Assembly: GCA_011033025.1 (NCBI GenBank)
Contig: WFMF01000106.1
Coordinates: 248,001 to 312,000, forward strand
Direction of reading: 5' to 3'
Source: Beroe forskalii
Taxonomy: Eukaryota; Ctenophora; Nuda; Beroida; Beroidae
Length of the DNA stretch: 64,000 nt
Each line of letters starts with the position of its first letter. The stretch's first letter is position 1. Below, in pieces: positions 1 through 64,000 of the stretch. A program made the translations under genes and the position numbers. Under the pieces are notes generated by a model that saw only the letters and a program-made list of their open reading frames with translations, searched no databases and was not told the origin of the DNA.

Positions 1-119
1 ACCAGAGACATACGTCCGTCATCTAAGGTCTTTGGCGGTGCAGGGAAAGAGAGATGTTCCCGAACTTTTTCAAGCCCCTTTTGGGTCTTGACCTTGTTGT
101 GCTTTTAACAATATATCAG

Positions 120-285
120 TAAGCCGTGTCTTACAAACCGTTTCCCAGTTGATCCTGACCCTCGTCCCATGGACAAGGAGGACGTGGCTGAAATGTCGAT
201 GGGAGAATCGGCAGATAAAACTGCAACCATGAGGGTGCAGTTTATCAATCTCCTCAGGGTCAACGGACTCGAGATTGAGATTGAG
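120..285 (+). CDS. Anoctamin copy 1, N-terminal domain exon
   Basis: Encodes NRFPVDPDPRPMDKEDVAEM, then a stretch ending RVNGLEIEIE of the cytosolic dimerisation domain; donor GAG|GTATGC at 286. The start at 120 (ATATCAG|T) is inferred: the frame is closed upstream by a TAA at 106-108 that is absent in copy 2, so either this is the true acceptor or copy 1 is damaged here. Confidence 0.75.
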
Positions 286-3200
286 GTATGCGCGGATAGG
301 GGAAAATATACGCATTATCTTTAATTGTCTAGTATTTTCCCTATTTTATCTACATACTACAGTACAAAGGTACTGTAAAATGATCGATCATGTTTGTGCT
401 CTTATTTGATTCAAATTGTGGACTTATGCTAGAGCCTATTCGAAGTTGGTTACTGGAATCAATTTCCGAGCTTAGCACCGAGTTTCAAATCTTCTACCAG
501 GTTTTCTTGCGTTGAATTCTTCTCGATTTTAATAAAAAGTTCGATTTGTTTCAGAACTTCTCCTCCAAGTTCGAGGAGTACAGAGCAATAAAGATCTGCG
601 GATCTAACTTTGCCATGGACACCTGGGCCGAGAAATTCCTGCTCATGAAGCCGGTCGAACCACCCTACGGTAATAAGTCATCCAATCAGCACGCATAATA
701 CTCTGTTACTGCTCGCTGATTGGTTAACCAATAACACAAGATATATCCATTTATTGATGTAATAATTTAACTATAAAGCCTATCATATTTGTCATATTCC
801 TGAATGCTATGCAAATAGCTTTGACATCGACCTAAATGGGCTCGGCCAGGCCCGTTTCGCACCGAGGAATATCCCCATCGATTTTTCTTTTCGTTATGTG
901 AACGTATTGTTCTGACAAACCACCTACTTCTATTCTTGGTCCAATCAATGGTTATAACCATAAATCCAATCAGAGCGGAGAATACTCTCTTCCTGCCCGA
1001 AGATTGGTTTATCAATAATATACTGATAATTATCCTATTTTTCTGATTAATTTGCAGATATTTATAATTGATACTTAAATATAAAATATCGCTTTAAATG
1101 GGTTCGCCAGGCCCCTTTCTTTTAGCTTTCATTGCTGTTTTCGTGTCCTGTCTCTGGAAAACCATCTGCTATTATTCTTGAACCATCTTAACATCACCAT
1201 GTTGACATGAACATGTCTTCAACATCATAATATTCCATGAAGTATTTGGATGGGTATGTATCTAATGTTATCTAATGATAATAATCAGCTGCTTGTGTAT
1301 AAACTATAATGTAATCCTTTGAATAAACTATTATAAATCTCCATGATGCGGAATACTTAGAACAGTCATAAATCTGAGTTCGTGCGTACAGTATAATCTT
1401 GTTCTGTCTGGAGTTTTCTTTTTGAGAATACGATATCACTGCAAATTATCAGTTACAATAGTACAGGGAAAAACCTCACACTTTTAAACACTTACCGGTA
1501 TGATCTGGGAAATTCCTGTTGTTTCATATTATTTGATGTTTTATCTAATAGATTACAGTCTGCAATAAGCTCAATAGTTACAAAATTCGTAGTTCAAGTC
1601 AATATTATTAATGAAGAAGTGTATTGTTAGACGGATTTGTCGGCCATGATCAGTGGAGGCCAGATTCTTTTGTCTCCTTTAGTGCTCTTTCATAATTTTT
1701 TTAAGTTCTTTAAACCTTTGATGAATTGTCTGATATTCTGGTTGAGAAGCAATCGCTTGATGTGCAGACTTGACAAGGATGGAGTTATAATGCTGGGGGT
1801 AGGGGCCATACCTCAGTTAGAAGAGTTTTGTGGGTGGCATTCTGAAATTATTGTCTCATTGGACTATTTAATAATACCATGATACTTTTATTTGTTTCCC
1901 TAAGTAGCTAAGTGTCCAAAAGAGTGGAAACTGGGTGCTCTATGTCAAGGCTTTTTCTTGATAATTCTGCTCTCCGACTCATAAATTAACTTCGTTATCA
2001 ATCCAAGACTCTGGTGATTGGAATGCCTTTTTCTTCCAGTGCGGTTATGTTAATTAAGTGTTATTATTATCAGATAGATATCAATTTACTTGCTCAATGC
2101 TCACGGTCGTTCACCGTACAGATTTACAGATAACTTCCCCTGAGCGCATAGCTTCATCCGAGGTCGAAACCCCCCCTGAATCTTTTCACTCCCCCCTTCA
2201 TCCCAACTCCCCCCTGAATTTTCAAAATACCCAATCCCCCCCCTTTTGACCATCCGCCCCCTTATATGACAGAATCACACCTTCCCCCCACCTAAAATTA
2301 ATGAAAATATTCTGAGGATATAATTGTATCAAATTCAGCGAATTCCATGCACATTTCATTCATTTTGTATAAAATTCAAAGTTTGGTAAGATAATTATTA
2401 ATAATGGAACAAACATGCAACATGCAGTCATGCAACAAAAACTTACGTTGAAGGACACACCATGCTATCGGCTATTACTTAAGAACATCCATCCTAAAAA
2501 CTAAAACCTTGTGAGTGAATCTGAAAGTACACATCGAAAGTGTTGTATAATGCATCAAGTTGAATGGTCATTGGTCGACTTTAAAGAAATTATAACTTTT
2601 TTAAGATCATACGATGATATGAAAATTATGTCAGCAGTATGATTTAGTACTTGAATGGTATCTAGAAATGATACTAGATATGATAATTTCTATAAACTCA
2701 GAATACTGCAGTTTAGTAATCAAAAATCATTATCAATATGATTTTATTTTTGTATCGATTCAGTGAAATGAAAAACTGTTTTTTTTATTATAAATGTAAA
2801 AGTGTAAAAAGTTTCGTGTTACAGTATAAAATGAAATTAATACAACTTAAAATGCAGGTGCAAATAAAATAATCTTCAAATTTGAAGAGAGCTCAGAGCA
2901 TAATCTGAGCTGAATATAAACAAACAATTTAATTGTCATGTAATTAATTTAACAATCAACTTAGAAATAAAAAAAGTGGAAAATCGAACTGAATTCTATG
3001 ATCATAATCAGCTATATACATATCGTATATAGCTTAAATTTATTAAACGAAACAAAAAACCTCACCACTGATTCACCAGTCTGGTGTCTGAAAGTGAAAA
3101 ATACAAATAGTAAATAGTATTTTAAGAATTGTGATTTAGATATTAAATAATGCTACTAAAATTTAAACTTATCCATATACTCATATAGGATGTATTAGTC

Positions 3201-6200
3201 TCTGTTTAGATTGAAGACTTTTTCTCAAGTATCTTAATCACGTCTTTGTATTGATTAACCTCTCTTACAGGGATTTGGAGGACACCCAGCAGGTATAAGG
3301 TTTGAATGGTATCTTGTGTCATTGAATTACGTCTCTTTTCACAAATCATCTCCAAAATGGAGTAACTGCGCTCAAGGTAGCCCGTATTGGCTGCAGTAGC
3401 AAGCAGAATTTGGATGAGTTCAGAAACTTCTGGAAATGAAATACTTTGAGTGGTTATGAACTTCTTGAGGCATTCCACTTGGGACTTAGTCCCATTCAGC
3501 TTTTCGTGTAGCCAAAGTGTAGTAATGACTGGCCAGGCTTTAACGAACTGCAATTTGAAGCTCTCCCAAGACCCACTTTCGATTCTTGGAGAAAACTCAA
3601 TAGTGATCTCGTAGTTCATCCACTTCTCGGGCATAGTTTTAACAGTTCTCATCCCAAAGATTGTATACAAATCATACAGTTTATTAATACGCTCATCTAG
3701 GGTAGCTGTGCTTTCTAAGTCAAGACAGGACCAGAGAGTATACATAGAATCAGCAATCTGGTCGGAAATGTTCTCTGTGATGTTGTTTAATATTTTCTTC
3801 TTAAGTATATTCATATTTGACTTAGTCTCCTCAAGATAACTATCAGTATTGTGACCTCTTGGAACTCGAGAGTTCCTATTGAGCAGGATTTCTGCATCAT
3901 CAATTTTTAGCAGGATATTACCATTCACATCAATTGTCATGTTGGTTACAAATTTATCTGCATTGGTTGTCTGAAATGTGTCTTCCTGAAGCGCTGATAC
4001 CAGATTCTGTGAGGTCCTCTCAACTGTTGAAACCAATGTAGTATTCTTGTCAAGCGGCCTGAGGTACTCACTTTTCCACTTTTCACACAAATCAGACATG
4101 ATTGCTAGAACAAAACAAATCTTTGGTGAAAAAAGAGTATCTCTAGCCTTGGTATCTTTTAAAGCGATGGAAAACAATGCATTATAAACAGGAATTATGT
4201 TTTGGTACGTCTTGTGACATGCTGTTAGAAAATGACCCATTCGTGTACCACCCCATGTCCAAAGCCGAATTGGAGTCATGTTGAGTATCTTCATTGACTC
4301 CTCAAGAACATCTTTGTCCTTGATACTTTGTTTGAAATGTTTTATAACAGATCGAAGGGCTTCATAGCAGGTTACCACCTCTGCAACACTCATGGTCTTA
4401 GATGTAGCTAGTCTTTTTAAAGTCCCATCACAAGAGTGTGAAGCACAGCGGTTGCTGGGAATCGGCCAGCCAAACTCATCGGTAATTATTCTACCAGCTT
4501 TAAGATTGGTTGAGACTCCATCACCACAATTTCCAACTGGAATAGAGGTCATAAGTGCAATGAGATTGATTCTTTCTTCATCTGTACTCATGTAGCCAAG
4601 CTTCGTCAGTTTGAAGTATTGTGGGCATGGTTGCAATCCAGCTGCGTCCACAAGTCCAGTAAGTACACTACGAACTTGATGATATCCTGTCTCATTTGTA
4701 ACATGTTTCACCATCACAATTTCTTTTATCAGCACTTCGACAAGATCTTCAGAGGAAAATGCTCCAGGACATTTCGTAAGAGACATTGGTAACAAACACG
4801 GGTTATATTCTTTGTCTAAATACCGGACAGAAAAACCATTAAAAGATGTAGAAAACTTTGAAATCCCATCATGAATAAAACTCCAATATGGCGAAGATTC
4901 CAAATCCCTGAAGGGTGATTGAGAATCTTCTTTGTAAGCTTTCAATATAGCTCTCTCAACCACATTAATGTTATTCAAATTAACAGCTACTTTAGGGGGA
5001 GGGGCTGCAGTAACTCGCTCATTAATCGTAACACGAACGTCCTTGTTCTTGGTCAAAAGTTCATGGTAGGCACTAACTGTAGAAGTGGCTAAATCATAGC
5101 TCTGAATAATGTTAGTATGAGGATGTTTCATGTTGACTCCTCCATGAACAATCTTTATACAGAGCCCTTTTGCAAATTCATCAGTGGCATCACTGCATTT
5201 TTCTGACAGATTTATTCTCGTTTGACCAAGCAGTGCTCCCACATTTGCCATCTTAAGCTTCTTGTTGTACTTAGTGACAAGGACTGCATCATCTGCAGTA
5301 GCTGATCGTTTTCTAGCTTCCGACACAACAACAATCTTATCATTGGATTCGTTACCAGGCGAACTAAGTGGAAGGGCTTTAGAAAACGTAGGCTTCTTCA
5401 CCTGCTTAAACTTATTAATGGTTTGGGGATGACATGTATTGACGTGTTCAGTGGGCCTTAGTATGAATCTTCGGCCATTTGGCCCTGCCATAACATTGGC
5501 TTCATATGGTAGAAAACATCCTACAACATCAGTGGAATCTTGGTTCATTCCAAGCCTATCAAAGTTATCTATCAAATCACCCACTTTGGCATTCTCTCTG
5601 AGTTTATTGTCCTTTACATACTTTTCAATCAACTTAGGAAGTATCTGGGACTCGCACGTATTACAAAAAACACGATGCAAATCTTTCATACCAAGGTTTC
5701 CTTTGTTAGAAACACTAAGTTCCATCTTGTCTTTATCATAGTTATCTTTGGTTAAACCAAGCGAAGTTCGAACAGATTCTGGCAAAACATTGAAAGATGA
5801 ATAGCATTTACTGGAACTCTGCTTCTTAGTAAGGGAATGAAGCATACCCCAAGGGCAGATCATGAGAATCTTGTGCTCTTTAAATCCTTCCCCCTCCTGA
5901 CTATATGTCCATGTCTGCTCTAAAACAGTACTTTGAATAGTCAGTTTACCAAATTGGCGCCAGTTCCCTTGAGGCGGTAGCCGGTTCATAGAGTCTATCC
6001 GACTCTTCATTGAATCACTGCTGAATCCAAACAGTGAGTTACGTTTACCTTTGGATGAACTACTGCAAGGGGCAGGCTGTTGTGCCACTTCCTCTGGAGG
6101 GGCAGGAGGTGGAGTGGGGGGAGCTGTGGGTGGAATAGGTGCAGGCCTGCCCCCTTTGAAGAACTGATTGAGATTCTGCTGAGCCATTAACCATTCCTAA

Positions 6201-9200
6201 AGACTGACGTTGTGAGTTGAAATGAATGACTTTGCCATCCTATATCAGCTATAGTACACAGCTTACTTCGATATGCTTATATGAAAAAATGGCTGAAAGA
6301 TATAGCAATAGCTAAATATAGGGACAAAAGAGTAAGTAATTCTGTTAGCAACATCAACTTCACAATTTGAATTTTAAATGTGTGAATTTTGAATTGAATC
6401 ACAATAATGAAAATATCATCGTATGGACATGGAATATCAAATTCAATGAAACAGCACATTGCAAGTTAAAGAAGGTTTAACTCGGTTGATAACAAAAAAT
6501 GATATTCAAATATAGGTTAGAACATTAAATAATTTAATACCATTATGTATTGAGTAAAGTGTTAACCCGCAGCAAAAATGATGAAAGCTCATACATGAAG
6601 GCGAGAGTGTTCAGTGTCTTGTGTTCTTAGTACATGGTCTGTCTCAATAATCAATATGACAGTGATGATAAATTGTTAAACTATACGTATAAATGAAGAA
6701 GGAATTGTCACTAGCAGGTCTTGAATTGAAACTTATTAAAGTTGAAGTGTTTTTTGAAGGAACTCAATGCAGGTGGAACTGTGGAAGATAATATTTATAC
6801 GTTTAATTGGTGAATGGCGCAGCTGCAGCGTGTACAGGGTATACATTATACATTATACAATGAAATTCATTAAATTGTGATATGTCTATGAAGATCAGCA
6901 GCATTGCGGAGGGGTTATTTCTAAAATAACCTATATTTTGTTAATCATAACACAAAAACATTCCAGTTACATTCATAGCATATTATATATTATCATTGTA
7001 TCACACCGAAATGATATGTTACATCTAATTGGGTTTACATAGTAACATAAATTGGGTTTACTACATTCTCCAAGGGCAAGTTTTTTGGCACATAACAATC
7101 ACGCCCACTTCACGTCCACTTCTCCAAAAAATTTTGGCTTTTTCATGAGCCCAGGCCCCCAACCCCCCCCCCCTGAATTATTTCACTCCCCCCATCTGCC
7201 CAAATCCCCCCAGAATTCATAAATTCAGGTCAACCCCCCACCTACCTATGAAGCCCCAAAATCTTCATCCCCCCCCCTTTTCTTAGGGGGGGGATGAAGC
7301 TATGCTGAGCGTTAATCTCTATGTTTGTTTCGCTTGATGATTTCCTATTTCTGATCCCCGACTCATCAAGTCGTTATCAATCCACGAATCTGATGATTGG
7401 ATTATTACTTCTTTCAGTGCGGTTGTGTGATTCACATGCGGTTGTGATTCATTATCTTTCAAATTTAACATAACAGATAGATCTTATATATTTACTTGCT
7501 CAGCGGTCGTACACCATCAGATGTACAGATTAATTCCCTAAGCGTTCCATTGGAAACGTTCTATTTCTTGTTGTGCTGAACGATGAAGATACTGATCGGA
7601 GTGCCGCTTTCTGTCAGTATAGGAGCGTTTCACGTTTCAGATAAATATTCGTTTTGTTGTTTCGTCAGTATTCTCGTAAAGGCCCCACAAGCTCTAGGTC
7701 GAAATTTCAAATTATGTCACAAAATTACCGTATACATGTACTGAGTCGATCTAGCGTAAAAGAACAGTACATAAATAATCCAATTAGCGACAGGGCGTAA
7801 TCTAATACACGCGCGATTGGAGAGGGCCAGCATGTACCGGCAAGAATAACAAACGTATCTTACATATCTCCTGTGTTTCGCTGTTCGTTTCTCTTGTTTT
7901 GTTCCATTTTATACATTCAATACAAGCAACCGTGGATTAAATATTCGCATATTGCTTTTGCAATGTTTTTGAAGTTAACCTCATTGTCTTAGTCAAGTAT
8001 AATTATGTCATAATAAGTGTAATAAATAGACTATAGAGTCATAAATGATAATTTATAACAGTATCATTCAATATCCCAATTTGTTGAGTTCTAGAGTTCT
8101 AGATTAGACATCTGAAGTTACTCACCATAATTTGGTATTCAAATTCTAAATTTACCTATTCGTTGATTTAATACTTAAATAGACTTAACATGGTTTTGAA
8201 CTTAAAACTATTATGAATTTAATCGTCGTGAACCACACAAAATTTGCCAAGTATCAAGTACTGCATTTATTGGTTTGTCTGCGATCACTGCCCACATGGA
8301 TGCTGAATCATCCTCTTCTTCGGAGCCTTTGAAGAAGAAGCAAAAGTCTGGTGGTTCGTTTTGTTCTTATGCATCATGCTCAAACGGATTCACAAACTGT
8401 CTCAAAAGCATCATTTTGCGAATGTGACAAATGTTTCGACAGTAAAGTTCAGCCAAGCTGTATGTTGTAGAGTTGTAGGAAGTGTGATGAACTCTCTGAC
8501 CTTATATATCTGAGCTATACAATTGCGTAACAGAAACGAATATTTTTGACGGTTTGGTCTCGCAAGGACTAGAGTACACCCGTTTCATACACGGTTCATC
8601 AATCAAGGATTCTAAAAAATGGATGAGTATCTTTCTAAGCCCTTGAATAACGGCCTAAAACGTCATTTACTTTATCGTAACTTCGTGATCATGGCCAACA
8701 AAGGACATCCATTAGGCAAAAATAATCGAACTGTAATCCCAAGGTGTGTTGTTGGCAAGATCAGAGAAAAATACCCGCAAGAATATGGTTCCTATGAGGG
8801 TTATCATGATGTACGGGTGATAGAATAACTACATGAGGGATATGTCATATATTATGTGTCCCAATTACTATAATGGATGTTTCAGGCATGTTATATTCAT
8901 AGAAACATATTGGTAATTTGAACTAATTAGTTCCATCACCTGCCACAACATTCTATATTGCACTAATTACATAATAAGTTCACGTAAAAATAAACGATTA
9001 TCCATTGTACTATTGTATAACACGTATCACACATTACACTATAGCGCAACATGCTGGCCCTCTCGGATTACAAGCAACTACGCGCCCTAATATCTCGTAA
9101 TCCAATTAACTCTAGAGGGTGGGACAAAGCGCATTCTCTACATCAAGCTAATATCTATCCATTAAGATAAAGTTGTTTCTAGAGCTTGTGGGCCCTTTAA

Positions 9201-9487
9201 TTTCATAATTTGATTGATGATAACAAATTGATGATTCCTATAATTTATATAGAAGTTGAATAACTGGTCCCTTCCCTCATACTCTCATACTCTGTTAGTG
9301 TCTAGGTTCTTGGGGATAAGTTCTGTATCACGTATTCTATTCCATATGCATCAATGTGCGTATATAGCTTCCGTCAATGAAAATGATTTCACGTGATTTC
9401 AGCTTTACTGAAACGGGCGTTATATTAAAATGATGATATTTCTTCTTCTGTCTTTGTTATGAAAATATGATATTTCAATTAAAAATA

Positions 9488-9519
<32 letters not shown>

Positions 9520-12500
9520 TGAATGAACGGTTATTTTGCCTCATTTTGTTGTTCGCATCGAAGCTACGTACGCCGTAGCCTTAGGGAGGAACTATTGAAG
9601 TGCAGAAAGAACAATGAACAAATTAATCGGGGTGTTGTGATAAAATGAATGATTGTTTTTAGGTACATTTGGTAAGATGTTTTAAGCGCATTTGGTAAGT
9701 TGTTACTGCGTATTGATATTATTAGTGATGATAATATAATACACTAATACGATCAGAGCTATAATAGGAGACGGATGGTGTGGTTCAACGGTCCAACAGA
9801 TCTTTTCGAGTGCTAAATGTATTGTTTTTGTTTCATGAAGCACTGACGTATTGAGCTCTACCATTCTATCGAGGAACAGGACGTAGCCAGATTTTTCAAA
9901 AGGAGGCGTCGAGTTACATTGGAAACCTGTTGAATGTTTTATTTTGCGTGGCTCAAAGCTTTCAATATGACAAAATGAACAAAATTTTAGCAATTTCTGC
10001 ACAAAAAGGGGTAGGCAGCCACCTGTGTCGCCTTCCCCTGGCTACGCCCCTGTCGAGGAAGCGGTATATTGAGCAGGTGCTTCCAGTTGTCCGGATATCT
10101 TCAGCTAAATACTTAAATACGCTGAAGCGGATTTGTGTTCAAATATTGAGTCTCGGATGGATTTCGAGTTTCCTGGCGGCAGTTCGAACCAGATGGCTCG
10201 TGGTAATTATTTGGAAGTCGAATAAGACGGTGTTTTTGAGGGAGATAATTCTTACTACATATTCTTGAGTGTATGATAATCCCGGTTGGAATATCCTGCA
10301 ATCCGGGCAATCCTAGCTGGGCAACATTATTTGTTGAAGCAACCATGAAATTTCAGAATTTAACGACTTAAAATTAGGTGTGCAGCTACAATTTTACTGT
10401 TACATCAGCCAGTTTTTAAAAATGGAGAGTGAAACGTGCAATCATTGTTTGCTACTCACTGTATCACCATCAGTATGCAATGCATAAAATTTCCATTTTA
10501 TTCTTAGCACTAGTCAGGATTTAGAAACATTGAATTACGTACCTACTACGTTGGTATCATTCATATTATGATATTATACCTTGCCTTCTTAATAATTACT
10601 ACAGCTGAAGGGATATGCGCAGTCTATCTACTTCCCTCATAATATCCAGCATATATCCTGTATTCGATGCTAGCGCAACCAGAGCAACCCAACTTGTTAC
10701 TATTTTCAGAGGATTGTAAGCGGAGCTTACAATCCTGGAGGCTCTCTAGCAATCCTGGTTGCAATCCTGGTTGCAGCTGATTAGATTATTGTGAGGGTGA
10801 GCTGTAGTAAAACACTGCTGCTGAGAGCAGCAACTTGCAAGCTCTCTATAGCGGTGGTTGCACTTCCAGTCGGCATGATCTGATCGAGTTTTAACTTTTA
10901 ACAAGTGGACTAAATTTTAGCGGGCACAAAAATTCGATTTAGAAATAAAATTAGAAATAAAAACCAGGGGTAATATTCATATTCAAGATACGGCGACACA
11001 TAGACAATATTAAATCATGATCAATATTCAGTCTGGAATTTGGTTTTTTCGAACTCCTGTACTAGGTATGAATTACATAATTTGTAGTCTAATCGGGGCT
11101 TCTGAATCAAAAAATTAGAGATTTTTGAATGAAACACGCTGTTTAAATCTCGGATATTTTCTTGCTCAAATGAAGGAAAACCCTGCAAAAACATACGTTT
11201 TTAGCAAAAATTTTCCGGGGGGCTTCGCCCCCTAGACCCTACAGGGGCTCTGCCCCCGCTGGGGGCTGCGCCCCCAGACCCCTGCTGCAGCTCGCTCGGC
11301 GCCGCTTCGCGGCACCTCACTCGCAACCAAAAGCTACCGTGCTCGCTTCGCTCGCACAGGATTGGCAACCAGCCTAACCTTTATTCCAACCGGGATGATA
11401 ATATCACGTTTTAAATGATAGCGCGTGGTGGAATTTCACGTGAGCTATCTAGTACATCCGTGAAATCTTCCAAGTCAGTGAAATCAGACGTCGGAATTCG
11501 CAAGGAGTCATCCTCGACATCCAAGGATAAAATGATACTGTAATTCTGAGGTGGCTTACTGCACACCTTCTTCAGGTCTTTCAATCTATTCCCTTTCAAT
11601 CTGCTGTTTATTATACACTATACCGACTCAATCTTATTATAACTCGAATAGCTTCGATCTTATGACTTCAATCTTATAACTTCAATCTAATAACTTCAAT
11701 CTCTTAACTTAAATAACTTCCATCAAGTAATAAAATATCATTTTTATCTTCAAAATAGCTAATAAGGTTCAGTCAATGGCATTTTGATCTTTTCTGTTAT
11801 TGTTATGGATATATTAATATTTTTGAAACATTGTAGGAGATTTTGTGAGTTCCTGTGAGGAACATGTAGTCTAGTCTGCATCTGGCGGTATTGCAAGCTT
11901 TCTGTTTCTGAAAACCGTCCGTTTCTGAATGTTCTATCAATATCTGAATTGTACCAATCTCTTGTTTCTCTGATGAGCTGCTCTTCCTCTCTCACATAAT
12001 GCTGAAAGGATTTCGGCTGTATCATCAGAGCTATTCATCGAGTGGTGTTTGTCTCATTTTCTGAGATATTCAGATTCTAAGTTGCAATTTCACATGGAAC
12101 TAGTTACACGGTTCACATAATGAAACTAGTTCTCATGTTCCTCTCCCACAGTCCCACTGTCGTCGTATCAATTGTGCGGTTGAATTCTGCATCGTATCGA
12201 CGTTGTTTTAATCCTTATTTCCTATTCTAAAATTTATTGTAGAGTATAGGTTCCGCTTTGCTGCTGGGATTGAGTTCTTTTTTTTTTTTGATTGACCAAT
12301 TCCCGCGAGGAACTCTGTTCTAGCTTCAAAGAATATATAGTTTTTGAATATTCTATTATTATCATTATTATTTTTATTATCATTATCTGAATTGTACCAA
12401 TCTGTTGTTGCTCTGATGAGCTGCTCTTCCTCTCTCATATAATGCTGAAAGGAGTTCGGCTGTGTCATCAGAGCTATTACCTCTCTAGTACCAATTCCCG

Positions 12501-15500
12501 GTGTTGATCAAGAAGCGTCTATAATCTCTGGTTTGTTGTCGCTCTACCACTGTGGTAGAGTGGTGCGTCTCGGGTACATCTTTTCGGTTCCTTCCGTTTG
12601 GTGGAGTATTGCTTAATTCTTAAAGAGGCATGCTGCTTCGAATTATGATACGTTAAAACCCAAAACGTTATCAGAACGAACAGGAATTTTGCACATCCAC
12701 CATTTTCATCCTTCAAAAGTTCAAAGAATTACTCTGTCGGTCCAGTCATCTTCCAACGAGTTTGTTGGTTAAATCATAAGGCATGATTCAATTCTCTGAT
12801 TCATATCTCTCGCTCTTCTCAAAAAAGTATTTAAGAACATAAGGATCCTGATAAATTATCCTATGAACTAGTTTTAGTCATAGGTGGTTTCTATTATCTT
12901 TCGCTTTCTTCTAAATTTCAAATTAATGAGCAGTCTACTTATAAAATATCATCTCTGTATTCCAAATAGCTAATTAGGTTCATTCAATGACATTTTGATC
13001 TTTTCTGTTAATGTTGTGGATCTATTATTGAACCTTGCATCCTTAAGGAACCTTAGTGAATAGTTTCTGCGAGGAACGCTGATTCTATACTCTGTCTATA
13101 CTCTGATTCTATAGTCTGGCGGTATTGCAAGCTGCAAAGAAAACCGTCTGTTTCTGAATTTTCTACTATAATCTGACTTCTACCAATCTCTTGTTTTTCT
13201 GATGAACTGCTCCTCCTCTCTCTCACATAATGCTGAGAGGATTTCGGCTGTTTCATAAGAGCTGTTCGGCCTTGGTATCCGGGGCTTCTCTCCAGTGTTG
13301 TTTGTCTCATCTGAGATGTTCCGATTCTAAGATGAATCTGCACATGGAACTTGTAACACGGTTCACATAATGAAGGTAGTTTTCACATGTTTCTCTCCCA
13401 CAGTCCCACTGTCGTCATATCAATTGTGCGGTTGAATTCTGCATCGTATCGACGTCGTCTAAATCCTTATTTCCTATTCTAAAAGTTTGTATAGAGTATA
13501 GCTTTCCCTTAGTTCTTGGGATTGAGTTCATTTTTTGAATTGACCAATTCCCGTGGGGAACTCTGATCTATCTGATCTAGTTTTGTGGTATTAAAAGCTT
13601 AAAAGAACATCGTTTTTGAATATTCTATTATTATTATTACTACCTATCTTAATTCTACCGATTTCTCATTGCTGTGATGAGCTGCTCTTCCTCTCTCACA
13701 TGATGCTGAGAGGAGTTGAGAAGCATTATCAGAAGCTGTTCGTCCTTGGTTGTTTCTGTCTATGTGGTGAAAGAACTGGTACAGTCGTCTTATCGCAAGG
13801 TGAATCTCTGCGGTTGCGATAGGTGGAGTAAGGAGCATTACTTCAATAGGAATCATGATGTGACCCATATAATAAGACATGATGTAATCACGTGACCCCT
13901 GTTCATATCGGGGTTGTTGGAGTTACATTTCTGGTATCAATTGTAGAATCACAACTCGTTGGTGCTGTAAGATCTTCCTGGATTAATGTAAGGTAGTCAG
14001 GGTACTCATTTGTTTGATGTTATCAGTAAGGCTTGTAGGAACTAATTGCGTAATTGCATCAGTATCCTGGTTGCTACTATTTTCAGTCTTTTTGGTGTGT
14101 CTGAACCCTTTAATTTCTTTCATACCTCGACATTGTGCACTCTTCGAAATAGGCAATCATAATTTTGTCTGATTAGATCAGATATTATATATTTATTTTT
14201 TAAGAATGTACGGTCGCGCATACAATGTACACTTCTGAGCACCAAGTGGGATTGATGAGTCTTTACATTAAAATAATGCCTGGTTTTCAAGCGCATTTGG
14301 TAATGTTGTTACTCCCATATTAATATTTATGATAATAATAAAATACGCTGCTACCATCAAATAGGAGAAAGATGGTGTAGTTGCTTGCAACCTGTTTTAG
14401 CGTAACTTTTGAGTTGTTACTCCCGTATATTAATGCTATGTTTTTAGCGCATCTGGTGAGTGGTTACTCTCGTATATTAATGCCCTGTTTTTAGCGCATC
14501 TGGTGAGTGGCTGGAGAACAGAGCGGAAGTTCCATCACCACATTGCTGGAGATGATGACTGCTACACTCACCGGAACACTGACGGTATAACGATTCAATG
14601 TTATTAGAATTTTATTAGAATGTTATTAGAATGTTATTAGAATGTTATTAGAATGTTATCAGAATGTTATTAAAATGTTATAACACTGGTAAACTAAATA
14701 GCTCACCGAGTAGCTGAACTTTTTTTATCCAACAGGTTGACTTATAAGTTTGAGCTGCTATTGATGGTTTTTTCTTGTTTATCTTGCTTATAGGATGCTA
14801 TATGCATTCTGTTGAATCTGTGTCCCTATGATACACTTCTCTTTCCCATTATTCACCACACCAAACCTAGCTGGGTTTGTGGCGGAGTGTGGCGACGAGA
14901 CATCAGCAGAACCTGACATCTCTCACCTCATCTGCCCTGCAATTGATGTCACGACGGGTAATTACATTGGAGGAGGTGATGTCTGGAGGGGTGATGTCAG
15001 GAGTGAAGTTAACTCTAATGATGCTTCACTGTATCCTGATGTGCATCAAGTTGATGTCCCTTCCGCTAATGCTGATGTCTCTGGTGATGTCTCTAGTGAT
15101 GCAGCTGAGACATCACCCCGGCACCCAGTTAAGCGGCTCTACCCCTCCCTCAGTGGCTACATGGAGGGGGTTAGCAACTGGGGCAGACTCAGTAAGTGGG
15201 ATCATGTGATTGGCTGGCATTAACAAGCTCGGAGTTTGATTGGCTGGCATTAACAAGCTCGGCTAGCATTACTACGCTGCATGCTCTTATAGTGGCTGGC
15301 AATACAATGTTTTATGTTTTCATAAGGGCTATCAATACAACGCTGTTTGTTCGTAACCCAATAGTTTAGTCCATGTTATGATTTTCCAACCTGAACCCTT
15401 TTAAATATCATGTTTAGATCGGGTTTCGACTCTCATTCCCAAACAATTCCATTGTTTGTTTTGCTCCGGTATCGACGCCTCTATGTTTCAATAATCAATT

Positions 15501-18500
15501 AATGGCTCTATGTAATGATCTGCTAACGATGCATGGCAATAAGCATGTTCTGATCATATTGATATTTTATCAATACAGTGATTAATTGCCTATCAAATAT
15601 TAATTACGTTGAATTTGACCGACTTAAAAATCAAGTGCTAGATTTGGAATTGATTGCATATATTTTAAACGGTTGATTGATATTAATTGTGTAGCGAACT
15701 ATTGTACTATAATTGGTATGGCCAATTCCGGAACTTTCTCAACGTTGGATTGAACTATGGAATCGAAATGTTTGAGAATTATTGATTGTCCTTTATTTAT
15801 TTGCCTCCCGCAGCAAGTTCTGTTGTCTAATGATGTATACCAGAATATGGTCTTTCATGAAATTAGAGGTCTTTTCAACATCACGCAATGAAATTTGAAG
15901 ACATCCCTTAGTTATATGATCGTTTAAATCTTCTCCGGGTTCCTAACCGGCTGGAACCACGGTTTATCGGGATCTTCAATGATCCAAATGTGAAACAAAT
16001 GATCACGTAATGGTCAGTACTCAAACTTCTTCTTTACATATGTCCTTTTTATCCTTCCTGAAAGGTATTTGCGTAATTTTGTCATGTGTTTCCCGTGTTT
16101 ATATGTGATTTGGAAATGATTATCTTATGGCCCTATTTAGAATGAATAAAAAGATCAACCGAATTTTGATAAATAAGGTTTAAGATAATTTAACTTTTAT
16201 ATGACTATATTATGCTGTTTGTCGTAGGCAAATCATTGCCTCATCCGTTATGGAAAAACATCAGCGTGTTCATCTGTCTTATCTGATTTTTGTTAAATTG
16301 ACCAATTGGCAGTATTGGTTATTCTGGGATTTACCATTTGTCTCTATTATGTTAGGTGTTGCTGTCACGGCTCCAGCACAATCTACGATAGCAGGGCTTT
16401 AAATGTAACAAAATATCTATAATTAATTAATGCATGCTGACTGATATTTGCATCTGAAAGAAAGCATCTATACGATAGCACTTTTGTACGTGAGTTTTCT
16501 CCCTTTGTCTCTCTGTATTGCTGACACAGTTTTTCTTGACTTAGGTTCAAACCAGAGATCAATTACTCAGGATTATCAATTCTTGCTTACTGTGATAATA
16601 TGTGCACTTTCATGTACTTTCATTAAAAAGAATAATGCATGATTGCATGCTGCTTTTGTTTTCCCCTTGGCTTTGCCTTTTTTGGAACAAATGGCAATCA
16701 TTGGTGTAAATCACCATTTGAAAACTGATATACCGCCAAAAAACATTCTTAAAATCTCTCAAGTCATGAAATTTCTGAACCACTTGAGTTTCTTGTCTTT
16801 CTTCCCGTCAAAAAAGATCTTACAATTATCCAGAATCAGTGTTGGATCTTATCTTTCTTCCCCTCACACCAGATCTTACAATAACCCAGGATCAGTGTTG
16901 GATCTAGAGCATGATAAGCCCGTTGACAAGTTGATAGCGATGTACAATGAGAACCTTTACCAACTCCCCAACTCTTGTCACGAGGAGGAGGAGGAGGAGG
17001 AGCATCCTGGGAATGGGTAATTTCACATTCTCCAAATTAAGTGATTTGAAAAGTTATTAATATTTCATTTATTAAATTAGATATATTCTGGAATCCTAAA
17101 ATCCAAATTTGAGTATATTTCAGAATCCTTGTCCGGCTATTATATTTTCTTTTGATGATTGCAGGTAACGTATGTGACTGTTCTCTTGATTAAGTTCCTC
17201 TTCCACTTTCCAATTGACTTGAAATCCAGGCAAAACCATCATCACCGGATATTTGACTCATCTCGGTATGTTCCCGACAACCTGAAGTCTGCTGTAAGGT
17301 CCATGGTGGGCCGGTTCAGGACCTTCTCCCATTCTCAACTAAGGACCAAACCACCAGATCTTGAGATGGATGATGTGAGTACTACTCACAAACTCACTGA
17401 ATCTTCCTGTGGGAAATTCAATTAAACTGCCATGACTGTACTTCACATCCTTTTATCTTTACGAAACACCTTTATCAGTTGAGAACATTGCTCATTTAGC
17501 TAAGTATATATCAGATATCTCATTTCTATATTATCAAGCTACTCATTTCTATATTATAAGCTACTCATTCTTTCATGAGTTGTATTTCATTCATGGGTAG
17601 TAATTGGATAACATTTATCCAAGAACCTAAAATGTGTTGAGATACACTATATCCGTATCTCTCAGAATTGTGCTATATGAGAGTATCTAGCATTCAACTC
17701 TTGAGACTGTGAAACCTTCAATTTGACTTCATTTCTCCCGAATCTCCCTCCATCAAACCTGTACAGGTCAAAGTACAGGTCGTTAGTAAAAAGAAGGATG
17801 AGACAGTTTACAAAGAATCTGAGGCATTCAAGCAACTTACATTCCTGAATGAGCGGTACGGCTCGCTGTGGACTACCAAGCTCAACAACTGGTTTTTTAA
17901 CTTGCTTCACGGGGATGATGAACGACTGAGACTGGCTAAAGATAACTTCGTAGCCAGGTAATAACTTAATAATTAGATGCAGATAGAAGATAGCGTGAAA
18001 TTTAATGTAATTAGTCGATCGGATAACGGTTCAAGATCTGCTATCGGTCGTGATAGTGAGATTATGATTTCTTTGCGTAAGTCGGGTGATTTGTTTTGCA
18101 AGAAGTTCCGTTACAAATCCTAAACCCTATATAAGAGAGTGGGAAGTAAATGAATTTAAGAAAAGCATTCAAAAACAAAGTGAAGATGCTTCTGTAGCCA
18201 GGTACTTACAATATAATGTGAAATATAATGTAAATAGTTGAATGGATAACGGTTATCGTTCACTTCTGACATTCAACTTCTAAACAATTCTTCCTAGTGA
18301 ATGTAATTCTTTCACCCTCTCATCCAAATGTTACATACACAACGATTTGACTCTATTTCAAGTTCAAGATACCTTTGTTGACAGGTCTATAATATGAATA
18401 GAGGTTATATAATTATGTCTTCGAGCTACGTACATGATTACAATGGCTATATTTCGAATTTTGTGACTTAACATATGCGTGTAGAAAGTTTGAGTCCTGA

Positions 18501-21500
18501 GACATTTCTCTCATTTAGTTAATTCGATGAATAACAGTTACCTTATTCATGAATAAATAAATATTTCCCATGAGATCAGACAAACGATGATTTTGTTAGG
18601 TCAATGAAACTGAATATTTACATAGAGGTAGAGTACTTTCGTAACACTGACATCATCAGTACCTATAAAGAAGTATAACGATTAGAATGGTTCCCTCATT
18701 CATGAAAAACAGGCTAATGCGTTGGAGGATGATGTGGAAGGTTTTGTGGTTCTACCATTTTTTATATGTATCTCGTCCCATCCAGACCAATGGTTTAGTT
18801 TGCAGATAGCTTCCCTTCTTGTCTCCTGGGAGGGGTCACACCTGTCTTAAAAGGGGCGTGGTCGGAACTAGGACTGGGCGTGGTCCTAGAGATATGGGAC
18901 CGAAAATGAACTAAATCTAACCCGGTGATATAATATAAGATACTAAGCAATTCCGATTCTTTTTCCATGGAATAGTACGTGAATTATTTAATTAAATGAT
19001 ATACAATATAAAAACGCGCATAAATATTAAATACGTAAGGTTTCGTCTCCCCACCCAGTCGCGTCTCCTTGCTTTTTCTGTCCACCCCTATAACATTTGT
19101 TCTCATTACTCTTATAAAGTTGATCAAAAACCCGGTGGTTGATGCCAGTCATAAAATGTTACAAATAAACCCACTGTCGAAAAATCTGCCTTCCATTTCC
19201 CATGGACTCAATGGATCATGATAATTGCATGATGATTATCAATCCTTTAATTTCCTAACAGCAGTTGCGAGAAACTGGAAAATCATTCTGGAATTTCCAA
19301 ATCGCGCGCACCATTTCGACGTAAGTGAGTAATCATACTGTATAAATTGAGAATCACATACGTACAAATGGTGCTCTTTTGGAAATCTTGGAATTGATTT
19401 ATTCGGTTATTTTGGCCGCTCTCATAGACTACCAATAGTTCTTCATGTTTGGCAAAAGTGATTCCCGTTTCACATCTTATTTGGCAATGCCAGGTCCTGA
19501 AGACATACAGTTCATCTTCCGAAAACATGTTCACCCAGGCAACTAAAGTTAGATTTAGTTTAGATTTGGATCTAATTCGAAATCAAAATAACGGTTACCA
19601 ATTACCATGTTTATTGTTCATGAATTTATAGAATATAGGTGACGTTTTCTGCATCTTTTCCTTGCAAGAAATGTATTTCCGTCTCTCAAGTCTGGTTATT
19701 TTATTCATGCAAGACGCTTTCCTTGGCGTTCTTTCCCAAGTTCTATTACTCGTGCAGCAATATGTTCAACCTAAGTGACACTTCACTCATTCAATAATTA
19801 AAAGGAAATCCATATTGAGTAAATCAAAGGAGTGTGTTAATCTCGCAATGATTATTTCAGATTTTCATTGTAAATGATTATCTCCCCTCCATACGCGCAT
19901 AAGAAACGACGGTTGGGATTATTTCCGATCCCCTACTCAATCCTTTCCTCGATTGATCTTTTCTTGGAAGTTTATTGAAAATAATTTACCCCCCTGTTCT
20001 CATGGATTATATGTATCATGATCATTTTGAAAGTATGATCATCCATTTGGTATCAAAATATTAATTAATTAAGCAGCTGTTGCGAGAAACTAGAGAATCA
20101 TTCTGAAATTCCCAAATCGTGCGCACCATTTGCAACGTACGTGAACGTAATCATACTGTGTAAAATAAGAATAACGTACGTACAAATGGTGCTCGTGTGG
20201 AAATCTCGGAATGAGTATTCTCAGATATCGCGACACCTCTCATGTGATAGCTCGCTCTGTTTATAACCAAAGCTCATTAAATAGTATGTCCTGTTGTTAA
20301 CAAAGGACCCCTTTCCCTCCGTAGAGCCATCGGAGCTCCTTTAACGTTTACCATATTGGCATATTGTTCATGACATCAAGAAATCATGGATGAATGGCGA
20401 AGTTTCCTGTATTTTGTCCTTGTTAGAAATTTATAATTTCTGTCTTTCATCTTATTGCTTTATCTTTACAAAAACACTTTCCTTTCCAAGCTCCTAATGC
20501 CACTCCTTATACCCATTCAACCGAATGTTATTAACCAAAATATTATTTTCTGCTGTCCATTCATTACAAAATATGACCCTCCTTTTCCTTCCCTAGAGCT
20601 ATCCGAGCTCCCTTCACCTACGCTAAGAAGTGTCGTTTCCTGGGACACAGTGAACCGGAGTTCTACAACTCCTCTGAGCGGTCCTTAATGGTAATGATTT
20701 AGTGTGATTATGATGACTATTGATTTAGTGTGATAATTAATTTACTCTTAAATAACTATCTAACCAATTTCGGATGATCCAGAGCTTGACCGGTGATCCA
20801 ATGGATCAGTGTCCACTGTCCATTGGTGTCCTTTTCGGCGTCAGATATCTCTGAATCTCATAGCGAGAAGGGTTCTTTTATGACTTCTTGAAATTTGCTT
20901 GAGTCCTAGTCACCGTCCTAGAGGATTTTGATGTGACAGCAGTACCCTCTGTACTGTCTAGAGTTGTCTCACAGGCATGATCTCTGTGCTGTAGGGACAA
21001 AATTTTATCATTGGGATGATACTTTGATATTCTTTAGTCTACATATCCTTGTATTGGATGAATCGTTCTTGAAATGTATAAAAGTCAAAAGAGCCGAAGA
21101 ATTTGTTTTCTCCCAAAAATGAATGATTATCCTGGCCATCTTGGCATATTTATCCGTCCCTATTCATTATTTAGTGTTCACTGCTGTACAGTGAATTGTG
21201 AAACATACTCCACGAAACTTTATAAATCAGAATAAAAAAATCAGATCGGCAAGCCGGTCGGAATTATATTTTGTCATTTTCTTCAAGGATTTACTTTTCA
21301 GTAAATTTCGAAAGATGGTAATGAACGAGATCAGAGTCACATAACTGTGATGTAGGGCACATATTATAAATCGATGTTTTTATAGCACGTGTTAAAAACA
21401 CTGTTCAGCTCAGAAATTATTCCTTTCGATGGCTGCCTGGCCAGGTCTCCTAAAATGACGTCTATTATGCAAGTTTAAGTTTTAATGTGCGATGTATTGG

Positions 21501-24500
21501 TCTTGGCAATCATCGGTGTGGTGTGAAATCGTTGATGTGGTATAAAATTGATTTTTTTCTTAAATACGCTGATATTATTTTAAAATATTTATGTGGTGGT
21601 TGGAACGTTTGATATAATGTATCCCATCTTCACCAAGTTGATTGTTCATTCCTGGATTTTCTCTCCAGGTGTTCAGGATTCTCGAGAAACCCGAGATCCG
21701 GGTCTCAGAGGACGAGACTCCTCTAAAACTGAAGGATATGTACCGGGAAGGGTGTTTTGAGGCGGCGTTTCCCCTTCACGCCGGAGGCTACAAGATAGGG
21801 GACCGTAAGGCAAAGTGGTGCGATATCAACCTAGGTAAGGTTGAGGGCTATAATTTGAAAGTGGCGATCACTATTCTCGTCTCAAACTTTCAGGAGATAT
21901 GTTTACCAAGTGTTCGATCTCTTACATTTTCCACTCTTCCTCTCCTCTCTTTGAAAGTCCTTCCTCTTCCGGGAATCGGTTTCTCCTCTCCATGGATCTC
22001 TCCCTCAGAATTGAGATCGTCACAGATCACCTTTTCCTCTTTCAATCCCCCTCCCTTTTTCTCCCTCCTCAGATCGCCAATTCATAACCTCTTCTTTAAC
22101 CCTCCTCCTTAAACTCCCCCCTTCACCCCTTCCCTTTCACCCCTTCCCCTTTAACCCTCCTCCCAGGCGAGATAGACAACCCCCGTAAACTCCTCCGGTA
22201 TTTCTGGAGTTCTTCCCACATGCAGTGGAAATACCAACCTATCAACATCGTTAAGAACTACTTTGGAGCTGTCACAGCCATGTACTTCGCTTACGTTGGT
22301 GAGTGAAGTTCATAGATTTGCGGTGATATAATTAATATGCCAGTAATGAAATAATATGTAAATCGTAAATATGCCACTGGCCTTATCCAGTTATTCTGCT
22401 ATGTATAGGCCTCTCCCTATATAATAAATAATGGATATAAATTCCCACCAATTTTTAGTTAACTGCTAATTTCACCCACCTAAACTCATTACTCTCCAAG
22501 AATAGGAACCCTTTTTAGATGAACAACTCTAGATTTACGACCCTACATTGAATAACCACCCTACCTAAATTAACAACCCCCTAATTCCCGTGACCAGGTT
22601 TCTACAACATGACACTGACCATCCCTGCCATCGTTGGGAGCATTATCTTCCTCTATGGCATCTTACAGATGTTCTACAGTGAGACTGTCAACCAGATCTG
22701 TAACAGTGGCACAAAGTACCTCATGTGTGCGGACTGCTACATTGACGGCTCCTGTGAAGCTACCTACATTTCAGATTACTGTTTTACCACCATGGTAGGA
22801 TATGCTGGGTAGAGCAAGAACTATTTGATAGCGAAAAGCTGGGTTTCAATTTCAGTGAGTTTAAGATTGTTTTCCCAACCGCTGATGTCTACTTTTAAAA
22901 CAACTGTCACTATAAAGGCGCTCTCTGGTGAGAAGCTTTCATTTAATCTTTCAATGATTATACTGTCAAAACAATCAATAATCATCACTAGAAATCTCCT
23001 GATTACCCCCCCCCCCCTTCAGATCACTAGTGCAGCTAACAACGGCGCTGTTATCGTGTTCTCCATCGTCATGATGCTGTGGCTGGCTGCCTTTGTGACG
23101 TTTTGGAAACGGCAGCAGAACACAATCGCTCACACCTGGGGAACCACCAACAGTCGGAGCGCCTCGGTGAGAGATTTAGTGAAAATTTAGCGACAATTTT
23201 TTCAATATCCGCAATTTTCAGTGTAAGAGAATTTGTGAAAACTGAAAACATTTGATTTGAGAATGTCATGGCCATTACAAATCCATTGACCATTGCCAAC
23301 TGGGACAATATTAACTGCTTTTCAGGGATGTGCGACATTCAGCCGTCATTTCATACCCACTTCCCAGGCTGAAGTACGAGTGAAGTACACGTTAACTAAG
23401 TGCAATGAGTTCCGGTTTAACCGGGCTACAGGGAAGAGGGAACACCACATCACGTTCTGGAGGAGGCTACCTCAATACGTACTCGCTTTCACTGTCATCG
23501 CCATATTCGTACGTGAACAGGCCCATATTTGTAAGGATTTGAAAATTCCATTCATGTTTGTGGGATCTTGGCTTCGGTTCTTAGAAATTTGGATTCCGGA
23601 TCCAAACCCCCTAAAGTTTTCGCAAATCCACTTCCCAAACGACTTTAATAATTATTATGTTCAAATTTTTCCAATGATTTCAACTATCCCTCAGCTGTCC
23701 GTGGCGTGTATGCTGACTCTGACCATCACAGTTTACAACTACTCCCTGAGTGTTTCCCTGGAAACAGCCAAGAACCAGAACTCATTCACCAGAAAATACG
23801 CTAACGAGATAGCAAACATCATCACTGGGGGCATCAGTGGGACTGTCATCCTCATACTGTCCTTCGTTAGTGGAGTTTAACATGATTGAAACTAATTTTG
23901 TGTTAGTTCACGATGCTCAAACTGAATCCGATATTCATTTTTCTATATACACGGCCGTGTTGTTTTCGCGCGTGCTGTATACGTATAACCATCACTGATG
24001 GAGTTACGAAGCCAGAGATGGAGTTATATAAACACGCGCGAAAGTCTCTCTCTAAAAACTCCATCAGTAGATTTCAAAAGTCCATCAGTAGATTTCGAAA
24101 GTCCATCTCTAGATTTATATTCGGATTCTGACACGCTGAGTTACCGAATGTTACAAAACTTAATTAAACATGCTTACACTGTTTATTTACCCTGTTTATT
24201 TACCCTGTTTATTTACCCTGTTTAGTGTTTATTTACCTTTATTTACCCTGTTTTACCTGACCCGTTTACTGTATTTAGCAAATGTACACATGCACAAAAA
24301 CGAACACCAAATACCAATGAACACAACACATTGTAATTACTGTCTACATTTGCAAACCGTTATATGCTAGACAAGTAGGTCACGTGACGTCTGCTCGTAA
24401 CAAGGGTATAGAATGGAATGTGGCTGCTATACATTTTGAGAGTAATTACAATTGCAAATGTCGATGTACACCATGAGAGGTACCTAGTTCTTTCGTTCTC

Positions 24501-27452
24501 AAGTTTGATATTGTACACTTTGTTTGGTCGGTCCTTCAGTGTTCACATTCCGATGTATTGGTATGTTGCTGATGATTTACACATTATCAATTATGTTGTA
24601 CTTGTACAATTATCATTCAAATTTGAATGGATTCTTGAGAATGTTAGAATGTGTGTGTCTTTAATATTCACTTCGTGATTGTATCTTTTCGATTTGTTTG
24701 TACCTTTGATTTTGCAAAAGTTTATGGAAATGAAGGTTTTGATGGAACTTATGTTCTTATGCTGATTGCTGCCTCTTCAAAAAAGCTTCAAAATACTTAA
24801 GTCAATTCACAAATGTGAAGACTTATATTAATAAGTCATAAAGTGTCCTGGTGGGGTCTAAATCTGTCCAAATTAAACTTACTTCGAATCGGCCGTGTAT
24901 ATACTATATAACCACGCGCCAAGAGAGAGACACATATAGCACTCACTGGCGTTCGTACTATATGAGCAATTAGACACTCACTGCGTTCGCGCCTAATTGT
25001 AATTCACCACGCTGCGCGTGGCGAATTGCAAAAGTCTCTCTCTAGCCGCGTGGTTATATAGTCTATAATTTATGCCTGATATTTGCAAATAACTCCTGGG
25101 AACATTCTTTAATCTATGAACTTTTCAAACCCTTCCTTCAGATTTACAGACGGATAGCTAATCGTCTGACTAACTGGGAGAACCACCGAACTCAGAAGGA
25201 CCACGACAACCACCTCTCCTTTAAGATATACCTCTTCGAGTTTGTCAACTACTACGGGACACTGTTCTACATTGCTTTCTTCAAGGGCAAAACAGGAACA
25301 ATTATTTCATGCTTCCCGGGACAATTACATTAATTTGTAGAATTGTTATAAGCTGTCATTGATTTTTGTCATTGATCCGTCATACTCTAAGCATTCATCA
25401 GTTAAATTTTTAAGAAATTATTAACGAAAGTCACCCAATTCAGTCTCCAAAAACATTACATTCAGGCAATGTGAGTTCGCCCGGGACGCCTCAGTACCTG
25501 TACGGGAAGTCCCTCAAAGTGGAGGGGTGCGCCCCCGGGGGCTGCATGAGCGAGGTGCGATTAAATGAGAAATCTACAATTTTCGTTGTGTTCAATTATT
25601 TTCTGGATGTTATGTTCGTATGATGACGTTTAAGTTGATTAAATGCAGCATTTCATTCATTGATACATCAATCGATTCCGTTGGTGATTGAAATTACCAT
25701 TAGGCAAACCTTGTCCTGACCTTTCCCCCTTTCTCTCAGGTTTCCATCCAGATGATCCTTATCATGACGATGCGACAACTTGTTCCCATCTCCAAACACA
25801 TTCTCCGTACCCTGAATATCAACAGAATCCGAGAGGAGCTCAAGTTTAAACTCCTCACTCCGCTGGTGTCGTGCTGTGGCTTTGACTTTGCTATACGATG
25901 GAGAAACATGGCTCAACAGAACTTGGAGGATTTCAGTGAGTCAGATAGTTGATCACTTGATTGCATATGCATTTGTATTTATCAAGGAATTTATGGATAA
26001 TGTTTTATAGAAATGTTAAGTGGTGGAGTTCATTTTAATTGGATTCTGATCTCTTTTTACTTTTCGTTTTATTCCGCAAACATCTTACATTATTTTATTT
26101 TCACAGAGAACGAAAGACCCCAGTTTATCGAGGATTTCGAGCTGACAGATCCTCTGGAGATGTATCAGGAATACGTAGACAACATAATTCAGCTAGGTGG
26201 GTTTTATCGCCCTGTTTCAATTTCTGAGACATTTCTTAATTCTTACTCAGTGATTGAGCGATAATCAATTCTTCAAGGATCAGTTTAGTGAGTACTCTCC
26301 ATTCTCTCTCATGTCACCTCATATATTTCACAGGTTTTCTTACGATGTTCGTGACTGCCTTCCCTCTGGCTCCCCTGATCTGTCTCTTCGTCAACATGTG
26401 GCAACTCAGACAGGACGCCACACGCTACGTCAAGAGAGTCCGCCGTCCCGTGGGTTTCAGATCCGAGGGTATCGGAACCTGGATGAACATCCTGGAAGTT
26501 CTGTCTCGGGTAGCTATCCTTGTTAACGCGGTGCTGATAGCGTTTACATTCGATTATCTGCCAATGATTGTGTATAAGCGTTACTATGGCAACGATGAGA
26601 CGATGGCTGGCTATGTGGACTTCATGCTGGCAACGCACGAGTTTACTCTCACTAATGGAACTACTCAGACATGCAGGTATCATTGTAAAATTTGACATGG
26701 TTGTACATTGTACTATGTTACTGAAATAACACTGAATTACAAGCCACATCTCTTTCGCGATATTTGGAACCACAAAGCATTGAGTAGACAGGTCTCTGCC
26801 CATTATTCTTCTGACTCCTATCCCTAATTTCTCAACTGCCTATATTCCATTATTACTTTTCTCCCAGGTATTGGTCGTATATCCATCCCGCGCGGCACGA
26901 CCACTCCACTTTCTGGATGGAGTTGATGCTGGCACGGATGCTCTTTATCTTCCTTTTCCAGAACCTAGTATGGGCAGCTGTCAAAGTACTGGAGCTTGTC
27001 TGTGATAGTACTCCCAAAGCTGTCAAAGAGCGCAGTAAGTTTCCTCGTGGAATGTTTGGGAAATGAATTTCGTATTGTCTTGAGAACAGGGATTTACTTT
27101 TTAATCCTCATACTTTTATTTTAAGACGTCTGATTTATAGCTTTTCGTTTGATGGTTGTTATTTTCAGTGGTGCTGGAAGAAGAAATAGCGCAAGAGTGG
27201 CTGAGTTCCGATGAAGGTTCAGACAATGAGGAAGAGAACGATGAAATGAAGAAATCCTCTACGCCTCAACCCCGACTTTCGAGACTTTCCAGGTATCTCC
27301 GAGCAACTTTTGTGTCGAATGTTGGTATATACAAAGTGTGTTTCTCAAATCAATCCCAGATTGAAAATTCTATGGAACCAATCTTCTATTCTATGGAACA
27401 ATCTCTTTGTAATTGTGCATATGTTCATGTATGTTCCTCAACAAAACCCTGA
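120..27452 (+). CDS. Anoctamin (TMEM16) family gene, copy 1 (5' end outside window)
   Basis: Multi-exon gene of the anoctamin family: membrane proteins that act as Ca2+-gated chloride channels or phospholipid scramblases; which activity applies here cannot be read from sequence. Exons with matching phases: 120-285, 555-669, 14495-14584, 14871-15191, 16890-17016, 17230-17374, 17767-17957, 20597-20690, 21669-21834, 22167-22298, 22598-22794, 23023-23166, 23368-23508, 23695-23865, 25142-25286, 25466-25554, 25740-25935, 26107-26196, 26334-26676, 26868-27034, 27169-27292 (reading on to TGA at 27452). Family marks: the CAPGGC motif, FVNYY before FYIAFFKG, EYVDNIIQLG, and the AFPLAPL segment. The acidic residues after CAPGGC and in EYVDN lie where the family binds Ca2+. 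The first two exons of copy 2 have no partner here because they lie left of base 1. Odd points: a GC donor at 25287 and a weak donor at 25555. Confidence 0.93.
555..669 (+). CDS. Anoctamin copy 1, NFSSKFEEYR exon
   Basis: TTTCAG|AAC to TACG|GTAATA, 38 codons plus one base. It encodes FEEYRAIKICGSNFAMDTWA and ends MKPVEPPY, the region where anoctamins carry their F.KI..P....AE.L pattern. The intron that follows is 13.8 kb because of transposon insertions. Confidence 0.88.
670..1326. other. Intron, start of the 13.8-kb intron
   Basis: No gene. Two related blocks (about 675-845 and 965-1125) each with an ATTGG/CCAAT-like foldback and an AAATGGG..CGCCAGGCCC segment; both are also in the right arm (50370-50830). 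Confidence 0.6.
2147..7305 (-). mobile_element. hAT-like DNA transposon, apparently autonomous
   Basis: Terminal inverted repeats CATAGCTTCATCC at 2147-2159 and its complement at 7293-7305, starting CA and ending TG as in hAT elements. Flanking direct repeat CTGAGCG at 2140-2146 and 7306-7312 (7 of the expected 8 bp). Subterminal regions are C-rich on both sides (2160-2300, 7140-7290). It contains one intact 993-codon ORF. No match in the other arm, so it inserted after the arms separated. Confidence 0.75.
3206..6187 (-). CDS. hAT-superfamily transposase-like protein, 993 aa
   Basis: Uninterrupted ORF of 993 codons within hAT-type TIRs. The N-terminus starts MAQQNLNQFFKGGRP, followed by a Pro-rich linker. 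A possible zinc finger uses CNTC (about residue 170) and the later HVNTCH. Mid-protein GNCGDGVSTN and CASHSCD fit the second catalytic Asp and the CxxH motif of hAT transposases. LWTWGGTRMGHFL fits the conserved Trp block. The C-terminus has FPEVSELIQILLATAANTGY followed by LERSYSILEMI, the hAT dimerisation region. The third catalytic residue was not placed with certainty. It could instead be a hAT-derived host gene, but the TIRs and target duplication favour a transposon. Confidence 0.75.
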   Translation of the reverse strand: MAQQNLNQFFKGGRPAPIPPTAPPTPPPAPPEEVAQQPAPCSSSSKGKRNSLFGFSSDSMKSRIDSMNRLPPQGNWRQFGKLTIQSTVLEQTWTYSQEGEGFKEHKILMICPWGMLHSLTKKQSSSKCYSSFNVLPESVRTSLGLTKDNYDKDKMELSVSNKGNLGMKDLHRVFCNTCESQILPKLIEKYVKDNKLRENAKVGDLIDNFDRLGMNQDSTDVVGCFLPYEANVMAGPNGRRFILRPTEHVNTCHPQTINKFKQVKKPTFSKALPLSSPGNESNDKIVVVSEARKRSATADDAVLVTKYNKKLKMANVGALLGQTRINLSEKCSDATDEFAKGLCIKIVHGGVNMKHPHTNIIQSYDLATSTVSAYHELLTKNKDVRVTINERVTAAPPPKVAVNLNNINVVERAILKAYKEDSQSPFRDLESSPYWSFIHDGISKFSTSFNGFSVRYLDKEYNPCLLPMSLTKCPGAFSSEDLVEVLIKEIVMVKHVTNETGYHQVRSVLTGLVDAAGLQPCPQYFKLTKLGYMSTDEERINLIALMTSIPVGNCGDGVSTNLKAGRIITDEFGWPIPSNRCASHSCDGTLKRLATSKTMSVAEVVTCYEALRSVIKHFKQSIKDKDVLEESMKILNMTPIRLWTWGGTRMGHFLTACHKTYQNIIPVYNALFSIALKDTKARDTLFSPKICFVLAIMSDLCEKWKSEYLRPLDKNTTLVSTVERTSQNLVSALQEDTFQTTNADKFVTNMTIDVNGNILLKIDDAEILLNRNSRVPRGHNTDSYLEETKSNMNILKKKILNNITENISDQIADSMYTLWSCLDLESTATLDERINKLYDLYTIFGMRTVKTMPEKWMNYEITIEFSPRIESGSWESFKLQFVKAWPVITTLWLHEKLNGTKSQVECLKKFITTQSISFPEVSELIQILLATAANTGYLERSYSILEMICEKRRNSMTQDTIQTLYLLGVLQIPVREVNQYKDVIKILEKKSSI
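7313..8289. other. Left-arm insertion, no gene seen
   Basis: AT-rich, no coding frame I would support; part repeats sequence left of the hAT element. Confidence 0.5.
8290..8828 (+). pseudogene. Decayed copy of a P2X7 C-terminal-domain gene
   Basis: ORF 8619-8828 encodes LKRHLLYRNFVIMANKG then NNRTVIPRCVVGKIREKYPQ and GSYEGYHD. This matches the zinc-binding cytosolic domain at the end of P2X7 receptors, which also occurs alone in many invertebrate proteins. Upstream, in another frame, 8411-8467 encodes FCECDKCFDSKVQPSCML, the Cys cluster that precedes it in that domain, then TAG at 8468. After the TAG, SCRKCDELSDLIYL continues. One frameshift and at least one stop separate the halves. An ATG at 8297 opens a Ser/Lys-rich start. 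It may be a retrocopy or transposon cargo. Confidence 0.6.
9491..9519. repeat. (AAT)n microsatellite
   Basis: About ten uninterrupted AAT units, left arm only. Confidence 0.95.
9877..10052. mobile_element. 176-bp hAT-type MITE
   Basis: The ends are CAGGACGTAGCCAG and CTGGCTACGCCCCTG (imperfect TIRs), flanked by the exact 8-bp direct repeat TCGAGGAA at 9869-9876 and 10053-10060. No coding capacity. The GGGGCGTAGCCAG-type end is common among animal non-autonomous elements. Confidence 0.85.
10280..11395. mobile_element. 1.1-kb TIR element with GC-rich hairpins
   Basis: Inverted ends TCCCGGTTGGAATA at 10280 and the complement ending at 11395, flanked by TGATAA at 10274-10279 and 11396-11401. 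No ORF recognised. The 3' part (11215-11320) is a chain of short perfect GC hairpins such as GGGGGCTTCGCCCCC, unlike the AT-rich surroundings. Superfamily not assigned. Confidence 0.6.
11411..11599 (-). CDS. Short ORF of unknown function, possible exon fragment
   Basis: 62 codons: it begins MKGNRLKDLKKVCSKPPQNY, with an acidic part DVEDDSLRIPTSDFTDLEDF. The composition is protein-like, but there is no recognised family and no copy in the other arm. It may be part of a transposon or a captured exon. Confidence 0.25.
   Translation of the reverse strand: MKGNRLKDLKKVCSKPPQNYSIILSLDVEDDSLRIPTSDFTDLEDFTDVLDSSREIPPRAII
11759..13880 (-). repeat. Four degenerate copies of a FQHYVREEEQLI block (left arm)
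   Basis: Copies of a block whose minus strand reads FQHYVREEEQLIRETRDWYN and variants at about 11940-12025, 12380-12468, 13160-13260 and 13640-13730, separated by 450-750 bp. Each is embedded in longer related sequence with further shared lines. Antisense to the anoctamin intron. Short ORFs remain but frames are broken; I take it as an old amplified repeat, not a gene. Confidence 0.55.
14270..14511 (+). repeat. Tandem copies of an acceptor plus exon start (left arm)
   Basis: Units of about 46 bp ending GTTTTTAG then CGCATCTGGTGAGTGG, the true exon start at 14495. Three AG acceptors in series here including the real one; an older diverged unit lies at about 14287. Confidence 0.75.
14495..14584 (+). 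CDS. Anoctamin copy 1, HLVSGWRTERKF exon
   Basis: 90 bases, phase 1 in and out: TTTTTAG|CG to GACG|GTATAAC. It encodes HLVSGWRTERKF, a triple His, AGDDD and CYTHRNTD. Support: the frame is conserved in the other arm with a silent CGG/AGG change, and phases match both neighbours. Its acceptor plus first 16 bases is repeated in tandem upstream. Confidence 0.7.
14596..14680. repeat. 11-bp tandem repeat GAATGTTATTA (left arm)
   Basis: About eight slightly varied units just after the donor at 14585; the mirror array is at 45765-45855. Confidence 0.9.
14871..15191 (+). CDS. Anoctamin copy 1, variable cytosolic linker exon
   Basis: 321 bases, CCTAG|CT to CTCA|GTAAGT, phase 1 in and out. It encodes a low-complexity acidic, Asp-Val rich segment (GGGDVWRGDVRSEV, repeated DVS) ending with VKRLYPSLSGYMEGVSNWGR. 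No domain recognised; probably a disordered cytosolic loop. It is the only exon that differs clearly in residues and length between copies, and all length changes are multiples of three. Confidence 0.75.
15192..16889. other. Intron
   Basis: Begins with the 30-bp repeat; otherwise AT-rich sequence shared with the right arm and no supported gene. Acceptor copies sit at its end. Confidence 0.7.
15205..15265. repeat. 30-bp repeat after a donor site (left arm)
   Basis: Two units of TGATTGGCTGGCATTAACAA plus GCTCGGAGTT, starting just after the GTAAGT at 15192, with a partial third. Confidence 0.85.
16820..16905 (+). repeat. Duplicated acceptor of the poly-Glu exon (left arm)
   Basis: Two units of about 58 bp: TTATCCAG|AATCAGTGTTGGATCT and AACCCAG|GATCAGTGTTGGATCT. 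Only the second leads into the open exon. Confidence 0.8.
16890..17016 (+). CDS. Anoctamin copy 1, poly-Glu exon
   Basis: CCCAG|GATCAG to AATGG|GTAATT, phase 1 in, phase 2 out. It encodes SVLDLEHDKPVDKLIAMYNE then a run of seven Glu. One decoy copy of the acceptor plus exon start lies just upstream (16832-16889). Confidence 0.78.
17230..17374 (+). CDS. Anoctamin copy 1, HHHRIFDSSRY exon
   Basis: AAATCCAG|GCAAAA to GATGAT|GTGAGT, 145 bases, phase 2 in, 0 out. It encodes IFDSSRYVPDNLKSAVRSMV and a basic/polar tail ending DLEMDD. The alternative acceptor at 17165 gives stop codons in the required phase. Confidence 0.75.
17767..17957 (+). CDS. Anoctamin copy 1, WTTKLNNWFF exon
   Basis: TGTACAG|GTC to GCCAG|GTAATA, 63 codons plus two bases. 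It encodes KKKDETVYKESEAFKQLTFL, then LWTTKLNNWFFNLLHGDD and a charged tail ending in VA(R). Cytosolic; conserved without residue change in the other copy. Confidence 0.8.
18136..18201 (+). CDS. Possible 66-base cassette exon, copy 1
   Basis: ATATAAG|A to GCCAG|GTACTT, phase 2 in and out, so it could be included or skipped without changing frame. It would encode EWEVNEFKKSIQKQSEDASV ending VA(R), like the preceding exon. The frame is open in both arms with a silent GTA/GTT change. Low confidence. Confidence 0.35.
19289..19395. repeat. Stem-loop element, copy A left
   Basis: Imperfect inverted repeat of about 40 bp per arm (AATTTCCAAATCGCGCGCAC ... and GTACAAATGGTGCTC ... TTGGAAAT) around a short AT-rich centre. 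Probably a short MITE. Mirror at 39777-39878. Confidence 0.65.
20095..20212. repeat. Stem-loop element, copy B left
   Basis: Second copy of the element at 19289 in direct orientation about 800 bp away, sharing also the preceding TTGCGAGAAACT block. Mirror at 36612-36730. Confidence 0.65.
20597..20690 (+). CDS. Anoctamin copy 1, FYNSSERSLM exon
   Basis: CCCTAG|AGCT to TTAATG|GTAATG, 94 bases, phase 2 in, 0 out. It encodes AIRAPFTYAKKCRFLGHSEP then EFYNSSERSLM, which corresponds to the family's FF....RS.IV motif before the first membrane segment. Single copy in this arm. Confidence 0.88.
21669..21834 (+). CDS. Anoctamin copy 1, FPLHAGGY exon
   Basis: Phase 0 in, 1 out. It encodes VFRILEKPEIRVSEDETPLK, MYREGCFEAAFPLHAGGY and a tail ending KWCDINL. 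FPLH is the conserved family block just before the membrane domain. Confidence 0.92.
22167..22298 (+). CDS. Anoctamin copy 1, QPINIVKNYFG exon
   Basis: 132 bases, phase 1 in and out. It encodes RKLLRYFWSSSHMQWKYQPI, IVKNYFGAV and the start of TM1 (MYFAYVG), the QP..I..YFG family signature. Confidence 0.94.
22598..22794 (+). CDS. Anoctamin copy 1, TM1 exon with Cys-rich loop
   Basis: 197 bases. TM1 (LTIPAIVGSIIFLYGI) followed by an extracellular loop with six cysteines (Cys at CNSG, CADC, SCEA, YCF), the typical disulfide-rich first loop of anoctamins. Confidence 0.95.
23023..23166 (+). CDS. Anoctamin copy 1, TM2 exon
   Basis: 48 codons, phase 0 in and out. TM2 (GAVIVFSIVMMLWLAAFVTF) then the WKRQQ segment and HTWGTTN. 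Followed by an 8-residue Ser-rich end. Confidence 0.95.
23368..23508 (+). CDS. Anoctamin copy 1, TM3 exon
   Basis: 47 codons, TTCCCAG|GCT to ATATTC|GTACGT. Cytosolic basic linker, then ITFWRRLPQYVLAFTVIAIF, the start of TM3. A further-upstream acceptor at 23334 would add residues in copy 1, but the two arms differ by 4 bases in that stretch, so I reject it. Confidence 0.92.
23695..23865 (+). CDS. Anoctamin copy 1, TM3/TM4 exon
   Basis: 57 codons, donor TTC|GTTAGT. LSVACMLTLTITVYNYSLSV (membrane), a polar loop with YANEIANII, then GISGTVILILSF (membrane). Confidence 0.94.
24040..24115. repeat. Short tandem repeat in the TM4-TM5 intron (left arm)
   Basis: Three units of TCCATCAGTAGATTTC plus AAAAG, in a 1.1-kb stretch (about 23900-25065) missing from the right-arm intron. 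Confidence 0.8.
24180..24252. repeat. 16-bp tandem repeat GTTTATTTACCCT(G)
   Basis: Four to five units, left arm only. Confidence 0.9.
24895..25072. mobile_element. Foldback MITE-like element
   Basis: Ends CTATATAACCACGCG...AGAGAGAGA and complement TCTCTCTCTAG...CGCGTGGTTATATAG enclose palindromic GC-rich core pieces. Left arm only. No clear target duplication. Confidence 0.55.
25142..25286 (+). CDS. Anoctamin copy 1, TM5/TM6 exon, GC donor
   Basis: 48 codons plus one base. It encodes the LTNWENHRTQKDHDN linker, then FKIYLFEFVNYYGTLFYIAF and FKG; the Asn in FVN is a Ca2+-site position in the family. The donor reads AAGG|GCAAAA, a GC donor. If it fails, read-through reaches a TAA within about 17 codons. 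Confidence 0.92.
25466..25554 (+). CDS. Anoctamin copy 1, CAPGGC exon
   Basis: 29 codons with the family signature CAPGGCMSE; the Glu begins the Ca2+-binding helix. The donor GAG|GTGCGA is weak compared with GTAAGG in copy 2. Confidence 0.94.
25740..25935 (+). CDS. Anoctamin copy 1, TM7 and cytosolic linker exon
   Basis: 65 codons plus one base. VSIQMILIMTMRQLVPISKH continues the helix after CAPGGC, followed by NRIREELKFKLLTPLVSCC and a linker. Confidence 0.94.
26107..26196 (+). CDS. Anoctamin copy 1, EYVDNIIQL exon
   Basis: 90 bases, phase 1 in and out. It encodes ERPQFIEDFELTDPLEMYQE and YVDNIIQL; Glu and Asp of EYVD are the acidic pair expected in the Ca2+ site. Confidence 0.94.
26334..26676 (+). 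CDS. Anoctamin copy 1, TM8-TM9 exon
   Basis: 343 bases, the largest exon. It encodes FLTMFVTAFPLAPLICLFVN (membrane), a basic loop with VRRPVGFRSEGIG, then ILEVLSRVAILVNAVLIAFT (membrane) and an extracellular loop ending NGTTQTC. The NGT is a possible N-glycosylation site. Confidence 0.96.
26868..27034 (+). CDS. Anoctamin copy 1, TM10 exon
   Basis: 55 codons between split Arg and Met codons. FWMELMLARMLFIFLFQNLV is the last membrane helix; the cytosolic tail starts with LELVCDSTPKAVKER. Confidence 0.95.
27169..27452 (+). CDS. Anoctamin copy 1, C-terminal exon
   Basis: It encodes VLEEEIAQEWLSSDEGSDNE and an acidic/Ser-Arg tail to 27292, where AG|GTATCT could be a donor. Without splicing, the frame runs 53 more codons to a TGA at 27450-27452. 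Copy 2 has TAA at the same point, so this 3' end is uncertain. Confidence 0.75.
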
Positions 27453-27603
27453 AAGATGAAACGAATCATGAGTTTTGATTTTAAACCCAAGGAAATCCAT
27501 CACAGTGGTATGAATCGGCTTCAAAGTCGGTTTAATCAAAAACTACACCCTGGAATTTGTTGAAACTTGGTTTATATGTTCATTGTATGTCCCTCAACAC
27601 AAC
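27420..27603 (-). repeat. 172-bp satellite, inverted monomer
   Basis: One diverged monomer in reverse orientation to the main array; it carries the complement of TTGAGGGACATACAATGAAC. It directly abuts the forward array. Confidence 0.75.
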
Positions 27604-29035
27604 TAAACCAAGTGTCAACAAATTTGCATTTTTTTTTTGATTGAAACTGACTTAAAGCCGATTTCGAAGAACTTTTGTTGATACGAGAAATTTTCAAAGT
27701 GTTCTAAAATGGAAACTACACATACGATTCGTTTTATACTTAAATTGTGTTCATTGTGTCCTCAATAATGTACATATAAACAGATCATGTGTAGTTTTTT
27801 AAGACTGTGGTTTTTGATTAAACCGACTTTGAAGCCAATTTTGTACCACTTTCTTGAAATTAGAGATTTCCTTGTGTTCTAAAATGGAAACTACACATAT
27901 GATTCGTTTCATACTTTACAGTTGTGTTGATGGACATACAATGAACATATAAACCAAGTTTTAACAAATTCCAAGGTGTAGTTTTTGATTAAACCGACTT
28001 TGAAGCCGATTTTGTACCACTTTTCTTGAAATGGGAGATTTCCTTGTGTTCTAAAATGGAAACTACACATACGATTCGTTTCATACGCTACAGTACTGTC
28101 CATTGACATACAATGAACATATAAACCAAGTTTCAACAAATTCCAAGGTGTATTTTTTGATTGAATCGACTTTAAAGCCGATTTTGTTCCACTTTTGTTG
28201 ATACGAGAGATTTCCTTGTGTTCTCAAATGGAAACTACACATACAATTCGTTTCATACTTTACAGTTGTGTTCAACGACATACATTGAACATATAAACCA
28301 AGTTTCAACAAATTCCAAGGTGTAGTTTCTGATTAAATCGACTTAAAAGCCGATGTTGTACCACTTTTCTTGGTATGAGAGATTTCCCTGTGTTTTAAAA
28401 TGGAAACTACACATACGATTCGTTTCATAGGCTACAGTACTGTCCATTGACATACAATGAACATATAAACCAAGTTTCAACAAATTCCAAGGTGTATTTT
28501 TTGATTGAATCGACTTTGAAGCCGATTTTGTACCACTTTTGTTGATACGAGAGATTTCCTTGTGTTCTAAAATGGAAACTACACATACGATTCGTTTCAT
28601 ACTCTACAGTTGTGTTCATCGACATACGATGAACATATTATAAACCAAGTTTCAACAAATTCCAATGTGCATTTTTGATTAAATCGACTTTAAAGCCGAT
28701 ATTGTACCACTTTCTTGAAATGAGAGATTTCCTTGTGTTCTAAAATGGAAACTACACATACGATTCGTTTCATACTTCACAGTTGTGTTCAGGGACATAC
28801 AATGAACATATAAACCAAGTTTGAACAAATTCCAAGGTGTAGTTTTTGACTAAATCGACTTCAAAGCCGATTTTGTACCATTTTCTTGAAATGAGAGATT
28901 TCCTTGTGTTCTAAAATGGAAACTACACATACGATTCGTGTCATACTTTACAGTTGTGTTGAGGGACATACAATGAACATATGAACCAAGTTTCAAGAAA
29001 TTCCAAGGCGCAGTTTTTGATTTACTCGACTCTAT
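27604..29035 (+). repeat. 172-bp satellite array
   Basis: Eight monomers; the GGAAACTACACATACGATTC block begins at 27711, 27886, 28058, 28230, 28402, 28574, 28747 and 28918, so spacing is 171-175, mostly 172. Short minus-strand ORFs inside are by-products of the repeat. The monomer is of nucleosome length, like many animal satellites. Confidence 0.95.
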
Positions 29036-29881
29036 AAATTCTAAGTCTTTGCCGGTAACACGCGATTCTAGCCAGAAAAAGTGGTACAAATTTGAAGAAA
29101 GTCCTACTGCGACTTAATTTTCGGGCTGTGAAAACGTAGGCCGCGAGGTCTTAATTTGGATGTCTTCGGCGCACAATAATATTTGCGCGCGCGTGGGAAT
29201 ATTTTGCGCGCTAGTTTTGGATTCACGTGGGACAAAAGTGGTTTGAAAAAACAGGCAAAATGGCCAATAGCTCATGGTTTGAGGTTATTCGTAAGATCTA
29301 AAAGCTAAATTTCATTTTCATAAACTTTCAAACTCATCGGAATTCAGGATTGTTCCAAGAGAAACTCGCATATCTGAACGAAATGTAAAAGAAAAGTTCG
29401 ACATACCAATACCATACAAACATATCACATGGCCCATTTATAAATGCTTTTAAACTTAAATAGACAGATTTAATTCAATACTTAAACAGTTAACAAATGA
29501 ATGAAACAATACAGAATCTTCTGACACTAATAAACAAGACAATAAATTAAAGTCCTTCAACGCATCTTCGATTGACGATTCCTAGAAAACATGCCACCCG
29601 GCACTCAGCCTGATAAATTGTCCCTCATCTTAACATGCCCTTTTCCATTCACTATTTCATTTAGATGACTTCAATCCCCGATATTTAATCTTGAGAATCT
29701 TGCAGCAATTGAGGTGGCATTTCTTCACTTCGTTTTATCGGTTCGTCGGTGCCTGGTTCAACACAATGTTATTTTACATAAACCAACAGAAGATACTTGC
29801 CAAAAAAACTAAATAGACATCAATCTGATCAAAGAGGAGGTTGTTCCATAGAATAGGAGATTGGTTCCATAGAACTGCAAG
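29036..29881. other. Unique spacer next to gene 2
   Basis: No gene recognised. 29150-29215 has GCGCGCGC-rich inverted pieces. A short frame ATGGCCAATAGCTCATGGTT at 29262 ends after 13 codons or could end at a GTAAGA donor. The last 60 bases match sequence just past the copy 1 C-terminal exon. Confidence 0.5.
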
Positions 29882-30009
29882 TTACCTGGAAAGTCTTGAA
29901 AGTCGGGGTTGAGGCGTTGATGATTTCTTCATTTCATCGTTCTCTTCCTCATTATCTGAACCTTCATCAGAACTCAGCCACTCTTGTGCTATTTCTTCTT
30001 CCAGCACCA
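29882..30009 (-). CDS. Anoctamin copy 2, C-terminal exon
   Basis: Six differences from copy 1 in 124 shared bases, all at third codon positions. The tail ends LSRLSR followed by TAA at 29884-29882. The AG|GTAACT there could also be a donor, but no further exon is recognised. Confidence 0.8.
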
Positions 30010-33000
30010 CTGAAAATACCAACTAGTTATCAACCATGAGGCAATGATCTCTGCTTATATTATAAGACAGAATTCATTCAAGTCATAACCCAAACATTCT
30101 CTCAGGAAACTTACTTCGCTCTTTGACAGCTTTGGGCGTACTATCACAGACAAGCTCCAGTACTTTGACAGCTGCCCATACTAGGTTCTGGAAGAGGAAG
30201 ATAAAGAGCATTCGTGCCAGCATCAACTCCATCCAGAAAGTGGAGTGGTCGTGACGCGCAGGATGGATGTACGACCAATACCTGGGAGAAAAGTAATAAT
30301 GGAATATAGGCAGTTCAGAAATTAGGGATAGGAGTCAGAAGAATAATGGGCAGAGACCTGTCTACTCAAGGCTTCGTGTTTCCAAATATCACCAGAGAGA
30401 TTTGGCTTGGAATGCAGTGTTATTCCAAGAACATAGTACAATGTACAATCAGCTCAAATATTACAATGTACCTCATGTATCATTGTAAAATGTGATCATA
30501 CCTGCATGTCTGAGTAGTTCCATTAGTGAGAGTAAACTCATGCGTTGCCAGCATGAAGTCCACATAGCCAGCCATCGTTTCATCGTTTCCATAGTAACGC
30601 TTATACACAATCATAGGCAAGTAATCGAATGTAAACGCTATCAGCACGGCATTAACAAGGATTGCTACCCGGGACAGGACTTCCAGGATGTTCATCCAGG
30701 TTCCAATTCCCTCGGATCTGAAGCCCACGGGACGGCGGACTCGCTTGACGTAGCGTGTGGCGTCCTGCCTGAGTTGCCACATGTTGACGAAGAGACAGAT
30801 CAGGGGAGCCAGAGGGAAGGCAGTAACGAACATCGTCAGAAAACCTGTGGAGATAAGAGGAAGTGTTTTAAATGTGGTCAAGAATCCCCTAAAGAATTCA
30901 GAGCGCTACTGGAATGATCATAGAAGAATAGAAAATTGTTGAGTAAATAAAAATGTCTCCGGAAACTTGAAACAGGACGCAATACTGCAATATAATCGAT
31001 AAAACCCACCTAGCTGGATAATGTTGTCTACGTATTCCTGATACATCTCCAGAGGATCTGTCAGCTCGAAATCCTCGATGAACTGGGGTCTTTCGTTCTC
31101 TGAGAAGATAGGATATGAGATTAAAAACTTTGATGGGTATACAAATATCGAGTCCACCATTGTGCATTTCCATAAAACATTATCCATTATAAGTTCCGTG
31201 CAAAATAAAAATACTGAATTTTATGACCAACTGATTAAAACCCGTTAATACTCACTGAAATCCTCCAAGTTCTGTTGAGCCATGTTTCTCCATCGTATAG
31301 CAAAGTCAAAGCCACAGCACGACACCAGCGGAGTGAGGAGTTTAAACTTGAGCTCCTCTCGGATTCTGTTGATATTCAGGGTTCGGAGAATGTGTTTGGA
31401 GATGGGAACAAGTTGTCGCATGGTCATGATAAGGATCATCTGGATGGAAACCTGAGAAAATGAGGGAAGGTCAGAGCAAGGTTTTTGATGATAACTTCAA
31501 TGAAATTTATTAATGGCATGCTGCGTTTGATCAACTCAATCGTCAACATGAACGAAGCGTCCGGAAAAATGGAAAATACTTATAAGTTATTAAATACAAA
31601 CAAATCTTGTGAAATTCCTGTCCCCCTTACCTCGCTCATGCAGCCCCCGGGGGCGCACCCCTCCACTTTGAGGGACTTCCCGTACAGGTACTGAGGCGTC
31701 CCGGGCGAACTCACATTACCTGGAATGGGAGGGTTTTAGAAGCCCGAATTGGGTGACTTTCGTTACAACAATAATTAGCAACAAAGTTTATTGATGATTA
31801 CTTTAAGTATGGAAAATCAATGGCATTGAACCAACACACTCATACAATAATTGATTCTGTTTACCCTTGAAGAAAGCAATGTAGAAGAGGGTCCCGTAGT
31901 AGTTGACAAACTCGAACAGGTATATCTTAAAAGAGAGGTGGTTATCATGGTCCTTTTGAGTTCGGTGGTTCTCCCAGTTAGTCAGACGGTTAGCTATCCG
32001 TCTGTAAATCTGAAGGAAGTTTGAAATTAAAATTTGGGGATTAAAGTTTATTTGAAGCTTTTATAATTTGCAAATATAAGAGGAAAATGAAAATCGGGTT
32101 CAGTTTGATCATCGTAAACTAACACAGCATTGGTATCAATCATGTTAAACTCCACTAACGAAGGACAGTATGAGAATGACAGTCCCACTGATGCCTCCGG
32201 TAATAATGTTTGCGATCTCGTTAGCGTATTTCCGGGTGAAAGAGTTCTGGTTCTTGGCTGTTTCCAGGGAAACACTCAGGGAGTAGTTGTAGACTGTGAT
32301 GGTCAGGGTCAGCATACACGCCACGGAAAGCTGAGGGATGGTTGGAGTCATGTCGGGAAAATTAGAAGATTACGATAAAAGTCGTTTAAGAAGTGGATTT
32401 GCGAAAAATTTCGGGAATTTGAACCCGAAATCCAAAAATCTAATAACCGAAGCTAAAAGCCCACAAAAGCCCACAAAAGCCCACAAAAGCCCACAAAAGC
32501 CCACAAAAGCCTACAAACATGAATGAAATTTTCAAATTCTTACAAAAATGGTATTTTTCACGTACGAATATAGCGATGACAGTGAAAGCGAGCACGTATT
32601 GAGGTAGCCTCCTCCAGAACGTGATGTGGTGTTCCCTCTTCCCTGTAGCCCGGTTAAACCGGAACTCATTACACTTAGTCAACGTGTACTTCACTCGTAC
32701 TTCAGCCTGGGAAGTGGATAATGACGGCTGAAAAATAAAAATCCATAAAAAGCAGTTAAGATTGTCCCAAATGACAATGGATTGGTAACGGGCATGACAT
32801 TCTCAAATCAAATATTATCAGTTTTCACAAATACTCTTACAGTGAAGATTTAGGACATTGCAAAATTTTCGCTAAATTTTCTCAAACAACTCACCGAGGC
32901 GCTCCGACTGTTGGTGGTGCCCCAGGTGTGAGCGATTGTGTTCTGCTGCCGTTTCCAGAACGTCACAAAAGCAGCTAACCACAGCATCATGACGATAGAA

Positions 33001-36000
33001 AACACGATTACAGCGCCGTTGTTCGCTGCACTAGTGATCTGAGGGGAAAACGAAGTGGTGAAGTGATAACTTGATTAAGCGATCTTAAGTAATGAGGAAA
33101 TTTATGAACGGTGAAAGACGTTTCAAGTAAGTGGTAGGGCAAACAGTCTCAAACTTCATTAAAATGAAACACAGCAATTTTTAGCTAGTTTTCTATCTAG
33201 AGTTCCCGGGGAGTTCCCTTCGGCTGAGTACCAAGTTGCCTAGACACCCAGCATCGCCTACCATGGTGGTAAAGCAGTAATCTGAAATGTAGGTAGCCTC
33301 ACAGGAGCCGTCAATGTAGCAGTCAGCACACATGAGGTACTTTGTCCCACTGTTACAGATCTGGTTGACAGTCTCACTGTAGAACATCTGTAAGATGCCG
33401 TAGAGGAAGATGATGCTCCCAACGATGGCAGGGATGGTCAATGTCATGTTGTAGAACCCTGGCAGTGGGAATGCAGTGTTGTTAATCTTGGTAGGGTGGT
33501 TAACTGGTGGGAATTGGGAGGTAGGGTGGTTAATTAATGTAGGGTCGTTAATCTAGGGTTGATAATGTAGGGTTGCTATTGTAGGAGAGTATAGGTCGGA
33601 AGAATAAGCAGTTAATTATTGAATGACGACGGGGATAAACAGTAAGTGGGAATTTAATTTATTATTTATTGTATAGGGAGAGGCCTAATACATAGCAGGA
33701 TAAATGGATACTGGGCCGTTGGCATATTTACATATTTCAGAACTGGCATAGTCATTGTATCACCGCAAATGTATGAACTCCTCTCACCAACGTAAGCGAA
33801 GTACATTGCTGTGACAGCTCCAAAGTAGTTCTTTACGATGTTGATAGGTTGGTATTTCCACTGCATGTGGGAGGAACTCCAGAAATACCGGAGGAGTTTA
33901 CGGGGGTTGTCTATCTCGCCTGGGAGGAGGGTTAAAGGGGGAGACTCGAGGATTAAAAAGGAGTGGTAAAGGGGTCATAAGGAGGGAGGGTGTTATTGTT
34001 AAAGGTAGCGGAATTGAAAGAAACAAAGTAGGGTTGAAGGGGTGGGTTGAAGGGGAAGGTTAAAGGAGGGTTAAAGAGGGTTAAAGGAGGGTTAAAGAGG
34101 AAAAGGTGATCTGTGACGATCTCATTTCTGAGGGAGAGATCGTTGGAGAGGAGAAACAGATTCCCGGTAGAGGAAGGACTTTCAAAGAGAGAAGAGGAAG
34201 AGTGGAAAATGTAAGAGATCGAACAGTTTGTAAACATATCTCCTAAGTATTTGAGACGAAAATAGTGATCGTCACTTCCATATTATAGCCTCCAACCTTA
34301 CCTAGGTTGATATCGCACCACTTTGCCTTACGGTCCCCTATCTTGTAACCTCCGGCGTGAAGGGGGAACGCCGCCTCAAAACACCCTTCCCGGTACATAT
34401 CCTTTAGTTTTAGAGGAGTCTCGTCCTCTGAGACCCGGATCTCGGGTTTCTCCAGAATCCTGAACACCTGGAGAGAAAATACAGGAATGAACTCAAATAT
34501 TGCCGAACAATCAACTTGGTGAAGATGGAATACAAAGTTATATCAAACGTCCCAACCACCATTTGAATATCTTAAAATAATATCAGTGTATTTATACAGA
34601 GACAAAACGTCCAAAGTTACTTGAAGACAGGCTGAAAATGGGCTTTAGATAAACCGTTCCAACTACCAGATGTATATAATATCTAGTATTTAATAAAATT
34701 CATAAAATAATTTCCCTTCCACTCCAGTGCGGGAAGAAATTGCAGTAAGACTATGATTTGCTACCTTAAGTTTAAAGTCTCAATATTTGGAAAGAATCAA
34801 TTTTATACCACATCAAAGATTTTACACCACACCGATGATTGGCAAGACCAATACATCGCACATTGAAACTTTAGTTTGCATAATAGACGTCATTTTAGGA
34901 GACCTGGCCAGGCAGCCATTGAAAGGAATAATTTCTTAGCTGTTTTTAACACCTGCTATAAAACCATCCATTTATAATATGTGCCCTACATCAAAGTTAT
35001 GTGACTCTGATCTCGTTCATTACCATCTTTCAAAATTTACTGAAAAGTAAATCCTTGAAGAAAATGACAAAATATAATTCCGACCGACATGCCGATCTGA
35101 TTTTTTTCATTCTGATTTATAAAATTTTCGTATGTTTCACTGTACAGCAGTGAATACTGATTGATATGAATAGGGACGGATAATGAGGAGAGAAATATGC
35201 CAAGATGGCCAGGATAATCATTCATTTCTGGCAGAAAACAAATTCTTCGGCACTTTTGACTTTTCTACATTTCAAGAACCATTCATCCAAGGATATGTAG
35301 ACTAAAGAATATCAAAGTATCATCCCAATTATAACACTTTGTCTCTATATGAATGATCTACAGTACATACAGTACAGAGATCGTGCCTGAGAGACAACTA
35401 TAGACAGTACAGAGGGTACTGATGTCAAGCCAAAATCCTCTAGGACGGTTACTATAAGACGGTTACTATAAGACCCTAAAAAATCTCGAAAAGAAACACG
35501 GAGAAACCTGCTCGTTACGAGATTCAGAGATATCTGAAAGACACCAATGGACACCGGTCGAGCTCTGGATCATCCAAAATTGTTTACATAGTTATTTAAG
35601 ATTAAATTAGTTGCCACACTAAATCAATAGTCATCATAATCACACTAAATCATTACCATTAAGGACCGCTCAGAGGAGTTGTAGAACTCCGGTTCACTGT
35701 GTCCCAGGAAACGACACTTCTTAGCGTAGGTGAAGGGAGCTCGGATAGCTCTAAGGAAGGAAAAGGAAGGTCATTTGTTAGAAACTCTAAGAAGGGAAGG
35801 GGGTCATTTGTAATAAAAAAAACACACTCTGGTTCACTGTGTCCCAGGAAACGACACTTCTTAGCGTAGGTGAAGGGAGCTCGGATGGCTCTAGGGAAGG
35901 AAAAGGAGGGTCATTTGTTAGAAATTCTACGGAGGGAAGGGGGTCATTTGTAAAAAAACAAAACACAGTCTGGTTTACTGTGTCCCAGGAAACGACACTT

Positions 36001-39000
36001 CTTAGCGTAGGTGAAGGGAGCTCGGATAGCTCTAGGGAAGGAAGGGGGTCATTTGTTAGAAACTCTAAGAAGGGAAGGGGGTCATTTGTAATAAACAAAA
36101 CACAGTCCGGTTCACTGTGTCCCAGGAAACGACACTTCTTAGCGTAGGTGAAGGGAGCTCGGATAGCTCTAGGGAAGGAAAAGGAGGGTCATTTGTCAAA
36201 AACCCTAGGAGGGAAGAGGGTCATTTGTAACAAATGTACAGCAGAACACAGTTTTTTGGTTAATAACATTCGGTTGAATGGGTAATAAGGAGTGGCATTA
36301 GGAGCTTGGAAAGGAAAGTGTTTTGTAGAGATAAAGCAATAAGTTGAGAGACAGAAATTATAAATTTCTGAAAAGGACATGATACAGGAAAATTCGCCAT
36401 TCATCCATGATTTCTTGATGTCATGAACAATATGGTTAACGTTAAAGGAGCTCTGATGGCTCTACGGAGGGAAAGGGGTACTTTGTTAACAACAGTACAT
36501 ACTATTTAATGAGCAAAAGAGGTGGTGCAGCATACGGAAGAAGGGGGTCATTGGTTATAAACCGAGCGAGCTATCACATGAGAGGTGTCGCGATATCTGA
36601 GAATACTCATTCCGAGATTTCCACACGAGCACCATTTGTACGTACGTTATTCTTATTTTACACAGTATGATTACGTTCACGTACGTTGCAAATGGTGCGC
36701 GGGATTTGGAAATTTCAGAGTGATTCTCCAGTTTCTCGCAACAGCTGCTTAACTAATTAATATTTTGATACCAAATGGATGATCATACTTTCAAAATGAT
36801 CATGACACATAATATAATCCATGAGAACAGGGGGGTAAATTATTTTCAATAAACTTCCAAGAAAAGACCAATCGAGGAAAGGATTGATGAGTTGGAGATC
36901 GGAAATATTCCCAATGGAAGGGAGATAATCATTTACAATGAAAATCTGAAATAATCATTGCGAGATTAACACACTCCTTTGATTTACTCAATATGGATTT
37001 ACTTCTTAATTATTGAATGAGTGAAATGTCACTTAGGTTTAACATTTTGTTGCATGAGTAATAGAACTTGCGAAGGAACGCCAAGGAAAGCGTCTTGCAT
37101 GAATAAAATAACCAGACTTGAGAGACGGAAATACATTTCTGGTCATACGAGCGAATTACTGCGGGAGACTCCCGGGAGTCCTCCGGGAGCCCTCCGGGAG
37201 GACTCCGGGAGCCCTCCGAGTAATTCTCGAGAGTCCTCCGAGAGTCCTCCGGGAGTACTCCGGGAGTACTCGAGAGTCCCCGGGGAGTCCTCCGGGGAGT
37301 CCCCCCGGGAGTCTTACGGGAGTCCTACGGGAGTACCACGGAGTGCCACGGGAGGCCCAGGAGTCCCCGGAGTCCCCCTGGAGTCCTACGGTACCCCTGG
37401 AGTCCCCAGGAGTCCAATAGTACCCCTGAGTCCTATGGGGTACCACGGATACATCACTCCAGGCAGTATGCCAAATGGACCTGATAGGCGCGTGTCTATG
37501 TATTCAGATGTAGTGATTTTTAGTACGATCAAAGGTGATTCGTTGGAGGAATCCGTTATCATTATAATAATATACAGGTAATTACAACACTATCAACATA
37601 CGTATCAATATGGCCACCCAGAAGTGGTAATCATTATCAATATCAAGAAAACACAGAATAAATTTACAGCAATTTCCCAGCAGCAACAGCAAGCCTCCTT
37701 TTCTTGATGAATGTGTCTGTCTTCAGGATCTCTGCACATCTGTCAGAAAGGACCTGCTGATTGATCTTATCCGACTTCTGCGTGCGGGTCAGCTGCTTCA
37801 CCAAGTAGTCGAATCTGGGGCCATCCAAGATCATCAGTTCTGCAATCCTCCGCTTGCGGTAGAAAGAGGACTCAGGAATCTTCTCCACCTTCAGGAACTT
37901 TGCAAGGCTGAGCTTGTGGTCCTTTCTTCCCGTAGGACTCCCGTGGTACTCCCGGAGGAGTCCTCCCGTGGTACTCCCGTAGGACTCCCGGGGTACTCTC
38001 GTAGGACTCCCGGGGTACTCTCGTAGGACTCCCGGGGTACTCTCGTAGGACTCCCGGGGTACTCCCGTAGGACTCCCGGGGTACTCCCGTAGGACTCCCG
38101 GGGGACTCCCGGGGTATTCCTGTGGCACTCCCGGGGTACTCCCGTGGCACTCCAGGGACTCCGGGGTACTCCAATGGGACTCCCAGGGTACTCCCGTAGG
38201 ACTCCCGTGGTACTCCCGTAGGACTCCCGGGTACTCCCGTGGTACTCAGGGGGACTCCCGTAGGACTCCAGGGTACTCAGGGACTCCCGGGGACTCCCGG
38301 GGTACCCCGTAGGACTCCCGGGGACTCCCAGGGGTCGGGGTACTCGTGGCACTCCCGTGGTACTCCCGTAGGACTCCCCGTAGGACTCCCGGGGACTCTC
38401 AGGTACTCGGAGTACTCCCGTAGGACTCCCGGGGTACTCTCGTAGGACTCCCAAGGGTACTCCATGGACTCAGGTACTCCGTAGGACTCCAGGGACTCAG
38501 GGTACTCCCAGGGACTCCAGGGTACTCCCGTAGGACTCCCAGTGACTCCGGGGTACTCCCGTGTGGCAATCCCGTGGTACTCGGGGAGGTACTCCGGCAA
38601 GCACTCCCGTGGTACGCCCGTAGGACTCAGGGGACTCAGAACTCCCGTACTCCCGGGTACTCCCGTAGGACTCCAGGTACTCCCAGTAGGACTCCCGGGG
38701 GACTCCCGGGGGACTCCCGGGGTACTCCCGTAGGACTCCCGGGGTACTCCCGTGGCTCCGTGGTACTCCCGTGGGACTCCGTAGGACTCCCGGGGACTCC
38801 CAGGAGGACTCAGGACTCTCAGGTACTCGGAGGCACTCCCGGAGGACTCCAGGGTACTCAGGACTCCCAGGGGACTCCCAGGGGTCCCGGGGCCCTCCCG
38901 TGTACTCCCCATAGGACTCCAGGGGACTCTCGGAGTACTCCCGGAGTACTCCGTAAGTTCCAGGGGTACTCTCGTAGGACTCCCGGTACTCCCAGGACTC

Positions 39001-42000
39001 CCAGGGGTACTCCGTAGGACTCCAGGGGACTCCCAGGGGTACTCCCAATAGGACTCCGGGGACTCCAGGGGAGCCTCCGTAGGACTCCCGGGGTACTCCC
39101 GTGGCCGTGGTACTCCCGGGGTACTCAGTAGCACTCCGTGGGACTTCAGGGGGACTCCCGGGGCCCCAGGAGGTCCCATGGGACTCCCGGGGTACTCCCG
39201 TAGGACTCCCGGGGTACTCCCGTAGGACTCCCGGGGGACTCCCGGGGGACTCCCGGGGTACTCCCGTAGGACTCCCGGGGTACTCCCGTGGCACTCCCGT
39301 GGCACTCCCGTAGGACTCCCGTAGGACTCCCGGGGGACTCCCGGAGGACTCCCGGGGGACTCTCGGAGTACTCCCGGAGTACTCTCGGAGGACTCTCGGA
39401 GTACTCCCGGAGGGCTCCCGGAGGACTCCCGGAGGGCTCCCGGAGGACTCCCGGGAGTCTCCCGCAGTAATTCGCTCGTATGACCACATTTCTTGCAAGG
39501 AAAAGATGCAGAAAACGTCACCTATATTCCATAAATTCATGAACAATAAACATGGTAATTGGTAACCGTTATTTTGATTTCGAATTAGATCCAAATCTAA
39601 ACTAAATCTAACTTTAGTTGCCTGGGTGAACATGTTTTCGGAAGATGAACTGTATGTCTTCAGGACCTGGCATTGCCAAATAAGATGTGAAACGGGCATC
39701 ACTTTTGCCAAACATGAAGAACTATTGGTAGTCTATGAGAGCGGCCAAGATAACCGAATAAATCAATTCCAAGATTTCCAAACTAGCACCATTTGTACGT
39801 ACGTGATTCTCATTTTGCACAGTATGATTACTCACGTACGTCGAAATGGTGCGCGCGATTTGGAAATTCCAGAATGATTTTCCAGATTCTCGCAACTGCT
39901 GTTAGGAAATTAAAGGATTGATAATCATAATGAAATTCTCATGATCCATTCAGTCCATGGGAAATGGAAGGTAGATTTTTCGACAGTGGGTTTATTTGTA
40001 ACATTTCATGACTGGCATCAACCGGGTTTTTGATCAACTTTATAAGAGTAATGAGAACAAATGTTATAGGGGTGGACAGAAAAAGCAAGGATCCTCCCAG
40101 AGACGCGACTGGGTGGGGAGACGAAACCTTACGTATTTAATATTTATGTGCGTTTTTATATTGTATATCATTTAATTAAATAATTCACGTACTATTCCAT
40201 GGAAAAAGAATCAGAATTGCTTAGTATCTTATATTATATCACCGGGTTAGATTTAGTTCATTTTCGGTCCCATATCTCTAGGACCACGCCCAGTCCTAGT
40301 TCCGACCACCCCCCCCCCCCTTTTAAGACAGGTGTGACCCCTCTCAGGAGACAAGGAGGGAAGCTATCTGCAAACTAAACCATTGGTCTGGATGGGACGA
40401 GATACATATAAAAAATGGTAGAACCACAAAACCTTCCACATCATCCTCCAGCGCATTAGTCTGTTTTTCATGAATAAGGGAACCATTCTAATCGTTATAT
40501 ATCTTTATAGGAACTGATGATGTCAGTGTTACTAAAGTACTCTACCTCTATGTAAAGATTTGGTTTGTTGACCTCATGGGAAATATTTATTTATTCATGA
40601 ATAAGGTAACTGTTATTCATCGAATTAACTAAATGAGAGAAATGTCTCAAGACTCAAACTTTCTACACGCATATTTTAAGTCACAAAATTCGAAATATAG
40701 CCGTAGTAATCATGGACGTAGCACGAAGACAGATATAACCTCTATTGATATTATAGACCTGGCAACAGAGGTATCTTGAATTTGAGATAGAGTCAAATTA
40801 TTGCATTTGTAACATTTAGATGAGAGGGTGAAAGAATTACATTCACTTGGAAGAATTGTTCAATTGAACTCCTAGTAAGTTGAAAAAATTTCAAAGCAGT
40901 TAGCAGTTGAATGCCAGAAGTGAACGATAACCGTTATCCATTCAACTATTTACATTATATTTCACATTATGTAGTTAATACCTGGCAACAGAAGCATCTT
41001 CACTTTGTTTTTGAATGCTTTTCTTAAATTCATTTACTTCCCACTCTCTTATATTATAGGGTTTAGGATTTGTAACGGAACTTCTTGCAAAACAAATCAC
41101 CCGACTTACACAAAGAAATCATAATCTCACTATCACGACCGATAGCAGATCTTGAACCGTTATTTGATCAACCAATTACATTAAATATTACACGCTATCT
41201 ACTATCTGTATCTAGTTATATAGCTAGTACCTGGCTACGAAGTTATCTTTAGCCAGTCTCAGTCGCTCATCATCCCCGTGAAGCAAGTTAAAAAACCAGT
41301 TGTTGAGCTTGGTCGTCCACAGCGAACCGTACCGCTCATTCAGGAATGTGAGTTGTTTGAATGCCTCAGATTCTTTGTAAACTGTCTCATCCTTCTTTTT
41401 ACTAACGACCTGTACTTTGACCTGTACAGGTTGGGGAGGATCTCACTCGACAGTCACTATCAGTTGACTACTGGTATCACTCATATCACAATTCAGAGAG
41501 GTGTGTTCAGATATAGTGAACTACCTCAACAACACTTTTTAGGTTCTTGGATAAATGTTATCCAATTACTACCCATGAATGAATTACTACTCATGGATCA
41601 ATGAGTAGCTTATATAGAAGTGAGATATCTGATATACCTTATTGTAGGAAATTAAGCACTCAAAAAATTAAGCCAACACGTCAATAAGCACCATGAAATT
41701 AGGACCTTTTGAGAGGTCTGGTGCTTAATTACATGTTAGCGTAATTAAATGTAGGCTTCATTTCATGAAGCTTAATGCAATGTTTCCATAATGTATACAA
41801 ATTACCGCAATTTTTTATGTGCGTCTGTTATAAACAGATTTGAGTAGCATAAATCAAGGCATTAAAATTTGTTTTATCATAATGAAATGAAACGCAGGTA
41901 TTTCCTATGTATGTATGTATTACGTATGTATAAGTTGATACATGATTCTTTAATTGCCGCTTTTTTACCTTTATCACACAGTGAGTTCATTATATTTATA

Positions 42001-45000
42001 TGATTTAATCATATTCGAAAACTACTGATATCTAAATGACAATATGAAATATGTGGTGGGCTTGTAAGTTGGCAAATTCTGTACTTTCATTGCTTTACAT
42101 TATCACTGAAAATGTAGCAAAATATCGAACATTTTATGCCATTTTGAATCCCAAAATTAATTGAAAATTGAGGTATTCAAAAATTAAGCCAGCACGTCAT
42201 TAAGCACCATGAAATTAGGCCCTTTTAGAGGCATTGGTGCTTAATTTTCTGAGTGCTTAATTTCCTACAATAAGGTATACTATGCTTCTCAACTGATAAA
42301 GGTGTTTCGTGTAGATAAAAGTTTAATTGTATTTTTCAAAAGAAGATTCAGTGAGTCTGTGAGTAGTACTCACATCATCCATCTCAAGATCTGGTGGTTT
42401 AGTCCTAAGCTGAGAATGGGAGAAGGTCCTGAACCGGCCCACCATGGACCTTACAGCAGACTTCAGGTTGTCGGGAACATACCGAGATGAGTCAAATATC
42501 CGGTGATGATGGTGTTGCCTGGATTTCAAGTCAATTGGAAAGTGGAAGAGGAACTTAATCAAGAGAACAGTCACATACGTTCCCTGCAATCATCAAAAGA
42601 AAATCTTATAGCCGGACAAGGATTCTGAAATATACTCAAATTTGGATTTTAGGATTCCAGAATATATCTAATTTAATAAATGAAATATTATTAACTTTTC
42701 AAATCACTTAATTTGGAGAATGTGAAATTACCCATTTCCAGGATGCTCCTCCTCCTCCTCGTGACAAGAGTTGGGGAGTTGGTAAAGGTTCTCATTGTAC
42801 ATCGCTATTAACTTGTCAACGGGCTTATCATGCTCAAGATCCAACACTGATCCTGGGTTATTGTTCACTGTTTTGAGGGGAAGAAAGATAAGATCCAACA
42901 CCAATCCTGGGTTATTGTAAGATCTGGTGTGAGGGGAAGAAAGATCAAGATAAGATCCAACACTGATTCTGGATAATTGTAAGATCTGTTTTGATGGGAA
43001 AAAAGACAAGAAACTCAAGGAGTGCAGAAACTTCATGGCTTGAGAGATTTTAAGAATGCTTTTTGGCGGTATATCAGTTTTCAGGTGGTGTCTTTCGAGC
43101 AATGTTTGCCAGTTGTTCCAAAAAGGCAAAACACAAGGCAAAAGGGGACACAAAAGCAGCATGCATTATTCTTTTTACACATATTATCACAGTCAACAAG
43201 AATTGATGATCCAAGATCCAGCATCTTGTGAAATTAATTTCTGGTTTGAGCTTCAATGAAGAAAAACTGTGTCAGCAATACAGAGATGAATGGAAAGTTA
43301 GCCTCCTAAACCACATAAGTCATAAGTGCTACCGTATAGATGCTTTCTCTCAGATGCAAATATCAGTCAGCATGCATTATCTAATTATAGATATTTTGTT
43401 ACATTTAAAGCCCTGCTATTGTAGATTGTGCTGGAGCCGTGACAACAACACCTCACAAGATAGAGCCAAATTATGGTTAATCGCAAAGTAACCAATAGGA
43501 CCAAATCGAACAATAATCAGAAAGAGACACGCTGATGTTTTTCCAAGACGGAGTAGGCAATGATTTGCCTACGACAAACAGCATATATTTTATAACAAAA
43601 TTGAATGATCTTGAACCTTATTTAACTAAATTATTATCTTTTTATTTGTTCAAAATGGAGCCATAAAGACAATCCTTTCAAAATCACGTATTACTACGGG
43701 ACACACATGAAAAAATTCTGCCGATATCTTTAAGGAAGGGTGATTTATACAAAAAAGTTAAGAGGAAGTTTGAGTACGTGATTTGATTTACGGTTGGATC
43801 AATGAAGATCGTAAGTCTCCCCATAAACCGTGGTCCCAGACGGTTAGAACTTGGAGAGGATGTACCCGATGTATCATATCACAATTAGGACCCCTACTTG
43901 TGGTGTCCTAATTCACACAGAATTTGTTGGTCATTTAATTGGCTGTGATCCTTTATTGCGTGATCTGCTTGAAGACACCGCTCAACTTTATCCGATTTCA
44001 CGAAAAACCAGATTCCGGTATACATCATTAGACAGCAGAACTTGCTGCAAGAGGCAAATAAATAAAGGTCAGTGTAAGAATGTATATATTGTATAAGCCC
44101 GGCTCAATTCTCAACCATTTCGCTACCATACTGAGTTCAGTGTTGAGAATGTTCCGGTACAGTGAAGTCAGGATCAGGCTCCCTATTGAAGGGTATTTTA
44201 TCGAGCCGCTGGTCATACCAATAGTATAATTGATATCAACCAGCCGTTTATAATATACTCTATCAATCCCTGATCTATCGTTTGCTTTTCATATCCAACG
44301 TTATTTGACGTACAGTACTGCACTACCTAGTCTGGAGGTACCTACTGAAAATCCTATGTGGATTTCATACTCGGATTCAGATATTCACATAAGATTAAAA
44401 GGGGTGTATTATGGGATTATGAATCTGATCACCAATTAGCGTATAAAATGTATGTGTAATTTAACTGGAATATCGGGAAATGTTAAAATTGACATATGAA
44501 TTCAGTTGCAATAAGAGATGAAGGTTGCATGAGATAATGGATACAAGGACACAGGATCACTGACAATAATCAACAACGAAAATTACAGGCGCAATTCTCG
44601 TCGAGAAAAATAGTACCAATTTTAAAATAGTTTGATAAACAATTAATATTAATCAGCCGTTTAAAATATTTGCAATCAATCCCAAATCTAGCACTCGCTT
44701 TTCAAATAGGTCAAATTTACCGCAATTAATATTTGATATGTAACTATTCACTGCTTTAATACAATATCATTAAACGATATGATCGGAACATGCTAATTGC
44801 CATGCATCGCTAGCAGATCATTACATAGAGAATGATAAGCCATTAATTGAAACATAGAGGGTTCCGTCGATATAACACCCGATTAAAACGTAGAATGGGG
44901 GGTAGTCAGAAGGTTGGGGAATGGGGAGATGTTTCGAGGGTCGCGTCGATACCCAAACAAAACATGAAACAAAGAGTTTAGGTAGGGAAGATACCCAATC

Positions 45001-48000
45001 AAAACATAGACTACAGAACGAAGAATTCGATGAGAAAGTGAATACAATGGGTTACGAACAAACAGCGTTGTATTGATAGCCCTTATTAAAACATAAAGCA
45101 ATATATTGTCAGCCACTATAAGAGCATGCAGCGTAGTAATGCTAGCCAATCAAACTCCGAGCTTGTTAATGCCAGCCAATCAAACTCCGAGCTTGTTAAT
45201 GCCAGCCAATCAAAGTGCGAGCTTGTTAATGCCAGCCAATCACATGATCCCACTTACTGAGTCTGCCCCAGTTGCTGACCCCCTCCATGTAGCCACTGAG
45301 GGAGGGGTAGAGCCGCTTAACTGGGTGCCGGGGTAATGTCTCAGCTGCATCACCAGAGACATCAGCATTAGCGGAAGAGACATCAACTTGATGCACATCA
45401 GGATACAGTGAAGCATCATTAGGGTTAACTTCACTCCTGACATCACCCCTCCAGACATCACCTCCTCCAATGTAATTACCAGTCGTGACATCGATTGCAG
45501 GGCAGATGAGGTGAGAGATGTCAGGGTCTGGCGATGTCTCGTCACCACACTCAGCAGCGACAAACCCAGCTAGGTTTGGTGTGGTGAATATTGGGAAAGA
45601 GAAGAGTATCATAGGGACACAGATTCAACAGAATGCATATAGCATCCTATAAGCAAGATAAACAAGAAAAAACCATCAATAGCAGCTCAAACTTATAAGT
45701 CAACCTGTTGGATAAAAAAAGTTCAGCTACTCGGTGAGCTATTTAGTTTACCAGTGTTATAACATTTTAATAACATTCTAATAACATTCTCATAACATTC
45801 TAATAACATTCTAATAACATTCTAATAACATTCTAATAACATTCTAATAACATTGAATCGTTATACCGTCAGTGTTCCGGTGAGTGTAGCAGTCATCATC
45901 TCCAGCAATGTGGTGATGGAACTTCCTCTCTGTTCTCCAGCCACTCACCAGATGCGCTAAAAACATAGCATTAATATACGAGAGTAACCACTCACCAGAT
46001 GCGCTAAAAACATGACATTAATACGGGAGTAACAACTCACCAGATGCGCTAAAAACATGGCATTAATACAAGAGTTATAACTTAACAGATGCGCTTAAAA
46101 CATAGCATTAATATACGGGAGTAACAACTCAAAAGTTACGCTAAAACAGGTTGCAAGCAACTAAACCATCTTTCTCCTATTTGATGGTAGCAGCGTATTT
46201 TATTATTATCATAAATATTAATATGGGAGTAACAACATTACCAAATGCGCTTGAAAACCAGGCATTATTTTAATGTAAAGACTCATCAATCCCACTTGGT
46301 GCTCAGAAGTGTACATTGTGTGCGCGACCGTACATTCTTAAAAAATAAATATATAATATCTGATCTAATCAGACAAAATTATGATTGCCTATTTCGAAGA
46401 GTACACAATGTCGAGATATGAAATCGAAAGAAAGACACACCACAAAGACGGAAAATAGTAGCGACCAGGATACTGATGCAATTACGCAATCAGTTCCTAC
46501 AAGCCTTACTGATAACATCAAACAAATGAGTACCCTGACTACCTTACATTAATCCAGGAAGATCTTACAGCACCAACGAGTTGTGATTCTACAATTGATA
46601 CCAGAAACAGCAACTCCAACTACCCCGATATGAACACTGAACAGGGGTTACGTGATTACATCATGTCTTATTATATGGGTCACCTCATAATTCCTATTGA
46701 AGTAATGCTCCTAACTCCACCTATCGATGCACCAGAGATGCACCCTGTGCAGGGTGCAGTCTTACAGGCCTGTAAGACTGCGATGAGACGACCGCACCAT
46801 TCTTTTACTCCGGGGCTGGCTATACTTTACACCAAAAAAAGACAAAAAAAACCGAAGAGCTAAAGGCTCTGGCGATGCTTCTGAACTCCTCTCTGCATCA
46901 AGTGAGAGAGGGGAAATGAAGCTTATCAGAGCGATGAGAAATCGGTAGAATTCAGATAGTGATAATTATAACAATATTAAAATATTCAAAAACACTATTC
47001 TAGTATTCTTTGAAGCTTCAAACAAACTAGATCAGAGGAATCAATCTTGAAATTGAACTCAATCCCAGCAGCAAAGCGGAACCTATACTCTACAATAAAT
47101 TTAGGAATAGGAATTAGACATCTGCATGATTGATGTGACCACAGTGGGACTGAGGGAGAGAAACATGAGAACTAGTTTCAATATGTGAACCGTGTTACAA
47201 GTTCCATGCGCAGATTCAACTTAGGATCAGAACATCTCAGATGAGACAAACTAAATCTGGCCAACAAAAGAAAAAATAGCTCTGATAAAACAGCCAAACT
47301 CCTTTCAGCATTATGTGAGAGAGGAAGGGCAGCTCATCAGAGCAACAACAGATTGGTAGAAGTCAGATAATGATAATAAAAATAATAATGATAATAATAG
47401 AATATTCAAAAACTATATTCTTTGAAGCTATAACAGAGTTCCTCGCCGGAATTGGTCAATCAAAAAAAATGAACTCAATCCCAGCAGCAAAGCGGAACCT
47501 ATACTCTACAATAAATTTTAGAATAGGAAATAAGGATTTAGACGACGTCGATACGATGCAGAATTCAACCGCACGATTGATATGACGACAGTGGGACTGT
47601 GGGAGAGAAACTTGTGAGAACTAGCTTCATTATGTGAACCGCGTTACAAGCTCCATGTGCAGAATTGTAACATATCAGATGAGACAAACAACACTGGACA
47701 GAAGCCCCATACCAAGTCCGAACAGCTCTCATGAAACAGCCGAAATCCTCTCAGCATTATGTGAGAGAGAGGAGGAGCAGTTCATCAGAGAAACTAGAGA
47801 TTGGTAGAAGTCAAATAATGATAGAAAATTCAGAAACAGACGGTTTTCTTTGCAGCTTGCAATACCACCAGACTATAGAATCAGAGTATAGACAGAATAT
47901 AGAATCAGCGTTCCTCGTAGAAACTATTCACTAAGGTTCTTTAAGGATGCAAGGTTCAATAATAGATCCACAACATTAACAGAAAAGATCAAAATGTCAT

Positions 48001-51000
48001 TGGATGAACCTAATTAGCTATCTGGAATATAGAGATGATATTTTATAAGTAGACTGCTCATTAATTTGAAATTTAGAAGAAAGCGAAAGATAATAGGTAA
48101 CCGTACCCTATGCCCACAGTCGCGTTTGCCCACAGTCCTCTATGCCCACAGTCCTCTATGCCCACTAGGAATTTAGTGGTCAATAAGGACCGTGGGCGTA
48201 CAGGACCCCAGTCCTATTTACCCACAGTCCTGTATGCTCACTACCAATACAACTAATTAGCATATCAATAAAGAGAGACTGGAACCTAGTATTCATTGTT
48301 AGCGTTGTTACAAGGATTCGTACTGGAAGATTGGCTATGGCTAGTATTGCTGATTAATAAAAGGGTGAAAAGAATTTAAAATAGACTCATCAGGCTAATT
48401 GCCATGCGTGAACATTGCTCAAGACGTGAAGTCCCTACTGCCTAAACCCTATCTCCTGAGGATTGAGGAAATGCAACCGGAGATACCGAAACAAGATTCA
48501 ACTTGCTCCCACAGCGCCACAAACTGCAGCTGACAGCTTCTCTGGTCGGTGTATGGCCTGCCATTCCTCCCAGTTCCTGATTTCATATCTGCATGGACAG
48601 AGTTGAAGACTACCCTGTTCAGTCTGCGTCCAATAGCTGCCATTTCCAAATACATTGCGTATTTCGAAAAGAACTGGATTTTCAACGCATCCTATCCTAT
48701 TGCCATGTGGAACGTCTCTTTAGCTGTTGAGTACGAGGAACCCAGGACAAACAACGCTTCTGAAGGCGGGAACAATGGACTGCTCGGATGTTCAAGTCGC
48801 AGCACCCGACCATCTGGACATTCATTGGGGAACTCCTTGCATATCACGGCGAGCAAGAGACGAAGTTCCTGCAGAGTGCAGTTGGATCAAGGAGAAAACC
48901 CGAATGAGCCCCAGAAACGTAAATGGAGAGAGCGCGAAGAGAAACTGAAACGTCTGGTTGATGAGTACGATCCATGCAGAAAACTTACATTCATTCATAC
49001 GATTTGGTTGTAACTATTCTTAAGGTTAAGTTATTTTTGGTAAATTTCAAGTTATAACGATTGCATGTATGAATCTTTAAAGTATTTCCTTATTTCAGAT
49101 TTTACTAGAAAATTACAGATGCATCAGAGACACTCCCTTTCCTATGCTAATCCATTATCAATCATTCGTGTGATGTAGTTTTTCGTATCGTACTCAAGTA
49201 TTCACTCTTTTACTGTATAAACAGACGCTTTCCCTTAACCTATCGCAATGAAAGAAAGCAATTACTCGATACATTAGTAAGGATTAGTCAGCAACGTGGC
49301 GTGTAATGTTAATTCAAAGCTGAAATGTAGGGTTATACTTGTTTATGCAACCACCTCATAGTGGGCAACGGCGACTGTGGGTAACGGAGTCGATTTGGTA
49401 CTCTATGACCACGATCAGTACTTGTGGTCATAGGGGACTGGTGGTCATAGGGGACCGTGGGCATACGGGACTGTGGGCAAACAGTACCGGAATCAAGATA
49501 ATAGAAACCACCTATGACTAAAACTAGTTAATAGGATAATTTATCAGGATCATTATGTTCTAAAAAACTTTTTTGAGAAGAGCGAGAGATATGAATCAGA
49601 GAATTGAATCATGCCTTATGATTAAACCAATTAAACTCGTTGGGAGATGACAGGACCGACCGAGTAATTCTTTGAAGGATAAAAATGGTGGATGTGCGAA
49701 ATTCCTGTTCGTTCTGATAACGTTTTGGGTTTCAACGTATCATAATTCGAAGCAACATACCTCTTTAAGAATTAAGCAATACCCCACCAAACGGAAGGAA
49801 CCGAAAAGATGTACCCGAGACGCACCACTCTACCACAGTGATAGAGCAACAACAAACCAGAGATTATAGACGCTTCTTGATCAACACCGGGAATTGGTAC
49901 TAGAGAGGTAATAGCTCTGATGTTACTGCCGAACTCCTTTCAGCATTATGTGAGAGAGGAAGAGCAGCTCATCAGAGAAACTAGAGATTGGTACAAGTCA
50001 GATTATAATAGAACATTCAGAAACAGACGGTTTTCTTTGCAGCCTGCAATACCACCAGACTATAGAATCTGTGTTCCTCACAGGAACTATTTCCTGAAGT
50101 TCCTACCCTCCGTCAAAAATAATAATAGATCCACAAAATGAATAGAAAAGATCAGAATGCCATTGCATGAACCTAAATAAGTTCAAAGGATTACATTATA
50201 CACAAGCAGCTGATTATTATCATTAGATACCTAACATTAGATACATACCCATCCAAATACTTCATGGAATATTATGATGTTGAAGACATGTTCATGTCAA
50301 CATGGTGATGTTAAGATGGTTCAAGAATAATAGCAGATGGTTCTCCAGAGACAGGACACGAAAACAGCAATGAAAGCTAAAAGAAAGGGGCCTGGCGAAC
50401 CCAATTAAAGCGATATTTTATATTTAAGTATCAATTATAAATATCTGCAAATTAATCAGAAAAATAGGATAATTATCAGTTTATTTTGATCAACCAATCA
50501 GCGGGCAGGCAGAGTGTATTCTGCGCTCTGATTGGATTTATGGTTATAACCATTGATTGGACCAAGAATAGAAGTAGGTGGTTTGTCAGAACAATACGTT
50601 CACATAACGAAAAGAAAAATCGATGGGGATATTCCTCGGTGCGAAACGGGCCTGGCCGAGCCCATTTAGCTCGATGTCAAAGCTATTTGCATAGCATTCA
50701 GGAATGTGACAAATATGATAGGCTTTAAATTATTACATCAATAAATGGATATATCTTGTGTTATTGGTTAACCAATCAGCGAGCAGTAACAGAGTATTAT
50801 GCGTGCTGATTGGATGACTTATTACCGTAGGGTGGTTCAACTGGTTTCATGAGCAGGAATTTCTCGGCCCAGGTATCCATGGCAAAGTTAGATCCGCAGA
50901 TCTTTATTGCTCTGTACTCCTCGAACTTGGAGGAGAAGTTCTGAAACAAATCGAACTTTTTAATTAAATTTAGAAGGATTTAACACAATTGAAAGAGGAT

Positions 51001-53911
51001 AATGTATGATTTATGAAAGAAGTTACTCTTCCCAAGAAAGAAGAAAAAATCTGGCAGAAGATAAATTGGAACTCGGCGCTAAGCTCGGAAATTGATTCCA
51101 GTAACCAACTTCGAATAGGTCTCTAGCAGAAGTCCACGAGTTGAATCAAATAAGAAAAAATATGAAATACTACACAGTTATACATAAACAGTTAAAGATA
51201 ATGCAAATATTTTAACCTATCCGCGCATACCTCAATCTCAATCTCGAGTCCGTTGACCCTGAGGAGATTGATAAACTGCACCCTCATGGTAGCAGTTTTA
51301 TCTGCCGATTCTCCCATCGACATTTCAGCCACGTCCTCCTTGTCCATGGGACGGGGGTCAGGATCAACTGGGAAACGGTTTGTAAGACAAGGCTTACTGA
51401 TATATTGTTGGAAGCAGAACAAGGCCTCGACCCAAAAGGGGCTTGAAAAAGTTCGGGAACATCTCTCTTTCCCAAAGTCCCTAGATGATGAACGTATTTC
51501 TCCGGTGCGTGAGGTAACGAAGACCCTTCAAGAGGCGAAATTCAAGCTCATATTCATGGGCGGGATTCCGTCAAATTTCCGGAATAAGCGTAATGCAGTA
51601 ATAAACGACCAAATGAAGAATGTTTTGATTTGTAACATCAAACAGTAAGTCAATATTGTCATTTAAACAAGGTAATTTAGTTTTTATTCAGAAAATTGGT
51701 ATTTTAGTATTAAGTGTTTAGCCCAATTCCGTTTTGTCATTAATCGGGCTTCACAAGACACAATCACTGGAAGACCAAATATGGAGACTACAGAAATTTT
51801 AGAAGAACAAAATACATAAAATATGGGCAATCCTTATTCAGATCCAAGAGTTCCAAGATGATAAAAATCAGAGAAAGTTTTCAAAATTTTCTTTTCATTT
51901 CAAATTTTTGTTTTCCTTTATATTGGCGAGATTTTTTTAAATTCTTTAAAAAAGATGTGTGGATATAAAACGCGCACACCGAAATTATTGCTGAGAAGGA
52001 TTTCTGGATGAAACCAGTAACAGCTGACAGGTTCAAAGTGTTAGATAACCATGGCTGTGCATCATGGCTGGGAACAGCGTATTCGACAGAAACTTGATCA
52101 GTAACTTGATTTATAGTTATCAGTATCACCATGCTTTGTTAGGCACTGTCTTTTTAGCATTCATCTTACCACGAGACCATTTAATATTACCACGAGACCA
52201 TATAATTTTTTCAACAAAATAAATTGCGTCGTACGTTTTTGGACACTACCAAAATATAATGGCAAATGTGTGGAATGACACATCTGATGCATTATTGAAT
52301 GGGGTGTTCGTATGGACGCGGACCTCTAACAGCAGGATTCAGCCGGAGAAATGAGCCCTCGAAGACGAAATAGGTAGTAGCAGTGACACAGTTCAGAAAT
52401 TGGGAAAGTTCCGGAATCGTCAACTTAGATACCATCAAGAGATACTATCAATAAAATCTAAAGATCAATTTTCTCTAACATTTAACTGATTGAATAGTAA
52501 TTATTGACAGTGATTATAATATACACTGATTTGTCATAAAGCGAGGTCTCAGGTCGGTGTATGATGGGTGACGTCATTAACTCACCATATCCTAAGACAT
52601 GACGTCATCTACTCACCGCATCCGGACGCTGGGTCCATGGTGGATTTGAGGGGTTTGTAAACGAGGACGAAGTCAACTTTCTTGTCTGACGTCCAGGGGG
52701 TGTACTTGGAGGTGGATAGGTTCGTCAAGACCTGTCCAATTGGGAAAATAAGGGGGTTAAAGAGGAAGAAGACCTGTCCGATAGAGGGAAGAAGTGGGGT
52801 TAAGGAGGAAGAAGACCTGCCCAATAGATGGAAGAAGGGGGTTAAGGAGGAAGAAGACCTGCCCAATAGATGGAAGAAGGGGGTTAAGGAGGAAGAAGAC
52901 CTGCCCAATAGATGGAAGAAGGGGGTTATTAAGGAGGAAGAATAACGTTTTCTGTCAGGGAAGAAGGGAGTGGGGTTAATATTACAATATCACAAACTAA
53001 CGTTCGAGAATGACTTTGAGAGATTTTCTGATTTATCCCCCGACAGAATATATGTTAGTTCAGTTGTTTGAGTTGTGTGAGACCGTTATAGAAAGACAAA
53101 ACGGGTGCTGCTACTTGTAACAAAGGAAATGTTCTTGATGACAATTGGAGCCGAAAAGCATATGGAGCAATAACCTCTCAAACATGACAGAAACAAAGAG
53201 AGTTGTAACCACCCATGCATCTGAGCACATAGACTATAGAGATTAAGAAACAAAAAGGTAATACTAATTATTTATCATTATTTATTGATATTTAAATTCT
53301 CTTATTCCAAAATTTGAGTTTGGACCTTGTTCTCAAATGGAATCAGCAGAAAAGGCCATATTATCAGCAGAAAAGAGCTATATCATATTATGTGCATATT
53401 CATGACCACAACAGCAACTGGAAGCATGGAAACATAGAAAATTTATTATGTAAGTTGTATGATCGAATTTATCATCGAATATCGTGTAAGAGAAGAAATA
53501 GAAAATATGTTGTGAGTACAGTCTATCATCAGACTAGGAATCGGTTCCGATAGGAAAAGGGTCCATCTTGCAAGGATTATTATCGTATGTCGAGATCCAC
53601 ATCGAGGCCAATGAGATATTTTAAATTTTACAGGAAGATAAGACGCTGAGTCTACGAGCTGAGTTAGAGATGCTAGCAAGTAAGATGCTTAGGACGCTCG
53701 AAAACCATGCGTATTGAGATTTGCGTCCATGCAATAATACCTGAATCGCGTGCCGTTTGTAGTTCCTCCGGATGGATTTCTTGGCGTGACGCCAGCGTCT
53801 GTCTGCGTCTGCCATGCTCTGTTGACTCGTGATACTGTGAATGTCTTCATCATCAGTGATAATGTTGCTAGGGAGGTTGCGAGGGAGGTTGCTAGGGAGG
53901 TTGCTAGACAT
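29882..53911 (-). CDS. Anoctamin (TMEM16) family gene, copy 2 (nearly complete)
   Basis: Inverted duplicate of the + strand anoctamin. Exons in gene order: 53911-53741 (ATG), 52731-52617, 51396-51231, 50940-50826, 45956-45867, 45569-45258, 42852-42732, 42518-42374, 41421-41231, 35750-35657, 34467-34302, 33919-33788, 33458-33262, 33038-32895, 32706-32566, 32330-32160, 32009-31865, 31719-31631, 31451-31256, 31099-31010, 30844-30502, 30281-30115, 30009-29882 (TAA). They sum to roughly 1180 codons, somewhat long for the family because of extra cytosolic exons. Splice phase closes at every junction except between 52617 (phase 1 out) and 51396 (phase 2 in), so a small exon there is missing or one boundary is wrong. 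Exons 34467 onward encode the same residues as copy 1, so both copies look functional. Confidence 0.93.
30115..30281 (-). CDS. Anoctamin copy 2, TM10 exon
   Basis: Same residues as 26868-27034. Confidence 0.95.
30502..30844 (-). CDS. Anoctamin copy 2, TM8-TM9 exon
   Basis: Same residues as 26334-26676. Confidence 0.96.
31010..31099 (-). CDS. Anoctamin copy 2, EYVDNIIQL exon
   Basis: Same residues as 26107-26196. Confidence 0.94.
31256..31451 (-). CDS. Anoctamin copy 2, TM7 and linker exon
   Basis: Same residues as 25740-25935. Confidence 0.94.
31631..31719 (-). CDS. Anoctamin copy 2, CAPGGC exon
   Basis: Same residues as 25466-25554, with a strong donor GAG|GTAAGG. Confidence 0.95.
31865..32009 (-). 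CDS. Anoctamin copy 2, TM5/TM6 exon, GT donor
   Basis: Same residues as 25142-25286, but the donor is a normal AAGG|GTAAAC. Confidence 0.93.
32160..32330 (-). CDS. Anoctamin copy 2, TM3/TM4 exon
   Basis: Same residues as 23695-23865. The next intron is only 150 bases here but 1.28 kb in copy 1. Confidence 0.94.
32456..32512. repeat. 11-bp tandem repeat AAGCCCACAAA
   Basis: Five units inside the intron between 32331 and 32565, right arm only. Confidence 0.95.
32566..32706 (-). CDS. Anoctamin copy 2, TM3 exon
   Basis: Same residues as 23368-23508. Confidence 0.92.
32895..33038 (-). CDS. Anoctamin copy 2, TM2 exon
   Basis: Same residues as 23023-23166; silent substitutions only. Confidence 0.95.
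33262..33458 (-). CDS. Anoctamin copy 2, TM1 exon
   Basis: Read base by base against 22598-22794: eight differences in 197 bases, all silent. Confidence 0.95.
33788..33919 (-). CDS. Anoctamin copy 2, QPINIVKNYFG exon
   Basis: Same residues as 22167-22298. Confidence 0.94.
34302..34467 (-). CDS. Anoctamin copy 2, FPLHAGGY exon
   Basis: Same residues as 21669-21834. Confidence 0.92.
35657..35750 (-). CDS. Anoctamin copy 2, FYNSSERSLM exon
   Basis: Same residues as 20597-20690. In this arm the acceptor and about the first 70 bases of the exon are repeated three more times upstream (35751-36240). Confidence 0.88.
35657..36240 (-). repeat. Four tandem copies of a 3' splice site with partial exon
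   Basis: Units of about 135-140 bp. Each has a pyrimidine tract, (C)TTAG or CCCTAG, and the exon start encoding AI(R)APFTYAKKCRFLGHSEP. Only the unit at 35657-35750 goes on to the full exon and donor; the other three break off after GAACC and run into the next pyrimidine tract. The left arm has one copy. Confidence 0.9.
36612..36730. repeat. Stem-loop element, copy B right
   Basis: Mirror of 20095-20212, with the ACGTACGT core kept. Confidence 0.65.
37664..37930 (-). pseudogene. Captured coding fragment inside the TIR element
   Basis: About 86 codons, ending with TAA after AVAAGKLL. It contains LSLAKFLKVEKIPESSFYRK, RRIAELMILDGPRFDYLVKQ and SDKINQQVLSDRCAEILKTD. The frame is open and the composition is that of a basic helical protein, not of the satellite around it. 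Family not recognised. It fuses in frame upstream to the 11-bp repeat peptide, so any expressed form would carry that tail. Confidence 0.6.
37931..39470. repeat. 11-bp satellite (NACTCCCGNNG)n
   Basis: Units alternate GACTCCCGGGG and TACTCCCGTAG. Because 11 is not a multiple of 3, every frame reads the same 11-residue cycle and several long overlapping ORFs (over 400 codons) appear on both strands. I treat these as artefacts. Confidence 0.95.
39777..39878. repeat. Stem-loop element, copy A right
   Basis: Mirror of 19289-19395; the GTACGTACGT core is more symmetrical than in the left arm. Confidence 0.65.
40982..41047 (-). CDS. Possible 66-base cassette exon, copy 2
   Basis: Counterpart of 18136-18201 with the same phases and open frame. 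Confidence 0.35.
41231..41421 (-). CDS. Anoctamin copy 2, WTTKLNNWFF exon
   Basis: Same residues as 17767-17957; only silent substitutions seen. Confidence 0.8.
41637..42275. mobile_element. 639-bp TA-flanked MITE
   Basis: TIRs begin CCTTATTGTAGGAAATTAAG and are perfect for 26 bp. Comparison with the empty site in the left arm (about 17505) shows a 2-bp TA duplication, as in Tc1/mariner-type insertions. A 65-bp block (AAGCACCATGAAATTAGG...) repeats near each end. No ORF. Confidence 0.85.
42374..42518 (-). CDS. Anoctamin copy 2, HHHHRIFDSSRY exon
   Basis: Counterpart of 17230-17374 with one residue change (His for Asn in the histidine run). Confidence 0.75.
42732..42852 (-). CDS. Anoctamin copy 2, poly-Glu exon
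   Basis: Same as 16890-17016 but with five Glu instead of seven (121 versus 127 bases), and two decoy acceptor copies upstream. Confidence 0.78.
42835..43005 (-). repeat. Triplicated acceptor of the poly-Glu exon (right arm)
   Basis: Three units on the minus strand, each with a pyrimidine tract, a CCAG and about 16 bases of exon start. Confidence 0.85.
45140..45246. repeat. 30-bp repeat after a donor site (right arm)
   Basis: Four units of the 30-bp repeat also seen at 15205; copy number differs between arms. Confidence 0.85.
45258..45569 (-). CDS. Anoctamin copy 2, variable cytosolic linker exon
   Basis: 312 bases versus 321 in copy 1. Differences: an added Ala (VAAECGD), SPDPD for SAEPD, NPND for NSND, VSSA for VPSA, and four residues lost from the DVS repeat. 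The frame is kept throughout, which supports coding. Confidence 0.75.
45765..45855. repeat. 11-bp tandem repeat (right arm)
   Basis: Mirror of the array at 14596-14680, with slightly different copy number. Confidence 0.9.
45867..45956 (-). CDS. Anoctamin copy 2, HLVSGWRTERKF exon
   Basis: Counterpart of 14495-14584 with identical length and residues. Four further tandem units with acceptor-like sequence lie just upstream in gene order (45957-46150). Confidence 0.7.
45940..46150 (-). repeat. Tandem copies of an acceptor plus exon start (right arm)
   Basis: Five units on the minus strand, ending TTTTTAG|CGCATCTG in three and in degenerate forms (TTTTAAG, TTTTAG|CGTAAC) in the outer two. The innermost is the real exon start at 45956. 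Confidence 0.8.
48097..49494 (+). mobile_element. Mutator-like element remnant
   Basis: 10-bp target duplication AAGATAATAG at 48087-48096 and 49495-49504; the left arm has one copy (about 12886). Ends are imperfect inverted arrays of TGCCCACAGTCCTCTA-like repeats. It holds a decayed transposase segment. Right arm only. Confidence 0.85.
48549..49013 (+). pseudogene. MULE-type transposase C-terminal fragment, frameshifted
   Basis: The first frame gives LPFLPVPDFISAWTELKTTL and later PRTNNASEGG, matching the conserved RTNN.(S/V)EG.. block of MULE transposases in invertebrates. The next part, typical HPTIWTFIGELL, is in a different frame (about 48775-48905), and the Lys/Arg/Glu-rich end KRKWREREEKLKRLVDEYD returns to the first frame. 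Two frameshifts make it non-functional. Only the C-terminal part is present. Confidence 0.75.
50826..50940 (-). CDS. Anoctamin copy 2, NFSSKFEEYR exon
   Basis: Same residues as 555-669 of copy 1. The following intron (45957-50825) is 4.9 kb here. Confidence 0.88.
51231..51396 (-). CDS. Anoctamin copy 2, N-terminal domain exon
   Basis: Counterpart of the exon at 120-285, encoding the same residues. In this copy the frame stays open further upstream (to beyond 51420), so the acceptor choice at 51396 rests on the closed frame of the other copy. Confidence 0.75.
51424..51648 (+). CDS. Antisense open frame of unknown function in anoctamin intron
   Basis: The + strand encodes KGLEKVREHLSF, then SLDDERISPVREVTKTLQEA and FMGGIPSNFRNKRN, ending near a GTAAGT (51646). 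The left arm edge (complement of 1-100) keeps the same frame with a 9-bp insertion and related residues, which suggests past coding in this direction. Family not recognised; possibly a captured exon or transposon piece. Confidence 0.35.
   Translation, partial: ASTQKGLEKVREHLSFPKSLDDERISPVREVTKTLQEAKFKLIFMGGIPSNFRNKRNAVINDQMKNVLICNIKQ
52569..52616 (-). repeat. Duplicated 5' splice-site region
   Basis: On the minus strand GGTGAGTAGATGACGTCA at the true donor is followed 35 bp later by GGTGAGTTAATGACGTCA. Use of the second donor would read through a TAG. Each copy carries the palindrome TGACGTCA. Confidence 0.8.
52617..52731 (-). CDS. Anoctamin copy 2, exon 2 (VDFVLVY motif)
   Basis: 38 codons containing KKVDFVLVYKPL, the hallmark that opens the anoctamin cytosolic dimerisation domain. 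Acceptor GGACAG|GTCTTG; donor TGCG|GTGAGT, phase 1 out. Directly upstream in gene order are four tandem decoy copies of the acceptor (52731-52950), and directly downstream the donor region is duplicated (52569-52616). Confidence 0.85.
52726..52960 (-). repeat. Five tandem 3' splice sites before anoctamin exon 2
   Basis: 42-bp units on the minus strand: CTTCTTCCATCTATTGGGCAG|GTCTTCTTCC and variants, four decoys and then the real GGACAG|GTCTTGACG. Each unit has a pyrimidine tract, CAG and the first five exon bases. Confidence 0.92.
53741..53911 (-). CDS. Anoctamin copy 2, first coding exon
   Basis: 57 codons from an ATG at 53911 to a CAG|GTATTA donor. It encodes an SNLP repeat (SSNLPSNLPRNLPSN), an acidic stretch ITDDEDIHS, then a basic segment RRWRHAKKSIRRNYKRHAIQ. 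It joins in phase 0 to the exon at 52731. An in-frame ATG also exists at 53956, so the start could be 15 codons further upstream. Cytosolic N-terminus. The counterpart in copy 1 lies left of the window. Confidence 0.65.
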
Positions 53912-55410
53912 TATATCCTTCTGTATCACATGTTGATCGTTGCAGACATGAGGCAATGTTTGAGGTGTGAGTCAGGGGTCATGGCTGGTAGGGAAAAGCT
54001 GATTATTCTGAATCAGTTGGTAATGTCGCATTGACAGGCGGTAAATTGTAAGCGGTAGAAATATTTCAAAATATTAACACTGCAAAATGAGGCCAATGTA
54101 ACTTGAATCGAAACTGAAGTACAAGTCAAAGAAGATCTGGGAAGTGGAAACGATCATATTCCGCAATGCACACGCCACAGAGTGCTCAATCGTCATTAAG
54201 TGCTCATTGAATTGCAATAGTTCAAACGTAACATGACTGTTGAGAAGCACCGATCCGTGGAATCACTCAATCACAATCGGAATTGAGTTATGTAAATTCC
54301 ACTTTAACAGCCCTTAAATACCTTTTAAAGAAAAAGTTAAAGGGGTTTACTGCAGAAGTTCAGAACAGAAAAACTCAACACTTGCCTAAAACGAACAAGG
54401 TCGAAGGAAATGCATTCCAAATATAATATATTGGTTTTAGACTTGGTAACCTGATATATCTCACATGTACAAGTGATAGTGTACTACCACAGAAAAAAGC
54501 AGGCGTGAAAAACTCCTTGCAAAGAGCCTTGTTAACACCTGTATCTCTCAGTACAAATGTAGTGCCGGCTCTTCGATAGTGTGCTGTTATCACATTTCTG
54601 TGATACGATTCTGTAGCCTTGGAAGTTGGAATATCGGAGATAATTATTACGGCATAGATAGTTCCTTCTCACATCTATAAACTATCTTAGCAGAGTGTCT
54701 TAGGAGTACAATTTGTAGAGGGTTTATTACGTCACAAACCTTACCAGGACTTCATGTTACGCATACCTGTGTGAAGGCTATAGACAGCATAGTTTTCACT
54801 GTCTTGAAAGCCAAAAACTATTTAATACACAATTATAATATGAAATGAGGCGACATGAGAATTTTACGTGCGAATGTCGCCAAATGCAAAGAAAAACGGA
54901 CACACAACAGGGAAATCTTGATTTCTAACGTCAAACCAAGACTCCATGTTATGTAGACCTACTGGACGTGGATAACATAGTTTCTAGCTGTATTGAGATA
55001 ACTCGATAACTATGCAATACACAATTAAAATAATTATTCAGGTACTGTGCCCTGAGAAGTTCAGATATTGGAGATAATTATTGGAGTTTCTTCGCTTCAA
55101 TGCTCACATCTGAGCTATCATACCGGTTTTTTCGGGTGTCTTGAGGGTTTATTATGTAACACACCTTACCGAGACATCATGGCCGGCAAAGTTACTTGAG
55201 ATATCGTAGTATTCACTATCCCAAAGCAGCTGCTTTGAGATAACTCGAAAACTATGCAGTACACAATTATGATATGTATTGAGGAACACAGCGCCAACTC
55301 TTACACTCTCTCTCTCTGGATGATATTATATACCCCGCGGAGTTTTACTCACATACTGCAGTTACACACGATACGTGACATATATCATTATATGAGAGTA
55401 CACGAGCACT

Positions 55411-55481
55411 AACACACACACACACACACACTAACACACAAATACAAATACATACACACACACACACACATATACACATAC
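55411..55481. repeat. (CA)n-rich microsatellite
   Basis: Interrupted ACACAC and ATACAC runs. Confidence 0.95.
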
Positions 55482-56614
55482 ACAAACATGTTTCTCAGAA
55501 TTTCACGAATCTGTGGCCCTGCACAGTAATTTATTGGCTAAGGTGTGTTTCCATACCGCAGTCCAAGTGCTGCAATATAATGATCAATCCATGTCTCTAC
55601 ATATTAAGAGGTGTGGCACGGATGGAATGATTTATTAGCCCTTACCGCTCTGCAGAAACATTCAGAATGTGCACGCTGCACACGCTAGTGAGTTACGTGG
55701 CTGTGATTCTGATAGGCAAAGGTCGGTCGGAATCTTTAAAATTAGTAGTAATACCTTTCAAAAATCAAAAGTTAATCTTGAAATCAATCCTTCAATCAGA
55801 AATGGTTTCCATGGGAAACTTTTGCTTTTGCTCACAAAAATTTATAAGAATTAATGTCATGACTGCGTCATAACAAGTCACTTAGGTGACTGTCATAGTT
55901 GTTGACTGACAATGACGTCATGACTACAGCTAAAAGTGGTGACTGGTGATGTCAAAGCAACCAATTTTGGGTGCAAATTTTATCTAAAACTATCAAATTT
56001 AGCCATGTGACCATGTTTAGCTATCACTATATACCATCATCTCATAGTGACTTGAGCTATTGGGTGTGGGCTTCTCTTGGACCTCCTGTTCGATTTACGT
56101 AGTTCCAATAATTAGTAAGGACACTGCTGCTCCCTCCGATATTATCGTATTACAAGATGTGTCAAGATTTTAACGCGACATTAATACACACTGTGTGTTG
56201 GATGTGTATAGCTCTATGTTATACACATTATACATACATACACCCACATGATATTGGTACGTGAGGGAATTAGTGCCTGGTGGTACTGGGCACCAGAGAA
56301 TCAGTACTTTCAGTATATACTGACACGATACTATTGTCGCAGAATGCTTTGTACGAAGCCCTGCCAACTCGGAAGTGAGTAGCGAGCCTTTCATCTTCAG
56401 CAATATAAACATAAAGTCATACCAATTTAGCAATTGTCAGGTCAAAGGGTTTGCCTGCGTCGATTGGAGAAGACATTGCGAATATACAACTATAAATAAC
56501 ATATAAGATATAGGTATGACCAGGGGCAGTACTCAATAATACCGGCACACGAGTCCCTGGATGTGACCCGTGTCCCAATTCTGGGACACGAGGTTAAAGA
56601 TTTCCTCGCGATCC

Positions 56615-56659
56615 AAATATTTAGCCGGGGACTGGACCAACGATCTCTAACTCAATATC
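56615..56659. repeat. 45-bp direct repeat, copy 1
   Basis: AAATATTTAGCCGGGGACTG and the following 25 bases recur exactly at 57160-57204. Confidence 0.95.
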
Positions 56660-57159
56660 AAATCATCATTGCATAACGCTTACGTAAAATGGCCTTAAAG
56701 TCAGGAAACAATGAATGCCGAAAGTATGGACAAGAACAGATGGGACCCGGTAAGCTTAGTTAGCGTCCATGATAATACTAAACCGTCTATGCCATCACTG
56801 ACATAGCATCTGTTCAACTAACGATTTAACAAACAAAGAAACCATGACTGAAAGGTTTAATTCCAAAATACTAGCTAGCTCTGAAAAGAATTGAGTACCG
56901 GTTCAGAAGGCTTGTCGGGGGCATGAAAGGTGCTTTTCGAACTCTACTTCGCACGAGTGTTTAGAAACACTCTCTTCATGTGCCGTTCGAACTCTACTAG
57001 GACACTGGAGTGTTAAAAAACACTCTTACCTCTGGCGAAAGGTAACAGGCATTAACAAATAAAATTGCACCAAGGGCTGGCTAGACCACTTGATCTGACT
57101 TCCTATCTGAAACCGGTTCTGGCGAAAGAGGTCACAGGGTTGCCAAGTTAAACATTGTG

Positions 57160-57204
57160 AAATATTTAGCCGGGGACTGGACCAACGATCTCTAACTCAA
57201 TATC
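57160..57204. repeat. 45-bp direct repeat, copy 2
   Basis: Identical to 56615-56659; a shorter related ATCTTTAGCCGGGGC is at 57666. Confidence 0.95.
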
Positions 57205-57340
57205 TAACTCAATTCAGATGTTACCAGCTCCTGTTAGGATTTAAAACAGCAATCCTTTTTAGAATGATTCAAACACACGCATTGCTGTTATCCGCTTCAA
57301 TAATCTGATTATACAGAATTATACACATGCACATTGTCAT

Positions 57341-57404
57341 TGTCACGTGATCCAAATGTCACGTGATCTCCAACCAAGTCACGTGACTCTTAAATCATGT
57401 GATC
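57341..57404. promoter_or_regulatory. Cluster of CACGTG-type E-boxes
   Basis: GTCACGTGAT, GTCACGTGAT, GTCACGTGAC and ATCATGTGAT within 63 bp. The first three match the GTCACGTGAC type bound by MiT/TFE bHLH-Zip factors in animals. The target gene is not known. Confidence 0.5.
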
Positions 57405-60400
57405 TACACGGTACTCAGCTAATATGATCCCAGAGAATGTGTGTAGTGTGTGTGTGACAAATTCAGGGGCTTCAAATTACACATCTTATGTTAGCAGGTG
57501 GTGGAGTATTTAATAAATAGAAACTATTTTGAGATGTTGCAGTTCAGTGAAATGAAGCTCATATTATGTATGTGAAATGATGAACAGTTGCAAGAGTGTT
57601 ACTTTGTTCATTGATGGGGAAATGTTGAGACAAAATTGAGGCATACTTGTGACAAATTGTGCTTAATCTTTAGCCGGGGCAAACCTGGACTGTGGAATGC
57701 CTTATATAATCTACCAAACGAAACTATGTGAGTGAAAATATGACCTCATGTAAAAAGATGGCTTCTTATCTCTATGGAAATGGCCATAAAACGCATTAAA
57801 ACTGACTTCATGCTACAGCCTGAATGCACACATAGAGAACAATATTTCGCCATGTTCTAATATTGACCTTCCCAGTATTTCGTACTCCATTCTCTTTCTC
57901 ACTCTGGAATTCCCACTTGACGTTGTCTTTAGCTCCGCGGTATGATTAATATAACACGGGAGAGAGTAAAGCGAGCTGTATTCCTTGATCCAGTGTGATG
58001 ATGATGAAGATGGTGGTGAGTGTCTTTAGCACAATCTGTGTACACAACGAGTGGAGTGTGGAAAATGTCGTCATTTTCAGGGTGTAGAATAGTGTGGCTA
58101 TGACGTTAGATCGCTCACTGTTCGAGCGTTTGATCGTGAACTACACGACTCTACACAAACTCTAATATATATTACAGTGATCATGTCATTGTACAACATG
58201 AAGCTTTACAGAAGTGAACGTTCTAAGAGCTTAAAGCACAGTGTAGTGTGTGTGTGGAGAGAAGTGAAGGGTGAACTCTACATATAATGTGGTGAGAGCT
58301 GATAGTCAATTAGCTGAGTAACCATGTGGGCAGGATGTGATCCTAGTATCGTGTAAAGACTTAACCAGATCCTATTTATTGAGATTCTGTGAGAGAGATT
58401 CTTCTGGCAACTTGCCATTGATTAGCAGTTTAAAAGAAGAGAATTCTGTCTTTTTAGAGAAAAGATCATTTGGCTGTTTGCCGAAGAAATGTCGGGTTGT
58501 AATCCTTCATATACTTTGGAAGTTCAGGAGCCTGAATAATAATTAGTTCAGGGTCTTTGTTAAGGCAGTAATTCTCATATAAGATTACCATGGTCCTCTG
58601 AAAATATCCCTTGAAGAGATTTCCTGACAGCACCATTCAGCGCTGTTTGAAATTTTAAAAGTACAACAGTGAGATAGATAAAAAGTGGTCATCAAATAAA
58701 CCCATATAAACCATTCATACTGACTCCTATTCGCACCTTCTCCCAAGTATAAAATTGGTCCTTCCCCAAAGCTTATTTATCTAAATTTAAACTTTAAATT
58801 CTCCAGACTTAAGTCCTCTGGCGTACCCCAAGGAGTTTAAAAATAGTTCAACCCTTTACTGACAGAGTATACAATTATCATTTCATGATATTTTATATTC
58901 AACAAAGAGGTAATCATTCACCACGATATATATTTGGGATTTTATGGTAAAGTGTCATCACATGTCACATATCACAGAATATATGGTTGTATTTAAACTC
59001 ACTTCGCACCGTGATTTATAACTCCTCCGGGCGATTGTGCCAGGAATGCCGGCTCCAGATCAAGGTTAAATATTTAAAAGAGTTCATGTGGTTTGTTTAA
59101 ATCCTTCCGAGAATTTGAATAACTTAGATGTGTTCGAAGAAAATATAGTGGTTTATTAATTAGAGTTTTGATTTACGTTATTTGAGCATTAATTGTATGA
59201 AGCCATGAAACGGTTGGAAACACAAGATGTATTACAATTTTTATCGATTTTCTTTTGGTTATACCACCAGAACCATTAAATAAGGCGTAATTGAGGTAGC
59301 CTAGTTGAATGAAACATATAAATGTATCCAAGGGCAGTGGACACCATTATCTTGATTTAATTATGTTTAACGAAGTAAATCACGTTTTAATTTATAATCT
59401 GCAGTTAATTATGACTTTCCGGCAGCATAATTCTGAGTCTAATTTAACTGTAATGATTAATTACCTGAACTAATTAAATTTGTTGTTGGAGATTTTATCC
59501 GTTTATTAAACATAATTTCTGGGGTGGAGTTAGGACCCTGGAAACATGATAGTATAAATGTTAGTATTAACTTCGATCATAGTGATGAGACGTCTGCTGC
59601 TTAATGATATGATCATCAGACCTACACAGACAATAACTTCCACCTTCTGAAAGTGAACCATTGAAAGGGAATGTAAATGTACGGTAAAATGAACCGTTAC
59701 ACTATACCAATGTCTGTAAGGTCACATGTCAACCTACAAGAAGTAAAGACACCCCTTTCCATGACATCATAGCTTCTATTGACAATGTGATTTGTTGTCA
59801 GCATCAGATCATCTGACCTTGCTGTCTGCTGCTTGAATGTGTGTCTAGAGGTATATCATTCTGTGTATCACGTGACAGTAGGGTCATGCAATCACCGGTA
59901 CTCTCTGCACTATTACTCAGTCACAGATTTCGGGTTCTTATCACTGAACTGCGGTAGATTGCAAGGAACATGATATGAAATGATAGTCTGAGGTAGAAAA
60001 AAGAAATAATCGGAGGTCGTGAATTACAAATATATATAGGCGGTATAAGTCATCCAATATCCATTCCCCATTCTAAATCTTGAATATGAAGTCATATTAG
60101 CAAGTATTCCTGCCCTGGTATTTTGTACTCTACATATAAGGTTATTTCGATCTAAAAACGGTACTATTTTCATGATTTTAGTCAGATTCTATTTTTCGAA
60201 TATTTCATGAACGTACCCGCTGAGACAAAATTCAATTTTAGAATTTTTAACTGTAAGAGTGTTATAAAGGACCAGGGCAAGAATGTAATATTGTTTTTGG
60301 CCTTACAAATAAGATCCTTGGCATTTACATATTATGCTGACTGATAACTTTAGGCTTTAAACCAATGAGTGACAATGACTTTGCCCTTGAATTATTCCAA

Positions 60401-62599
60401 AAGCTGAAATAAATTCTACATTGATAAAACCTCTTTGCTAAATGTAATCTATTTTAATGCCCAAAATGTGTACTTCGAACCTCAACATCGTTACTTACGT
60501 TGTGGAATGAGGGTCTCATCAGAGAGCTCTTATTATGAGGCTTTTGTGTAGCTCCATTTTACTAATGTTGTGATAAATAGCGCTGGGTCCTCTCTTAAAT
60601 TAACTTCTGCAACTTCTGGGAGGAGAAGAAGGGATTCGTCACAACTCAGCTACACCGACAAATGTTCCTTCCGAATGTGCATTACTAGAAAAACCCGCAA
60701 ATTCATGGTATTATAAATCCATTAGTTTGAAATTCGCACAATCTTTACAAATAACTCGTACATACAGCATAAATTCGCTAAAAATGAAGGAGACGCAAAA
60801 GAAGGCTCACTCAATAATTATTAAGTAGCACGTGCGTGTGCGCGCGTTACTTGGGTCAAGAGTCAAGACAGATCGAATTTTAGCCTCAAAGTGACCTTTC
60901 TAGACTTGTCGTACGACAACTCTATTATTAAAGCTCTCATCGACTTCTTAAAATCTGATATGCACTCTCACTAATATTTTCAATTGTCCTGCAAAATGAC
61001 CCAAAGTTTTAACCCCATTTATTGATGATATTTGTTCCCAAACCACATCATAGTTTTATTGTAACATTCAAATCATCCAAATATCTTGAGACTTCTTTCT
61101 GTCGGGCATGCTAGTTTTATTGTTGAGTTAAATTATACCAACCTCATTTTAATTCCACAGTTAAATGTCCATCAGCCTCGCCTTAAAAAGTTATAAGCCG
61201 GCCGCCTATATACCTGCTCCTTCATAAAACATCTCATGTTTTATTGGGAAACACCCTCATGCTATACCTTATGGTTACTCCAGTATGTGACTGAGTGATA
61301 TTACGTTGGATAATAATAAACTCTGCTATTAAAAATAATCTGCTATTATGTGCTATTAAAATTTTATTAAAATGACTTTTTATATCATATAAATACCAAA
61401 AACATATCTTGTCTTTGAAAATATCATGATCATTACGTAATGAATAAAATATCAGGAATATCATTTTACAAGAAGTGCATCTTAATATCTGTCTGTGGAC
61501 CAGACAGGGATTTACGATTTCTGGTGGGCGCTACCTTGAAGTTTATATTCCCCAGACCCATTAATAGTGCAAAATTAAATATATTGCGTTAACTTCCATC
61601 ATAAATAGCCTTTAATGGATATTAATGCAAATTTAAATATTATATTAGGTTTTAATACATAAATAGTCATTCATACCAAATAATAGTCATATAAGGCTAC
61701 AATATAAAACTGACTCCGATCCCACCGAATTTTCCATAGAATTGGAGGGCTAATATAGGCTAGACTGTGACCATGTGTTCCTCTGTGACAGCGTGTGACA
61801 GCATTTGACTGAATTTTAATTGAAGTGCCGATTATAATGCGGGCTATGGGAAGCTTATTTTGGGAGGGAAGTTGGGCAAATTGACGAAGTTGCAATTACA
61901 GTGCCACAATAATGATCATTGAACGTCAAAGCTACACCTTCAACACAAAGATGAGAAATGAAAAAATGACAGTGAAATTAAGAGCAGGGAAACGTCCATA
62001 TTTTGTATCTTTGTAACTTTGTTACACATCAGGCGTGCGTGTAACATTCCCTAGAAGATATCTTGTGTCAGAGGCCCGCCATTTCATACACAATGCACCA
62101 ATCAATCCGACTGGCAATTAATCAGAGGCTCCCTAATTTCATTAACCACATTGTCATGTTATATGGTGGGGGTCCAGTGTTAATTATCTGTACAAATCGC
62201 ATATCATCCGAATTATTACACAACAATTCTACCCGGTAGAATGCACGACACACAATGTGTGTCAGATGATTCATTCCCACACAAAATATTCGGCTCACGT
62301 ACAAATGATAAAAGTTTAAGAGATTGTTGGAAGGTTACATTATATTTTATACGTTGAACTTTTGAGAATTTCTTTGTTTCCTTCTTCATACAGTACAAGT
62401 ACTCAGCATAATTATCTTGCTACTTTTAATTCTTTGTATATTAAATTTAAATGCACTGTATGGTAAAACCTTGGTAGACCCGCATATATTCAAACCTAAC
62501 ATATTTACTGAGTTTTGTGTGTAATCCAACCCATTCCTAACCTGTACTGTGTTTGTAAACGAGCGGAAGACGGTTGATATGCCATGACGGTTGAGATGA

Positions 62600-62736
62600 T
62601 GACGTCATTATGACGGCTTACAGTGGTGCATTCATGACGCAAAACTGTCCATTTTATCTCGTGCACACGGCTTCTAGACTTGTGAACCTGGTATATTACA
62701 TACCCACACGAGAAATAGGCGGATGAGATGACGTCA
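62600..62736. promoter_or_regulatory. Pair of TGACGTCA (CRE-like) sites
   Basis: TGACGTCA at 62600-62607 and 62729-62736, both in GATGACGTCATTAT context, about 600 bp before the exon at 63318. Possible promoter elements of that gene. Confidence 0.4.
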
Positions 62737-63249
62737 TTATCATAGCGCAACCTAGTACGTTGATGTCGTTGAACCGCCTATTTTTCGCGCGCGGGGTTTG
62801 ATAAATAATATGTTATTTCGGTGGATGTTGTTAGCCTTGCCTGGAAGTGTTAAAATGAACGTGAGAATTATAAAACTTATAGGACCAGTGAACTGTGTAC
62901 ACACTATGATAAAAGGGTGTGTTTTAGCCTGTCTGTTTTACGCGTTTTTAAGTGTGTGGGATGTTTGTTTGTGTGAAAGTTTGTTATATAGGTGTGCACT
63001 GTGTAGGTATGTTTAGGTATGTCTGGGGTTTGTTTTTAGAGTATGTTTTAGAGTAAGTCTGTAGAGTTTAGGTGTGTTTATTAAGTGTTTGCTAAGTAGA
63101 TGTGCTTGTATAATTGTGAGGATTTGAAAGAGAAATTAACCATTGACTAAGCAGGCATGTGGCGACATAATCAATTAAAAAGTCAATAATATTGATTCGA
63201 ACATCACGTAACATGTTCAAAGAAATAAACCGTAGTCCTCAAACCTGCA

Positions 63250-63320
63250 GTATTACTGATAACGTGTTGTTCAGGTTGATCCCAAACTTCCAGTATTACT
63301 GATAACGTACTGTTCAGGTG
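63250..63320 (+). repeat. Duplicated 3' splice site of the downstream exon
   Basis: Two units of about 43 bp: CAGTATTACTGATAACGT then GTTGTTCAG|GT and ACTGTTCAG|GT. The second leads into the exon. Confidence 0.85.
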
Positions 63321-63407
63321 ACGTTTACAAAGGAGCAGCTCACTAAGATACCTAACAAGGACCAGTGGCACGGACTCAAGAGTGTCAAATGTGACTCTGA
63401 AGCTCAG
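63318..63407 (+). CDS. Exon of an unidentified + strand gene
   Basis: 90 bases, CTGTTCAG|GTG to GCTCAG|GTAATT, phase 0 in and out, 30 codons: VTFTKEQLTKIPNKDQWHGL and KSVKCDSEAQ. Clean splice sites and protein-like composition, but no family recognised. No other exon of this gene could be placed; it probably continues beyond 64 kb. Confidence 0.65.
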
Positions 63408-63610
63408 GTAATTATGTGTTTATGATCGGAGACTGTACTTTAATCTAGATCAAAATAATGGTAGTATCCAAGAAAGAAAGAAAGAATATGAGATGCTCTG
63501 TTTTCCCCTACACTTGAACCCTCAACCTACCCTGATCCAAACCATAACCTATTCTCCTATCTAGACACATAAGAGCGTCCACATAATATTATTAATCTGA
63601 CCAGTCAATA

Positions 63611-63844
63611 TTACAATAGTGGTTGGGCTTCTTGCATCCTGTCGAATAATGACTTGATATTATATACTGCACTTCTCACGCTAATAAAAAGAGCATCCGT
63701 TCTGTCAGAATCTTTTTGTCGTCTATCTGGGTCGATTGTCTCTGGAAGACAATGAGATATAATCTGAGCTATTGTCCGATTGTCTCTTCTGTTTGTGTTG
63801 TGACATTCCACTTCGATACACTGTAATTTATCTTCATAGGCCAT
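63611..63844 (-). CDS. Possible small gene or exon, 77 codons
   Basis: ATG to TAA frame: begins MAYEDKLQCIEVECHNTNRR, later IISHCLPETIDPDRRQ and ISVRSAVYNIKSLFDRMQEA. The composition is plausible for a soluble helical protein. No family, no clear signals. It could be a chance ORF. Confidence 0.3.
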   Translation of the reverse strand: MAYEDKLQCIEVECHNTNRRDNRTIAQIISHCLPETIDPDRRQKDSDRTDALFISVRSAVYNIKSLFDRMQEAQPLL

Positions 63845-64000
63845 TCCTACCCAACATTATACATGGTGAGAAATATACTGATTCACTCAGTGTAGCTATT
63901 GTGAGTTAGCTTTCAGCTTTGAATAGAGCGCGTTACACATATGGAATAAAAAGCTTAAAAATAATATTTCCTAGACTCCGTTCCAAGAAAAACTTTTCAT

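Follow-up and report, generated by a model that had tools for sequence, protein, structure and literature searches.

Tandem arrays of splice junctions in two anoctamin gene copies are probably minisatellites that span the junctions by chance

Two convergent anoctamin gene copies in the window, the 64,000-nucleotide stretch of DNA analysed here, contain tandem repeats in which every unit includes a 3′ splice site and part of the exon start. We regard these arrays as probable 'mirages', that is, minisatellites whose unit includes an exon–intron junction by chance and which reflect the ordinary birth and turnover of repeats in a genome rich in them. Gene 2 lies on the (−) strand, with exons found over 30115..52731; gene 1 is its inverted paralogue on the (+) strand, with exons over 120..27034 inside the window and its 5′ part before it. 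A haplotype misjoin is an unlikely source of this inverted pair, given that aligned blocks of the two genes are about 79–95% identical and that the arm lengths differ greatly.

Upstream of the gene 2 coding exon at 52617..52731 (−; ...KKVDFVLVYKP...), for which 97% identity with the gene 1 copy and intact splice sites argue, Tandem Repeats Finder identifies a 42-bp minisatellite of 5.0 copies (52727..52942, −). The units are pyrimidine-rich and end in AG·GTCTT (the dot marks the junction), an acceptor with about 5 exon bases. Two copies of a 31-bp donor unit, GGATGCG or GGATATG followed by GTGAGT (52562..52623, −), span this exon's 5′ splice site. The gene 1 copy of this exon lies just outside the window and has 10 acceptors before it and about 21 donors after it, the latter in an array of the 31-bp unit at C66:246273-246922 (C66 is the discovery locus). 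The exon resembles the anoctamin dimer region; a Pfam search with it gave no matches. When exons were joined and translated, anoctamin-1 was matched (E 6.7e-22) over a stretch that contains the 35750 exon but not this one.

An array of about 45-bp acceptor units (TTTTTAG·CGCATCTG; 4.4 copies; 45943..46146, −) precedes the putative exon at 45956, and a paralogous 47-bp array of 2.5 copies (14395..14510, +) precedes 14495. Exon 42732-42852 is preceded by three acceptors, each with about 19 exon bases, in an array of 54–62 bp units (42834..43011, −) that Tandem Repeats Finder splits into 42834-42951 (54 bp) and 42881-43011 (62 bp), jointly about 3 copies; the paralogous 56-bp array of 2.1 copies (16791..16905, +) places two acceptors before exon 16890-17016. 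Before exon 35657-35750, a 140-bp array of 3.9 copies (35686..36234, −) contains four acceptors, each with about 65 exon bases. All of these were called by Tandem Repeats Finder. Two copies of a 43-bp unit ending in CAG·GT (63243..63320, +) were seen directly in the sequence before a putative exon of another gene (63318-63407), for which a Pfam search gave no matches. Most of the C66 exons rest on conservation between the paralogues, which is the main support for the 42852/16890 exon (three synonymous and no non-synonymous codon changes); the 45956/14495 exon, with two synonymous changes and one non-synonymous, is more tentative.

Acceptors were counted as AG-ending places matching at least 21 of the 32 bases of a junction. 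This gave four at 45956, two at 14495, three at 42852, two at 16890, four at 35750, one at 20597 and two at 63318. At 52731 exon and units diverge beyond GTCTT, so that only the true site was returned; with units cut at AG·GTCTT the count is five. These counts and Tandem Repeats Finder, with direct view of the 63318 pair, confirm the arrays of the original prediction, and its copy numbers hold at 52731, 42852, 16890, 35750, 20597 and 63318 but are one too high at 45956 (four found versus five) and 14495 (two versus three).

Copy number differs between gene 2 and gene 1, at 5 versus 10 acceptors and 2 versus 21 donors for the 52731 exon, 4 versus 2 for 45956/14495, 3 versus 2 for 42852/16890 and 4 versus 1 for 35750/20597. 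Related arrays occupy the same junctions in both paralogues, with differing unit variants as well as copy numbers, and this sharing is more than chance. The prediction also held that the arrays recur with mutually unrelated units and are not one mobile repeat. Both points stand: similar arrays are present in other genes, and a 501-bp query containing the 52731 array matched only its own place and the paralogue on C66, so a mobile repeat can be rejected for that array.

Frequencies were obtained from an independent set of 111 junctions (57 acceptors and 54 donors) in other anoctamin and myosin genes, these being the located members of 112 contexts taken by eye from Pfam-matched exons. The myosin junctions come from five stretches, and both C455 and C455b, which are recent copies of each other, are included; the set omits several unclear exon ends, 30 kinase loci and the anoctamin matches on C691, C246, C497, C159 and C314 (one open frame or unclear ends). 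Arrays cross six of the 111 junctions (5%), one of these crossings, C348 acceptor 127173, being uncertain. Acceptors (3/57) and donors (3/54) are crossed alike. Over all arrays, those in the window included, the units are unrelated and range from 22 to 193 bp. The predicted specificity for 3′ sites is therefore not upheld, as donors make up three of the six crossings here and are multiplied to 21 copies in gene 1. At C66 itself, acceptor crossings outnumber donor crossings (7/42 versus 1/36; Fisher P 0.063), which counts somewhat against chance placement.

Arrays cover about 8% of the DNA examined, and in the independent genes their coverage is lower at junctions than in intron interiors. In the rigid-shift profile of the independent set, arrays cover 6 positions at the junction, 10 at 20 bp into the intron and 10–14 of 105–111 at 40–300 bp (about 9–13% of points), against 1 at 20 or 40 bp into the exon; the shift runs past the ends of short introns, so that the interior values are, if biased at all, too low. 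Judged by the intron flank of each junction, 12.9 crossings are expected versus the 6 observed. Array coverage at C66 shows no junction peak, with 8 of 78 at the junction, 10–12 at 20–80 bp and 6–11 at 100–300 bp (6.8 expected). A close local second copy was found for 202 of 2148 interior 24-mers versus 6 of 111 junction 24-mers. When tandem repeats spanning 3′ sites were compared with 5′ sites and intron positions, the 3′ sites of the sampled junctions largely failed to stand out, contrary to the original prediction.

These profiles bear directly on a mutational process centred on splice junctions (R-loops, or pausing or template switching at pyrimidine tracts), which we consider unlikely. 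Several arrays do begin within a few bases of the junction, as such a process would have it, and there is an excess at the level of whole arrays. With exon overhangs of up to 20 bp, 6 of 37 arrays in the independent set cross a junction where 2.46 are expected (P 0.023), and 8 of 44 cross at C66 where 1.72 are expected (P 0.00015), although C66 is the locus of discovery and its paralogue pairs are counted twice in this test. This excess also argues against chance placement. Under a 70-bp overhang cap, however, it disappears from the independent set (5.28 expected, P 0.43), and the real C328 array, extending about 85 bp into its exon, exceeds even that; at C66, 3.58 are then expected (P 0.0175). 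Coverage that rises from the junction into the introns of the independent set, the flat profile at C66 and the more frequent duplication of interior 24-mers all argue against the process. The predicted centring on junctions thus mostly fails, and what is left of it is a weak excess of arrays under one of two nulls. The arrays may have a mild preference for junctions.

Across the whole genome, tandem word counts do not reveal splice words to be consistently over-represented in arrays. The acceptor word TTTCAG occurs in 6140 tandem triples (22 per single occurrence in the DNA examined) and its reversed form GACTTT in 1100, a ratio of 5.6-fold raw and 3.3-fold after single-word scaling. Two composition-matched controls, CAGTTT with 4895 triples (24 per single) and TTTGAC with 3000 (19 per single), show that TTTCAG is ordinary once scaled, and its enrichment in arrays was rejected. 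Of the donor words, GTGAGT falls below its reversed control (12649 versus 15823) and GTAAGT lies above it (7241 versus 4961; 51 versus 20 triples per single). The latter values and the 3.3-fold ratio of TTTCAG to GACTTT are points against chance minisatellites. Distinct clusters counted by eye among the matches listed in the first 0.9 Mb of contig C1 number 6 for TTTCAG, 5 each for GTAAGT and GTGAGT, 9 for CAGTTT and 1 for TTTGAC, all of them local counts.

The chance-minisatellite reading is supported by the similar crossing of acceptors and donors, the lack of a coverage peak, the copy-number differences between paralogues and the amphioxus precedent. A short local duplication would arise at random in or near an intron, through template switching or slippage during replication, and would later grow by slippage or unequal exchange. 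A junction-spanning array could be tolerated as long as the exon is still joined correctly, presumably through the exon-proximal copy (the last acceptor or the first donor), because the extra copies then leave with the intron. Crossings that disturb splicing would be lost, which would explain why junction coverage in the independent genes is about half that of intron interiors. Arrays shared by the paralogues would be older than the gene duplication and still turning over.

It is also possible, but decidedly unlikely, that selection preserves the additional acceptors and donors because they are used, in alternative or buffered splicing. The 42-bp unit of gene 2 keeps the reading frame, which stays open across the entire array, and a unit search that itself required AG gave 10 AG-ending units for gene 1 and 5 for gene 2, close to the Tandem Repeats Finder copy count. 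Homogenisation alone would keep the AG, however, and the gene 1 frame is broken by a 41-bp unit and by stop codons. Periods of 42, 45 and 54 bp are multiples of three, but many are not (22, 28, 32, 34, 49, 56, 140 and 193 bp), junction crossing shows no coverage enrichment, and RT-PCR suggested normal splicing in amphioxus (PMC3087553). We likewise give little credence to a broader proposal, in which minisatellites across junctions are a habit of the whole genome of a non-amphioxus, ctenophore-like animal (roughly one junction in 20 in the sample) and at least some clusters, reaching 10 acceptors and 21 donors, serve in splicing and are retained as redundant or variable sites, in numbers that diverge rapidly from one gene copy to the next.

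The arrays are very unlikely to be remnants of intron gain through tandem duplication of an AGGT-bearing exon segment, as proposed for amphioxus mirages (PMC3087553). A myosin intron on C225 has CATTAG·GT at each end, and one C281 intron consists largely of donor units and a copy of the next exon start, but the C66 arrays lie on one side of introns that hold much other sequence. Assembly or read artefacts are extremely improbable, even though one amphioxus mirage appeared to be mis-assembled in the genome draft (PMC3087553), since arrays occupy corresponding junctions of two paralogues (aligned blocks about 79–95% identical) but differ there in unit variants and copy numbers, and such arrays also turn up in unrelated genes on further contigs.

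The original prediction knew of no such pattern as a genome habit, yet PMC3087553 and PMC3902484 had already described it in amphioxus as mirages: both boundaries are affected, many units contain AG/GT, lengths are unstable and RT-PCR products are normal. The same sources report similar repeats in PGBD5, and a 2002 amphioxus Adh paper is cited within PMC3087553. The arrays here resemble these mirages in a unit that spans the junction, in 5′ and 3′ boundaries, in AG/GT in many units, in varying copy number and in an intact flanking exon, and units of 22–193 bp compare with 10 to about 160 bp. They differ in that the animal is apparently another one, the rate of crossing was measured and compared with intron interiors, and one exon has both a 10-acceptor and a 21-donor array. 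The copy numbers compared here are those of paralogues, while the instability of amphioxus mirages is one between haplotypes or in the soma. A profile search here gave no zf-C4 nuclear-receptor matches versus 104 homeodomain matches, which does not indicate absence, as the zf-C4 search matched no control genome. Amphioxus has many nuclear receptors, and the animal is apparently a different one; the counts would suit a ctenophore. Ctenophore nuclear receptors are reported to lack the zf-C4 DNA-binding domain (PMC3038971).

Three other structures may be compared, in a literature whose open-access papers, as searched, included none that describes junction arrays of this sort in animals other than amphioxus and human. 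NAGNAG tandem acceptors have more than one AG before an exon, two AGs being 3 nt apart; here the spacing is tens to hundreds of bp, and most copies include a pyrimidine-rich stretch and the exon start. The 31-bp VNTR of human CBS, a single polymorphic locus, crosses an exon–intron boundary and, like the units here, repeats a splice site. Human genes in segmental duplications have internal tandem repeats at exon–intron boundaries, with units of 30 bp on average (PMC2812944). These too are minisatellites, some at boundaries, that vary between paralogues; they are transcript-supported and, in recent primate paralogues, are reported to give rise to introns, whereas the paralogues here are older.

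The resemblance to amphioxus mirages apparently widens their known range to another animal lineage and supplies a rate for a little-known structure, 6 of 111 sampled junctions against about 9–13% of points 40–300 bp inside introns. An exon with 10 acceptors or 21 donors beside it poses a natural test of how the spliceosome chooses the correct copy, and multiplied splice sites supply material from which introns can be gained and exons extended. Gene finders and splice-site studies should also take note that, in genomes rich in repeats, splice motifs can be multiplied by chance.

The arrays that the original prediction placed at named splice junctions are all present in the window sequence, and most of its acceptor counts agree, some being one lower on recounting. 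With exons named by acceptor position, five acceptors precede the 52731 exon of gene 2, and the gene 2/gene 1 paralogue pairs have four clear acceptors and two (45956/14495), three and two (42852/16890) and four and one (35750/20597). Two acceptors precede a putative exon at 63318, called solely from its open frame and splice motifs; a Pfam search of it found no match.

The window, positions 248001–312000 on contig C66 in a 216-Mb genome, contains two convergent anoctamin (TMEM16) genes, gene 1 on the plus strand and gene 2 on the minus strand. The pair stems from an old inverted duplication, with aligned blocks ~79–95% identical. It spans positions 1–55284 and the stretch preceding the window (L041), with arms of ~33 and ~27 kb by collinear blocks. 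Exons with splice sites conserved in both copies were listed, and the joined translation of the gene 2 exons matches anoctamin-1 (E 6.7e-22, query residues 63–365). The 35750 exon lies inside this matching stretch and the 52731 exon outside; the latter, for which a Pfam search gave no match, is a predicted exon based on conservation between the two gene copies. We also note a 172-bp tandem array between the convergent 3′ ends (27634–29031), an apparently transposase-derived open frame of 996 aa within the gene 1 region (3206–6196, minus strand) that matches the hAT dimerisation domain (PF05699, E 3.2e-05), and a GC-rich array in gene 2 (37928–39464) with ~11-bp periodicity, TCCCGTGGGAC and variants, for which the repeat-finder output holds no gene 1 counterpart.

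The pattern had been described as one of 3′ splice sites, but donors are multiplied as well. In gene 1, the counterpart of the 115-bp 52731 exon lies just ahead of the window; it is preceded by 10 acceptor units of 42 bp and followed by a 31-bp array with 21 copies of the donor site GGTGAGT, versus 5 acceptor and 2 donor units in gene 2. The two exon copies are 97% identical; thus, splice-site arrays can arise at either exon end, and copy number shifts while the exon persists. The reading frame through the 42-bp array is open in gene 2 but not in gene 1.

Tandem arrays also cross 6 of 111 junctions (57 acceptors, 54 donors) in an independent sample from a few genes on other contigs, whose exons were taken from Pfam models for anoctamin and myosin head and whose splice sites were read by eye. 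The crossed acceptors are C348 127173 (itself uncertain), C328 174059 and C225 1033085, and the three crossed donors are C348 127933, C281 412590 and C785 21210. The predicted repetition of acceptor plus exon start recurs cleanly at the C225 acceptor, in a myosin gene (34-bp unit ×8, ...GTTTCAG/TTCAACCCGTT). Separately, an anoctamin intron at C281:412343–412590 (L018, L028) consists mostly of 49-bp donor units, and the first bases of the next exon are copied upstream, ahead of the acceptor. A myosin intron at C225:1030929–1031944 (L079), mostly a 16-bp array (×54), has identical CATTAG/GT at both ends and was possibly gained by tandem duplication.

Is array formation centred on the junction, as originally predicted? 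The junctions of the independent set were slid rigidly into introns and exons, and those inside arrays were counted. In their true places 6/111 are covered; shifts of 20 and 40 bp into the intron give 10 and 13, shifts of 60–300 bp give 10–14 of 105–111, and a shift of either 20 or 40 bp into the exon gives 1; 12.9 crossings would be expected were each junction covered like its own intron flank. On C66, the contig containing the window, the counts are 8/78 at the junction (6.8 expected), 10–12 at 20–80 bp and 6–11 at 100–300 bp. A test independent of the repeat finder agrees with this coverage result: 24-base windows have a close local second copy (at least 20/24) at 6/111 junctions and 202/2148 interior positions, the interior windows overlapping and hence not being independent. 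The array-level test is partly at odds with these base-level tests. In the independent set, 6 of 37 arrays cross versus 2.46 expected for exon entry of up to 20 bp (P 0.023) and 5.28 for up to 70 bp (P 0.43). On C66, which was chosen on account of these arrays and where paralogue pairs are counted twice, 8 of 44 cross versus 1.72 (P 0.00015) and 3.58 (P 0.0175), respectively. Taken together, strong centring is absent, and mild centring is compatible with the data.

Splice words were counted across the whole genome wherever a six-base word stood three times in tandem at gaps of 10–40 bp, and these counts were normalised to single occurrences outside arrays in 282 kb of genome sequence, a coarse test because overlapping matches in long arrays dominate the counts. 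The acceptor word TTTCAG (triples/singles 6140/279) resembles two of three composition-matched words, CAGTTT (4895/203) and TTTGAC (3000/159), and exceeds the third, GACTTT (1100/165). The donor word GTAAGT (7241/143) is 2.5-fold over its reversed control TGAATG (4961/245), whereas GTGAGT (12649/146) is under TGAGTG (15823/140); TGAG-type simple repeats probably inflate both of the latter counts.

Other genome-wide observations concern repeats and gene content. A ~41–42-bp minisatellite around ATGGTACCAT may be dispersed, since it is present on two unrelated contigs (L069 115–500 and C173:211459–211843). Among the 30 best protein kinase matches, 27 extend over 255 or more of the 263 model positions in one frame without a stop, one has a TAG and two are partial, which suggests many kinase genes without an intron in the kinase domain. 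Whole-genome searches gave 104 homeodomain matches and 0 for the zf-C4 nuclear-receptor DNA-binding domain, an empty result that is no proof of absence; the combination would fit a ctenophore, whose nuclear receptors are reported without a zf-C4-type DNA-binding domain (PMC3038971), and makes amphioxus an improbable source.

The pattern had been thought unfamiliar as a genome habit, but the structure is already described: junction-spanning arrays match the 'mirages' of amphioxus, which are reported to affect both 5′ and 3′ boundaries, to hold AG/GT signals in many units, to vary in copy number and, as RT-PCR suggests, to leave splicing undisturbed (PMC3087553, PMC3902484). Human repeats at exon–intron boundaries are likewise reported to differ among recent paralogues (PMC2812944). 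Here too, arrays are abundant, cross acceptor and donor boundaries and differ in copy number between paralogues. Such arrays could begin with random local duplication and expand through slippage or unequal exchange, those harmful to splicing then being lost. The exon-proximal splice site would presumably be the one used; many unit lengths are not multiples of three, so the other copies, if used, would often shift the frame.
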